Positions 1-64,000 of a DNA stretch of 64,000 nt are shown piece after piece. The stretch lies in contig CM067360.1 of assembly GCA_034401795.1 (NCBI GenBank), forward strand, positions 51,295,574 through 51,359,573, given 5' to 3'. The notes below the pieces were generated by a model that was given only the letters and a program-made list of their open reading frames with translations, was not told where the DNA came from and ran no database searches. Every line of letters starts with the position of its first letter. Position 1 is the stretch's first letter. This DNA is from Chaetoderma sp. LZ-2023a (Eukaryota; Mollusca; Caudofoveata; Chaetodermatida; Chaetodermatidae). A program made the translations under genes and the position numbers.

Positions 1-32
1 TTGCTACGCCACTCTTGCCAGTTCATGTGGAG

Positions 33-125
33 TGAGTACTTTGAAACTAATTTAACTTGAACATGTTGTTGGCTTAGGCAGCAACGGCTAGTCAAATCAG
101 TTCCAGAATAGTTAACAGAATGTTT
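33..125. mobile_element. Foldback-family hairpin, degenerate copy
   Basis: The left half contains TTTGAAACTAATTTAACTT and the right half TAGTCAAATCAGTTCCAGAAT, a decayed form of the inverted arms seen in better copies at 40728-40816 and 62484-62572. The middle, with GTTGTTGGCTTAGGCAGCAAC, matches the loop region of those copies (GCTGTTGCTGCCTATGGCAG). It has no coding capacity. It is assigned by similarity inside the window only. Confidence 0.5.
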
Positions 126-589
126 CTAGAATTGTAAATGACTCTTAGAATTCTGCCTGTCCGGTCGAAAGGGTTAAGTGCAGAGGTTAATGTTTTCTAT
201 TTGCTTGAGTCTGAGCTTCACTATATGGCCTCCATCCGGAGCAGCAAATGTATCGGGCATTCTATTCATCCTTCAGTTTCTAATCCCGCTTTACTGTGCC
301 ATTTTGCTTTGGAGCAATATGGTAAAATAGCAAAGAATGACAACTTTTATTACAAATACAGATCCCGATTTACGGAGGTGGAGACTGTGTAACAGTCTAA
401 TCTACCAGCCGTATTCCTACCACGTCATAAGAATATGTCCGCGTTCAATGGCAGTTCACTGCCCATAGACGAGTAGTGAGTGACTATTTCAAAATAACCT
501 GGTTCGTGGGGTGAACGAGATGACAATACCACATTTAAGATGGAATTAGACGTTAGAACCTCTTTATATATATGTATATATGATACAAA
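126..589. other. No gene recognised
   Basis: Short open frames occur here, but none has domain-like composition, convincing splice context or similarity to a family I recognise. I see no clear repeat. Confidence 0.4.
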
Positions 590-835
590 CCTACCTTTAG
601 GAAGACACACGCTAGGATAACAGTTGCTGTCGACATTCTGCTTGTGAATTAGAACCCCGATGTTACCTCTGAATAGTTAACAAATGGCATGTCTTTCTTA
701 CACCGAACTGCTTTTAAAGATAAAGCGTTCTTATCACGAAGTAGATAGTCTGCGAGATAAATTTCTGTTCCTATGACACATATTCCGAACCATTCTATCG
801 TCAAAAATGTCACGCTCGTGTTGTAGGCTAGGGCT
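590..835 (+). repeat. Dispersed repeat, copy 1 of 2 in the window
   Basis: This segment is clearly homologous to 63775-64000 at the other end of the window. Shared stretches include CCTACCTTTAGGAAGAC, GCTAGGATAACAGTTGCTGT, CGACATTCTGCTTGTGAATT and TAGTCTGCGAGATAAATTTC, in the same order and orientation with small indels. The other copy starts inside a 94-bp palindrome; this one has only a decayed AT-rich edge at 560-590. It is probably a fragment of an unclassified non-coding transposable element. Confidence 0.7.
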
Positions 836-1320
836 GATTGACATATGAAAGGCTCGTATGTTCAGGCTGTCCCCATCCAATTATGAATGTACCCATTATT
901 TGAACTGGGGCCTATGCTATCAATATTGAATATCGAAGATGTGAAGGTCTCCATTTCCCGCTTGATATGAGGTGACATATTGGAGCATATTCCGATGTCT
1001 TTATCACGCGTCAAGTGACACGGTGATATTGTGTACTTTCCATGATCTTCAAGAAGAGACATTTCATCTTGCACGGCTTTATAAGACTGTGATTGTATTA
1101 GAATTAAAGTAATATTTCAGGGCTAATATCTACGACACAATCAGCCTATCGATTTAACATTGCTACGACAGTTAATATATAAACTAAAGCTAAAAGCGTG
1201 AGCGAGTAGGCGTATAGATGTATGAGTGACAGCTTTGGTATATTGGTACCTCATGTCTTCCCGGTGATGCGATGATTTCGCGATCAGGGCCGGATGATTT
1301 GACACCCACTTCATGGTGAC
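836..1320. other. No gene recognised
   Basis: Short open frames only, without recognisable protein features. No RNA gene or strong repeat was seen. Confidence 0.4.
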
Positions 1321-1401
1321 GTGGCAAGTTAGAGCGGATGAAGACTCGTGGCAAGTTAGAGCGGATGAAGACTCGTGGCAAGTTAGAGCGGATGAAGACT
1401 T
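1321..1401 (+). repeat. 27-bp minisatellite, three copies
   Basis: GTGGCAAGTTAGAGCGGATG begins at 1321, 1348 and 1375, a period of exactly 27 bp with near identity. Because 27 is a multiple of three, the plus-strand frame reads a nine-residue repeat (WQVRADEDS). The frame runs 1313-1585 but has no homology I recognise and overlaps a foldback hairpin at its end, so I treat it as a repeat and not a gene. Confidence 0.85.
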
Positions 1402-1487
1402 ATGGCAAAATATCCCTGCCATTAACTGTCTAGCTGCTACAAGCCACACGATAAGAATTTCAATGGGCTATAACTCTGTCGCTTACT

Positions 1488-1572
1488 ATGTTGAAAACAA
1501 TTTGACTGAAAGTCGTTGGTGGCTTAGTCACCAACAACTTTCAGACAACTGTCTTTCAAAATATTTAGCAGG
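1488..1572. mobile_element. Foldback-family hairpin copy
   Basis: It starts ATGTTGAAAACAATTTGACT and ends TTTCAAAATATTTAGCAGG, matching the two arms of the foldback family. The centre (about 1507-1545) is a near-perfect inverted repeat: the arm CTGAAAGTCGTTGGTG faces CACCAACAACTTTCAG around a 7-base loop. Confidence 0.6.
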
Positions 1573-1764
1573 TTCAATGATATAACCCATGGAATATGTC
1601 GTCTGCAATAACAACGCAGTCAGACTGTTAATGACATTCTAGAATGGTGTCGTTGCATCGATCGTTTCACTGTTAGAGGCAAAATAAACGGTGATGGCCA
1701 TCTCAATTAGAATGACTGAATCAACAGAATTATGTATATACCGTAATTGTTTAGATAACGTATT

Positions 1765-1960
1765 CCATCCAGTAAAATTAATTTCAAAATATTCAAAAGA
1801 TTACGTGTACGTACCTTGAAATTGAGCTTGTGAGAATTCATGGTTAAAAACAGGCAAGCTCGGTTCAGACGATCGCACGGAGTTGGCGGAGATTAGCTTG
1901 AAAAAGCCACGCATGCACGCGCGCACGTACGTACTCCGGGAGGGAGCGTTTTTACTACTG
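1765..1960 (+). mobile_element. Foldback-family arm fragment
   Basis: AAAATTAATTTCAAAATATTCA at 1775-1797 is the outer arm of the foldback hairpin. It is followed by GGCGGAGATTAGCTTGAAAA, matching GGCGGAGATTAGCTAGAAAT in the interior of the better copy at 40.9 kb. Order and spacing are preserved, so this is a decayed fragment of the same element. Confidence 0.55.
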
Positions 1961-2079
1961 TGTTTTGATAGTTGTGTACAATGACTGCTTGTGTCCATTG
2001 AATTCTTTGTTCATGTAAATGGGTGGTTGTGGAACTGTTCGAAGTTCAGAATTTATGTGGCTGTTCATTAGTAACAGTA

Positions 2080-2172
2080 CACAGACAGGCAGACACGCAC
2101 GCGCTCTCACACGCACTCCCGCACATACGCGCACACACACGTATGCACGCACGTACGTATGCACGCACACAC
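2080..2172. repeat. CA/CG-rich simple repeat
   Basis: An alternating purine-pyrimidine tract made of CACA, CGCA and GTAC runs. Open frames on the minus strand here are low complexity and not genes. Confidence 0.8.
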
Positions 2173-2499
2173 AGTTAGCAGCATAGGATTTATTTTCTAT
2201 TCTTGGTTTAAAGAGAAATCATTTTTGTTCAAATGGAAGTGCAATAAGACATGAGTAAGACCCGTGTCTCCCATACACATACTGTGCCACCAGCTTGATG
2301 TTTTGTCCGGGAAGCTTGAGAGGGTGCGGTTGTCTGTTTTCGGACAAAGAGCGTGAGTGTCCGATTTGTCTCTTCCAGTGTTTGCATAGGTGAGCATTCG
2401 GAAATGCACACAAATCGTCAATTTAAACTAGGACTTGTCAGTTAATATTATTATAATTCTATGTAAATAAATCATATGTCTATTATGCCTAATTTATCG

Positions 2500-2890
2500 A
2501 CTTGAATCGGGTCGAAATTGCACTATATAAAGCGAAATTTGGCAACAGATTCATTATTTCATGCATATTGCTAATTCAACTCCAAAAGTCCGGATATTTG
2601 ACAGGATGTCCGCAAATCCGGAGGCCTGTTAAAAATCCGCACTTTAAAAAAATAAATGAAGAGATGGTCGCCGTTGAGTATTGAATAGCTAAATCATATG
2701 GCTGCTCAAACTAACTGGGTCGACATGAACAGGGTCGATATTGCAATATATAAAAGGAAAACGGGTAACATATCAGGAATATTACTGCTCTATCAAATAG
2801 ATATAGTACAAAACCGGAGGTCGGTTAAAAAATCCGAATTTTTCGGATAAATCCGTAGAGATCGTCGCTCTGCATAAGATTAAGAACAAT
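2500..2890 (+). repeat. Degenerate ~222-bp tandem duplication
   Basis: GAATCGGGTCGAAATTGCACTATATAAA near 2504 matches GAACAGGGTCGATATTGCAATATATAAA near 2726. Later parts also align, for example CGGAGGCCTGTTAAAAATCC against CGGAGGTCGGTTAAAAAATCC, and GAGATGGTCGCCG against GAGATCGTCGCTC. Two diverged head-to-tail copies of a non-coding unit. The TATATAA strings lie at equivalent places in both and are probably repeat sequence, not host promoters. Confidence 0.6.
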
Positions 2891-3894
2891 AGTACCGCTG
2901 TTTCTATTCAACTTATTTAAATGAGTCACCTGGGTCAAGCTCGATTGGCTAACCATAGTCAGTTTGCTGGTTTATTGAACATGCGCAGGTGCTATGCCTA
3001 GTCGAACGATGGATAGTTAACTATAGTTCCTTGGTACCCGATTCCGCATTGAGTTACTATTGCAGAACATTTGGAGCCCGGTACCAGTCTCGATTACTCC
3101 TTTCTGTCGTCTGTTTTGATGGCCTACACAATGGGTTACTTTTGTCTGCTAAGATATCAAAAAGCGTCCATGCAATATAAAGTGGGAAGGAAATGGGCCT
3201 TGGGAACCTTAATTTACCATAGGACAACAAAATTTCACCAAATAGGTTAGGGAAATATTAACATGTTTATGTGAAAACCCCCCAAAAAACAAACAAAAAG
3301 AAAACAAAAAACCCAACATGTTTATGTGCATTTAACCGTGCCAAGCGAAACATATCCGCCATTTTGAATCTTACGCAATTTCACATTAAGCATTTGGAAT
3401 CGCGCTTGGGTGCTCACTCGACTATAGTTGACTAGCTAGTTAATTATTTCAAGCTCGACTGGGATCTTGCAACTTGTAACTTGTAACATATCATAACCTC
3501 CTTTGTAGGAGAACCGCATTAACATGCGTAAGCGTTTCCTATTATTCAGAAACGAGTTCTTCTCTTGTGGAACTATCACTGTGCTGATTATCAGATTACT
3601 TCCTTTATCCAAATAACCATATTTCTTTGTCATCAAGAATTAACAATAATTAACAATTAGGTAGAGGCAGTAGCGAAATTCGACATACTAAGTAGCTTGT
3701 ATCTACATGTATGATGTAAGTAAGTTAAGCGTCTAGCATGAACCTCTAATGTGCTCAGGAACTCAGGCTTCAGTAGCTCAGGATCAATGATTCTTGTACA
3801 ATCTAATATAAGTTGTAAGAGTTCTTCAGCTGACTAATCACTAACACCTAAATGACAATTTATCAGAGGATAAGCGCCGATAGACTGAAAGGGC
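2891..3894. other. No gene recognised
   Basis: AT-rich sequence with an A-rich stretch near 3280-3315 and a short direct repeat GAAAGGGCGCCTG at 3888-3913. No coding signal or recognisable element. Confidence 0.4.
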
Positions 3895-4838
3895 GCCTGT
3901 GAAAGGGCGCCTGCCTAATGGATTCCAATGCTGGACATCTGGTTAGAAAGCGTTCCAATGTTTCCTGTTCAGATTTACATAGCTGGCATAATGGATTGAT
4001 TATATCTTTTTAAAATCTACTTCCGGTCTCTTGTAGTAAATATATTCCAGTGAGAAGTTTAAATTTTACCGATATACGCGCTGCATCTCTTTCAGAAGAG
4101 CAGTCATCTTGTAGTACAGAATGCAGTTTTCCTTGGAATAAATGGTATTTCATTCAGGTACGTCAGTGAACTGTACCCTGGTACTTGATATTTCTTCCTT
4201 CCATGTCCTTGATCGGTCTTCCTTCCAGTACAGCCGAATAGCTTTCTTAATCAGGGACTTCCACTTCTCCTTCTATATCGGTTCATCCAGATATACTTCA
4301 GCATCCTCTAAGCAATACTTCTGCAATATTCTTTTTAACTTCATAAACCAGCTGTGACTTTCAATAGATTTTACATATAGTTGTCGCTTAGCTATTTTCC
4401 TTTCAAGTGCTGATTCAGTCAGATTGCAGATAGAATTAAAAAGCATAAGTGCCTTATGATGAACTAGTGCTTCAACTGGATCAGCTGTGTTCTTTTGTGG
4501 TACTTCTCCAGTTTGGACAGATGCAGACTTATGACTTCAAGTCCGTAAGTTAAAAAAGGCGCTATGTTGATTTTAAAAAGGTGACTAATCGTAACCGAAT
4601 CAAGGCAATTGTGGCCATGGTATCCTGATGAAAAAAGAGTGTACGCTGTCCGCCGTACCTTCTTTATACTGTTATCCACGTTGTCGCCATGTACTATGTT
4701 CTCCTTCAATGATGAACATCTTGTTACTCCCAAATGGGCACCAGCAGTCCCGACCGGCATCTGTTGATCTTCTAAGAAGAATTCATCGGCATAGTTATAT
4801 CTATAAGTCGGAGATATTGTAATAGAAACACCTTTCAT
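3895..4838 (-). pseudogene. Broken LINE reverse-transcriptase 3' half
   Basis: Minus-strand frames read in order through the C-terminal part of a non-LTR retrotransposon polyprotein. 4838-4464 encodes a 124-residue stretch with HLGVTR followed by the 'RRTAYTLFSSGYHG...APFLTYGLEV' thumb-type region typical of LINE reverse transcriptases. A frameshift near 4470 moves the reading to SWFMKLKRILQKYCLED and on to WKSLIKKAIRLYWKED, and near 3930-3990 a further frame reads CQLCKSEQETLERFLTRC, a zinc-knuckle-like C-terminal motif. Several stops and frameshifts make it inactive. The 5' side is cut off at about 4838, where the satellite leader begins. It differs in sequence from the LINE at 42-47 kb. 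The piece 4714-4838 was copied into the satellite spacers. Confidence 0.75.
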
Positions 4839-4918
4839 AGGTTGAATATTTAGCAGGTTTAACTATGGTTAGTGAGTCTAACTTGACCCTAGTAGAGGTA
4901 TCAGATTTGTGACTCAAA
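4714..4918 (+). repeat. Founder copy of the satellite spacer block
   Basis: This ~205-bp block consists of the end of the LINE fragment (4714-4838, minus-strand coding) plus a ~80-bp leader starting GTTGAATATTTAGCAGGTTT and ending TTTGTGACTCAAATA just before the first 37-bp monomer. Near-identical copies recur 23 times inside the array. Only here is the block continuous with further LINE sequence to the left, so it is the most likely ancestral copy. It differs from most internal copies at CAGCAGTCCCG (others CAGCTGTCCCG) and TCGGCATAG (others TCGCAAAG). Confidence 0.8.
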
Positions 4919-7900
4919 TAGCTGACTTCATAATCAAAATACATCACTATCATGTTAGCTGACTTCATAATCAAAATACATCACTATCTTGTTAGCTGAC
5001 TTCATAATCAAAATACATCACTATCTTGTTAGCTGACTTCATAATCAAAATACATAACTATCTTGTTAGCTGACTTCATAATCAAAATACATCACTATCT
5101 TGTTAGCTGACTTCATAATCAAAATACATCACTATCATGTTAGCTGACTTCATAATCAAAATACATCACTATCTTGTTAGCTGACTTCATAATCAAAATA
5201 CATCACTATCTTGTTAGCTGACTTCATAATCAAAATACATCACTATCTTGTTAGCTGACTTCATAATCAAAATACATCACTATCTTGTTAGCTGACTTCA
5301 TAATCAAAATACATCACTATCTTGTTAGCTGACTTCATAATCAAAATACATCACTATCTTGTTAGTTGACTTCATAATCAAAATACATCACTATCTTGTT
5401 AGCTGGCTTCATAGTCAAAATACATCACTATCTTGTTAGCTGACTTCATAATCAAAATACATCACTATCTTGTTAGCTGACTTCATAATCAAAATACATC
5501 ACTATCTTGTTAGTTGACTTCATAATCAAAATACATCACTATCTTGTTAGCTGACTTCATAATCAAAATACATCACTATCTTGTTAGTTGACATCATAGT
5601 CAAAATACATCACTATCTTGTTAGCTGGCTTCATAGTCAAAATACATCACTATCTTGTTAGCTGACTTCATAATCAAAATACATCACTATCTTGTTAGTT
5701 GACTTCATAGTCAAAATACATCACTATCTTGTTAGCTGACTTCATAATCAAAATACATCACTATCTTGTTAGCTGATTTCATAATCAAAATACATCACTA
5801 TCTTGTTAGCTGACTTCATAATCAAAATACATCACTATCTTCTTAGCTGACGTAATAATCAAAATATATCACTATCTTGTTAGCTGACTTCATAATCAAA
5901 ATACATCACTATCTTGTTAGTTGACTTTATAGTCAAAATACATCACTATCTTGTTAGTTGACTTCATAATCAAAATACATCACTGTCTTGTTAGTTGACT
6001 TTATAGTCAAAATACATCACTATCTTGTTAGTTGACTTCATAATCAAAATACATCACTATCTTGTTAGCTGACGTAATAGTCAAAATACATCACTATCTT
6101 GTTAGCTGACTTCATAATCAAAATACATCACTATCTTGTTAGCTGATTTCATAATCAAAATGCATCACTATCTTGTTAGCTGACTTCATAATCAAAATAC
6201 ATCACTATCTTGTTAGTTGACTTCATAGTCAAAATACATCACTATCTTGTTTAGCTGACTTCATAATCAAAATACATCACTATCTTGTTAGCTGATTTCA
6301 TAATCAAAACACATCACTATCTTGTTAGCTGACTTCATAATCAAAATACATCACTATCTTGTTAGCTGACTTCATAATCAAAATACATCACTATCTTGTT
6401 AGCTGACTTCATAATCAAAATACATCACTATCTTGTTAGCTGACTTCATAATCAAAATACATCACTATCTTGTTAGCTGACTTCATAATCAAAATACATC
6501 ACTATCTTGTTAGCTGACTTCATAATCAAAATACATCACTATCTTGTTAGCTGACTTCATAATCAAAATACATAACTATGAACATCTTGTTACTCCCAAA
6601 TGGGCACCAGCTGTCCCGACCGGCATCTGTTGATCTTCTAAGAAGAATTCATCGCAAAGTTATATCTATAAGTCGGAGATATTGTAATAGAAACACCTTT
6701 CATAGGTTGAATATTTAGCAGGTTTAACTATGGTTAGTGAGTCTAACTTGACCCTAGTAGAGGTATCAGATTTGTGACTCAAATAGCTGACTTCATAATC
6801 AAAATACATCACTATCATGTTAGCTGACTTCATAATCAAAATACATCACTCTCTTGTTAGCTGATTTCATAATCAAAATACATCACTATCTTGTTAGCTG
6901 ACTTCATAATCAAAATACATCACTATCTTGTTAGCTGACTTCATAATCAAAATACATCACTCTCTTGTTAGCTGATTTCATAATCAAAATACATCACTAT
7001 CTTGTTAGCTGACTTCATAATCAAAATACATCACTATCTTGTTAGCTGACTTCATAATCAAAATACATCACTATCTTGTTAGCTGACGTTTTAATCAAAA
7101 TACATCACTATCTTGTTACTTGACGTAATAATCAAAATACATCACTATCTTGTTAGCTGACTTCATAATCAAAATACATCACTATCTTGTTAGTTGACTT
7201 TATAGTCAAAATACATCACTATCTTGTTAGTTGACTTCATAATCAAAATACATCACTGTCTTGTTAGTTGACTTTATAGTCAAAATACATCACTATCTTG
7301 TTAGTTGACTTCATAATCAAAATACATCACTATCTTGTTAGTTGACTTCATAATCAAAATACATCACTATCTTGTTAGCTGACGTAATAGTCAAAATACA
7401 TCACTATCTTGTTAGCTGACTTCATAATCAAAATACATCACTATCTTGTTAGCTGATTTCATAATCAAAATACATCACTATCTTGTTAGCTGACTTCATA
7501 ATCAAAATACATCACTATCTTGTTAGTTGACTTCATAGTCAAAATACATCACTATCTTGTTTAGCTGACTTCATAATCAAAATACATCACTATCTTGTTA
7601 GCTGATTTCATAATCAAAACACATCACTATCTTGTTAGCTGACTTCATAATCAAAATACATCACTATCTTGTTAGCTGACTTCATAATCAAAATACATCA
7701 CTATCTTGTTAGCTGACTTCATAATCAAAATACATAACTATGAACATCTTGTTACTCCCAAATGGGCACCAGCTGTCCCGACCGGCATCTGTTGATCTTC
7801 TAAGAAGAATTCATCGCCATAGTTATATCTATAAGTCGGCGATATTGTAATAGAAACACCTTTCATAGGTTGAATATTTAGCAGGTTTAACTATGGTTAG

Positions 7901-10900
7901 TGAGTCTAACTTGACCCTAGTAGAGGTATCAGATTTGTGACTCAAATAGCTGACTTCATAATCAAAATACATCACTATCATGTTAGCTGACTTCATAATC
8001 AAAATACATCACTATCTTGTTAGCTGACTTCATAATCAAAATACATCACTATCTTGTTAGTTGACTTCATAATCAAAATACATCACTGTCTTGTTAGTTG
8101 ACTTTATAGTCAAAATACATCACTATCTTGTTAGTTGACTTCATAATCAAAATACATCACTATCTTGTTAGCTGACTTCATAATCAAAATACATCACTAT
8201 CTTGTTAGCTGACTTCATAATCAAAATACATCACTATCTTGTTAGCTGACTTTTTGATCAAAATACATCACTATCTTGTTACTTGACGTAATAATCAAAA
8301 TACATAACTATCTTGTTAGCTGACTTCATAATCAAAATACATCACCATCTTGTTAGCTGACTTCATAATCAAAATACATCACTATCTTGTTAGCTGACTT
8401 CATAATCAAAATACATCACTATCTTGTTAGCTGACTTCATAATCAAAATACATCACTATCTTGTTAGTTGACTTCATAATCAAAATACATCACTATCTTG
8501 TTAGCTGACTTCATAATCAAAATACATCACTATCTTGTTAGCTGGCTTCATAGTCAAAATACATCACTATCTTGTTAGCTGACTTCATAATCAAAATACA
8601 TCACTATCTTGTTAGCTGACTTCATAATCAAAATACATCACTATCTTGTTAGTTGACTTCATAATCAAAATACATTACTATCTTGTTAGCTGACTTCATA
8701 ATCAAAATACATCACTATCTTGTTAGTTGACATCATAGTCAAAATACATCACTATCTTGTTAGCTGGCTTCATAGTCAAAATACATCACTATCTTGTTAG
8801 CTGACTTCATAATCAAAATACATCACTATCTTGTTAGTTGACTTCATAGTCAAAATACTTCACTATCTTGTTAGCTGACTTCATAATCAAAATACATCAC
8901 TATCTTGTTAGCTGATTTCATAATCAAAATACATCACTATCTTGTTAGCTGACTTCATAATCAAAATACATCACTATCTTCTTAGCTGACGTAATAATCA
9001 AAATATATCACTATCTTGTTAGCTGACTTCATAATCAAAATACATCACTATCTTGTTAGTTGACTTTATAGTCAAAATACATCACTATCTTGTTAGTTGA
9101 CTTCATAATCAAAATACATCACTGTCTTGTTAGTTGACTTTATAGTCAAAATACATCACTATCTTGTTAGTTGACTTCATAATCAAAATACATCACTATC
9201 TTGTTAGCTGACGTAATAGTCAAAATACATCACTATCTTGTTAGCTGACTTCATAATCAAAATACATCACTATCTTGTTAGCTGATTTCATAATCAAAAT
9301 ACATCACTATCTTGTTAGCTGACTTCATAATCAAAATACATCACTATCTTGTTAGTTGACTTCATAGTCAAAATACATCACTATCTTGTTTAGCTGACTT
9401 CATAATCAAAATACATCACTATCTTGTTAGCTGATTTCATAATCAAAACACATCACTATCTTGTTAGCTGACTTCATAATCAAAATACATCACTATCTTG
9501 TTAGCTGACTTCATAATCAAAATACATCACTATCTTGTTAGCTGACTTCATAATCAAAATACATCACTATCTTGTTAGCTGACTTCATAATCAAAATACA
9601 TCACTATCTTGTTAGCTGACTTCATAATCAAAATACATAACTATGAACATCTTGTTACTCCCAAATGGGCACCAGCTGTCCCGACCGGCATCTGTTGATC
9701 TTCTAAGAAGAATTCATCGCAAAGTTATATCTATAAGTTGGAGATATTGTAATAGAAACACCTTTCATAGGTTGAATATTTAGCAGGTTTAACTATGGTT
9801 AGTGAGTCTAACTTGACCCTAGTAGAGGTATCAGATTTGTGACTCAAATAGCTGACTTCATAATCAAAATACATCACTATCATGTTAGCTGACTTCATAA
9901 TCAAAATACATCACTCTCTTGTTAGCTGATTTCATAATCAAAATACATCCCTATCTTGTTAGCTGACTTCATAATCAAAATACATCACTATCTTGTTAGC
10001 TGACTTCATAATCAAAATACATCACTATCTTGTTAGCTGACTTCACAATCAAAATACATCACTATCTTGTTAGCTGACTTCATAATCAAAATACATCACT
10101 ATCTTGTTAGCTGACTTCATAATCAAAATACATCACTATCTTGTTAGCTGATTTTTGATCAAAATACATCACTATCTTGTTACTTGACGTAATAATCAAA
10201 ATACATAACTATCTTGTTAGCTGACTTCATAATCAAAATACATCACCATCTTGTTAGCTGACTTCATAATCAAAATACATCACTATCTTGTTAGCTGACT
10301 TCATAATCAAAATACATCACTATCTTGTTAGCTGACTTCATATTCAAAATACATCACTATCTTGTTAGTTGACTTCATAATCAAAATACATCACTATCTT
10401 GTTAGCTGACTTCATAATCAAAATACATCACTATCTTGTTAGCTGGCTTCATAGTCAAAATACATCACTATCTTGTTAGCTGACTTCATAATCAAAATAC
10501 ATCACTATCTTGTTAGCTGACTTCATAATCAAAATACATCACTATCTTGTTAGTTGACTTCATAATCAAAATACATCACTATCTTGTTAGCTGACTTCAT
10601 AATCAAAATACATCACTATCTTGTTAGTTGACATCATAGTCAAAATACATCACTATCTTGTTAGCTGGCTTCATAGTCAAAATACATCACTATCTTGTTA
10701 GCTGACTTCATAATCAAAATACATCACTATCTTGTTAGTTGACTTCATAGTCAAAATACATCACTATCTTGTTAGCTGACTTCATAATCAAAATACATCA
10801 CTATCTTGTTAGCTGACTTCATAATCAAAATACATCACTATCTTGTTAGCTGATTTCATAATCAAAACACATCACTATCTTGTTAGCTGACTTCATAATC

Positions 10901-13900
10901 AAAATACATCACTATCTTGTTAGCTGACTTCATAATCAAAATACATCACTATCTTGTTAGCTGACTTCATAATCAAAATACATAACTATGAACATCTTGT
11001 TACTCCCAAATGGGCACCAGCTGTCCCGACCGGCATCTGTTGATCTTCTAAGAAGAATTCATTGCAAAGTTATATCTATAAGTCGGAGATATTGTAATAG
11101 AAACACCTTTCATAGGTTGAATATTTAGCAGGTTTAACTATGGTTAGTGAGTCTAACTTGACCCTAGTAGAGGTATCAGATTTGTGACTCAAATAGCTGA
11201 CTTCATAATCAAAATACATCACTATCATGTTAGCTGACTTCATAATCAAAATACATCACTCTCTTGTTAGCTGATTTCATAATCAAAATACATCCCTATC
11301 TTGTTAGCTGACTTCATAATCAAAATACATCACTATCTTGTTAGCTGACTTCATAATCAAAATACATCACTATCTTGTTAGCTGACTTCACAATCAAAAT
11401 ACATCACTATCTTGTTAGCTGACTTCATAATCAAAATACATCACTATCTTGTTAGCTGACTTCATAATCAAAATACATCACTATCTTGTTAGCTGATTTT
11501 TGATCAAAATACATCACTATCTTGTTACTTGACGTAATAATCAAAATACATAACTATCTTGTTAGCTGACTTCATAATCAAAATACATCACCATCTTGTT
11601 AGCTGACTCCATAATCAAAATACATCACTATCTTGTTAGCTGACTTCATAATCAAAATACATCACTATCTTGTTAGCTGACTTCATAATCAAAATACATC
11701 ACTATCTTGTTAGTTGACTTCATAATCAAAATACATCACTATCTTGTTAGCTGACTTCATAATCAAAATACATCACTATCTTGTTAGCTGGCTTCATAGT
11801 CAAAATACATCACTATCTTGTTAGCTGACTTCATAATCAAAATACATCACTATCTTGTTAGCTGACTTCATAATCAAAATACATCACTATCTTGTTAGTT
11901 GACTTCATAATCAAAATACATTACTATCTTGTTAGCTGACTTCATAATCAAAATACATCACTATCTTGTTAGTTGACATCATAGTCAAAATACATCACTA
12001 TCTTGTTAGCTGGCTTCATAGTCAAAATACATCACTATCTTGTTAGCTGACTTCATAATCAAAATACATCACTATCTTGTTAGTTGACTTCATAGTCAAA
12101 ATACTTCACTATCTTGTTAGCTGACTTCATAATCAAAATACATCACTATCTTGTTAGCTGATTTCATAATCAAAATACATCACTATCTTGTTAGCTGACT
12201 TCATAATCAAAATACATCACTATCTTCTTAGCTGACGTAATAATCAAAATATATCACTATCTTGTTAGCTGACTTCATAATCAAAATACATCACTATCTT
12301 GTTAGTTGACTTTATAGTCAAAATACATCACTATCTTGTTAGTTGACTTCATAATCAAAATACATCACTGTCTTGTTAGTTGACTTTATAGTCAAAATAC
12401 ATCACTATCTTGTTAGTTGACTTCATAATCAAAATACATCACTATCTTGTTAGCTGACGTAATAGTCAAAATACATCACTATCTTGTTAGCTGACTTCAT
12501 AATCAAAATACATCACTATCTTGTTAGCTGATTTCATAATCAAAATACATCACTATCTTGTTAGCTGACTTCATAATCAAAATACATCACTATCTTGTTA
12601 GTTGACTTCATAGTCAAAATACATCACTATCTTGTTTAGCTGACTTCATAATCAAAATACATCACTATCTTGTTAGCTGATTTCATAATCAAAACACATC
12701 ACTATCTTGTTAGCTGACTTCATAATCAAAATACATCACTATCTTGTTAGCTGACTTCATAATCAAAATACATCACTATCTTGTTAGCTGACTTCATAAT
12801 CAAAATACATAACTATGAACATCTTGTTACTCCCAAATGGGCACCAGCTGTCCCGACCGGCATCTGTTGATCTTCTAAGAAGAATTCATCGCAAAGTTAT
12901 ATCTATAAGTTGGAGATATTGTAATAGAAACACCTTTCATAGGTTGAATATTTAGCAGGTTTAACTATGGTTAGTGAGTCTAACTTGACCCTAGTAGAGG
13001 TATCAGATTTGTGACTCAAATAGCTGACTTCATAATCAAAATACATCACTATCATGTTAGCTGACTTCATAATCAAAATACATCACTCTCTTGTTAGCTG
13101 ATTTCATAATCAAAATACATCCCTATCTTGTTAGCTGACTTCATAATCAAAATACATCACTATCTTGTTAGCTGACTTCATAATCAAAATACATCACTAT
13201 CTTGTTAGCTGACTTCACAATCAAAATACATCACTATCTTGTTAGCTGACTTCATAATCAAAATACATCACTATCTTGTTAGCTGACTTCATAATCAAAA
13301 TACATCACTATCTTGTTAGCTGATTTTTGATCAAAATACATCACTATCTTGTTACTTGACGTAATAATCAAAATACATAACTATCTTGTTAGCTGACTTC
13401 ATAATCAAAATACATCACCATCTTGTTAGCTGACTTCATAATCAAAATACATCACTATCTTGTTAGCTGACTTCATAATCAAAATACATCACTATCTTGT
13501 TAGCTGACTTCATATTCAAAATACATCACTATCTTGTTAGTTGACTTCATAATCAAAATACATCACTATCTTGTTAGCTGACTTCATAATCAAAATACAT
13601 CACTATCTTGTTAGCTGGCTTCATAGTCAAAATACATCACTATCTTGTTAGCTGACTTCATAATCAAAATACATCACTATCTTGTTAGCTGACTTCATAA
13701 TCAAAATACATCACTATCTTGTTAGTTGACTTCATAATCAAAATACATCACTATCTTGTTAGCTGACTTCATAATCAAAATACATCACTATCTTGTTAGT
13801 TGACATCATAGTCAAAATACATCACTATCTTGTTAGCTGGCTTCATAGTCAAAATACATCACTATCTTGTTAGCTGACTTCATAATCAAAATACATCACT

Positions 13901-16900
13901 ATCTTGTTAGTTGACTTCATAGTCAAAATACATCACTATCTTGTTAGCTGACTTCATAATCAAAATACATCACTATCTTGTTAGCTGACTTCATAATCAA
14001 AATACATCACTATCTTGTTAGCTGATTTCATAATCAAAACACATCACTATCTTGTTAGCTGACTTCATAATCAAAATACATCACTATCTTGTTAGCTGAC
14101 TTCATAATCAAAATACATCACTATCTTGTTAGCTGACTTCATAATCAAAATACATAACTATGAACATCTTGTTACTCCCAAATGGGCACCAGCTGTCCCG
14201 ACCGGCATCTGTTGATCTTCTAAGAAGAATTCATTGCAAAGTTATATCTATAAGTCGGAGATATTGTAATAGAAACACCTTTCATAGGTTGAATATTTAG
14301 CAGGTTTAACTATGGTTAGTGAGTCTAACTTGACCCTAGTAGAGGTATCAGATTTGTGACTCAAATAGCTGACTTCATAATCAAAATACATCACTATCAT
14401 GTTAGCTGACTTCATAATCAAAATACATCACTCTCTTGTTAGCTGATTTCATAATCAAAATACATCCCTATCTTGTTAGCTGACTTCATAATCAAAATAC
14501 ATCACTATCTTGTTAGCTGACTTCATAATCAAAATACATCACTATCTTGTTAGCTGACTTCACAATCAAAATACATCACTATCTTGTTAGCTGACTTCAT
14601 AATCAAAATACATCACTATCTTGTTAGCTGACTTCATAATCAAAATACATCACTATCTTGTTAGCTGATTTTTGATCAAAATACATCACTATCTTGTTAC
14701 TTGACGTAATAATCAAAATACATAACTATCTTGTTAGCTGACTTCATAATCAAAATACATCACCATCTTGTTAGCTGACTCCATAATCAAAATACATCAC
14801 TATCTTGTTAGCTGACTTCATAATCAAAATACATCACTATCTTGTTAGCTGACTTCATAATCAAAATACATCACTATCTTGTTAGTTGACTTCATAATCA
14901 AAATACATCACTATCTTGTTAGCTGACTTCATAATCAAAATACATCACTATCTTGTTAGCTGGCTTCATAGTCAAAATACATCACTATCTTGTTAGCTGA
15001 CTTCATAATCAAAATACATCACTATCTTGTTAGCTGACTTCATAATCAAAATACATCACTATCTTGTTAGTTGACTTCATAATCAAAATACATCACTATC
15101 TTGTTAGCTGACTTCATAATCAAAATACATCACTATCTTGTTAGTTGACATCATAGTCAAAATACATCACTATCTTGTTAGCTGGCTTCATAGTCAAAAT
15201 ACATCACTATCTTGTTAGCTGACTTCATAATCAAAATACATCACTATCTTGTTAGTTGACTTCATAGTCAAAATACATCACTATCTTGTTAGCTGACTTC
15301 ATAATCAAAATACATCACTATCTTGTTAGCTGATTTCATAATCAAAATACATCACTATCTTGTTAGCTGACTTCATAATCAAAATACATCACTATCTTCT
15401 TAGCTGACGTAATAATCAAAATATATCACTATCTTGTTAGCTGACTTCATAATCAAAATACATCACTATCTTGTTAGTTGACTTTATAGTCAAAATACAT
15501 CACTATCTTGTTAGTTGACTTCATAATCAAAATACATCACTATCTTATTAGCTGGCTTCATAGTCAAAATACATCACTATCTTGTTAGCTGACTTCATAA
15601 TCAAAATACATCACTATCTTGTTAGTTGACTTCATAGTCAAAATACATCACTATCTTGTTAGCTGACGTAATAGTCAAAATACATCACTATCTTGTTAGC
15701 TGACTTCATAATCAAAATACATCACTATCTTGTTAGCTGACTTCATAATCAAAATACATCACTATCTTGTTAGCTGACTTCATAATCAAAATACATCACT
15801 ATCTTGTTAGTTGACATCATAGTCAAAATACATCACTATCTTGTTAGCTGGCTTCATAGTCAAAATACATCACTATCTTGTTAGCTGACTTCATAATCAA
15901 AATACATCACTATCTTGTTAGTTGACTTCATAGTCAAAATACATCACTATCTTGTTAGCTGACGTAATAGTCAAAATACATCACTATCTTGTTAGCTGAC
16001 TTCATAATCAAAATACATCACTATCTTGTTAGCTGACTTCATAATCAAAATACATCACTATCTTGTTAGCTGACTTCATAATCAAAATACATCACTATCT
16101 TGTTAGTTGACTTCATAATCAAAATACATCACTATCTTGTTAGCTGACTTCATAATCAAAATACATCACTATCTTGTTAGCTGGCTTCATAGTCAAAATA
16201 CATCACTATCTTGTTAGCTGACTTCATAATCAAAATACATCACTATCTTGTTAGCTGACTTCATAATCAAAATACATCACTATCTTGTTAGTTGACTTCA
16301 TAATCAAAATACATCACTATCTTGTTAGCTGACTTCATAATCAAAATACATCACTATCTTGTTAGTTGACATCATAGTCAAAATACATCACTATCTTGTT
16401 AGCTGGCTTCATAGTCAAAATACATCACTATCTTGTTAGCTGACTTCATAATCAAAATACATCACTATCTTGTTAGTTGACTTCATAGTCAAAATACATC
16501 ACTATCTTGTTAGCTGACTTCATAATCAAAATACATCACTATCTTGTTAGCTGATTTCATAATCAAAATACATCACTATCTTGTTAGCTGACTTCATAAT
16601 CAAAATACATCACTATCTTCTTAGCTGACGTAATAATCAAAATATATCACTATCTTGTTAGCTGACTTCATAATCAAAATACATCACTATCTTGTTAGTT
16701 GAATTTATAGTCAAAATACATCACTATCTTGTTAGTTGACTTCATAATCAAAATACATCACTGTCTTGTTAATTGACTTTATAGTCAAAATACATCACTA
16801 TCTTGTTAGTTGACTTCATCATCAAAATACATCACTATCTTGTTAGCTGACGTAATAGTCAAAATACATCACTATCTTGTTAGCTGACTTCATAATCAAA

Positions 16901-18261
16901 ATACATCACTATCTTGTTAGCTGATTTCATAATCAAAATACATCACTATCTTGTTAGCTGACTTCATAATCAAAATACATCACTATCTTGTTAGTTGACT
17001 TCATAGTCAAAATACATCACTATCTTGTTTAGCTGACTTCATAATCAAAATACATCACTATCTTGTTAGCTGATTTCATAATCAAAACACATCACTATCT
17101 TGTTAGCTGACTTCATAATCAAAATACATCACTATCTTGTTAGCTTACTTCATAATCAAAATACATCACTATCTTGTTAGCTGACTTCATAATCAAAATA
17201 CATAACTATGAACATCTTGCTACTCCCAAATGGGCACCAGCTGTCCCGACCGGCATCTGTTGATCTTCTAAGAAGAATTCATCGCAAAGTTATATCTATA
17301 AGTCGGAGATATTGTAATAGAAACACCTTTCATAGGTTGAATATTTAGCAGGTTTAACTATGGTTAGTGAGTCTAACTTGACCCTAGTAGAGGTATCAGA
17401 TTTGTGACTCAAATAGCTGACTTCATAATCAAAATACATCACTATCATGTTAGCTGACTTCATAATCAAAATACATCACTCTCTTGTTAGCTGACTTCAT
17501 AATCAAAATACATCACTATCTTCTTAGCTGACGTAATAATCAAAATATATCACTATCTTGTTAGCTGACTTCATAATCAAAATACATCACTATCTTGTTA
17601 GTTGACTTTATAGTCAAAATACATCACTATCTTGTTAGTTGACTTCATAATCAAAATACATCACTGTCTTGTTAGTTGACTTTATAGTCAAAATACATCA
17701 CTATCTTGTTAGTTGACTTCATAATCAAAATACATCACTATCTTGTTAGCTGACGTAATAGTCAAAATACATCACTATCTTGTTAGCTGACTTCATAATC
17801 AAAATACATCACTATCTTGTTAGCTGATTTCATAATCAAAATACATCACTATCTTGTTAGCTGACTTCATAATCAAAATACATCACTATCTTGTTAGTTG
17901 ACTTCATAGTCAAAATACATCACTATCTTGTTTAGCTGACTTCATAATCAAAATACATCACTATCTTGTTAGCTGATTTCATAATCAAAACACATCACTA
18001 TCTTGTTAGCTGACATCATAATCAAAATACATCACTATCTTGTTAGCTGACTTCATAATCAAAATACATCACTATCTTGTTAGCTGACTTCATAATCAAA
18101 ATACATCACTATCTTGTTAGCTGACTTCATAATCAAAATACATCACTATCTTGTTAGCTGACTTCATAATCAAAATACATAACTATGAACATCTTGTTAC
18201 TCCCAAATGGGCACCAGCTGTCCCGACCGGCATCTGTTGATCTTCAACACACGTGTCATGC

Positions 18262-18761
18262 NNNNNNNNNNNNNNNNNNNNNNNNNNNNNNNNNNNNNNN
18301 NNNNNNNNNNNNNNNNNNNNNNNNNNNNNNNNNNNNNNNNNNNNNNNNNNNNNNNNNNNNNNNNNNNNNNNNNNNNNNNNNNNNNNNNNNNNNNNNNNNN
18401 NNNNNNNNNNNNNNNNNNNNNNNNNNNNNNNNNNNNNNNNNNNNNNNNNNNNNNNNNNNNNNNNNNNNNNNNNNNNNNNNNNNNNNNNNNNNNNNNNNNN
18501 NNNNNNNNNNNNNNNNNNNNNNNNNNNNNNNNNNNNNNNNNNNNNNNNNNNNNNNNNNNNNNNNNNNNNNNNNNNNNNNNNNNNNNNNNNNNNNNNNNNN
18601 NNNNNNNNNNNNNNNNNNNNNNNNNNNNNNNNNNNNNNNNNNNNNNNNNNNNNNNNNNNNNNNNNNNNNNNNNNNNNNNNNNNNNNNNNNNNNNNNNNNN
18701 NNNNNNNNNNNNNNNNNNNNNNNNNNNNNNNNNNNNNNNNNNNNNNNNNNNNNNNNNNNNN
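18262..18761. other. Assembly gap (500 N)
   Basis: Exactly 500 N, a conventional placeholder, lying inside a spacer block. Left of it the block reads normally to GATCTTC and then carries a 16-base tail AACACACGTGTCATGC found in no other block. Right of it the block resumes at TCTAAGAAG. True missing length is unknown. Confidence 0.98.
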
Positions 18762-21700
18762 TCTAAGAAGAATTCATCGCAAAGTTATATCTATAAGTCG
18801 GAGATATTGTAATAGAAACACCTTTCATAGGTTGAATATTTAGCAGGTTTAACTATGGTTAGTGAGTCTAACTTGACCCTAGTAGAGGTATCAGATTTGT
18901 GACTCAAATAGCTGACTTCATAATCAAAATACATCACTATCATGTTAGCTGACTTCATAATCAAAATACATCACTCTCTTGTTAGCTGATTTCATAATCA
19001 AAATACATCACTATCTTGTTAGCTGACTTCATAATCAAAATACATCACTATCTTGTTAGCTGACTTCATAATCAAAATACATCACTCTCTTGTTAGCTGA
19101 TTTCATAATCAAAATACATCACTATCTTGTTAGCTGACTTCATAATCAAAATACATCACTATCTTCTTAGCTGACGTAATAATCAAAATATATCACTATC
19201 TTGTTAGCTGACTTCATAATCAAAATACATCACTATCTTGTTAGTTGACTTTATAGTCAAAATACATCACTATCTTGTTAGTTGACTTCATAATCAAAAT
19301 ACATCACTGTCTTGTTAGTTGACTTTATAGTCAAAATACATCACTATCTTGTTAGTTGACTTCATAATCAAAATACATCACTATCTTGTTAGCTGACGTA
19401 ATAGTCAAAATACATCACTATCTTGTTAGCTGACTTCATAATCAAAATACATCACTATCTTGTTAGCTGATTTCATAATCAAAATACATCACTATCTTGT
19501 TAGCTGACTTCATAATCAAAATACATCACTATCTTGTTAGTTGACTTCATAGTCAAAATACATCACTATCTTGTTTAGCTGACTTCATAATCAAAATACA
19601 TCACTATCTTGTTAGCTGATTTCATAATCAAAACACATCACTATCTTGTTAGCTGACTTCATAATCAAAATACATCACTATCTTGTTAGCTGACTTCATA
19701 ATCAAAATACATCACTATCTTGTTAGCTGACTTCATAATCAAAATACATAACTATGAACATCTTGTTACTCCCAAATGGGCACCAGCTGTCCCGACCGGC
19801 ATCTGTTGATCTTCTAAGAAGAATTCATCGCAAAGTTATATCTATAAGTCGGAGATATTGTAATAGAAACACCTTTCATAGGTTGAATATTTAGCAGGTT
19901 TAACTATGGTTAGTGAGTCTAACTTGACCCTAGTAGAGGTATCAGATTTGTGACTCAAATAGCTGACTTCATAATCAAAATACATCACTATCATGTTAGC
20001 TGACTTCATAATCAAAATACATCACTCTCTTGTTAGCTGACTTCATAATCAAAATACATCACTATCTTCTTAGCTGACGTAATAATCAAAATATATCACT
20101 ATCTTGTTAGCTGACTTCATAATCAAAATACATCACTATCTTGTTAGTTGACTTTATAGTCAAAATACATCACTATCTTGTTAGTTGACTTCATAATCAA
20201 AATACATCACTGTCTTGTTAGTTGACTTTATAGTCAAAATACATCACTATCTTGTTAGTTGACTTCATAATCAAAATACATCACTATCTTGTTAGCTGAC
20301 GTAATAGTCAAAATACATCACTATCTTGTTAGCTGATTTCATAATCAAAATACATCACTATCTTGTTAGCTGACTTCATAATCAAAATACATCACTATCT
20401 TGTTAGTTGACTTCATAGTCAAAATACATCACTATCTTGTTTAGCTGACTTCATAATCAAAATACATCACTATCTTGTTAGCTGATTTCATAATCAAAAC
20501 ACATCACTATCTTGTTAGCTGACATCATAATCAAAATACATCACTATCTTGTTAGCTGACTTCATAATCAAAATACATCACTATCTTGTTAGCTGACTTC
20601 ATAATCAAAATACATAACTATGAACATCTTGTTACTCCCAAATGGGCACCAGCTGTCCCGACCGGCATCTGTTGATCTTCTAAGAAGAATTCATCGCAAA
20701 GTTATATCTATAAGTCGGAGATATTGTAATAGAAACACCTTTCATAGGTTGAATATTTAGCAGGTTTAACTATGGTTAGTGAGTCTAACTTGACCCTAGT
20801 AGAGGTATCAGATTTGTGACTCAAATAGCTGACTTCATAATCAAAATACATCACTATCATGTTAGCTGACTTCATAATCAAAATACATCACTCTCTTGTT
20901 AGCTGATTTCATAATCAAAATACATCACTATCTTCTTAGCTGACGTAATAATCAAAATACATCACTATCTTGTTAGTTGACTTTATAGTCAAAATACATC
21001 ACTATCTTGTTAGTTGACTTCATAATCAAAATACATCACTGTCTTGTTAATTGACTTTATAGTCAAAATACATCACTATCTTGTTAGTTGACTTCATAAT
21101 CAAAATACATCACTATCTTGTTAGCTGACGTAATAGTCAAAATACATCACTATCTTGTTAGCTGACTTCATAATCAAAATACATCACTATCTTGTTAGCT
21201 GATTTCATAATCAAAATACATCACTATCTTGTTAGCTGACTTCATAATCAAAATACATCACTATCTTGTTAGTTGACTTCATAGTCAAAATACATCACTA
21301 TCTTGTTTAGCTGACTTCATAATCAAAATACATCACTATCTTGTTAGCTGATTTCATAATCAAAACACATCACTATCTTGTTAGCTGACTTCATAATCAA
21401 AATACATCACTATCTTGTTAGCTTACTTCATAATCAAAATACATCACTATCTTGTTAGCTGACTTCATAATCAAAATACATAACTATGAACATCTTGCTA
21501 CTCCCAAATGGGCACCAGCTGTCCCGACCGGCATCTGTTGATCTTCTAAGAAGAATTCATCGCAAAGTTATATCTATAAGTCGGAGATATTGTAATAGAA
21601 ACACCTTTCATAGGTTGAATATTTAGCAGGTTTAACTATGGTTAGTGAGTCTAACTTGACCCTAGTAGAGGTATCAGATTTGTGACTCAAATAGCTGACT

Positions 21701-24700
21701 TCATAATCAAAATACATCACTATCATGTTAGCTGACTTCATAATCAAAATACATCACTCTCTTGTTAGCTGACTTCATAATCAAAATACATCACTATCTT
21801 CTTAGCTGACGTAATAATCAAAATATATCACTATCTTGTTAGCTGACTTCATAATCAAAATACATCACTATCTTGTTAGTTGACTTTATAGTCAAAATAC
21901 ATCACTATCTTGTTAGTTGACTTCATAATCAAAATACATCACTGTCTTGTTAGTTGACTTTATAGTCAAAATACATCACTATCTTGTTAGTTGACTTCAT
22001 AATCAAAATACATCACTATCTTGTTAGCTGACGTAATAGTCAAAATACATCACTATCTTGTTAGCTGACTTCATAATCAAAATACATCACTATCTTGTTA
22101 GCTGATTTCATAATCAAAATACATCACTATCTTGTTAGCTGACTTCATAATCAAAATACATCACTATCTTGTTAGTTGACTTCATAGTCAAAATACATCA
22201 CTATCTTGTTTAGCTGACTTCATAATCAAAATACATCACTATCTTGTTAGCTGATTTCATAATCAAAACACATCACTATCTTGTTAGCTGACATCATAAT
22301 CAAAATACATCACTATCTTGTTAGCTGACTTCATAATCAAAATACATCACTATCTTGTTAGCTGACTTCATAATCAAAATACATCACTATCTTGTTAGCT
22401 GACTTCATAATCAAAATACATAACTATGAACATCTTGTTACTCCCAAATGGGCACCAGCTGTCCCGACCGGCATCTGTTGATCTTCTAAGAAGAATTCAT
22501 CGCAAAGTTATATCTATAAGTCGGAGATATTGTAATAGAAACACCTTTCATAGGTTGAATATTTAGCAGGTTTAACTATGGTTAGTGAGTCTAACTTGAC
22601 CCTAGTAGAGGTATCAGATTTGTGACTCAAATAGCTGACTTCATAATCAAAATACATCACTATCATGTTAGCTGACTTCATAATCAAAATACATCACTCT
22701 CTTGTTAGCTGATTTCATAATCAAAATACATCACTATCTTGTTAGCTGACTTCATAATCAAAATACATCACTATCTTGTTAGCTGACTTCATAATCAAAA
22801 TACATCACTCTCTTGTTAGCTGATTTCATAATCAAAATACATCACTATCTTGTTAGCTGACTTCATAATCAAAATACATCACTATCTTCTTAGCTGACGT
22901 AATAATCAAAATATATCACTATCTTGTTAGCTGACTTCATAATCAAAATACATCACTGTCTTGTTAGTTGACTTTATAGTCAAAATACATCACTATCTTG
23001 TTAGTTGACTTCATAATCAAAATACATCACTGTCTTGTTAGTTGACTTTATAGTCAAAATACATCACTATCTTGTTAGTTGACTTCATAATCAAAATACA
23101 TCACTATCTTGTTAGCTGACGTAATAGTCAAAATACATCACTATCTTGTTAGCTGACTTCATAATCAAAATACATCACTATCTTGTTAGCTGATTTCATA
23201 ATCAAAATACATCACTATCTTGTTAGCTGACTTCATAATCAAAATACATCACTATCTTGTTAGTTGACTTCATAGTCAAAATACATCACTATCTTGTTTA
23301 GCTGACTTCATAATCAAAATACATCACTATCTTGTTAGCTGATTTCATAATCAAAACACATCACTATCTTGTTAGCTGACTTCATAATCAAAATACATCA
23401 CTATCTTGTTAGCTGACTTCATAATCAAAATACATCACTATCTTGTTAGCTGACTTCATAATCAAAATACATAACTATGAACATCTTGTTACTCCCAAAT
23501 GGGCACCAGCTGTCCCGACCGGCATCTGTTGATCTTCTAAGAAGAATTCATCGCAAAGTTATATCTATAAGTCGGAGATATTGTAATAGAAACACCTTTC
23601 ATAGGTTGAATATTTAGCAGGTTTAACTATGGTTAGTGAGTCTAACTTGACCCTAGTAGAGGTATCAGATTTGTGACTCAAATAGCTGACTTCATAATCA
23701 AAATACATCACTATCATGTTAGCTGACTTCATAATCAAAATACATCACTCTCTTGTTAGCTGACTTCATAATCAAAATACATCACTATCTTCTTAGCTGA
23801 CGTAATAATCAAAATATATCACTATCTTGTTAGCTGACTTCATAATCAAAATACATCACTATCTTGTTAGTTGACTTTATAGTCAAAATACATCACTATC
23901 TTGTTAGTTGACTTCATAATCAAAATACATCACTGTCTTGTTAGTTGACTTTATAGTCAAAATACATCACTATCTTGTTAGTTGACTTCATAATCAAAAT
24001 ACATCACTATCTTGTTAGCTGACGTAATAGTCAAAATACATCACTATCTTGTTAGCTGATTTCATAATCAAAATACATCACTATCTTGTTAGCTGACTTC
24101 ATAATCAAAATACATCACTATCTTGTTAGTTGACTTCATAGTCAAAATACATCACTATCTTGTTTAGCTGACTTCATAATCAAAATACATCACTATCTTG
24201 TTAGCTGATTTCATAATTAAAACACATCACTATCTTGTTAGCTGACATCATAATCAAAATACATCACTATCTTGTTAGCTGACTTCATAATCAAAATACA
24301 TCACTATCTTGTTAGCTGACTTCATAATCAAAATACATAACTATGAACATCTTGTTACTCCCAAATGGGCACCAGCTGTCCCGACCGGCATCTGTTGATC
24401 TTCTAAGAAGAATTCATCGCAAAGTTATATCTATAAGTCGGAGATATTGTAATAGAAACACCTTTCATAGGTTGAATATTTAGCAGGTTTAACTATGGTT
24501 AGTGAGTCTAACTTGACCCTAGTAGAGGTATCAGATTTGTGACTCAAATAGCTGACTTCATAATCAAAATACATCACTATCATGTTAGCTGACTTCATAA
24601 TCAAAATACATCACTCTCTTGTTAGCTGATTTCATAATCAAAATACATCACTATCTTGTTAGCTGACTTCATAATCAAAATACATCACTATCTTGTTAGC

Positions 24701-27700
24701 TGACTTCATAATCAAAATACATCACTCTCTTGTTAGCTGATTTCATAATCAAAATACATCACTATCTTGTTAGCTGACTTCATAATCAAAATACATCACT
24801 ATCTTCTTAGCTGACGTAATAATCAAAATATATCACTATCTTGTTAGCTGACTTCATAATCAAAATACATCACTATCTTGTTAGTTGACTTTATAGTCAA
24901 AATACATCACTATCTTGTTAGTTGACTTCATAATCAAAATACATCACTGTCTTGTTAGTTGACTTTATAGTCAAAATACATCACTATCTTGTTAGTTGAC
25001 TTCATAATCAAAATACATCACTATCTTGTTAGCTGACGTAATAGTCAAAATACATCACTATCTTGTTAGCTGACTTCATAATCAAAATACATCACTATCT
25101 TGTTAGCTGATTTCATAATCAAAATACATCACTATCTTGTTAGCTGACTTCATAATCAAAATACATCACTATCTTGTTAGTTGACTTCATAGTCAAAATA
25201 CATCACTATCTTGTTTAGCTGACTTCATAATCAAAATACATCACTATCTTGTTAGCTGATTTCATAATCAAAACACATCACTATCTTGTTAGCTGACTTC
25301 ATAATCAAAATACATCACTATCTTGTTAGCTGACTTCATAATCAAAATACATCACTATCTTGTTAGCTGACTTCATAATCAAAATACATAACTATGAACA
25401 TCTTGTTACTCCCAAATGGGCACCAGCTGTCCCGACCGGCATCTGTTGATCTTCTAAGAAGAATTCATCGCAAAGTTATATCTATAAGTCGGAGATATTG
25501 TAATAGAAACACCTTTCATAGGTTGAATATTTAGCAGGTTTAACTATGGTTAGTGAGTCTAACTTGACCCTAGTAGAGGTATCAGATTTGTGACTCAAAT
25601 AGCTGACTTCATAATCAAAATACATCACTATCATGTTAGCTGACTTCATAATCAAAATACATCACTCTCTTGTTAGCTGATTTCATAATCAAAATACATC
25701 CCTATCTTGTTAGCTGACTTCATAATCAAAATACATCACTATCTTGTTAGCTGACTTCATAATCAAAATACATCACTATCTTGTTAGCTGACTTCACAAT
25801 CAAAATACATCACTATCTTGTTAGCTGACTTCATAATCAAAATACATCACTATCTTGTTAGCTGATTTCATAATCAAAATACATCACTATCTTGTTAGCT
25901 GACTTCATAATCAAAATACATCACTATCTTGTTAGCTGACTTCATAATCAAAATACATCACTATCTTGTTAGCTGACTTCATAATCAAAATACATCACTA
26001 TCTTGTTAGCTGACTTCATAATCAAAATACATCACTATCTTGTTAGTTGACTTCATAATCAAAATACATCACTATCTTGTTAGCTAACTTCATAATCAAA
26101 ATACATCACTATCTTGTTAGCTGGCTTCATAGTCAAAATACATCACTATCTTATTTGCTGACTTCATAATCAAAATACATCACTATCTTGTTAGCTGACT
26201 TCATAATCAAAATACATCACTATCTTGTTAGTTGACTTCATAATCAAAATACATCACTATCTTGTTAGCTGACTTCATAATCAAAATACATCACTATCTT
26301 GTTAGTTGACATCTTAGTCAAAATACATCACTATCTTGTTAGCTGGCTTCATAGTCAAAATACATCACTATCTTGTTAGCTGACTTCATAATCAAAATAC
26401 ATCACTATCTTGTTAGTTGACTTCATAGTCAAAATACATCACTATCTTGTTAGCTGACTTCATAATCAAAATACATCACTATCTTGTTAGCTGATTTCAT
26501 AATCAAAATACATCACTATCTTGTTAGCTGACTTCATAATCAAAATACATCACTATCTTCTTAGCTGACGTAATAATCAAAATATATCACTATCTTGTTA
26601 GCTGACTTCATAATCAAAATACATCACTATCTTGTTAGTTGACTTTATAGTCAAAATACATCACTATCTTGTTAGTTGACTTGATAATCAAAATACATCA
26701 CTGTCTTGTTAGTTGACTTTATAGTCAAAACACATCACTATCTTGTTAGTTGACTTCATAATCAAAATACATCACTATCTTGTTAGCTGACGTAATAGTC
26801 AAAATACATCACTATCTTGTTAGCTGACTTCATAATCAAAATACATCACTATCTTGTTAGCTGATTTCATAATCAAAATACATCACTATCTTGTTAGCTG
26901 ACTTCATAATCAAAATACATCACTATCTTGTTAGTTGACTTCATAGTCAAAATACATCACTATCTTGTTTAGCTGACTTCATAATCAAAATACATCACTA
27001 TCTTGTTAGCTGATTTCATAATCAAAACACATCACTATCTTGTTAGCTGACTTCATAATCAAAATACATCACTATCTTGTTAGCTGACTTCATAATCAAA
27101 ATACATCACTATCTTGTTAGCTGACTTCATAATCAAAATACATAACTATGAACATCTTGTTACTCCCAAATGGGCACCAGCTGTCCCGACCGGCATCTGT
27201 TGATCTTCTAAGAAGAATTCATCGCAAAGTTATATCTATAAGTCGGAGATATTGTAATAGAAACACCTTTCATAGGTTGAATATTTAGCAGGTTTAACTA
27301 TGGTTAGTGAGTCTAACTTGACACTAGTAGAGGTATCAGATTTGTGACTCAAATAGCTGACTTCATAATCAAAATACATCACTATCATGTTAGCTGACTT
27401 CATAATCAAAATACATCACTCTCTTGTTAGCTGATTTCATAATCAAAATACATCACTATCTTGTTAGCTGACTTCATAATCAAAATACATCACTATCTTG
27501 TTAGCTGACTTCATAATCAAAATACATCACTCTCTTGTTAGCTGATTTCATAATCAAAATACATCACTATCTTGTTAGCTGACTTCATAATCAAAATACA
27601 TCACTATCTTGTTAGCTGACTTCATAATCAAAATACATCACTATCTTGTTAGCTGACGTTTTAATCAAAATACATCACTATCTTGTTACTTGACGTAATA

Positions 27701-30700
27701 ATCAAAATACATCACTATCTTGTTAGCTGACTTCATAATCAAAATACATCACTATCTTGTTAGTTGACTTTATAGTCAAAATACATCACTATCTTGTTAG
27801 TTGACTTCATAATCAAAATACATCACTGTCTTGTTAGTTGACTTTATAGTCAAAATACATCACTATCTTGTTAGTTGACTTCATAATCAAAATACATCAC
27901 TATCTTGTTAGTTGACTTCATAATCAAAATACATCACTATCTTGTTAGCTGACGTAATAGTCAAAATACATCACTATCTTGTTAGCTGACTTCATAATCA
28001 AAATACATCACTATCTTGTTAGCTGATTTCATAATCAAAATACATCACTATCTTGTTAGCTGACTTCATAATCAAAATACATCACTATCTTGTTAGTTGA
28101 CTTCATAGTCAAAATACATCACTATCTTGTTTAGCTGACTTCATAATCAAAATACATCACTATCTTGTTAGCTGATTTCATAATCAAAACACATCACTAT
28201 CTTGTTAGCTGACTTCATAATCAAAATACATCACTATCTTGTTAGCTGACTTCATAATCAAAATACATCACTATCTTGTTAGTTGACTTCATAATCAAAA
28301 TACATCACTATCTTGTTAGCTGACTTCATAATCAAAACACATCACTATCTTGGTAGCTGACTTCATAATCAAAATACATCACTATCTTGTTAGCTGACTT
28401 CATAATCAAAATACATAACTATGAACATCTTGTTACTCCCAAATGGGCACCAGCTGTCCCGACCGGCATCTGTTGATCTTCTAAGAAGAATTCATCGCAA
28501 AGTTATATCTATAAGTCGGAGATATTGTAATAGAAACACCTTTCATAGGTTGAATATTTAGCAGGTTTAACTATGGTTAGTGAGTCTAACTTGACACTAG
28601 TAGAGGTATCAGATTTGTGACTCAAATAGCTGACTTCATAATCAAAATACATCACTATCATGTTAGCTGACTTCATAATCAAAATACATCACTCTCTTGT
28701 TAGCTGATTTCATAATCAAAATACATCACTATCTTGTTAGCTGACTTCATAATCAAAATACATCACTATCTTGTTAGCTGACTTCATAATCAAAATACAT
28801 CACTCTCTTGTTAGCTGATTTCATAATCAAAATACATCACTATCTTGTTAGCTGACTTCATAATCAAAATACATCACTATCTTGTTAGCTGACTTCATAA
28901 TCAAAATACATCACTATCTTGTTAGCTGACGTTTTAATCAAAATACATCACTATCTTGTTACTTGACGTAATAATCAAAATACATCACTATCTTGTTAGC
29001 TGACTTCATAATCAAAATACATCACTATCTTGTTAGTTGACTTTATAGTCAAAATACATCACTATCTTGTTAGTTGACTTCATAATCAAAATACATCACT
29101 GTCTTGTTAGTTGACTTTATAGTCAAAATACATCACTATCTTGTTAGTTGACTTCATAATCAAAATACATCACTATCTTGTTAGTTGACTTCATAATCAA
29201 AATACATCACTATCTTGTTAGCTGACGTAATAGTCAAAATACATCACTATCTTGTTAGCTGACTTCATAATCAAAATACATCACTATCTTGTTAGCTGAT
29301 TTCATAATCAAAATACATCACTATCTTGTTAGCTGACTTCATAATCAAAATACATCACTATCTTGTTAGTTGACTTCATAGTCAAAATACATCACTATCT
29401 TGTTTAGCTGACTTCATAATCAAAATACATCACTATCTTGTTAGCTGATTTCATAATCAAAACACATCACTATCTTGTTAGCTGACTTCATAATCAAAAT
29501 ACATCACTATCTTGTTAGCTGACTTCATAATCAAAATACATAACTATGAACATCTTGTTACTCCCAAATGGGCACCAGCTGTCCCGACCGGCATCTGTTG
29601 ATCTTCTAAGAAGAATTCATCGCCATAGTTATATCTATAAGTCGGAGATATTGTAGTAGAAACACCTTTCATAGGTTGAATATTTAGCAGGTTTAACTAT
29701 GGTTAGTGAGTCTAACTTGACCCTAGTAGAGGTATCAGATTTGTGACTCAAATAGCTGACTTCATAATCAAAATACATCACTATCATGTTAGCTGACTTC
29801 ATAATCAAAATACATCACTATCTTGTTAGCTGACTTCATAATCAAAATACATCACTATCTTGTTAGCTGACTTCATAATCAAAATACATAACTATGAACA
29901 TCTTGTTACTCCCAAATGGGCACCAGCTGTCCCGACCGGCATCTGTTGATCTTCTAAGAAGAATTCATCGCAAAGTTATATCTATAAGTCGGAGATATTG
30001 TAATAGAAACACCTTTCATAGGTTGAATATTTAGCAGGTTTAACTATGGTTAGTGAGTCTAACTTGACCCTAGTAGAGGTATCAGATTTGTGACTCAAAT
30101 AGCTGACTTCATAATCAAAATACATCACTATCATGTTAGCTGACTTCATAATCAAAATACATCACTCTCTTGTTAGCTGATTTCATAATCAAAATACATC
30201 ACTATCTTGTTAGCTGACTTCATAATCAAAATACACCACTCTCTTGTTAGCTGATTTCATAATCAAAATACATCACTATCTTGTTAGCTGACTTCATAAT
30301 CAAAATACATCACTATCTTGTTAGCTAACTTCATAATCAAAATACATCACTCTCTTGTTAGCTGATTTCATAATCAAAATACATCACTATCTTGTTAGCT
30401 GACTTCATAATCAAAATACATCACTATCTTGTTAGCTGACTTCATAATCAAAATACATCACTATCTTGTTAGCTGACTTTTTGATCAAAATACATCACTA
30501 TCTTGTTACTTGACGTAATAATCAAAATACATAACTATCTTGTTAGCTGACTTCATAATCAAAATACATCACCATCTTGTTAGCTGACTTCATAATCAAA
30601 ATACATCACTATCTTGTTAGCTGACTTCATAATCAAAATACATCACTATCTTGTTAGCTGACTTCATAATCAAAATACATCACTATCTTGTTAGTTGACT

Positions 30701-33700
30701 TCATAATCAAAATACATCACTATCTTGTTAGCTGACTTCATAATCAAAATACATCACTATCTTGTTAGCTGGCTTCATAGTCAAAATACATCACTATCTT
30801 GTTAGCTGACTTCATAATCAAAATACATCACTATCTTGTTAGCTGACTTCATAATCAAAATACATCACTATCTTGTTAGTTGACTTCATAATCAAAATAC
30901 ATCACTATCTTGTTAGCTGACTTCATAATCAAAATACATCACTATCTTGTTAGTTGACATCATAGTCAAAATACATCACTATCTTGTTAGCTGGCTTCAT
31001 AGTCAAAATACATCACTATCTTGTTAGCTGACTTCATAATCAAAATACATCACTATCTTGTTAGTTGACTTCATAGTCTAAATACATCACTATCTTGTTA
31101 GCTGACTTCATAATCAAAATACATCACTATCTTGTTAGCTGATTTCATAATCAAAATACATCACTATCTTGTTAGCTGACTTCATAATCAAAATACATCA
31201 CTATCTTCTTAGCTGACGTAATAATCAAAATATATCACTATCTTGTTAGCTGACTTCATAATCAAAATACATCACTATCTTGTTAGTTGACTTTATAGTC
31301 AAAATACATCACTATCTTGTTAGTTGACTTCATAATCAAAATACATCACTGTCTTGTTAGTTGACTTTATAGTCAAAATACATCACTATCTTGTTAGTTG
31401 ACTTCATAATCAAAATACATCACTATCTTGTTAGCTGACGTAATAGTCAAAATACATCACTATCTTGTTAGCTGACTTCATAGTCAAAATACATCACTAT
31501 CTTGTTAGCTGATTTCATAATCAAAATACATCACTATCTTGTTAGCTGACTTCATAATCAAAATACATCACTATCTTGTTAGTTGACTTCATAGTCAAAA
31601 TACATCACTATCTTGTTTAGCTGACTTCATAATCAAAATACATCACTATCTTGTTAGCTGATTTCATAATCAAAACACATCACTATCTTGTTAGCTGACT
31701 TCATAATCAAAATACATCACTATCTTGTTAGCTGACTTCATAATCAAAATACATCACTATCTTGTTAGCTGACTTCATAATCAAAATACATCACTATCTT
31801 GTTAGCTGACTTCATAATCAAAATACATAACTATGAACATCTTGTTACTCCCAAATGGGCACCAGCTGTCCCGACCGGCATCTGTTGATCTTCTAAGAAG
31901 AATTCATCGCAAAGTTATATCTATAAGTCGGAGATATTGTAATAGAAACACCTTTCATAGGTTGAATATTTAGCAGGTTTAACTATGGTTAGTGAGTCTA
32001 ACTTGACCCTAGTAGAGGTATCAGATTTGTGACTCAAATAGCTGACTTCATAATCAAAATACATCACTATCATGTTAGCTGACTTCATAATCAAAATACA
32101 TCACTCTCTTGTTAGCTGATTTCATAATCAAAATACATCCCTATCTTGTTAGCTGACTTCATAATCAAAATACATCACTATCTTGTTAGCTGACTTCATA
32201 ATCAAAATACATCACTCTCTTGTTAGCTGATTTCATAATCAAAATACATCACTATCTTGTTAGCTGACTTCATAATCAAAATACATCACTATCTTGTTAG
32301 CTGACTTCATAATCAAAATACATCACTATCTTGTTAGCTGACTTTTTAATCAAAATACATCACTATCTTGTTACTTGACGTAATAATCAAAATACATCAC
32401 TATCTTGTTAGCTGACTTCATAATCAAAATACATCACTATCTTGTTAGTTGACTTTACAGTCAAAATACATCACTATCTTGTTAGTTGAGTTCATAATCA
32501 AAATACATCACTGTCTTGTTAGTTGATTTTATAGTCAAAATACATCACTATCTTGTTAGTTGACTTCATAATCAAAATACATCACTATCTTGTTAGTTGA
32601 CTTCATAATCAAAATACATCACTATCTTGTTAGCTGACGTAATAGTCAAAATACATCACTATCTTGTTAGCTGACTTCATAATCAAAATACATCACTATC
32701 TTGTTAGCTGATTTCATAATCAAAATACATCACTATCTTGTTAGCTGACTTCATAATCAAAATACATCACTATCTTGTTAGTTGACTTCATAGTCAAAAT
32801 ACATCACTATCTTGTTTAGCTGACTTCATAATCAAAATACATCACTATCTTGTTAGCTGATTTCATAATCAAAACACATCACTATCTTGGTAGCTGACTT
32901 CATAATCAAAATACATCACTATCTTGTTAGCTGACTTCATAATCAAAATACATAACTATGAACATCTTGTTACTCCCAAATGGGCACCAGCTGTCCCGAC
33001 CGGCATCTGTTGATCTTCTAAGAAGAATTCATCGCAAAGTTATATCTATAAGTCGGAGATATTGTAATAGAAACACCTTTCATAGGTTGAATATTTAGCA
33101 GGTTTAACTATGGTTAGTGAGTCTAACTTGACCCTAGTAGAGGTATCAGATTTGTGACTCAAATAGCTGACTTCATAATCAAAATACATCACTATCATGT
33201 TAGCTGACTTCATAATCAAAATACATCACTATCTTGTTAGCTGACTTCATAATCAAAATACATCACTATCTTGTTAGCTGACTTCATAATCAAAATACAT
33301 CACTATCTTGTTAGTTGACTTTATAGTCAAAATACATCACTATCTTGTTAGTTGAGTTCATAATCAAAATACATCACTGTCTTGTTAGTTGATTTTATAG
33401 TCAAAATACATCACTATCTTGTTAGTTGACTTCATAATCAAAATACATCACTATCTTGTTAGTTGACTTCATAATCAAAATACATCACTATCTTGTTAGC
33501 TGACGTAATAGTCAAAATACATCACTATCTTGTTAGCTGACTTCATAATCAAAATACATCACTATCTTGTTAGCTGATTTCATAATCAAAATACATCACT
33601 ATCTTGTTAGCTGACTTCATAATCAAAATACATCACTATCTTGTTAGTTGACTTCATAGTCAAAATACATCACTATCTTGTTTAGCTGACTTCATAATCA

Positions 33701-34887
33701 AAATACATCACTATCTTGTTAGCTGATTTCATAATCAAAACACATCACTATCTTGGTAGCTGACTTCATAATCAAAATACATCACTATCTTGTTAGCTGA
33801 CTTCATAATCAAAATACATAACTATGAACATCTTGTTACTCCCAAATGGGCACCAGCTGTCCCGACCGGCATCTGTTGATCTTCTAAGAAGAATTCATCG
33901 CAAAGTTATATCTATAAGTCGGAGATATTGTAATAGAAACACCTTTCATAGGTTGAATATTTAGCAGGTTTAACTATGGTTAGTGAGTCTAACTTGACCC
34001 TAGTAGAGGTATCAGATTTGTGACTCAAATAGCTGACTTCATAATCAAAATACATCACTATCATGTTAGCTGACTTCATAATCAAAATACATCACTCTCT
34101 TGTTAGCTGATTTCATAATCAAAATACATCACTATCTTGTTAGCTGACTTCATAATCAAAATACATCACTCTCTTGTTAGCTGATTTCATAATCAAAATA
34201 CATCACTATCTTGTTAGCTGACTTCATAATCAAAATACATCACTATCTTGTTAGCTGACTTCATAATCAAAATACATCACTCTCTTGTTAGCTGATTTCA
34301 TAATCAAAATACATCACTATCTTGTTAGCTGACTTCATAATCAAAATACATCACTATCTTGTTAGCTGACTTCATAATCAAAATACATCACTATCTTGTT
34401 AGCTGACTTTTTGATCAAAATACATCACTATCTTGTTACTTGACGTAATAATCAAAATACATAACTATCTTGTTAGCTGACTTCATAATCAAAATACATC
34501 ACTATCTTGTTAGCTGACTTCATAATCAAAATACATCACTATCTTGTTAGCTGACTTCATAATCAAAATACATCACTATCTTGTTAGCTGACTTCATAAT
34601 CAAAATACATCACTATCTTGTTAGATGACTTCATAGTCAAAATACATCACTATCTTGTTAGCTGACTTCATAATCAAAATACATCACTATCTTGTTAGCT
34701 GACTTCATAATCAAAATACATCACTATCTTGTTAGTTGACTTTATAGTCAAAATACATCACTATCTTGTTAGCTGACTTCATAATCAAAATACATCACTA
34801 TCTTGTTAGCTGACTTCATAATCAAAATACATCACTATCTTGTTAGCTGATTTCATAATCAAAATACATCACTGTCTTGTTAGCTGA

Positions 34888-35445
34888 CTTCATAATCAAA
34901 ATACATCACTATCTTGTTAGTTGACTTCATAATCAAAACACATCACTATCTTGTTAGCTGACGTAATAATCAAAATAGATAACTATCTTGTTAGCTGACT
35001 TCATAATAAAAATACATCACTATCTTGTTAGCTATCCTTATAATCAAAATACATTACTGTCTTGTTAGCTGACTTCATAATCAAAATACATCACTATCTT
35101 GTTAGTTGACTTCATAATCAAAACACATCACTATCTTGTTAGCTGACGTAATAATCAAAATAGATAACTATCTTGTTAGCTGACTTCATAATAAAAATAC
35201 ATCACTATCTTGTTAGCTATCCTTATAATCAAAATACATTACTGTCTTGTTAGCTGACTTCATAATCAAAATACATCACTATCTTGTTAGTTGACTTCAT
35301 AATCAAAACACATCACTATCTTGTTAGCTGACGTAATAATCAAAATAGATAACTATCTTGTTAGCTGACTTCATAATAAAAATACATCACTATCTTGTTA
35401 GCTATCCTTATAATCAAAATACATCACTATCTTGTTAGCTGACTT
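34888..35445 (+). repeat. 185-bp pentameric higher-order repeat, three copies
   Basis: Inside the right part of the array a five-monomer unit (5 x 37 = 185 bp) is repeated three times. The diagnostic ACGTAATAATCAAAATAGAT starts at 34961, 35146 and 35331, followed by the rare variants CATAATAAAAATAC and GCTATCCTTATAATC. The copies are nearly identical, indicating a recent local amplification different from the spacer-phased blocks. Confidence 0.85.
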
Positions 35446-37542
35446 CATAATCAAAATACATAACTATGAACATCTTGTTACTCCCAAATGGGCACCAGCT
35501 GTCCCGACCGGCATCTGTTGATCTTCTAAGAAGAATTCATCGGCATAATTATATCTATAAGTCGGAGATATTGTAATAGAAACACCTTTCATAGGTTGAA
35601 TATTTAGCAGGTTTAACTATGGTTAGTGAGTCTAACTTGACCCTAGTAGAGGTATCAGATTTGTGACTCAAATAGCTGACTTCATAATCAAAATACATCA
35701 CTATCTTGTTAGCTGACTTCATAATCAAAATACATCACTCTCTTGTTAGCTGATTTCATAATCAAAATACATCACTATCTTGTTAGCTGACTTCATAATC
35801 AAAATACATCACTATCTTGTTAGCTGACTTCATAATCAAAATACATCACTATCTTGTTAGCTGACTTCATAATCAAAATACATCACTATCTTGTTAGCTG
35901 ACTTTTTAATCAAAATGCATCACTATCTTGTTAGTTGACGTAATAATCAAAATACATAACTATCTTGTTAGCTGACTTCATTATCAAAATACATCACTAT
36001 CTTGTTAGCTGACTTCATAATCAAAATACATCACTATCTTGTTAGCTGACTTCATAATCAAAATACATCACTATCTTGTTAGCTGACTTCATAATCAAAA
36101 TACATCACTATCTTGTTAGCTGACTTCATAATCAAAATACATCACTATCTTGTTAGCTGACTTCATAATCAAAATACATCACTATCTTGTTAGCTGACTT
36201 CATAATCAAAATACATCACTATCTTGTTAGTTGACTTTATAGTCAAAATACATCACTATCTTGTTAGCTGACTTCATAATCAAAATACATCACTATCTTG
36301 TTAGCTGACTTCATAATCAAAATACATCACTATCTTGTTAGCTGACGTAATAGGCAAAATACACCACTATCTTGTTAGCTGACTTCATAATCAAAATACA
36401 TCACTATCTTGTTAGCTGACTTCATAATCAAAATACATCACTATCTTGTTAGCTGACTTCATAATCAAAATACATCACTATCTTGTTAGCTGACTTCATA
36501 ATCAAAATACATCACTATCTTGTTAGTTGACTTCATAATCAAAATACATCACTATCTTGTTAGCTGACTTCATAATCAAAATACATCACTATCTTGTTAG
36601 CTGACTTCATAATCAAAATACATCACTATCTTGTTAGCTGACTTCATAAGCAAAATACATCACTATCTTGTTAGCTGACTTCATAATCAAAATACATCAC
36701 TATCTTGTTAGCTGACTTCCTAATCAAAATACATCACTATCTTGTTAGCTGACTTCATAATCAAAATACATCACTATCTTGTTAGCTGACTTCATAATCA
36801 AAATACATCACTATCTTGTTAGTTGACTTTATAGTCAAAATACATCACTATCTTGTTAGCTGACTTCATAATCAAAATACATCACTATCTTGTTAGCTGA
36901 CTTCATAATCAAAATACATCACTATCTTGTTAGCTGACGTAATAGTCAAAATACACCACTATCTTGTTAGCTGACTTCATAATCAAAATACATCACTATC
37001 TTGTTAGCTGACTTCATAATCAAAATACATCACTATCTTGTTAGCTGACTTCATAATCAAAATACATCACTATCTTGTTAGCTGACTTCATAATCAAAAT
37101 ACATCACTATCTTGTTAGTTGACTTCATAATCAAAATACATCACTATCTTGTTAGCTGACTTCATAATCAAAATACATCACTATCTTGTTAGTTGACTTC
37201 ATAATCAAAATACATCACTATCTTGTTAGCTGACTTCATAATCAAAATACATCACTATCTTGTTAGTTGACTTCATAATCAAAATACATCACTATCTTGT
37301 TAGCTGACTTCATAATCAAAATACATCACTATCTTGTTAGCTGACTTCATACTCAAAATACATCACTATCTTGTTAGTTGACTTCATAATCAAAATACAT
37401 CACTATCTTGTTAGCTGACGTAATAATCAAAATACATCACTATCTTGTTAGCTGACTTCATAATCAAAATACATCACTATCATGTTAGCTAACTTTATAA
37501 TCAAAATACATTACTGTCTTGTTAGCTGACTTCATAATCAAA

Positions 37543-38130
37543 TACCTATGTATACATACATATATATGTATATATCAGTCTACATGTACCCGCAAAGTAT
37601 TAACCGTGGTGCTCACCACATACCCACATACGCCAAATATCAAAATAATTATCTTAGATTATAATTTTACGACACACATTTTGCCCATGCACTGGTCACG
37701 GGGTGGCTATTCTTTAGCGTGACCAAAATAATTCTTGACGTTGGAAGGGGGAGAAGGAACCTAAGTGCTACGAAAATGGATCATAGCAAGGGCTGATCCA
37801 GGAATTCTTTAAGTCAGGGATGCATGAACAGGAGGGGTGGGAGATTTTGGTGTCCTCAACCGGGAAATCTTGAAATATAGGTGCTCTCAGATGGCCGCTC
37901 ATGTATTTTCAGAGGCAAAGATGGACCCTCAGTTGGCTGCTAAATTATTCAATTTTAACCCATTTAATTATAATTTAAGATTTGTGTTAGCGAAGGTGAC
38001 TATTTTCACATTGTTGCATCAGAACTAGCTTCTAGTTATTTCATTATACGCACGGCTCCCAATATAAGGCAGCAAAACATTCAGTCCAATTAGTCTTAAC
38101 AATATGAGTAACATATTTCAGTCCAAGTAG
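37543..38130. other. Right flank of the satellite, no gene recognised
   Basis: The array stops at CATAATCAAATAC and passes into an AT-rich alternating stretch (GTATACATACATATATATGT). No LINE sequence and no spacer copy lies on this side. Short open frames at 37519-37722 and 37837-38028 have no recognisable features. Confidence 0.5.
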
Positions 38131-38132
38131 TT

Positions 38133-38198
38133 ACAATCATACAGGTATTATAAATTAGCTTCCAAATATTCAAGGGCTTATAATACCTGTATGATTGT
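38133..38198. repeat. Perfect 21-bp inverted repeat (hairpin)
   Basis: ACAATCATACAGGTATTATA(A) at 38133-38153 is exactly reverse-complementary to 38178-38198, with a 24-base spacer. No transposase or direct repeats were seen around it. It may be the ends of a very small element or a cruciform-forming site. Confidence 0.8.
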
Positions 38199-38274
38199 TA
38201 TGGAAGTGAGACATAGGTGATCAAAGATCTCAAACACAGTTACATCAGTGCTGAATAAGATAAGAACACCAAGC

Positions 38275-38805
<531 letters not shown>

Positions 38806-39143
38806 CTACACCATCAATTCCTGCCAATTCGTGCGGTTGAAAGCTGGTCCGGTGAAAGAAGAGTTTTGTCCTCTGGATACTGGCCCAGTGGTAGAGCACT
38901 CGCCGCACACATGCTAGGCGAAAGGTGTCACAGAATTACAACGGTTCGAATCCCACTCGGGTCGACAATTGAAAAGGCAAGGATTACATTCCAGATGATG
39001 AATGCACTATATCGCCAGTACGTCGTCAATGACAGGGTTCATATATGTAATGCTTGACAATAATACAAACTACATAGTTGCAAGTGCCTAGTGATGGAGC
39101 AGGAGAGATACCAAAAACGTAAAAGTAAAAATATTTGGAATGT
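38806..39143 (+). mobile_element. tRNA-derived SINE, unit 1
   Basis: It contains a Pol III A box (TGGCCCAGTGG, 38881-38891) and a B box (GGTTCGAATCC, 38943-38953) at tRNA-like spacing, embedded in a tRNA-like head with AGAGCACTCGCC. The downstream body includes CCAGATGATGAATG and CTTGACAATAATACAAACTA and is shared with the three units that follow. The unit is ~340-355 bp long and head-to-tail with unit 2. Confidence 0.85.
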
Positions 39144-39493
39144 CCACCACCAATTCCTGTATATTTGTGTCATTGTGAGATGGGTGGTTGAAAGATAGTC
39201 CGGTGAAAGAGGATTTTTTGTCCTCTGGACGCTGGTCTAGTGCTAGAACATTTGCCTCCCAAACGCCAAACGAAAGGTTACGAAAAATTGCCACGGTTCG
39301 AACCCCACTCGGGTAAAAAATTTAAAAATATGAAGATTACGTTCCAGATGATGAATGAGCTATATCCTTGTGCCAGTGAGTCGGCAATGACAGGGTTTAT
39401 AGAGTTAATGCTTGCCAATAATACAAACTACATACTTGCGCTTACCTAGTGATATGGCAGGAGAGATCTCAGAAATATAAAAACAAAAATATC
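39144..39493 (+). mobile_element. tRNA-derived SINE, unit 2
   Basis: A-box-like TGGTCTAGTGC at 39233-39243 and B box GGTTCGAACCCC at 39295-39306. The region between has TTGCCTCCCAAACGC, which in tRNA-Gly geometry puts CCC in the anticodon position, so a tRNA-Gly origin is likely. The body matches unit 1, with equivalent points ~352 bp apart. Confidence 0.85.
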
Positions 39494-39729
39494 TACTACT
39501 ATAGAAATTCAAGGCGAAGGGTTAGAACCCCACGTGGGTCGAAAGTTGAAAAAGCTTAAAATTACATTCCAGATGATGAATAAGCTATATCCTAGTGCCA
39601 GTGCGTCGTCAATGGCAGGGTTCATAGAACTAATACTTGACAATAATAAAAACTACATACTGGCGAGTGCCTAGTGATATGGCAGGAGAGATCTCAGAAA
39701 CGTAAAAGTAAAAAATATCTGGATTGTAC
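39494..39729 (+). mobile_element. tRNA-derived SINE, unit 3 (5' deleted)
   Basis: This unit keeps a mutated B box (GGTTAGAACCCC, 39520-39531) and the whole body but lacks ~130 bp including the A box, so equivalent body positions are only ~226 bp after unit 2. It joins unit 4 seamlessly. Confidence 0.8.
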
Positions 39730-40012
39730 ACCGTCACTCCCTGTCAATTCGCGTCCTTGTGCGACGGGTGGTTGAAAGCTGGTCCGGTGAAAGAGGACGT
39801 TTGTCTTCTGGATGCTTGTCTAGTGGTAGAGCACTCGCCTCCCAAACGCGAGGGGAAAGGTGTCGCATAATTGCCACGGTTCGAACACCACTCCGGTCGA
39901 AAAGTGAAAAAGGTAAAAGTTACATTTCAAAAGATGAATGAGCTATAACCTAGAGCCAGTGCGTCGTCAATGACAGGTTTCATTGAACTAATGCCTGCGA
40001 ATAATAAAAATT
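39730..40012 (+). mobile_element. tRNA-derived SINE, unit 4
   Basis: A box TTGTCTAGTGG (39816-39826), an anticodon-loop equivalent with CCTCCCAAACGCGAG giving CCC, and B box GGTTCGAACACC (39878-39889). The body is truncated at its 3' end and runs into ATTACTACAGCTACTCC and a CTG tract (40021-40050). This is the copy most like tRNA-Gly in its anticodon arm. Confidence 0.85.
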
Positions 40013-40050
40013 ACTACAGCTACTCCTGCTGCTGCTGCTGCTGCTCCTGC

Positions 40051-40585
40051 CACTGACCCAAAGAAGTATAATTATTTTCCTATACCGCTAATACTTGCCG
40101 CCACAGTCGTTATCCACATTTTATCATTGAAGGGCCTGATTGTAAATAAAGTGAACTTGAACGTGGTACTTGAGATTATGCAATACGATCTTTACTCATC
40201 AGTCCAGCAAGCGTTACTTTATAGTTGTGGACGTTCAGGGGTCATGATCACGAAGGGGGTCATGATTAACGAAAAACGACAAATTTAAATTTAAATTATT
40301 TTATTTTGCGTAAATTTCTACAACATTGTTTGCTATTACCATATTTTGCTGCGTCATTGTCCGGCTGAAAAACAAACACATCGAGTATCTATTATTTGTG
40401 ATGAATATAATATGAGACAAAGAAAGTAATTTATATCCATGCTACGTTGTATCAGTATGCACTATGACAGGGATGCTCTGAGTCAACACATCTCTAAAGC
40501 TTGTATCAAACTCTGAAAGCTTATTCTATAAACTAATCTAAACACATTTGTGAATGAAAATCGTTGAGCATAAATTTAATGAATC
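40051..40585. other. No gene recognised
   Basis: AT-rich sequence. TTGTAAATAAAGTGAACTTG at 40140-40160 looks like a polyadenylation region or the 3' end of a retroposon, but I cannot assign it. No supported open frame. Confidence 0.4.
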
Positions 40586-41400
40586 AAGTATATGACGTCA
40601 TAATCAATTACATTACATGTGAGCTGACGTCCCAAGCATAATTGACAGAAATATTCCGTCATGAAGCTGAAACGTCAAGCATACGACTTGTATTTCTTTG
40701 AATGACTTACTATTTAATTAAGATTCTGTTGAAAATTTTGAAACTGAGATGACTGGGCGCTGTTGCTGCTATAAGCAGTAACATGACCCAGTCAAATTAG
40801 TTTCAAAATATTCAACCGCTTACCTGTACAGTTACAGTGATATTGGCATTCTGCGAAATCAGGGGCAATCGATCCCAACGCGGGCAAAGCGTGGGCGGAG
40901 ATTAGCTAGAAATGGGTGGGACATAGCTAGAAATGGACTCCTCTATTATGATCCCCATGTGAAGGCACATGCTGGTATTTGAATGGTTTAGATAGCATAG
41001 ATTTACAAGTTGTGGTAGCTGTGTACGCCTGCTAATGGAGGAATCCAGCTTTAGCTATGCCCCGCTCATCTCAGCTAAGCTTCACTCACACTTTATCCGT
41101 GTTGGGATCGATCGATCCTTGCACTCCCTGCCTATCATTATCCATATAACTATAACGATAAACTTTTGATTATTTTGAACCTAATTTGACTGGGTGCTGC
41201 TGCTGCCTATGGCAGAAACAGAGCCCAGTCAAGTTATTTTCCAAAAAATCAAAACCATGTTTATTAAATAGCAAAGGCATACAATGCGTGCACCAACGCT
41301 TAGTCTGTCGTCAACTAAGCGTTCGTGACGAACTTATCTACATCATACATAGTTGATTGTGACGTCATGTGATGTATGGATACATTGGAAAGGTCCCTTT
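40586..41400. mobile_element. Foldback element with nested hairpins, best copy
   Basis: A roughly symmetrical element. Left arm: a TGACGTCA-rich segment (TATGACGTCATAATCAATTA at 40591) followed by a ~30-bp hairpin at 40728-40816 (GTTGAAAATTTTGAAACTGA facing CAAATTAGTTTCAAAATATT). Interior: 40870-40945 (ATCGATCCCAACGCGGGCAA, AGATTAGCTAGAAATG) is the inverted counterpart of 41033-41120 (TTTAGCTATGCCCCGCTCAT, GTGTTGGGATCGATCG). Right arm: a second hairpin at 41168-41255 and then TTGATTGTGACGTCATGTGA. No transposase is encoded. It is probably a non-autonomous foldback or MITE-like element; exact ends and target duplication are not defined. Confidence 0.65.
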
Positions 41401-41689
41401 TAATTGTAATTATCGGATTCAAATGTGGTGCCATTTAATACTACCGTTATTTTTTTATTTTTTTTACAAACTTTCGCACATAAATGGTGATGCAATCAGA
41501 CCTGATAAAGCACATTTATGTACAAAAGATCGTCAAAATAAACAAAGGTAAACTTATTAGGTACTGCATTTGAATCTAAAGATAACATGTGATTGATTTA
41601 AATCTCAATGGCTGTGTAGTAGCCAACCAAGGTCATTGATACAAGAGAACATTAAGAAGAAATGTGTGTTAAATACAGTAAGAAAATAC

Positions 41690-41874
41690 TAGTACAGTCA
41701 ACTCCGAAATCGTAAAGGTGCCTAAAAAAATTATCTGGGATATTGTAGTCATAAGACCTACAATCTGTCAATGTATCCTCCGTGCCAACACACGGAATAT
41801 CATCCAGGAAAACAGGTCCAGTTCCTCCTGGCACTATTGGCTGGCGTCTTGGTAATACCCACGAATTGGCCGGC
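41690..41874 (-). CDS. SRCR domain exon, C-terminal half (exon B')
   Basis: Minus-strand exon after the acceptor TTTTATTTTCAG, encoding PANSWVLPRRQPIVPGG, then TGPVFLDDIPCVGTEDTLTDC and ending DFGVDC. This is the second half of a scavenger-receptor cysteine-rich domain (consensus G.I.LD...C.G.E..L.DC...). A GTATTT donor follows at 41689. Inferred intron phases are 2 at the start and 1 at the end, identical to the other second-half exon at 57947-58104. The cysteines seen are those after IP, in TDC and in VDC; the one usually found between the last two is missing. A first-half partner exon is not visible next to it. It may belong to the same gene as 57947-58980, 16 kb upstream, or be a relic. 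Confidence 0.75.
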
Positions 41875-42079
41875 CTGAAAATAAAACATTAATTCCGCGG
41901 AATTATATGTCAGCCCAGACTTGCGTTCATAAGGGAACACGTTTTGAAACGTTTTGATTAATCGGCAAACTATGACAATCTGTCGTTTTCGGATTAATTC
42001 TGTCGTATAGTATACAAACTGAAAAACGCTGATTTTGCACCGCAGAGTTTTCCCTATTGACCACAGTGCTGGCTCCTGT

Positions 42080-42165
42080 TTTTCACAGCGAGCTTGAACT
42101 TTGACGTTGTGACCTCAATGTTATCATGTTGCCTCCTAACATTACAGGTAACCATGTATCCACGA
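42080..42165 (+). repeat. Fragment of the 'TGACCTC' tandem repeat family
   Basis: TTGACGTTGTGACCTCAATGTTATC...TGCCTCCTAACATTA resembles 48270-48325 (TTGTGACGTCAATG...TGCTTCCTAACATTA), the end of the ~181-bp repeat near 48 kb. In both places it lies close to a LINE 3' end. Confidence 0.45.
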
Positions 42166-42196
42166 TCTATGGTCTTCTTCTTTTCGATCGCTGGTA

Positions 42197-42414
42197 TCAC
42201 ACTTGGAGAGCCGTTCTCAAGATGAAATCTGTGGTTTTCTGCAGTTCTTCCACAGGCCCATACAGCTTTTCAAGAAAAGAGGTTGACAAAAGCCAGATCT
42301 CTTCTCTCAGCAGCTGATACGTACTGCAACATTGAAGTATGTGCTCTGTAGTCTGTTCTGCTTCTCCACAAGGACAAGCGGGCGATGTCGTAAGGTGGAA
42401 CCGCCTGTACATGT
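42197..42414 (-). pseudogene. LINE C-terminal cysteine knuckle
   Basis: Begins MYRRFHLTT and contains CPCGEAEQTTEHILQC, a CCHC-like knuckle usual after RNase H in this LINE type, then ends DFILRTALQV and a stop. It continues the RNase H frame exactly once the LTR and one copy of the 4-bp duplication are discounted. The last 26 codons are also preserved at 48450-48530. Confidence 0.88.
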
Positions 42415-42717
42415 TGAAGATTTTTGGATCTTCGATTGAACTAACTTCTTACTAACTTGATCAGTGGTTCCGCCTCGGCACCGGTAGCAAAGATGGAGTG
42501 TTCCTGCGACAACACGCTAGCCGATGTTGGAGAAGGAGCAAGGCAGTCTGGCTCGCCTCGTCTGACAAATGGTAGGTGACGATATTTTCTATTGACTGCT
42601 GGGCCTATCTGACGTGATGTTCCTCAGGTAATGACTGGAGGTTTCCTCCAGCTCGAGACTAGGTTCTAATTTAACAAATTTACTCAAGACTGACTTACAT
42701 ATACGTAAGCGTAAACT

Positions 42718-42723
42718 TTTATT
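42718..42723 (-). terminator. LTR polyadenylation signal
   Basis: AATAAA on the minus strand in the context GTAAATAAAAGTTT, downstream of the TATA box and ~300 bp before the LTR end. Confidence 0.55.
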
Positions 42724-42934
42724 TACAATATACAAGGTTTTCAAGCAAGGAGCAAAAATAGCTCATAAATCCACACTTGGTACAATCGGTGTACAATACT
42801 AATCAGTGACTAATCTAATTCTAAGTAAAATCAGAGCTTCGTTATGCTATGCAATAGCTCCCAGTGCTGAACGTCGGCGTGACGTTCAGGATTCACGGTG
42901 GTGAATTGAATGAATTATAAGTCTGAAATTCTGA

Positions 42935-42942
42935 CTTATATA
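42935..42942 (-). promoter_or_regulatory. LTR TATA box
   Basis: TATATAAG on the minus strand, ~215 bp upstream of the LTR polyadenylation signal, in the position expected at the U3/R border. Confidence 0.55.
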
Positions 42943-44020
42943 CAATTTATCTTGGCACGCTAGCCAAGTTCTATATCTATCATAATAATTAGATTCTTCC
43001 TGAATCAGTTAATTGACTCTTCTAGGTATGCTATAAGCACAGCTTGATTGGCCCGGACCATCAGTCCACCAATCAACTTCTGCTTATTTCTTCCTAGAGG
43101 TTTCTACCTAATAAACGTTAGTAGTTCTGACCAATCAACGATCCTTTCATTTCGTTGTTGGATGTAAAACCTATTCTATTTAATTCTCTGCTACAGAGTT
43201 TTATCGACGCTCATTGATTATGACGTCATCCTTACCAATCAAACTATGTGCTATTCTTCTATGGAGATGATGCCTCACATAGATAAAGCGGTGGTAGCTG
43301 GTTCTGATTTGATGCGATCTGTCAGTTAACTAACAACATTACGGAAGGTGTTGTTGTTGCATGCCATTGTATGAGTGACATATAGTTGATATACAAATTT
43401 CGATTATGTTATTAATTCCTCCAGGACGCACAATGTCCATGCCCTGTCCATTGCCTATTGATAGATAAGCCTGTAGAATGCTAGAGTTAATAGGCACATG
43501 AGCTGTATGATCTCATTGCCAGCTGGTGTTGTTCTATTCTCATGTGAGAATCTAGAATGCCTACGTCATCAACTAAGTCCCTTTGTCACGTCCGATTCTA
43601 GTGATTCTTATACCTTGATTATTTCCAAACTATCGATCCAACCAACTGCTGAATATCATAAAAGTGTATGCCGACTGAACAGCAACAACTTTCACCTAAA
43701 CTATTTCCAGATACACATCAACTCAGAACCGTGGGACTCATTCCAATCAATTCGCCTATTTCAATTTGATGACAAAACTTTATCCATCAATCTTGAGTGT
43801 GCTACATTCACACACCATCCATTTACTCGAAACTGAATATCATCAGCACCAGCTGATGTCATGCTGTAATAATAATAAACTAAATATTGAGATTATAAAA
43901 GTCAACCGGTCCATTAGCTCACCTGGTATTTTCAAATCATAAATTTCTCTTAGGACTTACTCGAAGATATAAGACATCTAGTGGGGTCATGACTTCCCAC
44001 AAGACAATCCCATATCTACA

Positions 44021-44751
44021 ATGTGTTGGTTTAGTCTGTTATGTCCAGTTCTGAGACGAAAAATGGTCACTTGCCCTGGCCTCGAGAGATGATGGTAGTC
44101 ATCTTCTGATTGAGGTGTTCTATGAAGTGACTTGATGATCGTCTTCATCTCTGTATGTGTAACCATGTTTTCTGTCTGATTCTCTTCTGCACCCACCTTT
44201 GCCATCTTGTCTGCTTCCTCATTTCCTTGGACTCCACAGTGTGAGGGGATCCACTGCAATGCTATCCGAAAGCATTTGATGGTTTGTAATGTTTCTTCCA
44301 GTTGTGGCAGCTTACCTTTGGTGATAGCCTCAAGGACGGAGCGGGCATCAGATAAAAAGACAATCTGTGCAATAGGGTCTGCTGTTCTGCTGATGGTATT
44401 AGCTGCATGGACCAGTGCTTCGACTTCAGCTCTGTAGTTTGTGCAGTGTTTGCCTGTTGGTATTGCAGCTGACACATGTTGTCCGTTTGGATACTGTATG
44501 TGCAGTCCGGTACCTCCGCTCCTAATTGCATCTTTGGCTGATCCATCTGTGTAGATCCTTATCCATGTCTCCTGAGGGTACATTTCTTCCAGCATGGCTA
44601 GGGTCAGGGCCTTCTTGCTCACATCACTGTGTTCATCTTTGGTTGTGAGGTGAGGTACTGTGGTGCGAATAGCTATGTTCTCTAGTTTGTTTTCCCAGGG
44701 TGGAGGATCAAGGGTGTGGTTTGGGTCTTCTATTTGTGCTGACAACATTTA
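44021..44751 (-). pseudogene. LINE RNase H domain
   Basis: The frame from 44748 encodes an RNase H with the expected residues: D in YTDGSA, E in NYRAEVEAL, D in FLSDARS, and the C-terminal block PSHCGVQGNEEAD. This domain degrades the RNA of the RNA-DNA hybrid during LINE copying. A TAA at 44749-44751 separates it from the upstream in-frame sequence that ends KALQRKHQ, so it is the third lesion in the polyprotein. The frame ends prematurely because an LTR is inserted just after RLNQH; the eleven residues after that are LTR sequence. Confidence 0.9.
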
Positions 44752-44905
44752 TTGGTGTTTCCTTTGAAGTGCTTTTGTCTCTTTCACAAAACTTGATCTT
44801 TTAAGTCTTCCTGATGACAGCTGTGCTTGCCTGATCTTCATCGGGTTGTTGTTGAATGATTTGAACTTTGCAGCTTGGATCAGTGCTTTGCATTCCCTTC
44901 CTTTA

Positions 44906-45838
44906 CTAAGTGGGTGGGATGCCTGCTGTCTGCTCCATTATTTCTATTGGTGTTGATCTCATTCCACCAGTGATGATGCGCAGTGCCTGGTTTTGTACTC
45001 TGTCGAGGTTCTGTAGATAAGATTTAGCTGCTGTCATCCATGAGCTGGATCCATACTTAAGGTGTGGTCGTACGGCACCTAGGTAGATGGTCTTGAGGAT
45101 CCTTTCATTGGCACCCCACTTTGTTCCTGCCAGCTTCCTCATGATGTTTAGCTTTCTTTTGGCCTTTGCCTCTGCTTTCTGGATGTGCTCCTTCCATGTT
45201 AATCTTCTGTCATAGGTGACTCCCAGGTATGTCTGCTGGTCCTCGTACTCGAGTGGAGTACCGCCCAGTGTCAGATTGCCAACCTTGGTTTTGGTGGACA
45301 GTGAGAATAGCATGGCTGATGATTTTTCTTTGTTGATGGTAATACACCAGCGATTGACCCAAGCTGTAATTCTATCCAAGGCGAGCTGCATTCTGTGTGT
45401 GGCAGTCGTTGTGTACTCCTCGGTGCACCAGAGTACGAGGTCATCTGCATAGAGGGCTGCTTGGATCCCATTGGGCAGCTCTGCTACAATGTCATTAATG
45501 AAGAGTATGAACAGAGTTGGTGATAATACTCCGCCTTGTGGTACCCCTTGTCTCAGCAATACATTCTGTCCAGACTGTCCATCCACCAGCACCCTAGCTC
45601 TGCGATTTTGTAGGTATGACTTGGTCCATCGGAACATGTTGCCACCGATGCCTGTGCGCCGGATCTTCACGAGGAGGCCATCCTTCCACACCTTGTCAAA
45701 TGCCTTCTGCAGATCGATAAAGGCAGCTAGCATCACCTTCTTGGCTTGAAAAGTGTCCTCTATGACCTGTGCAAGATGTGTTGTTTGATCTTCTGTGCTC
45801 CTGTATCTTCTGAAACTATAATGTTCTCCGACTCCAGG
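44906..45838 (-). pseudogene. LINE reverse transcriptase, catalytic part
   Basis: Continuation of the reverse transcriptase after the frameshift near 45.8 kb. Motif A reads FIDLQKAFDKVW, motif B RQGVPQGGVLSP and motif C YADD, so the catalytic aspartates are intact. Next come TYLGVTYDRRLTW and the thumb region with ILKTIYLGAVRPHLKYG. A second shift just after AGIPP near 44910 interrupts it; the other frame goes on as ECKALIQAAKFKSF towards RNase H. The open frame formally extends to 46003, but its first 50 or so residues are out-of-frame sequence. Confidence 0.9.
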
Positions 45839-47406
45839 TACCACTGCAACCGCTGGTTGATGATGCGCTCCATGGTCTTGCATATGCAGCTTGTAAGACT
45901 GATAGGACGGTAGCTCAGCACTTTCGTCTTGTTCTTCCCATTTTTCAGAATAGGAGTCATTCTGGCTTCCTTCCAGCATTGAGGAACCTCTCCATTGGTC
46001 CAACTGAGATTAAAGATGTCTAGCAACTTGCGGAGAGATGCATTAACAAGGTGTTGGATCATTTCATTCGTAATGCCATCTGGCCCGGGAAATTTCTTCT
46101 TCTTCAATTGGCGGATAGCTTTCTTCAGTTCTGCTAAACTAATGTCAACTTTCATTGTGTCGTGAGTGTTTGTGTCTGTTCTTTCCTTTTGCTCTTTTCT
46201 AACCTCTTTTTGACGCATTCGTGGTATAGAAATGTTGCTTTCTTTTGCATATGCCTTCGCAAAGGCATCTGCAGCCATCTTTCCTGACAGTGTTTGTCCA
46301 TCTTCTTCAAGAGTAATCTTCTCTCCCCTGACACCCTCATCATTCAGTGCTTTGGTCAGGCTCCATAGCTTTGTGGTGTCTCTCTCTAAATTAAATCCTG
46401 CCGTCTTTTCCCTCCAGCTTCTTCTTTTGGCCTCCAGCTTGGTCTTTAGATACCTGGCTTTAGTTTGTTGTAGCGTGAAGTGGTTTTCATGACAGGGATT
46501 ACCGTCTGCATCTTCTCTGGCCTTGTCTGGTTTATCATGTGCTGCTTGCAGTTCTGTTGTCCAGTAGGGGCGGTAATTTTTCCTGAACCCTCGAGGAATC
46601 GCTTCGTTGGCAGCCTTGACGATACTTGAATTAAATTCCTTGACCGCATTGTTGATGTTTCCCCCTTCTACTGCTATATTTTGGGTAAGCTCATTGGAAC
46701 GAATGCCGAACAGACTCCAATTTGCCTTTTTGTAGTTCCACCTTGGATGTTGAGGTGAACTTGTCGAAATACTTCCAGAGAGAGAGAGGAGGACTGGGCG
46801 GTGGTCGCTTCCTCCTAACTGCGATCCGACCACTCTACTGAGGTTTCTGTGAATGTCTTCTGTACAAAATTCCAAGTCCGGCGTTGTTGTCGATTGGCAC
46901 CGGCGCGAGTAGAAGGTAGGCTGATCTGTGAGATCGTTGACAAGTAAAAGGTGCTTTTCATCTTGCCATGCTTCAATGTCTTCTCCTCGTTTATCAAGTG
47001 TTCTGTATCCCCAGCTCTGAGACTGGCTATTAAAGTCTCCAGCAATGAGGAAGTGGCAGTCCGGGACCTGGATTGTGTCAAGTGAGAGATTCTTGTCATT
47101 AGGGCAGTAATAATTGACAATGTCAATCACAGAGTTGCTGGTTGTTACCTTGATCTTGATATATTCTGCCTCTTCCATAAAGGTTTTGATCTGGCTGGCG
47201 TTCACGCTGTTTCGGACCAAGGTGATCACCCCGCCTTTCTTTCTTCCTCTTCGATCACACCGGAAGATCTGGTAACCTCTGATCTCAAATGGTTTTCCTT
47301 CTTGCCGGTGTGTCTCTTGGATGCAGCAGATATCAATGTTGTTTTCGTACAGGAACTGTTCGAGCTCTGATTTCTTGTTGGTAACCCCTTCTGCGTTCCA
47401 GTGCAT
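45760..47406 (-). pseudogene. LINE APE endonuclease and 5' part of reverse transcriptase
   Basis: A 548-residue frame starting MHWNAEGV. Endonuclease motifs are at N4, E31 (QETH), D124/N126 (GDFN) and S200-D201-H202 (GSDHRP), the catalytic set of APE-type LINE endonucleases that nick the target DNA. The reverse transcriptase begins near residue 445 with the LKKKKFPGPDGITNEMI region and continues to SYRPISLTS and MERIINQRL. A one-base shift near 45800-45830 puts the rest out of frame, and the frame ends in unrelated residues. A stop upstream in frame (near 47455) makes the ATG at 47406 a plausible ORF2 start. Inactive as it stands. Confidence 0.9.
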
Positions 47407-47618
47407 GATGTTGATACTGGGGTTCTCTTTGGGTTTGGTCTTCTCTTTCGGTTAGCCAGTAGCTCTCCATCCTCGTCCGTGGCTCCACAAGACGAGTTGA
47501 TGGGACCTCCAGTATCTGAGGGTGGGCTCCTTCGAGGCGTGGAGCCTGGCGCTGCACCTGCCTGGCGGATCCTCACAGGGCGAGCACCATTTCGGTTGAT
47601 TCGATCTCCAAGTGTCAT
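47226..47618 (-). pseudogene. Possible LINE ORF1-like N-terminal frame
   Basis: A 130-residue frame beginning MTLGDRINRNGARPVRIRQ, rich in R, P, S and T, overlapping the start of the endonuclease in another frame. It could be the residue of a basic ORF1 or a leader of the polyprotein in a shifted frame. Its first ~70 residues precede the endonuclease start and have no conserved motif I recognise; the rest is a shadow of the endonuclease frame. Confidence 0.35.
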
Positions 47619-47734
47619 TCATTAGCGTTGTGCATAATGCTCTGGTTAGCCCCTCTAAATGTCTGGATTAACACCCAGTGGGTTACACCACTGCGCCACG
47701 TTGAGGCCGAGCATATAGTCTTAAGCAGGGGCAA

Positions 47735-48330
47735 AATCTATGGTTATCTTGACATTTGATCTAACGATGTCATTATTGGCACGTGACTTCCTTATGGTAT
47801 AGGGAACCATGAGTCCAATATTAGTTCAGGTCGTATTAAGTAATTCGTTCAGATCAATGTAAATGTTTTGTCAAATGGAAAAACATAATGTGGAAAAAGC
47901 AAAATCTTGACCTTTGACCTGCTGACCTCCCTCTCACCATCCTGCATCCTCTTGAAATAAGCAACTATATGCTCATGGTGTGTCCCATTAGGGTAAATTA
48001 ATTCTAAAATATATGCTGACAAACAAGCTGGTAAACGCGAAAACCTAACACTGAAAAATAACAAATTTTGTAGTGCTCAGAGTAACCTTGACCTTTGACA
48101 TGGTGACCTCCCTGTCCCCATACTTCATCGGCTTGGTAGACGCAACCATGTATCCAAGTTGTGTTCCATTAGGCTAAAGTAATCTCGAAGTATAAGCTGA
48201 TAGGATTTGCTAAACACATAAACTTACCGTTGAAACATAAGTTTTGTAGATGTTACCGTGACCGTGACTGTGACCATTGACCTTGTGACGTCAATGTCAA
48301 CACGCTGCTTCCTAACATTAATTATCGGGA
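47735..48330 (+). repeat. ~181-bp tandem repeat with CTTGACCTTTGACC heads
   Basis: Units start at CTTGACCTTTGACC (47906) and CTTGACCTTTGACA (48087), 181 bp apart, with matching interiors (CCCATTAGGGTAAATTAATTCT against CCATTAGGCTAAAGTAATCTCG). A weaker earlier unit starts near 47744 and a partial one near 48268. The head of the 47906 unit, TGACCTTTGACCT at 47908-47920, is on the opposite strand a perfect direct repeat AGGTCAAAGGTCA. Non-coding. Confidence 0.75.
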
Positions 48331-48449
48331 TCTCGACGCGTCCAATAGTAGCGCTTGTACGCGCGGCTAACCGTATCCCAGAGATCACGGGTGGCTCTTC
48401 TGTCAGTGGCAAAGAAAAGGTTATAAACACATACCTTTTCTTGAATACA

Positions 48450-48595
48450 TTTTCTTGAAAAGCTGTATGGGCCTGTGGAAGAACTGCAGAAAACCACAGA
48501 TTTCATCTTGAGAAAGGTTCTCCAAGTGTGACACCAGCGATCGAAAAGAAGAAGAAGAAGAAGAAGAAGAAGAAGAAGAAGAAGAAGAAGAAGAA
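48450..48595 (+). mobile_element. 5'-truncated LINE 3' end with GAA tail
   Basis: TTTTCTTGAAAAGCTGTATG to CACCAGCGATCGAAAAGAAG is nearly identical to the reverse complement of 42172-42280. It encodes the last 26 codons (FLEKLYGPVEELQK...) and the stop, then ends in ~15 AAG repeats. A dead-on-arrival LINE insertion; the tail shows this family ends in a short GAA-type repeat and not poly(A). Confidence 0.88.
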
Positions 48596-48727
48596 CACAT
48601 ACCTTACAAAGAACGTCTGGATTTGAAATGCGTTATATAATTAATATTATTCATATTTTTCATTTTATCTATGCCACGTCCAGTTCTAGTTCAACTCCGC
48701 CCACCTTTATGTGAGCTGGAATAGAGT

Positions 48728-48743
48728 ACTACTACTACTACTG

Positions 48744-48828
<85 letters not shown>

Positions 48829-48829
48829 A

Positions 48830-48880
<51 letters not shown>

Positions 48881-48922
48881 GCTACTGCTGCTGCTACTGC
48901 TACTGCTACTGCTACTGCTGCT

Positions 48923-48982
<60 letters not shown>

Positions 48983-49010
48983 ACTACTGCTGGTACTGCT
49001 GCTGCTTTCA
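48728..49010. repeat. (ACT)n / (GCT)n microsatellite
   Basis: ACT trinucleotides merging into CTG and ATG trinucleotides near 48880-49000. Homopolymer frames over it (poly-L, poly-S, poly-V) are not genes. Confidence 0.96.
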
Positions 49011-49484
49011 AGTAATAAATATATCTCTAAAAGGGACATCGAACATATACATATATAAATTACAAATACCAGGCTCGCACTAAGACATTCAGTTAGCAAA
49101 GATGCTTAACATATTTTGCGTTTCTAAATCTACGGTAGTCCAAATCTTGACACTAATGTGAATTTCGGGTTCGGATAACGCCAATATTCGATATACATTT
49201 TTATTGAAAATTTTAAAATCCTAGAACCTTTCTACACCACAATGATATTCGGTATTATTTAATCACGGACAATTAAATTTTCAGAAATCAGTTCTCCGTT
49301 TTATCCAGTCGGCATTGTCAATGTTTAATGAAACTATAGTATGTTCTGAAAATGCTACCGGCATAGCTTTACCATTGAAATATTGCTTTTACACGTTATT
49401 TGTAAATACATATTCTATTTTAGCGAGATATTGGGCCGTATTCATAAAAGTTAGCTTAAGCTTACAAGCTCAAGCTCCTAGAAG

Positions 49485-49555
49485 AAGCAAAAGCACACCA
49501 AGCAGAAGCAAAAGCAGAAGCAAAAGCTTAAAATGATATACACAAGCTTTTGCTT
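49485..49555 (+). promoter_or_regulatory. Subterminal AAGCAAAAGC boxes, left end
   Basis: AAGCAAAAGC at 49485-49494, 49506-49515 and 49518-49527, and inverted as GCTTTTGCTT at 49546-49555. The same box is present near the right end. Repeated subterminal boxes are where Harbinger Myb-like proteins or transposases are expected to bind; the binding role is inference. Confidence 0.6.
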
Positions 49556-49706
49556 GACCTACAATCGTTTTCTTAGTCGCTCTAGCAAGGCGTTAGGTAA
49601 TGCTCGAGCGGTTTCGATCACTAGGCCTATATACATTTCATTAGGGTGCTGTATTACAGACTGCATTGTATTGCACTAATTTCGTTTCACCGTTTAGGCA
49701 TATGCC

Positions 49707-50922
49707 ATGGATTCATCTAGTGATTTGGAGGAAACTACCACGAACTCTTGAATCAATAAATTTAGTTATGGTTAGCATAATCAAGGATCATCCAGTTCTA
49801 GTAGAGAAAAGTCAATTGCCAACAACCAAAGAGAGGAAAGCACGTGCACTCCATGAGGCTAAGAGTAGAATTTCGACGAATACTGGTAAAAACATGACTG
49901 AAAAGCAAATTTTGAAAAAAATCTCAAACATGAAAGTCCATGTGAAGAAAATAACTGATGGGAAACAAACTGGGAATCGTAAGATCATTATGTGTCCTTG
50001 GGAGCAGCAGCTCTATGACATTCTGCAATGGGATGCCAACCCAACAATAACCAAGATGGCCTGTTCACTTTCTGCCGGCTTTCAGTCACACCAGTCAGGA
50101 TCCTCTTCGCTGGATGTTTCAAGCTGCTCCACGTACAGAGTATGTATACATTCTCTTTTTGTTATATATCATCTATCTTTCCATGGGTCGTAAGGATGCA
50201 CCTTCTTTGCAACTGGTTAAAGGCCTCGTATAGCTGACATGCAGTGTGCGCGTGCATGCGTTTGCGTGAATCTGTGCGTGTGCGTGTGAGTGTGTAAGTA
50301 TGTGCGTGAGTTTGAGTATGTGGGTGGGTGAGTGTGTGATTGGGTGAGTGCATGAGTATGTGAGTGCGAGTCTGAAAATGTATGTCTGAGGGAGGGATGG
50401 GTGGCTGACTGGCGGCGGTGTTGGTGTGTGCATGTGTGTATGTACATACATTAGTGTATGCTATGCGTGTGTGCGTACGTGCGTGAGTGCGTGCGTGCGT
50501 GCGTGCGTGTACAAAATTTCCAAAGGTTGTCATCTCCCATATCGATTTGACGAGCATGTTTAGTAAAACACATTAAAAGAATTATTTTGATCTAGTGTCA
50601 AAAATGGGGGCCTGGGCGTGGGGATATAATTATGACGCCATCGTCCAAGTGATCCAGTTCTTTTTTTATTTTGCAGCATTGCAGTGATCCGAATGAACCA
50701 GGCGGTTCGACTTCTGAAATGACACCACCACGAAGTCGCTCCTCAACTCCAATCCCTGCCCAACATCCAAAGAGAAAGCTTTTGTCAGCAGAGACTGAGG
50801 AAACTGAAAAACTATCAACCCTAAAATTGCAACGACTCGTATTACTTGAACAGCTAAAATATACCACAGCTAAAATGGCACGTTTTGAGCAGCAAATCCA
50901 ACCAAAAACGGGTACAGTTTAA
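49707..50922 (+). pseudogene. Harbinger Myb/SANT-like DNA-binding protein, two exons
   Basis: The likely start is ATG at 49707 (MDSSSDLEETTTNS then a stop); the rest is one frame over, so there is an early frameshift. The main part of exon 1 reads IIKDHPVLVEKSQLPTTKER to KQILKKISNMKVHVKKITDG and CPWEQQLYDIL, the Myb/SANT-like domain of Harbinger accessory proteins. A GTATGT donor at 50140 and an acceptor (TTTTTTTATTTTGCAG, ending 50676) are both phase 0. Exon 2 (50677-50922) encodes a Ser/Pro-rich linker and a Leu-rich coiled-coil end (STLKLQRLVLLEQLKY). The protein is expected to help bring the transposase to the element ends. The intron is filled by a TG-rich repeat. Confidence 0.75.
50232..50512. 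repeat. TG-rich simple repeat in the Harbinger intron
   Basis: A degenerate GTGTGCGTGAGT-type repeat ending in GTGCGTGCGTGCGTGCG. Thr/His-rich minus-strand frames across it are by-products of the repeat. Confidence 0.9.
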
Positions 50923-51122
50923 CCTCCTGCCGACACCACGCTTACCAACATGGATAATTGGCAACATTCCGCTGCATGGCATTAATAATTAAAATTTATT
51001 CTGGGTTTCCTAAATCAATAAAAAATTAATAAATTCTCAATCCATTTATTTTCCTTGTTATAATTTAATGACACACGTTGATGGCTTGTAAAAAATGTAA
51101 GGTCCAGTTTGGAGAGGGTCAT

Positions 51123-52111
51123 TCAGTGAGCACGTCCGTCAAAAAGGATAGCGGTAATTTCCTGTCGTCTTTGTTGTCCCTTTAATCGCATGTGGCGAAC
51201 AGCCTCGTGGTGCTCTTCAGCGGCACCAGCTTCAACATCCTCTGGTTCATCATCACCGAAATCAGCATATGGATCATTTAGAAATTTTGCAATGTTATGT
51301 AGTACAAAATAGACCACAACACATTTCGGAATGTTTTCTGGTTTGAGGCGAACACCGTACCGAATGAGAGGAAAACGTTGCTTTAATTGACCAAATGCCT
51401 GTTCGATAACAACGCAATTTCTAGCATGTATTTTGTTGAAATATCTCCCAGCTGGTGTATTTGGATCACTGTACAATGTCATCATATATGGCGCTATTCC
51501 ATATCCCGAATCACCAAGAAGAAAACCGTGGATATAGTTCTGAAGTATGAAAAATTCGCGAGTCATGCACTGATCCCGGCCAACCTACGTCAACACTGGT
51601 AAAGGTACACTTTGCATGTCGCCTGAACATTAAGCGAAGGGAAATTCTTGCGATTAATGAAATCATCTTCAAATGGTCCGTGTGGCTTATCAATGCGTAC
51701 ATGAGTACAGTCAATTGCCCAGAGTGTAAAGGGAACCCCAAGCCTTTCCGTCCATTGTTGCTTTGCCATGGTCACATCTGCATTAGAAATAGGAAATTTT
51801 ATCCACGTTGAATGTTCAGCTGATATCGAATTCAAGGTACTTGAAATACATCTAGATACAGTTGGCTGCGTTATCCCCATCACTTCTGCTACTGTAGTCT
51901 GATATCCACGGTCTGCTAAATAGTGCAGAGTTGTTTCCATGCGTTCCACTGGTGACCCGCGCGTCTCTAGATTTTCAGGTAGAAATTGTTGTGCCAACCA
52001 TTCTACATTTTCCTTATTGAAACGAAATAACGTGCGATGTGTTACTGGGGATATCTCACCACGTTTAATCCCACTCTTATACACCTTATGTTCTCTTATA
52101 TGCATAAACAT
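51123..52111 (-). pseudogene. Harbinger DDE transposase
   Basis: Frame 1 (52111-51590) holds the N-terminal helix-turn-helix-like part (TTVAEVMGITQPTVSRCIS) and the first catalytic Asp in LWAIDCTHVRI. A shift near 51610 leads to FTSVDVGWPGSVHDSRIF, and a second near 51530 to the last frame (51566-51123) with the second Asp in FLLGDSGYG and the catalytic Glu in VIEQAFGQLKQRF, ending in an acidic tail. This is the DDE_Tnp_4/Harbinger-type nuclease that cuts and pastes the element. All three catalytic residues survive, but two frameshifts break the protein. It converges on the Myb-like gene. Confidence 0.9.
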
Positions 52112-52265
52112 GGTACAAACAGTTCGGAATTGTGACTTTAGCTAACGTTCAATCCACTCTGGAGGAGCTTGCCGAAATGACAGCATATGCTAGACGGCAT
52201 AAGGAAATGTACAATTTTATGTATACAGTTTCAAGCATTTTCTCAGTTCTAAGCTAATGCATGCA

Positions 52266-52287
52266 AGGCAAAGCTTTTGCTTTGCCT
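52266..52287 (-). promoter_or_regulatory. Subterminal box and hairpin, right end
   Basis: The arm AGGCAAAGC faces GCTTTGCCT across TTTT, and the centre contains GCTTTTGCTT (52273-52282), the inverse of the left-end boxes. It lies ~105 bp from the right terminus. Confidence 0.6.
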
Positions 52288-52391
52288 AATAAGAAAGTGC
52301 TTTTTCTGTGAAGCAGTAGCTAATTGTTTATGCATACATTCTTAAGAAAATGCATAGAAAAAGCAAAATCTAACTTTTATGAATACGGCCC

Positions 52392-53290
52392 ATTATTTGG
52401 CCTTTAGCTTGCACCACATTAAAATCTCACCGATGCGTTCTAAAAGCCTATAGGTATTCAATGCCTGTTTTAAACGATAGCGAATCGTATCATTATAATA
52501 ACGTAACTATAGCAACCACACACTAATTTCAATGAGCAAAACCCTTTTACTTTCTTAATATTTCGATAACAATTTGACTGAAAATTGTTCGTGGCATAGC
52601 TGACCTCACTAAAAACTCTGAGCGGTATTAATTACTTCATCATTTTCCATATCATTCACATTTCGTATTAGAATCTCACTAATAATTGAAGACATTGCAC
52701 TCTTATTGTTATCATTGACACGGTGTGGGGGCGAGGGTGTGGGGGCGAGGGTGTGTGTCTTGTTGAACTAACCTCCCAGATACTTATATTGTATCTTCAA
52801 TATGAATTCCACTCACTCGCCCACCCTCCCTCCTCCCCTACCGGATTTGGCAGATTGTGCATGTCAACTACATTAAGAGATTCACTACCCTGATGTGTTT
52901 ACGACGAACAATTCTAGCATACTGGTATAGACATGGCTTGTTGTTATCGTAGATTTGGTTTCGGACTTACTCATACTCCGAGAAGCAGCATATTATCAAT
53001 AATTTCTTGTAAATCCCTGATTCTATTTTCGACAATATGAACTTTGCAATTAGTCATCTCAATGGAGATACATGAGTCATATTCCGCTATTCATTAAGAA
53101 TGCCAGACCGCATGCAACCTGCATAACTTACCACAGATAACTCTAGCTGCGTGTTGACATGTGTGGTGAATTAACTCAAAATGTATACAGTTCTTCAGCC
53201 AAGGCTCAGAGCCATTGCAATGGAGACCAGCCATATAGACTTGACCGGTCTAGAGTCCGTCGATTGACCCAAAGATCTTGCAAATGTCGG
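52392..53290. other. No gene recognised
   Basis: AT-rich sequence with a small G-rich direct repeat (GTGTGGGGGCGAGG, twice near 52722-52752) and its C-rich counterpart near 52815. No supported coding or RNA feature. Confidence 0.4.
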
Positions 53291-53292
53291 AC

Positions 53293-53384
<92 letters not shown>

Positions 53385-53385
53385 A
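53293..53385. repeat. (AAT)n microsatellite
   Basis: Nearly pure AAT repeats with one AAA interruption near 53337. Confidence 0.97.
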
Positions 53386-53387
53386 TA

Positions 53388-53470
53388 GTCGGCGTCGTCG
53401 TCGTCGACGTTGTCGTCGTCGTGGTGGTGGTAGTATTGGTGGTAGTGGTAGTGGTACTAGTACTAGTAGC

Positions 53471-53541
<71 letters not shown>

Positions 53542-53543
53542 GG

Positions 53544-53577
<34 letters not shown>

Positions 53578-53710
53578 CAGTAGTAGTAGTAGTAGTAGTA
53601 GCAGCAGTAGTAGTAGTAGTAGTAGTAGTAGCAGTAGCAGTAGCAGTAGTAGTAGTAGTAGTAGTAGTAGGGGTAGTAGTAGTAGTAGTAGTACTAGTAG
53701 TAGCAGTAGC

Positions 53711-53758
<48 letters not shown>

Positions 53759-53783
53759 TGTAGTAGTAGTAGTAGTAGTAGTA

Positions 53784-53820
<37 letters not shown>

Positions 53821-53821
53821 C

Positions 53822-53868
<47 letters not shown>

Positions 53869-53872
53869 AAGA
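53388..53872. repeat. (GTC)n then (AGT)n microsatellite
   Basis: A short GTC block (53390-53425) followed by ~445 bp of AGT repeats with occasional AGC, AGG and AGA units. It is the same motif class as the two ACT arrays, on the other strand. The poly-valine frame over it is not a gene. Confidence 0.97.
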
Positions 53873-53949
53873 GAAATTCTTTTAGCTCAGACCGAACATG
53901 TTTATATGCGCATGTGCCATAACCTTAGAGATCGATATAATATTAAGTA

Positions 53950-54035
53950 GCTAAACTGGCTCAGTTGGTAAAGATGCCACATGCATGATCGCCGCTATCG
54001 TAAGGTCATTATTTGCAATATGGTGGCATGAAGAC
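53950..54035 (+). mobile_element. Possible degenerate tRNA-like SINE head
   Basis: TGGCTCAGTTGGTAAAGATGCC is a perfect A-box context. A B box at tRNA spacing is poor (AAGGTCATTATTTGCAAT). It is not a functional tRNA gene. It could be an old SINE of a different family from those at 38.8-40.0 kb, or chance. Confidence 0.35.
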
Positions 54036-55580
54036 CCGATGGTATTACCTGGCTCATCGTCACATTATCGCCTCAAAACACAGAAGAGCGAATTTAAAAG
54101 TTATTTAAAGCTGAATGGTCAATCTTCAACGGGTTTGTTATAATCCAGTTGAATGCAACCTTAAAGCGTGATTAATTATCAGTCTCAGGTATAATGACAA
54201 TAACGAGCGATGGATGCAATTTACTCTAACCTATAGATGGGTATTATGGTCCTGGGGCTGATTTTCAAACAAGACTTAAATTACCATTTGATTGCACACC
54301 TCGTACAACATAGGTTTCCTGATATTTTCCCCTAACAGGGGAAAGGTGGAAAATCGATTTGCTTGGTGTATGCTATGGTATATCCCTGGAAAATATACTG
54401 TCTGAAATTTGACTTGAAATCGAGTTTCTCCTGACGCGCAGTGGTTGAGTTCTAAACTACATATTTTTGCTATCGTACTGATTGTTCAGAATGCCAGAAT
54501 CATATTAAACGTGCCAACTACCAGGCAGCTATTTGACGCCATTCTCCTGATGCAAGGCTTGTATTTCCTTATCCACATAATAATGGAGAGACTGACAATG
54601 AAGGCAATCCGTGAAACTGGATGAGCCGTCCAGTAATGCGCAATGCTATTTTAGAATCCGTTAATTGCAAATACCAAAAGAATTCTGGTGCTCATTGCGC
54701 GTGTAAGCTTCAGAATTTCAGAGGTAGTGGTCGTACATGTTTCTGTGACGCACAACATTGGGAGAACCGCCAGGTTGCAATAACAAACATGACTGAAGCT
54801 ATTATCCGATGATGACTCTGACATAGAATGAGTCGTATAAGGAAAAATGCTTGAACATTTGTAATAATTCCTTCAGATATTTAGAAATGAATATGTTTCT
54901 TACCAGAGCGTATATGATTAGTATATGTGCTACCACGATTATTGATTGAGACTTTTTGACAATATTTTAGCGTCATTTTAGAAATGGTGGTAGGGATAGC
55001 CTAATATGTTTATCCTTGCATTTTCAGATACCCAGATTGGGGAACATATCAATAAATTCTATAGTTCTGTGGGTATCACCGTGTTGATGAAACATTGTAT
55101 AATACAACTGCCTAAATTTGTTAATGGAAAATTTCCATATATGCTAATTTGTTATGTAGTAAAATTCGGAGGCGGTCGCTCCTCTCGTTAATGTTCTGTG
55201 GGCGGAAGTCGGACATTCGCATCCGAAGTATGCGTACATACTTCCTATCTGCCTGGTGGCTAGGATCGGGTTACCGCTAATATGTGTACTCTCTCTGGAC
55301 CAATAGGGCGTGCATATGCACGCTGTTGGCCTACATGCCAGCTGTGTCTATATCAATGGCTGACGTCGCCAAATCTCACATGTATGTATAATTCTCGTTT
55401 CCTTATTAACTCACCAGTTATTTAAGATTGAAGATTCTGCAATCGGGCATGCGATGAAGCCTCATCCACTTCCAGTAAAGGTTCTTCCCACGTGGCACAT
55501 TGGTTACGTGGCCAACGTCCTGCTACATCCCTAGCACGGTTGGTTTCCCCATCTTTAGATTCACGCCTATTTGAGAAACC
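54036..55580. other. No gene recognised
   Basis: Short open frames only (54621-54812 has several cysteines but no family pattern I can place). A short hairpin CCCCTAACAGGGG lies near 54331. No clear repeat family. Confidence 0.4.
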
Positions 55581-55588
55581 TCTGCGAC

Positions 55589-55597
55589 TATAAAAGG
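55589..55597 (+). promoter_or_regulatory. Isolated TATA-box-like sequence
   Basis: TATAAAAGG in a locally GC-richer context (CTGCGACTATAAAAGGAGAT). It points rightwards, opposite to the only nearby open frame (55682-55882, minus). It may be the core promoter of an unrecognised LTR or retroelement. Confidence 0.3.
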
Positions 55598-55681
55598 AGA
55601 TGCCCAGCAGTCTCCGCGTGCGCTTTTAAAACTAAGGCGAACCACGAGTCAAAGTTATTAATTTCCTTCTCATGACAACAG

Positions 55682-55882
55682 TTAGTTCTTCGCCTGCCTT
55701 CTGCCTGGACCTTTGTTGGCCACTGTTCTCGTCAGAGATTCAAAAGCCAGTTGATCAGCATTTTCAAGCTGATACCTCGAGGAGTACACGAATTCACCTC
55801 CCAGTTCCACAGTATTATCAAGGAATCTTTCAAAATGACCACGCAAGGTGACCGGCCGTTTGCCTGTTAAATTCTTATACAA
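55682..55882 (-). CDS. Unrecognised small open frame
   Basis: 66 residues (MYKNLTGKRPVTLRGHFERF... ending GPGRRQAKN). Composition is balanced and protein-like, unlike most short frames here, and the end is basic. It could be the last exon of a gene or transposon remnant, or chance. No domain recognised and no convincing acceptor established. Confidence 0.25.
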   Translation of the reverse strand: MYKNLTGKRPVTLRGHFERFLDNTVELGGEFVYSSRYQLENADQLAFESLTRTVANKGPGRRQAKN

Positions 55883-55899
55883 TATCCAATTTGAGAGCT

Positions 55900-56690
55900 C
55901 AGAGGGTCAAATGTCTCTTCCTGAGTGTTTTCGTTATCGGAAGAATTATCTATTTTAGTCCTTTTGTCTCATCAATGAACCTGCCATCTTCAGTGGAAGT
56001 TGTATTTTCCACCAACTAATACAGTGTCATCGACACCACCCCGAACAAATTAAGAAACAGAGATTGTACTATGGATGCAATGTAAATTGAAAATTTCTAA
56101 AAACAGCCCGAGGACTAGTAGTGTTACATCGCTGATAGTATTAGTAATAACCCTCACAATTTCGTTAGGTTAATATCTTTGAAAATAACGTGACTGAAGG
56201 TTGGTATTTGATTCAATTTTGGCCCGAACCGACGCGTGGTTTCCTTGGAAAGGTATCGATCTCCCGAGTCGACCTAAGGCCTATAGGTATTATATTCTAG
56301 GATTAACGACCAATGCATACAGATCGAAGCTCTCGTTTATTTAAATAATTATTCTAAGATATTATCCTCCACCTTATGACACATCGTCGTTACTTGGACG
56401 CTTCCTTTTAATGAACACCTACATGTTTGATAATCTTAATGCCCAGTTGAAATCGTTTATTGATGTACTAGATTCATACGTCAATCTCAGCATCCGATAT
56501 ACAACTTCTTCCGAGGCTCTGGAAATGATAGGTTAGCACAGATATCCCCACACATCATTGACTTTGATCTGTACTTCAGCGGATGTCCGGTCTCCATTGA
56601 CAAGACGTGTATCGCAGTGGGTATGTAGGGTACCTATGTAAGAAACACATTATACGAATGCATAGGTACCAGGAACCAGCAGGGACCAAC
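55900..56690. other. No gene recognised
   Basis: AT-rich sequence with a 10-bp inverted repeat GGTACCTATG / CATAGGTACC near 56629-56668. No coding signal. Confidence 0.4.
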
Positions 56691-56905
56691 AGGGACCAGT
56701 GAAATTAGTTTCAAAATATTCAATGGCATGTTTATTAAATAGTAAAGACATACAATTCGTACAACAACGTATACTCCGTCATCAATTGAGCGTTCACGAC
56801 GAATCTATCTACGTCATTCATGGCGTCATTGATTATGACGCCATCCTAACACACGTAATTGATTGTGACATCATATGATTGGGTAAACTGTAAAGGTCCA
56901 TTCAA
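56691..56905 (+). mobile_element. Foldback-family fragment (right half)
   Basis: GAAATTAGTTTCAAAATATT at 56701 is the hairpin arm, followed by CATGTTTATTAAATAGTAAAG and ACAATTCGTACAACAACG, then GATTATGACGCCATCC and GTAATTGATTGTGACATCAT. It matches 41240-41400 in the same order. The left half is missing. Confidence 0.6.
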
Positions 56906-57285
56906 TTCATGATACTCAGTAGCTTATCTATGCACAGTCTGCGTCTGCTTTAACCGTCGAAACCGTGACAGATATTAGGATAGACCTGACTGACAGGGTT
57001 CTCCATGTTTAGAGTCAGCGGGGTCAGCTTTAGGACTAAGCAGCCTGGGCAGTTTCCCAGGGGCGTTACCCAAAATCAAATTTGAAAATTTTGCTGTGTG
57101 CCTCCGCCGATAAACGTTGTCGTGCTGTGAAGAGAAAATCATAATGTGTAAGGAGGAGTGATCAGTGAGAATTGTTCTGTGTAAAAATAAGGATGTTATT
57201 TAGTACCTAGAATGCATAAAATGGCAGCGTGTCCGCCTCACATAGGGGGTGGTCTACGGTTATTCCCGTTCCCGGGATAAAATTA

Positions 57286-57755
57286 AAAACGAGATGCTCT
57301 GAAAAGCCATTAACCCTTCTTATGTCACAAGCGCCACAAAGCGCTGCATATGCTAGTCATATGAATTAACCCTTTAATGGCCCATTTTCCAAGCCAGTCC
57401 AAGAGAATTTTTTAAATTTGGATTGAAGTTTACAGTTACAGTTTTCTGTTGTCCTGCAAATGGACATTCCTCAAGACCACTGCTTGGCCGTTAATGGACT
57501 ACTGATCAAGAAACATAAGTCTTCGCTTAGTCAGTGTTCATGAGCTGGCCAAGAGAAGATTATTTTAGAAAATCTACCACTCGAATGACCGGTTACCGAG
57601 CCAGTCATTCATTTGGTAGATTTTCTAAAATGGTCTCTTTTCCTGCAAATGAACATTCCTCAAGACCGCTGCAGATGCCCCTTTGACCGGACGGACGGTT
57701 AAAGGGTTAGGTTAACACAAGAAGGGTTAAATGGCTTCTCACAGCATCTCGTTTT
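57286..57755. mobile_element. MITE with ~39-bp inverted ends and inner hairpin
   Basis: The left end AAAACGAGATGCTCTGAAAAG...AACCCTTCTTATG (57286-57325) is the inverted counterpart of 57717-57755 with a few mismatches. Inside is a 68-bp hairpin (57563-57630, TTTTAGAAAATCTACCA facing TGGTAGATTTTCTAAAA, 26 of 30 arm bases matching), plus a direct repeat of CCTGCAAATGGACATTCCTC at 57453 and 57646. No coding capacity. Target duplication not resolved. Confidence 0.75.
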
Positions 57756-57946
57756 CAAGGAGGTCCCTAGGAGAGTCTACAGGAAAGGGACACCGCCATT
57801 GCCGCACATGGATCCCAGCAGTAAAAAATTCTAACCCAGACAGTCAGCGCGTCGGACTAACTTATGTGGTATGAGTTACTGACATTCAGGTATTGAAAAC
57901 TGGATAACTGCGTACATGAATAGAGCACGTGTTGCAATAGACTTAC

Positions 57947-58104
57947 GGCAGTCGATGAAAACGTCATTAGGAATATTATTCTGAGGGCAATCATTTAACG
58001 ATTGCTCTGTCCCTTTGCACCTAAATCCAGTGACCCATATGGTTCCTGTTGCTGGGGGTTGGGGTGGGGGTGTCTCCATCGCCATCCCCATGTAAACCAC
58101 GTTC
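57947..58104 (-). CDS. SRCR domain exon B (C-terminal half)
   Basis: A 158-bp exon encoding NVVYMGMAMETPPP, then TGTIWVTGFRCKGTEQSLNDC and PQNNIPNDVFIDC. It ends at a clear GTAAGT donor. Acceptor chosen at TTAGTGAG (exon starts 58104) because it gives phase 2, matching exon A; this acceptor has a weak -AG context. With exon A (58854-58980) it forms one complete SRCR domain of 95 residues, close to the usual ~100. Coding by two exons is the group A pattern. The cysteine normally found between NDC and IDC is absent. SRCR domains are extracellular binding modules of scavenger and pattern-recognition receptors. Confidence 0.85.
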
Positions 58105-58110
58105 CTCACT

Positions 58111-58147
58111 AATAATAACAAATAAATAAATAAAAATAATAATAATG

Positions 58148-58187
<40 letters not shown>

Positions 58188-58196
58188 TGATGATGG

Positions 58197-58246
<50 letters not shown>

Positions 58247-58264
58247 CTGATGATGATGATGATG
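58111..58264. repeat. (AAT)n then (GAT)n microsatellite
   Basis: AAT repeats (58132-58190) followed by GAT repeats (58191-58264), a few bases from the exon B acceptor on the transcribed strand (ATT/ATC runs). Poly-I, poly-H and poly-M frames here are by-products of the repeat. Confidence 0.96.
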
Positions 58265-58743
58265 GGTTTTATTTCGTTTTGGAAGCACGTCTGGTGCACG
58301 ATCACAGAACCCAGAATCTACATGGAGTAAGTTCAGGATCAAGCTAGAATGCACTCGTGGAAGATGTCGCTCTCTCTTAACAATGTACTTAACCCCCTGG
58401 ACCTAAATACATCCGTTGATGTCAAACTCAAAGCAATCATAAACTGTCGGTATATGAAGGCGTGTGCTAAATCGGGGTATTCTACCTGTTTGCACTCTAG
58501 AGTTATGGTAGAAATGTGTATTTAAGTGTGCATTTCGTGACCTCATGACCTGGATATCTGATTCTTTGTCCTAAAACGCATGGAACCTTTAGTCGCCTAT
58601 AGTATAAATAGATGTGCCAAATGTGATGATTCTACTTACACGCGTCCCGATTTATGGGCAACAATCTATATTCCGGGATACACGTAGTGACCCCATGACA
58701 GAAATTTGAGTTTTACCACAAACCCATTTCTCTAGCTATCTAC

Positions 58744-58744
58744 A

Positions 58745-58775
<31 letters not shown>

Positions 58776-58794
58776 CACAGACAGACAGACAGAA
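58744..58794. repeat. (GACA)n microsatellite
   Basis: About 12 GACA units with one CACA interruption. Confidence 0.95.
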
Positions 58795-58853
58795 GACCAC
58801 TATAAGGACCTAATCACATCGGCCGGCATTCAGCGGCGTGAGTAACTACTTAC

Positions 58854-58980
58854 CGATAGCCCAACATGCGACAGACCACTCTGGCAACGTTATTGTCAAA
58901 TTGTTTTTCACAAATTGGTCCCCATTCATTGTCGACGAGAACCTCGACCCGTCCCTGAAGGACAGTATAAGAGCCTTCAG
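58854..58980 (-). CDS. SRCR domain exon A (N-terminal half)
   Basis: A 127-bp exon encoding EGSYTVLQGRVEVLVDNEWG, then PICEKQFDNNVARVVCRMLGYR. This is the start of an SRCR domain: the GRVEV strand, the W followed by G.IC, and VCR.LGY. The acceptor CTACTAG gives phase 1, the phase in which the second-half exons end, as expected for domains shuffled as phase 1 units. The donor GTAAGT is phase 2 and pairs with exon B. The open frame continues upstream to 59149, but that part lacks SRCR features and is probably intron. Other exons of the receptor are outside or unrecognised. Confidence 0.88.
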
Positions 58981-59257
58981 CTAGTAGACAATTGGTTATA
59001 AGTTCCAGAAACGCATTATGAGGGACCCTTTCAAAGCAATCATCCAAGTAACGTGAACGAACAAATTTGAGTGGAAGTCGTTGTCCAAAGTCCAAATAGC
59101 TTCCACTATAACAGAGGGATAAATTTCTAGCCATGGCCCACACACACACATTTTTAGCTAGGCTCCGTCCACGTTTTGCGCGTGTTGGAAACGATTTAAA
59201 TACTTGAAACCATGAATTCTCAGAATCGCATTTTCAACGTAACTTTACAGATAAAAT

Positions 59258-59425
59258 GTTGAATACTTTGAAACTAATTTGACTGTCTGCCTACGGTACA
59301 ATTCATACATGCTAGACAATTCATTCATTATACATTTTGAGTGTGACGTCAGCCTAGACGTGACACAATTGATTATTATGTCATGTACTTGAGTGACAGA
59401 TCGGATCTATCCATTAGCTTCAAAA
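59258..59425 (-). mobile_element. Foldback-family fragment, reverse orientation
   Basis: TGTTGAATACTTTGAAACTA at 59258 is the hairpin arm. GTGACGTCAGCCTAGACGTG at 59343 and TACTTGAGTGACAGATCGGA at 59385 are the reverse complement of the kind of sequence at 59868-59935. Several TE pieces are interleaved here. Confidence 0.55.
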
Positions 59426-59599
59426 GTTTCAAGAAAAGTTGTACTACATCGTAACACATATAATGCATCTTTAACACTGACACCAACCTGACACCAAACA
59501 CATAAAAACAATAACAAATCAATAACAAACGCGTTGAAAATAGGCATAGGAAGTATATTCAACTACGAACTCTTATTTGCCGTAGAAAGCTGCCATAAG

Positions 59600-59945
59600 A
59601 GCACCAAGTCAAATTAGTGTCAAAATATCCAATGCCATGTTTATTAATAGACATACAATTTGTACAACCTTGACGCACTATTAAATGTTTTGACTGACTA
59701 AATCGAGTCATTCCTGATGTAGTTGATTATGAAGTCATTCCTGATGCAGTTGATTATGAAGTCACATGGTTGACTGAAAAACTTGATTGTGATATCGTAA
59801 CTTACCACCAACGGGGAAGATCACTACCTGTGCACTGATTATCTGTAAAATAACAGAAAAGTCAATCCGATCTGTGACTCAAGAATCTGACGTCATAATC
59901 AAATTACGCCAACTGTTAGCTGACGTCACAATCGAATGATGTAGG
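59600..59945 (+). mobile_element. Foldback-family fragment with the satellite-like dimer
   Basis: It starts with the hairpin arm CAAATTAGTGTCAAAATATC and CATGTTTATTAATAGACATA, followed by GTAGTTGATTATGAAGTCAT repeats. At 59868-59935 it reads ATCTGTGACTCAAGAATCTG, ACGTCATAATCAAATTACG and TTAGCTGACGTCACAATCGA. This aligns base for base with the satellite leader and its first two monomers (TTTGTGACTCAAATAGCTGA..., TTAGCTGACTTCATAATC), with a 33-bp rather than 37-bp period. Confidence 0.65.
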
Positions 59946-60675
59946 CCCGACGCCCAGGACGCGTCTGGTGTTCATATAGATAAGTTTGCGCAAATGCATA
60001 ATGAATATGACTATAGCGAATGTCTCCATCATTTCAATAGTATAGGAGATTAATTCCATCCTGGCTTTAGATAGTCTATCATTCTATGGGCATTATTATC
60101 GCAAAACGGCGTTATTTCGCCAGATTCCGGACATTTATTTGTATACACTCGTTATGCCTTCTCTTTGCTAACTGAAATACTGGCGTTTAGAGAACTTAGG
60201 ATCCACTGAATAAGAAAACAGTATTTTGAAAATGGTCAGTCGTTTGTGTACTGGGATTGACGTCATTTTCTGGGATTATGTGATTATTTCGCAACTGAAG
60301 CAAGTCTAAGCTTACTAATCAAATTAACCATGCTATATTGAATCATCGCCACCTTTATTGAGTTTTGGCAAACAGAGAACACAACTGAATGTAGCATTAC
60401 AAAAAGTATTAATTTACTTTGTAAATAAAAAACAATGAGAAATGTCCTTTAATGATAGCTGGTATATCTAACGTGTCATGAACTGCTGTGTGAAAATGTT
60501 CACTCTTTGGTTATCACAAGTTCACAGTTTAACCATCGCATTTCCACAGTTCGGTCATGACAAGTGCTACGTACAAAGAACGGGTAATATTTGTAACAAC
60601 GTCAACTCTAACAGTTGAGAAATTGGTGATCTCGTACCCAATCGTCTCCGGTGTAAATGGAATACACTATATATA
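59946..60675. other. No gene recognised
   Basis: AT-rich sequence with one TGACGTCA at 60258. No coding or RNA feature seen. Confidence 0.4.
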
Positions 60676-60679
60676 ACAT

Positions 60680-61165
60680 TGCACACGCATGTTATCTCTC
60701 TCTACATCCTCATGCACATTACCACACACAGCAGTCGCAGTGCTGTTGAAAGATCCGCTAGACCTGGTTGGTTTGCAGTCTCGCTTGATGAAAGGATCTC
60801 AATTGTCTGTCCTGCTAAGTTGTCATATACCTATCCCCGCCCTCGCTTTGATTTGGTCGGTGGTTTAGACGTTGACCATCCTCGATATATCGCTGCAGCC
60901 TCACTTGATATAATGATCTCAATGGTCTGTCCTGCTGAGTTCTCATCTAGCTGCAGCCAGCCCTCGCTTTGGTTTGGTCGGGGTTGGCCATCCTCGATAT
61001 ATCACACATATGTCATCTTTCTCTACATCCGCATGCACATTGCCACACACATCATTAGCAGCGCTGTTGCAAGAGCCGCTAGAACCTAATGTTCATGGTT
61101 GGGTCTGCAGCCTCGCTTGATAAAAGTGTCCCAATGGTCTGTCTTGCTAAGTTCCCATCTAGGTA
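60680..61165 (+). repeat. Degenerate ~322-bp tandem duplication
   Basis: The segment with CTCTACATCCTCATGCACAT (60702) recurs as CTCTACATCCGCATGCACAT near 61021, and GCAGTCTCGCTTGATGAAAG, GCAGCCTCACTTGATATAAT and GCAGCCTCGCTTGATAAAAG mark three related sub-blocks near 60775, 60894 and 61107. The open frame 60679-61089 lies wholly in this repeat and is not a convincing protein. Confidence 0.7.
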
Positions 61166-62299
61166 CATCCTCAAGAGATTGTATTAAGAAAGTTTACGTT
61201 GCTTAAAAGAGCTTCTAATAAGTACGACCCCTACATAAGATAATGCGTTCAAGAGATCCCACTCGAGATGGTGACAGTAATTAGATTAATAGACTTTGCA
61301 ATATGCGCTTCAACAAGTTAGATCAAAATACTCTCGTAGGTAAACTTGCATTGCACACAGCCGGAGATTCTGCTAGAGCAGTGTGCAATACGAAGAACAG
61401 GACAATATGTTAGTGAGGTTTGCAGCACTGTGATCAGGAAATCCTAGAGATTCAGCTAGGGAAGTTTAGAGTATTAAGATCAAGAGATTTGGCTAGGGAA
61501 GCCCATACTACACAACGTATGACACGGTCAGCTCTGAAGAAATCAAGTAATATATAATCTTAACCAAATACAAACAACAGTAACCAATACTTTATCAATT
61601 TATGTAGACATAGCACTCATAAATGAATGAATTATGGAAAGGGAAACTACAATACAATTTTAACATGAATTTGCTAGAGTCATCCTTCTGGCTTTTGCTG
61701 GTTAAAGTACGTGGTTGGGCTTTTCCATATGACATATTAGGATTGATAGCTGGGGTTTACATAACAATCAACCATTACTGTCTCTGCTGTGATCGCTGCA
61801 GACTCAGCTTCTTGAGCCGCCCTTTCGCGTAACAATTCTACCAATTCCGGCTTTTTGTGCTCGAGCGCCCAGCGTAAATATTGCATGATCATATATTTTG
61901 GCATCTTTCTAAGAGATGTCGGAAAAAGTAACTTTACATTGTCTATTTCTTTACACTGCTATGGAATTATAAAGGTTATGCTGATGACATCTAACACGTC
62001 TGCAAACGTATCAATATCACTAGCATTTCTGTGTCTGATAGGGAGAAACTTCCCACGTTCTTCAATACGATGGCATATCTGTCTACATTTTCTGCCAAAT
62101 CCTCTATCGAAACGCTCTTTAATAGCCTCATATGCACGAATGGAGCATCCAAGATTTCTGACATACCTTTATAGCTTTATCACCAAGATTTGATGCAATT
62201 GCAAAAGTTTATTTTCTGTGGTTACCCGTGCCTGGTCGATGCATGTCATAAAAGCTACCTTCCAGTTCTCATACGATCCTTTATCCCCTTTAAATGCTG
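61166..62299. other. No gene recognised
   Basis: Short open frames (61623-61832, 61855-62193) show no recognisable domain. CAAGAGATTNNGCTAGGGAAG-like phrases near 61440-61500 hint at a small diverged repeat. Confidence 0.35.
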
Positions 62300-62735
62300 G
62301 AATTCACCTTTCCAGAGTACCCACCCATTATATGACGTCATAATGAACTGCGTGGTGTGTACAATGACATCATAATGAATGACGTCATGAATGACGTCGA
62401 TAAGTACGTCACGAACGCATATTTGATGACGGTCTATGGGCTGTTGTACAAATTGTTTGCTTTTACTATTTAATAAATATTCTGTTGAATATTTTGAAAC
62501 TAATTTGACTGGGCGCTGTTGCTGCCTATGGCAGCATCAGCACCCTGTCTAATTAGTTACAAAATATTCAACAGCTTCCCTGTATAGTTTTAAGGAAATT
62601 GATAGCTAGGGCATTCGGGGATCTATCAATCCAAACACGGCGAGGTGTGGGTGGAGCTTAGCTAGTGATAGGCGGGGCATAGCTAAAAATGGAAAGGTCC
62701 ATTGAGACACGTCTCAAAGGGTTTTATTTTATCTA

Positions 62736-63014
62736 TTGCCTGGATCTAAGCCATTAAGTCACGATCCTAAGTCTACTGGGATTCGAGATATGAAAATAGT
62801 TGATGGTGCTTTTAATGTGCAAATTGGAGGAGGAAAAACAAAAACATTGCTTTGGAACTCTCATTTCCGTATTCAGCACAGTCAAATTATGTTACAAAGT
62901 CATGCTACTACTATACGTTGTACTACCTATCCAAAAGAAGTTGGACAGGGTAAATTGATGAATAAGAAGAATCTGATGGAGTTAAGGACTCTTATTGCGG
63001 ACAAGAAACATTGA
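62736..63014 (+). CDS. Unrecognised open frame inside the foldback element
   Basis: 92 residues (start MPGSKPLSHDPKSTGIRDMK, later FNVQIGGGKTKTLLWNSHFR and GQGKLMNKKNLMELRTLIAD). Codon composition looks protein-like, and the Lys/Leu pattern at the end suggests a helix. A frameshifted continuation (TKVEEGLIVVAGCFHPIAAAKPQ) runs up to the ATC microsatellite. It may be part of a captured or autonomous-element gene. No family recognised. Confidence 0.35.
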   Translation: MPGSKPLSHDPKSTGIRDMKIVDGAFNVQIGGGKTKTLLWNSHFRIQHSQIMLQSHATTIRCTTYPKEVGQGKLMNKKNLMELRTLIADKKH

Positions 63015-63085
63015 CAAAAGTAGAAGAAGGGCTGATTGTTGTTGCAGGATGTTTTCATCCTATTGCAGCCGCAAAACCTCAGTAT

Positions 63086-63148
<63 letters not shown>
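63086..63148. repeat. (ATC)n microsatellite
   Basis: About 21 pure ATC units. Poly-H, poly-S and poly-D frames over it are by-products of the repeat. Confidence 0.97.
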
Positions 63149-63149
<1 letters not shown>

Positions 63150-63714
63150 ATACTCCTTGATTCCTCAATACTATGCAAACTTGTGCCTTCAGAGATTTTA
63201 ATGCGAATATCGCCAATGGAGGAATCCAGCTTTGGCTAGATCCCGATAATCGCCAGCTAAGCTACATCCACGTTTTGTACGTGCTGGGATCGATCTAACT
63301 CTGGACTCTCTGTCTATAGAGTTCCAGAAAACTATACAGGTAAGGTGTTTAATATTCTGTGACTAATTTCGATGGATGTTGTTGCTTATTTTCAAAATAT
63401 TTAACAAAATGTTTATTAAATAGTATTCATATAGTTTGTTCAACCTGAACGACTATTCCAAGTTTACGACGGACTATTTCTGTCATTTATGATTGTGGAT
63501 TGTGACATTGGATCTTGACGTCAGTCTATATGTGACATAGTACATTATGACGTTATACAATTGATCGATAAACTGGATTCCTCCATCATATCAACCATCT
63601 CAAACCATGAATTATCAGTTTCGTAATTTCAAGGTGGCTATATAGGTCATTAAGCGGCTGAATTCTTTGAATCTGTTTCCAAATCTCAGAATGATTCATA
63701 CTAAGGATTAGAAC

Positions 63715-63808
63715 CTGTTATCCTAGCGTTGGTCTTCCTAAAGGTAGGTCTTTACCATATATATATGATAAAGACCTACCTTTAGGAAGACCAACGCTAG
63801 GATAACAG
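63715..63808. repeat. 94-bp near-perfect palindrome
   Basis: The left arm CTGTTATCCTAGCGTTGGTC...AGGTAGGTCTTTACCATATA is reverse-complementary to the right arm over ~47 bp with a single mismatch (ACC against ATC near the centre). The centre is alternating AT. The right arm continues into the dispersed repeat shared with 590-835. Confidence 0.9.
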
Positions 63809-64000
63809 TTGCTGTCGACATTCTGCTTGTGAATTAGAATCGCAACGTTTCTTCTGAATTGTTAGTAAATGGCATTCTTACTACACACAGTAGATAGTCT
63901 GCGAGATAAATTTCTGTTCCTATGATACATATTTCGAACCATTCTATCTTCACAAATGTCACGAGAAGTGCTACAAGGTACGCTTGTGCCGTAGGCTAGG
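63775..64000 (+). repeat. Dispersed repeat, copy 2 of 2 in the window
   Basis: Homologous to 590-835 over its whole length (GCTAGGATAACAGTTGCTGT, CGACATTCTGCTTGTGAATT, TAGTCTGCGAGATAAATTTC). It continues past the window end. Confidence 0.75.

Follow-up and report, generated by a model that had tools for sequence, protein, structure and literature searches.

The window, which is the whole stretch of 64,000 nucleotides analysed here (C2:51295574-51359573 within a 2.44-Gb assembly), carries a 37-bp tandem satellite array situated at 51.3 Mb on a 138.7-Mb contig. The array occupies positions 4919-37542 and lies on the minus strand when oriented by a MITE-like element described below; TRF assigned it 872.5 copies and a score of 37740. 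Copies of a ~206-bp block are distributed along it and were identified by BLAST against the window with 4714-4919 as the query, giving 24 copies, 23 of them whole and one split by a 500-N assembly gap, so that the true array length and copy number are uncertain. All copies lie on one strand (plus), and the whole blocks show 98-100% identity. From left to right, they are located at 4714-4919 (block 1, joined to a LINE and assigned as the source copy by comparison with other LINE copies), 6580-6784, 7742-7947 (block 3), 9645-9849, 10990-11194, 12817-13021, 14162-14366, 17210-17414, 18187-18909 (block 9, split), 19756-19960, 20622-20826, 21488-21692, 22428-22632, 23479-23683, 24345-24549, 25396-25600, 27150-27354, 28423-28627, 29548-29753 (block 19), 29896-30100, 31835-32039, 32960-33164, 33826-34030 and 35468-35673 (block 24, the rightmost). 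The gap falls at 18262-18761 inside block 9, with block positions 1-59 at 18187-18245 and 58-206 at 18762-18909. A 37-bp array with a repeated ~206-bp block had already been recognised in a first-pass annotation of this DNA, and the 23 copies counted there are the whole ones, the split copy bringing the total to 24.

The same annotation described the blocks as phasing the array, with lengths that fit 206/207 + 30 + n x 37 exactly. Spacing between the blocks ranges from 348 to 3048 bp, and the blocks thus give no regular phasing; the constant unit length of a regular higher-order-repeat satellite is likewise not found over this range. Excluding split block 9, the formula 236 or 237 + n x 37 holds for only 17 of the 22 intervals between whole blocks; four of the five deviating intervals have residues of 2 or 36, and the fifth contains the N gap and the split block. 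Chance is excluded as the source of the array and block pattern. Each block is made of a LINE piece, the end of a TIR DNA transposon (family T) and the terminal repeat of a MITE-like element, and the tandem unit therefore contains pieces of at least two TEs, as expected for a composite unit.

The LINE piece taken into the amplified block is the 133 bp at 4714-4846 (minus strand). Its earlier description as antisense LINE sequence was accurate in kind, although its length had been put at ~125 bp, and the block was correctly seen to run on into the LINE at the left edge only, with the difference that the fragment reaches ~3466 rather than 3895. The complete fragment of this non-LTR retrotransposon spans 3466-4846 (minus strand, antisense), with its 3' end near 3466 and a 5' truncation at 4846. 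A genome search with 3600-4860 listed 50 matches, the best 40 of 416 candidates being scored, and 11 LINE copies picked from the listed matches were compared. Matching starts at 3458-3473 in nine of the 11, which places the 3' end. Past the equivalent of 4846, ten of the 11 continue for ~240 to 1900 bases in pairwise alignment, agree with one another and contain neither leader nor monomers, and the remaining copy (L019) diverges before the breakpoint. The window copy thus stops at 4846 and, as it is antisense, this stop is its 5' end. A longer copy (L013) gave a Pfam RVT_1 match at 9.9e-10, and the window's own LINE frame, P0001 (132 aa), gave no Pfam match. Reverse transcriptase homology and 5' truncation with a common 3' end, both characteristic of LINEs, are therefore present; no clear target-site duplication was found around the fragment.

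This LINE is nested in family T, which spans 2932-4889 (plus strand) and measures 577 bp without the LINE insert. Its terminal inverted repeats lie at 2932-2961 and 4860-4889, with 24 of 30 bases in agreement; when the window was probed with a 30-base TIR sequence, 2932 was the sole place outside the blocks with at least 19 matches. The transposon body at 2935-3465 aligns to five other loci (L012, L028, L049, L050 and L051) and partly to a sixth, L052, and dispersed copies at three loci have ends that match the 43 bp after 4846. In all five family T relatives compared, the matching left and right flanks are separated by 0-17 bp and the LINE is lacking; L052 was left out of this count because the family T 3' end was not seen there. 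The presence of one family on both sides, the LINE-free relatives and the paired TIRs together point to insertion of the LINE into family T, which reverses the order of events proposed in the first-pass annotation. A CTAG-like end had prompted the idea that family T is a Helitron, and this was rejected as the other end is an inverted repeat. Interruption of the LINE by the satellite was also rejected, given the LINE copies that run past 4846 and the family T sequence on both sides.

The sequence between the LINE piece and the monomers, previously called a leader, is a distinct part of the unit, as had been stated, and is now resolved into two components. Its first half is the last 43 bp of family T (4847-4889, plus strand). 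The second is the 3' terminal repeat of the MITE-like element (4891-4922, minus strand), followed directly by the monomers: 4891-4920 matches the family end at 23 of 30 bases, the best of three shuffles reaching 18, and elsewhere in the flanks the same probe gave 28 matches once, 20 three times and 18 twice. Both halves of the leader are thus identifiable, and its treatment as unidentified sequence was rejected. The array edge carries an element terminus in the right orientation, as a TE-derived satellite would. One family T relative (L049) has a match (86% over 51 bp) that crosses from family T to the terminal repeat, which is taken as partly due to chance since those of L050 and L051 stop at the family T end. 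A genome search with the leader returned 24 full copies, all inside the array, together with three partial matches elsewhere, which represent family T; this search thus met no full copy in an unlinked array.

The monomer itself may be traced to the same dispersed element. The 37-bp unit aligns at 72-86% to arrays at other loci (the best 39 of 474 candidates being scored), nine of which, picked from the listed matches, were examined. Eight loci (L020-L027) have a period of 32-33 bp and contain 7 to 83 units, and the ninth (L028), 77 kb to the left and inverted relative to the window array, has a period of 37 bp and ~5 units. The sequence preceding the array is common to another locus in six of the nine (L020, L021, L023, L024, L025 and L027), and the MITE-like 3' end follows the array at L024, L026 and L027; at L022 and L028 the element was identified on neither side. 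In a 28-copy consensus of the MITE-like family, a long hairpin lies internally and the repeat is present in about two units close to the 3' end. The monomer thus has a homologue within a dispersed element, a second feature of TE-derived satellites. It is likely, judging from these alignments, that the 37-bp monomer is a diverged form of the 32-33-bp repeat near the 3' end of the MITE-like element, in agreement with the earlier suggestion that an element bearing a short tandem repeat was the monomer source.

BLAST identified 33 three-prime ends of the MITE-like family. A paired 5' end was found for 18 of them, the distance covered being 317-435 bp in 15 of these pairs. When the two ends of a pair are compared as inverted repeats, at least 9 of 13 bases agree in 8 pairs and at least 6 in 16; ten pairs stay below 9 of 13, their inverted termini being weak, and many copies are old. 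The monomer carrier nevertheless has the terminal inverted repeats of a TIR transposon or MITE. A search of the 18 pairs for target-site duplications gave one exact 2-bp repeat and nothing longer, the copies being old and their ends set by alignment. HINEs are described as having subterminal inverted repeats, the 3' one being 38-60 bp from the end, and a palindrome near the 3' end (PMC4067079, available text). In the carrier, by comparison, the repeats lie at the termini and the long hairpin is internal, and a Helentron/HINE architecture was therefore not recognised. One further genome search scored the best 40 of 1888 candidates; as only the best candidates were scored in these searches, all family sizes are lower bounds.

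Genome-wide, a search with a 37-bp-type pattern, allowing at most one mismatch, returned 682 matches, of which 678 are within the array and the others are at L052, at L028 and at two unplaced positions. The large array is thus nearly private to this locus. L052 lies 67 kb left of the array, with its terminal repeat at C2:51232840 and its pattern match at C2:51232888, and the same terminal repeat, two 37-bp units and family T follow one another there in that order. Its alignment to 4891-4988 scores 65, against a shuffled maximum of 21, and the window LINE has no match in its 2001 bases. The terminal repeat and the 37-bp units therefore exist together without a LINE. Since the array locus lacks the 5' body, the presence of the MITE-like element there rests on the terminal repeat of ~32 bp, its orientation and L052, and the derivation of the satellite from this element is based on homology rather than on an entire copy at the locus.

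On its right side, the array gives way to an AT-rich stretch (37543-37577) and then to another dispersed repeat family (37578-38270), many listed copies of which start at 37578-37580 (best 39 of 1248 candidates scored). No LINE remainder was found to the right of the array, and the interval from 37543 to 40583 contains no MITE-like 5' body; the array thus lacks the flanking by both ends of an element that might be expected of a TE-derived satellite. The nearest related MITE-like copy in this direction, at 40583-40947, was considered as the lost body of the array's element and rejected, as it is nearly full length on its own; it looks like a separate insertion. The missing half must have been lost or moved.

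The origin of the amplified unit can be read from the junction of monomer and LINE. An identical 32 bp, ending within a monomer, precedes each of the 23 derived blocks, which indicates that the unit goes back to one event in which a monomer became joined to LINE base 4714. At this joint, monomer and LINE have just 'AT' in common; a 9-bp sequence, ATCTTGTTA, common to the LINE and the monomer near the junction was considered as a recombination site and dropped, the true joint being a few bases earlier. Two positions in the LINE part distinguish the blocks, L019 and split block 9 being excluded from the counts. At 4746, A is present in all ten LINE copies and in block 1, and T in the other 22 whole blocks. 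At 4792, T is present in all ten LINE copies and in four of the 23 blocks (those at 4714, 7742, 29548 and 35468, that is, blocks 1, 3, 19 and 24), and the other 19 have A. Since the LINE state at 4746 is found solely in the block that is joined to the LINE, block 1 is the source; the LINE state at 4792 in the rightmost block indicates that block 24 is among the early descendants. The shared junction and the state at 4746 bear out the earlier view that a unit of LINE end, leader and monomers was amplified from the left edge.

Taken together, it is likely that the array is a local composite satellite that arose in four steps. Comparison of loci shows the first: a MITE-like element of ~317-435 bp in 15 of the 18 copies measured, with inverted termini and about two 32-33-bp units inside its 3' end, is scattered through the genome, and at this locus an end of this kind, with 37-bp units, abuts a TIR transposon that already held the 5'-truncated LINE. 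Slippage or unequal exchange may then have expanded the 37-bp units, as appears to have happened to the 32-33-bp units elsewhere. A single tandem duplication, suggested by the one shared junction, would next have joined a monomer to LINE base 4714, creating a repeat composed of the ends of LINE, transposon and MITE-like element together with monomers. Finally, unequal exchange within the monomers could have produced the 24 assembled copies, which vary in length and are homogenised. Monomer expansion most likely preceded the founding duplication. Most likely, recombination left the array behind as a by-product, neutral or selfish, in which the blocks are passengers, and no function is proposed for it.

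The last of these steps is suggested by comparison of the units. Monomer strings, when coded, agree at their starts and ends and differ by gains and losses in between. Units 9645-10989 and 12817-14161 are identical over 1345 of 1345 bp, and two more unit pairs are nearly so (1050 of 1051 and 865 of 866 bases). The two copies of a duplicated two-unit stretch show 30 mismatches over 3171 aligned bases, and divergence is greater in other pairs. This pattern fits unequal exchange in place. An alternative, which we regard as unlikely but the most serious of those considered, is rolling-circle replication of an excised circle of LINE end, leader and monomers, followed by reinsertion at the home locus. 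It would account readily for the one orientation and the one junction common to the blocks. The unit lengths, however, vary mostly in 37-bp steps, the units are mosaics that have gained and lost parts internally, and the source block is still at the array edge, all of which speak against it.

It is also conceivable, though improbable, that the array is largely an assembly artefact, in which repeats were over-expanded or mis-joined. Errors of assembly could have arisen at the N gap or among the identical units: the gap splits a block and is directly preceded by 16 bases of foreign, non-block sequence, and one unit pair is identical over 1345 bp. On the other hand, the variants among the blocks are nested and are polarised by the LINE copies, and the monomer strings, 721 as parsed with some neighbouring monomers fused, fall into 71 kinds in a structured order.

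Less probable still is the reading of the first-pass annotation, in which a repeat-bearing element was inserted into the LINE and the LINE end, leader and monomers were then amplified. It drew on the contact between LINE and leader, and the ten LINE copies that continue past 4846 are compatible with it. The 43 bp after the LINE, nevertheless, belong to one end of a transposon that has its other end to the left of the LINE, the 3' end of the LINE is also inside family T, and no LINE remainder was found on the right side of the array; position 4846 is the point of 5' truncation. Hardly any probability is given to the blocks being functional elements, for nucleosome phasing or as boundary or promoter, that would be kept by selection, for although whole blocks are on average 98.6% alike over the LINE part, recent duplicates are equally alike across whole units including the monomers, and the spacing is irregular. 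A tRNA scan of the window found none, and in an Rfam scan of the window no family reached the gathering score.

The birth of satellites from repeats internal to TEs is already known, and the array is an unusually readable variant of it. In Drosophila virilis, the internal tandem repeats of Tetris gave rise to the TIR-220 satellite, and Tetris resembles the case described here in being non-autonomous, with inverted termini and internal tandem repeats that expanded into kb-size arrays (PMC4079207, available text). The Tetris repeat of ~220 bp lies inside the TIR and, according to the same text, the satellite is made of those repeats, whereas the unit amplified here crosses the element end and takes in the ends of a DNA transposon and a LINE. 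The miDNA4 MITE and Xstir of Xenopus likewise involve a variable internal tandem repeat that can become a satellite, and the available text of the review concerned describes no co-amplified neighbouring TEs (PMC12628747). In Lathyrus sativus, satellites were derived from LTR-retrotransposons and short TE-internal arrays occasionally expand in a similar manner; the carrier there is an LTR-retrotransposon, and the available text names no composite unit (PMC7004042). Cg_HINE elements of oyster are dispersed and non-autonomous with central tandem repeats, as is the carrier here, but they are reported in the part of the source available as Helentrons (PMC7492417), and the present carrier has inverted repeats at its very ends. 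For rye, neighbouring TEs are described as joining in tandem-array expansion, in the available text for many subtelomeric plant arrays (PMC4857426), as opposed to one array with one founding junction.

A further parallel is the hypothesis, put forward in a 2025 review, that composite satDNA monomers originate from 'TE graveyards' (PMC12628747, available text). As judged from its sequence, the array resembles this route in having a tandem unit formed from adjacent pieces of several TEs; the route would also call for a source locus in heterochromatin, and the array lies at 51.3 Mb of its 138.7-Mb contig. According to the available text of the review, the route is meant for monomers of unclear origin (PMC12628747); here, the source locus, the nesting order and the founding junction are readable. 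Among the titles and abstract openings covered, which included few subscription journals, no case with the source locus still attached was found, and this is weak evidence. We suggest tentatively, at somewhat less than an even chance, that the locus represents a directly readable birth of a composite satellite, with three nested or abutting elements, one founding duplication and a source block still on its LINE. If this is correct, the proposal of TE graveyard recycling becomes testable allele by allele. The beginnings of satellites are usually blurred by homogenisation, and at this locus an order of events can be followed from TE-internal repeat through nested LINE and a single duplication to amplification, with the blocks ranked by shared changes. 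Because nearly all of the 37-bp pattern matches are at this one locus, alleles from individuals or sister species could show intermediate steps, and such alleles could separate unequal exchange from rolling-circle amplification.

The last monomer letters are ACTAT both in the LINE-free relative 67 kb to the left of the satellite array (L052, at about 1036-1040) and at the founding junction of the window (6579/6580), and the sequence that follows differs, being family T transposon in the former and LINE in the latter. In several related arrays (L020, L024, L027 and L028), the consensus unit carries TGACGTCA, known as a CREB/ATF-type site, whereas the main 37-bp monomer of the window array has TGACTTCA in its place.

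Immediately to the left of the N gap, the 16 bases at 18246-18261 are unlike the block. As block 9 restarts to the right of the gap no more than two bases from its break-off point, this short stretch suggests a contig-end or adaptor artefact.

In the right part of the window, the minus strand holds three long open stretches (43987-47451) whose frames overlap and whose lengths are 253, 367 and 563 aa. Judged by eye, they resemble the endonuclease, reverse transcriptase and RNase H that a further LINE would encode. This putative second element appears to be far less decayed than the first LINE of the window. Across it, the plus strand exhibits strong AT skew (-0.28 and -0.24 over 44001-48000). 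The MITE-like family has additional members or fragments at 40583-40947, 41034-41275, 59110-59415, 62462-62704 and 63215-63497, and very long TAC/GTA-type trinucleotide repeats, with a maximum of 178 units, occupy 38276-38809, 48727-48916 and 53430-53868.
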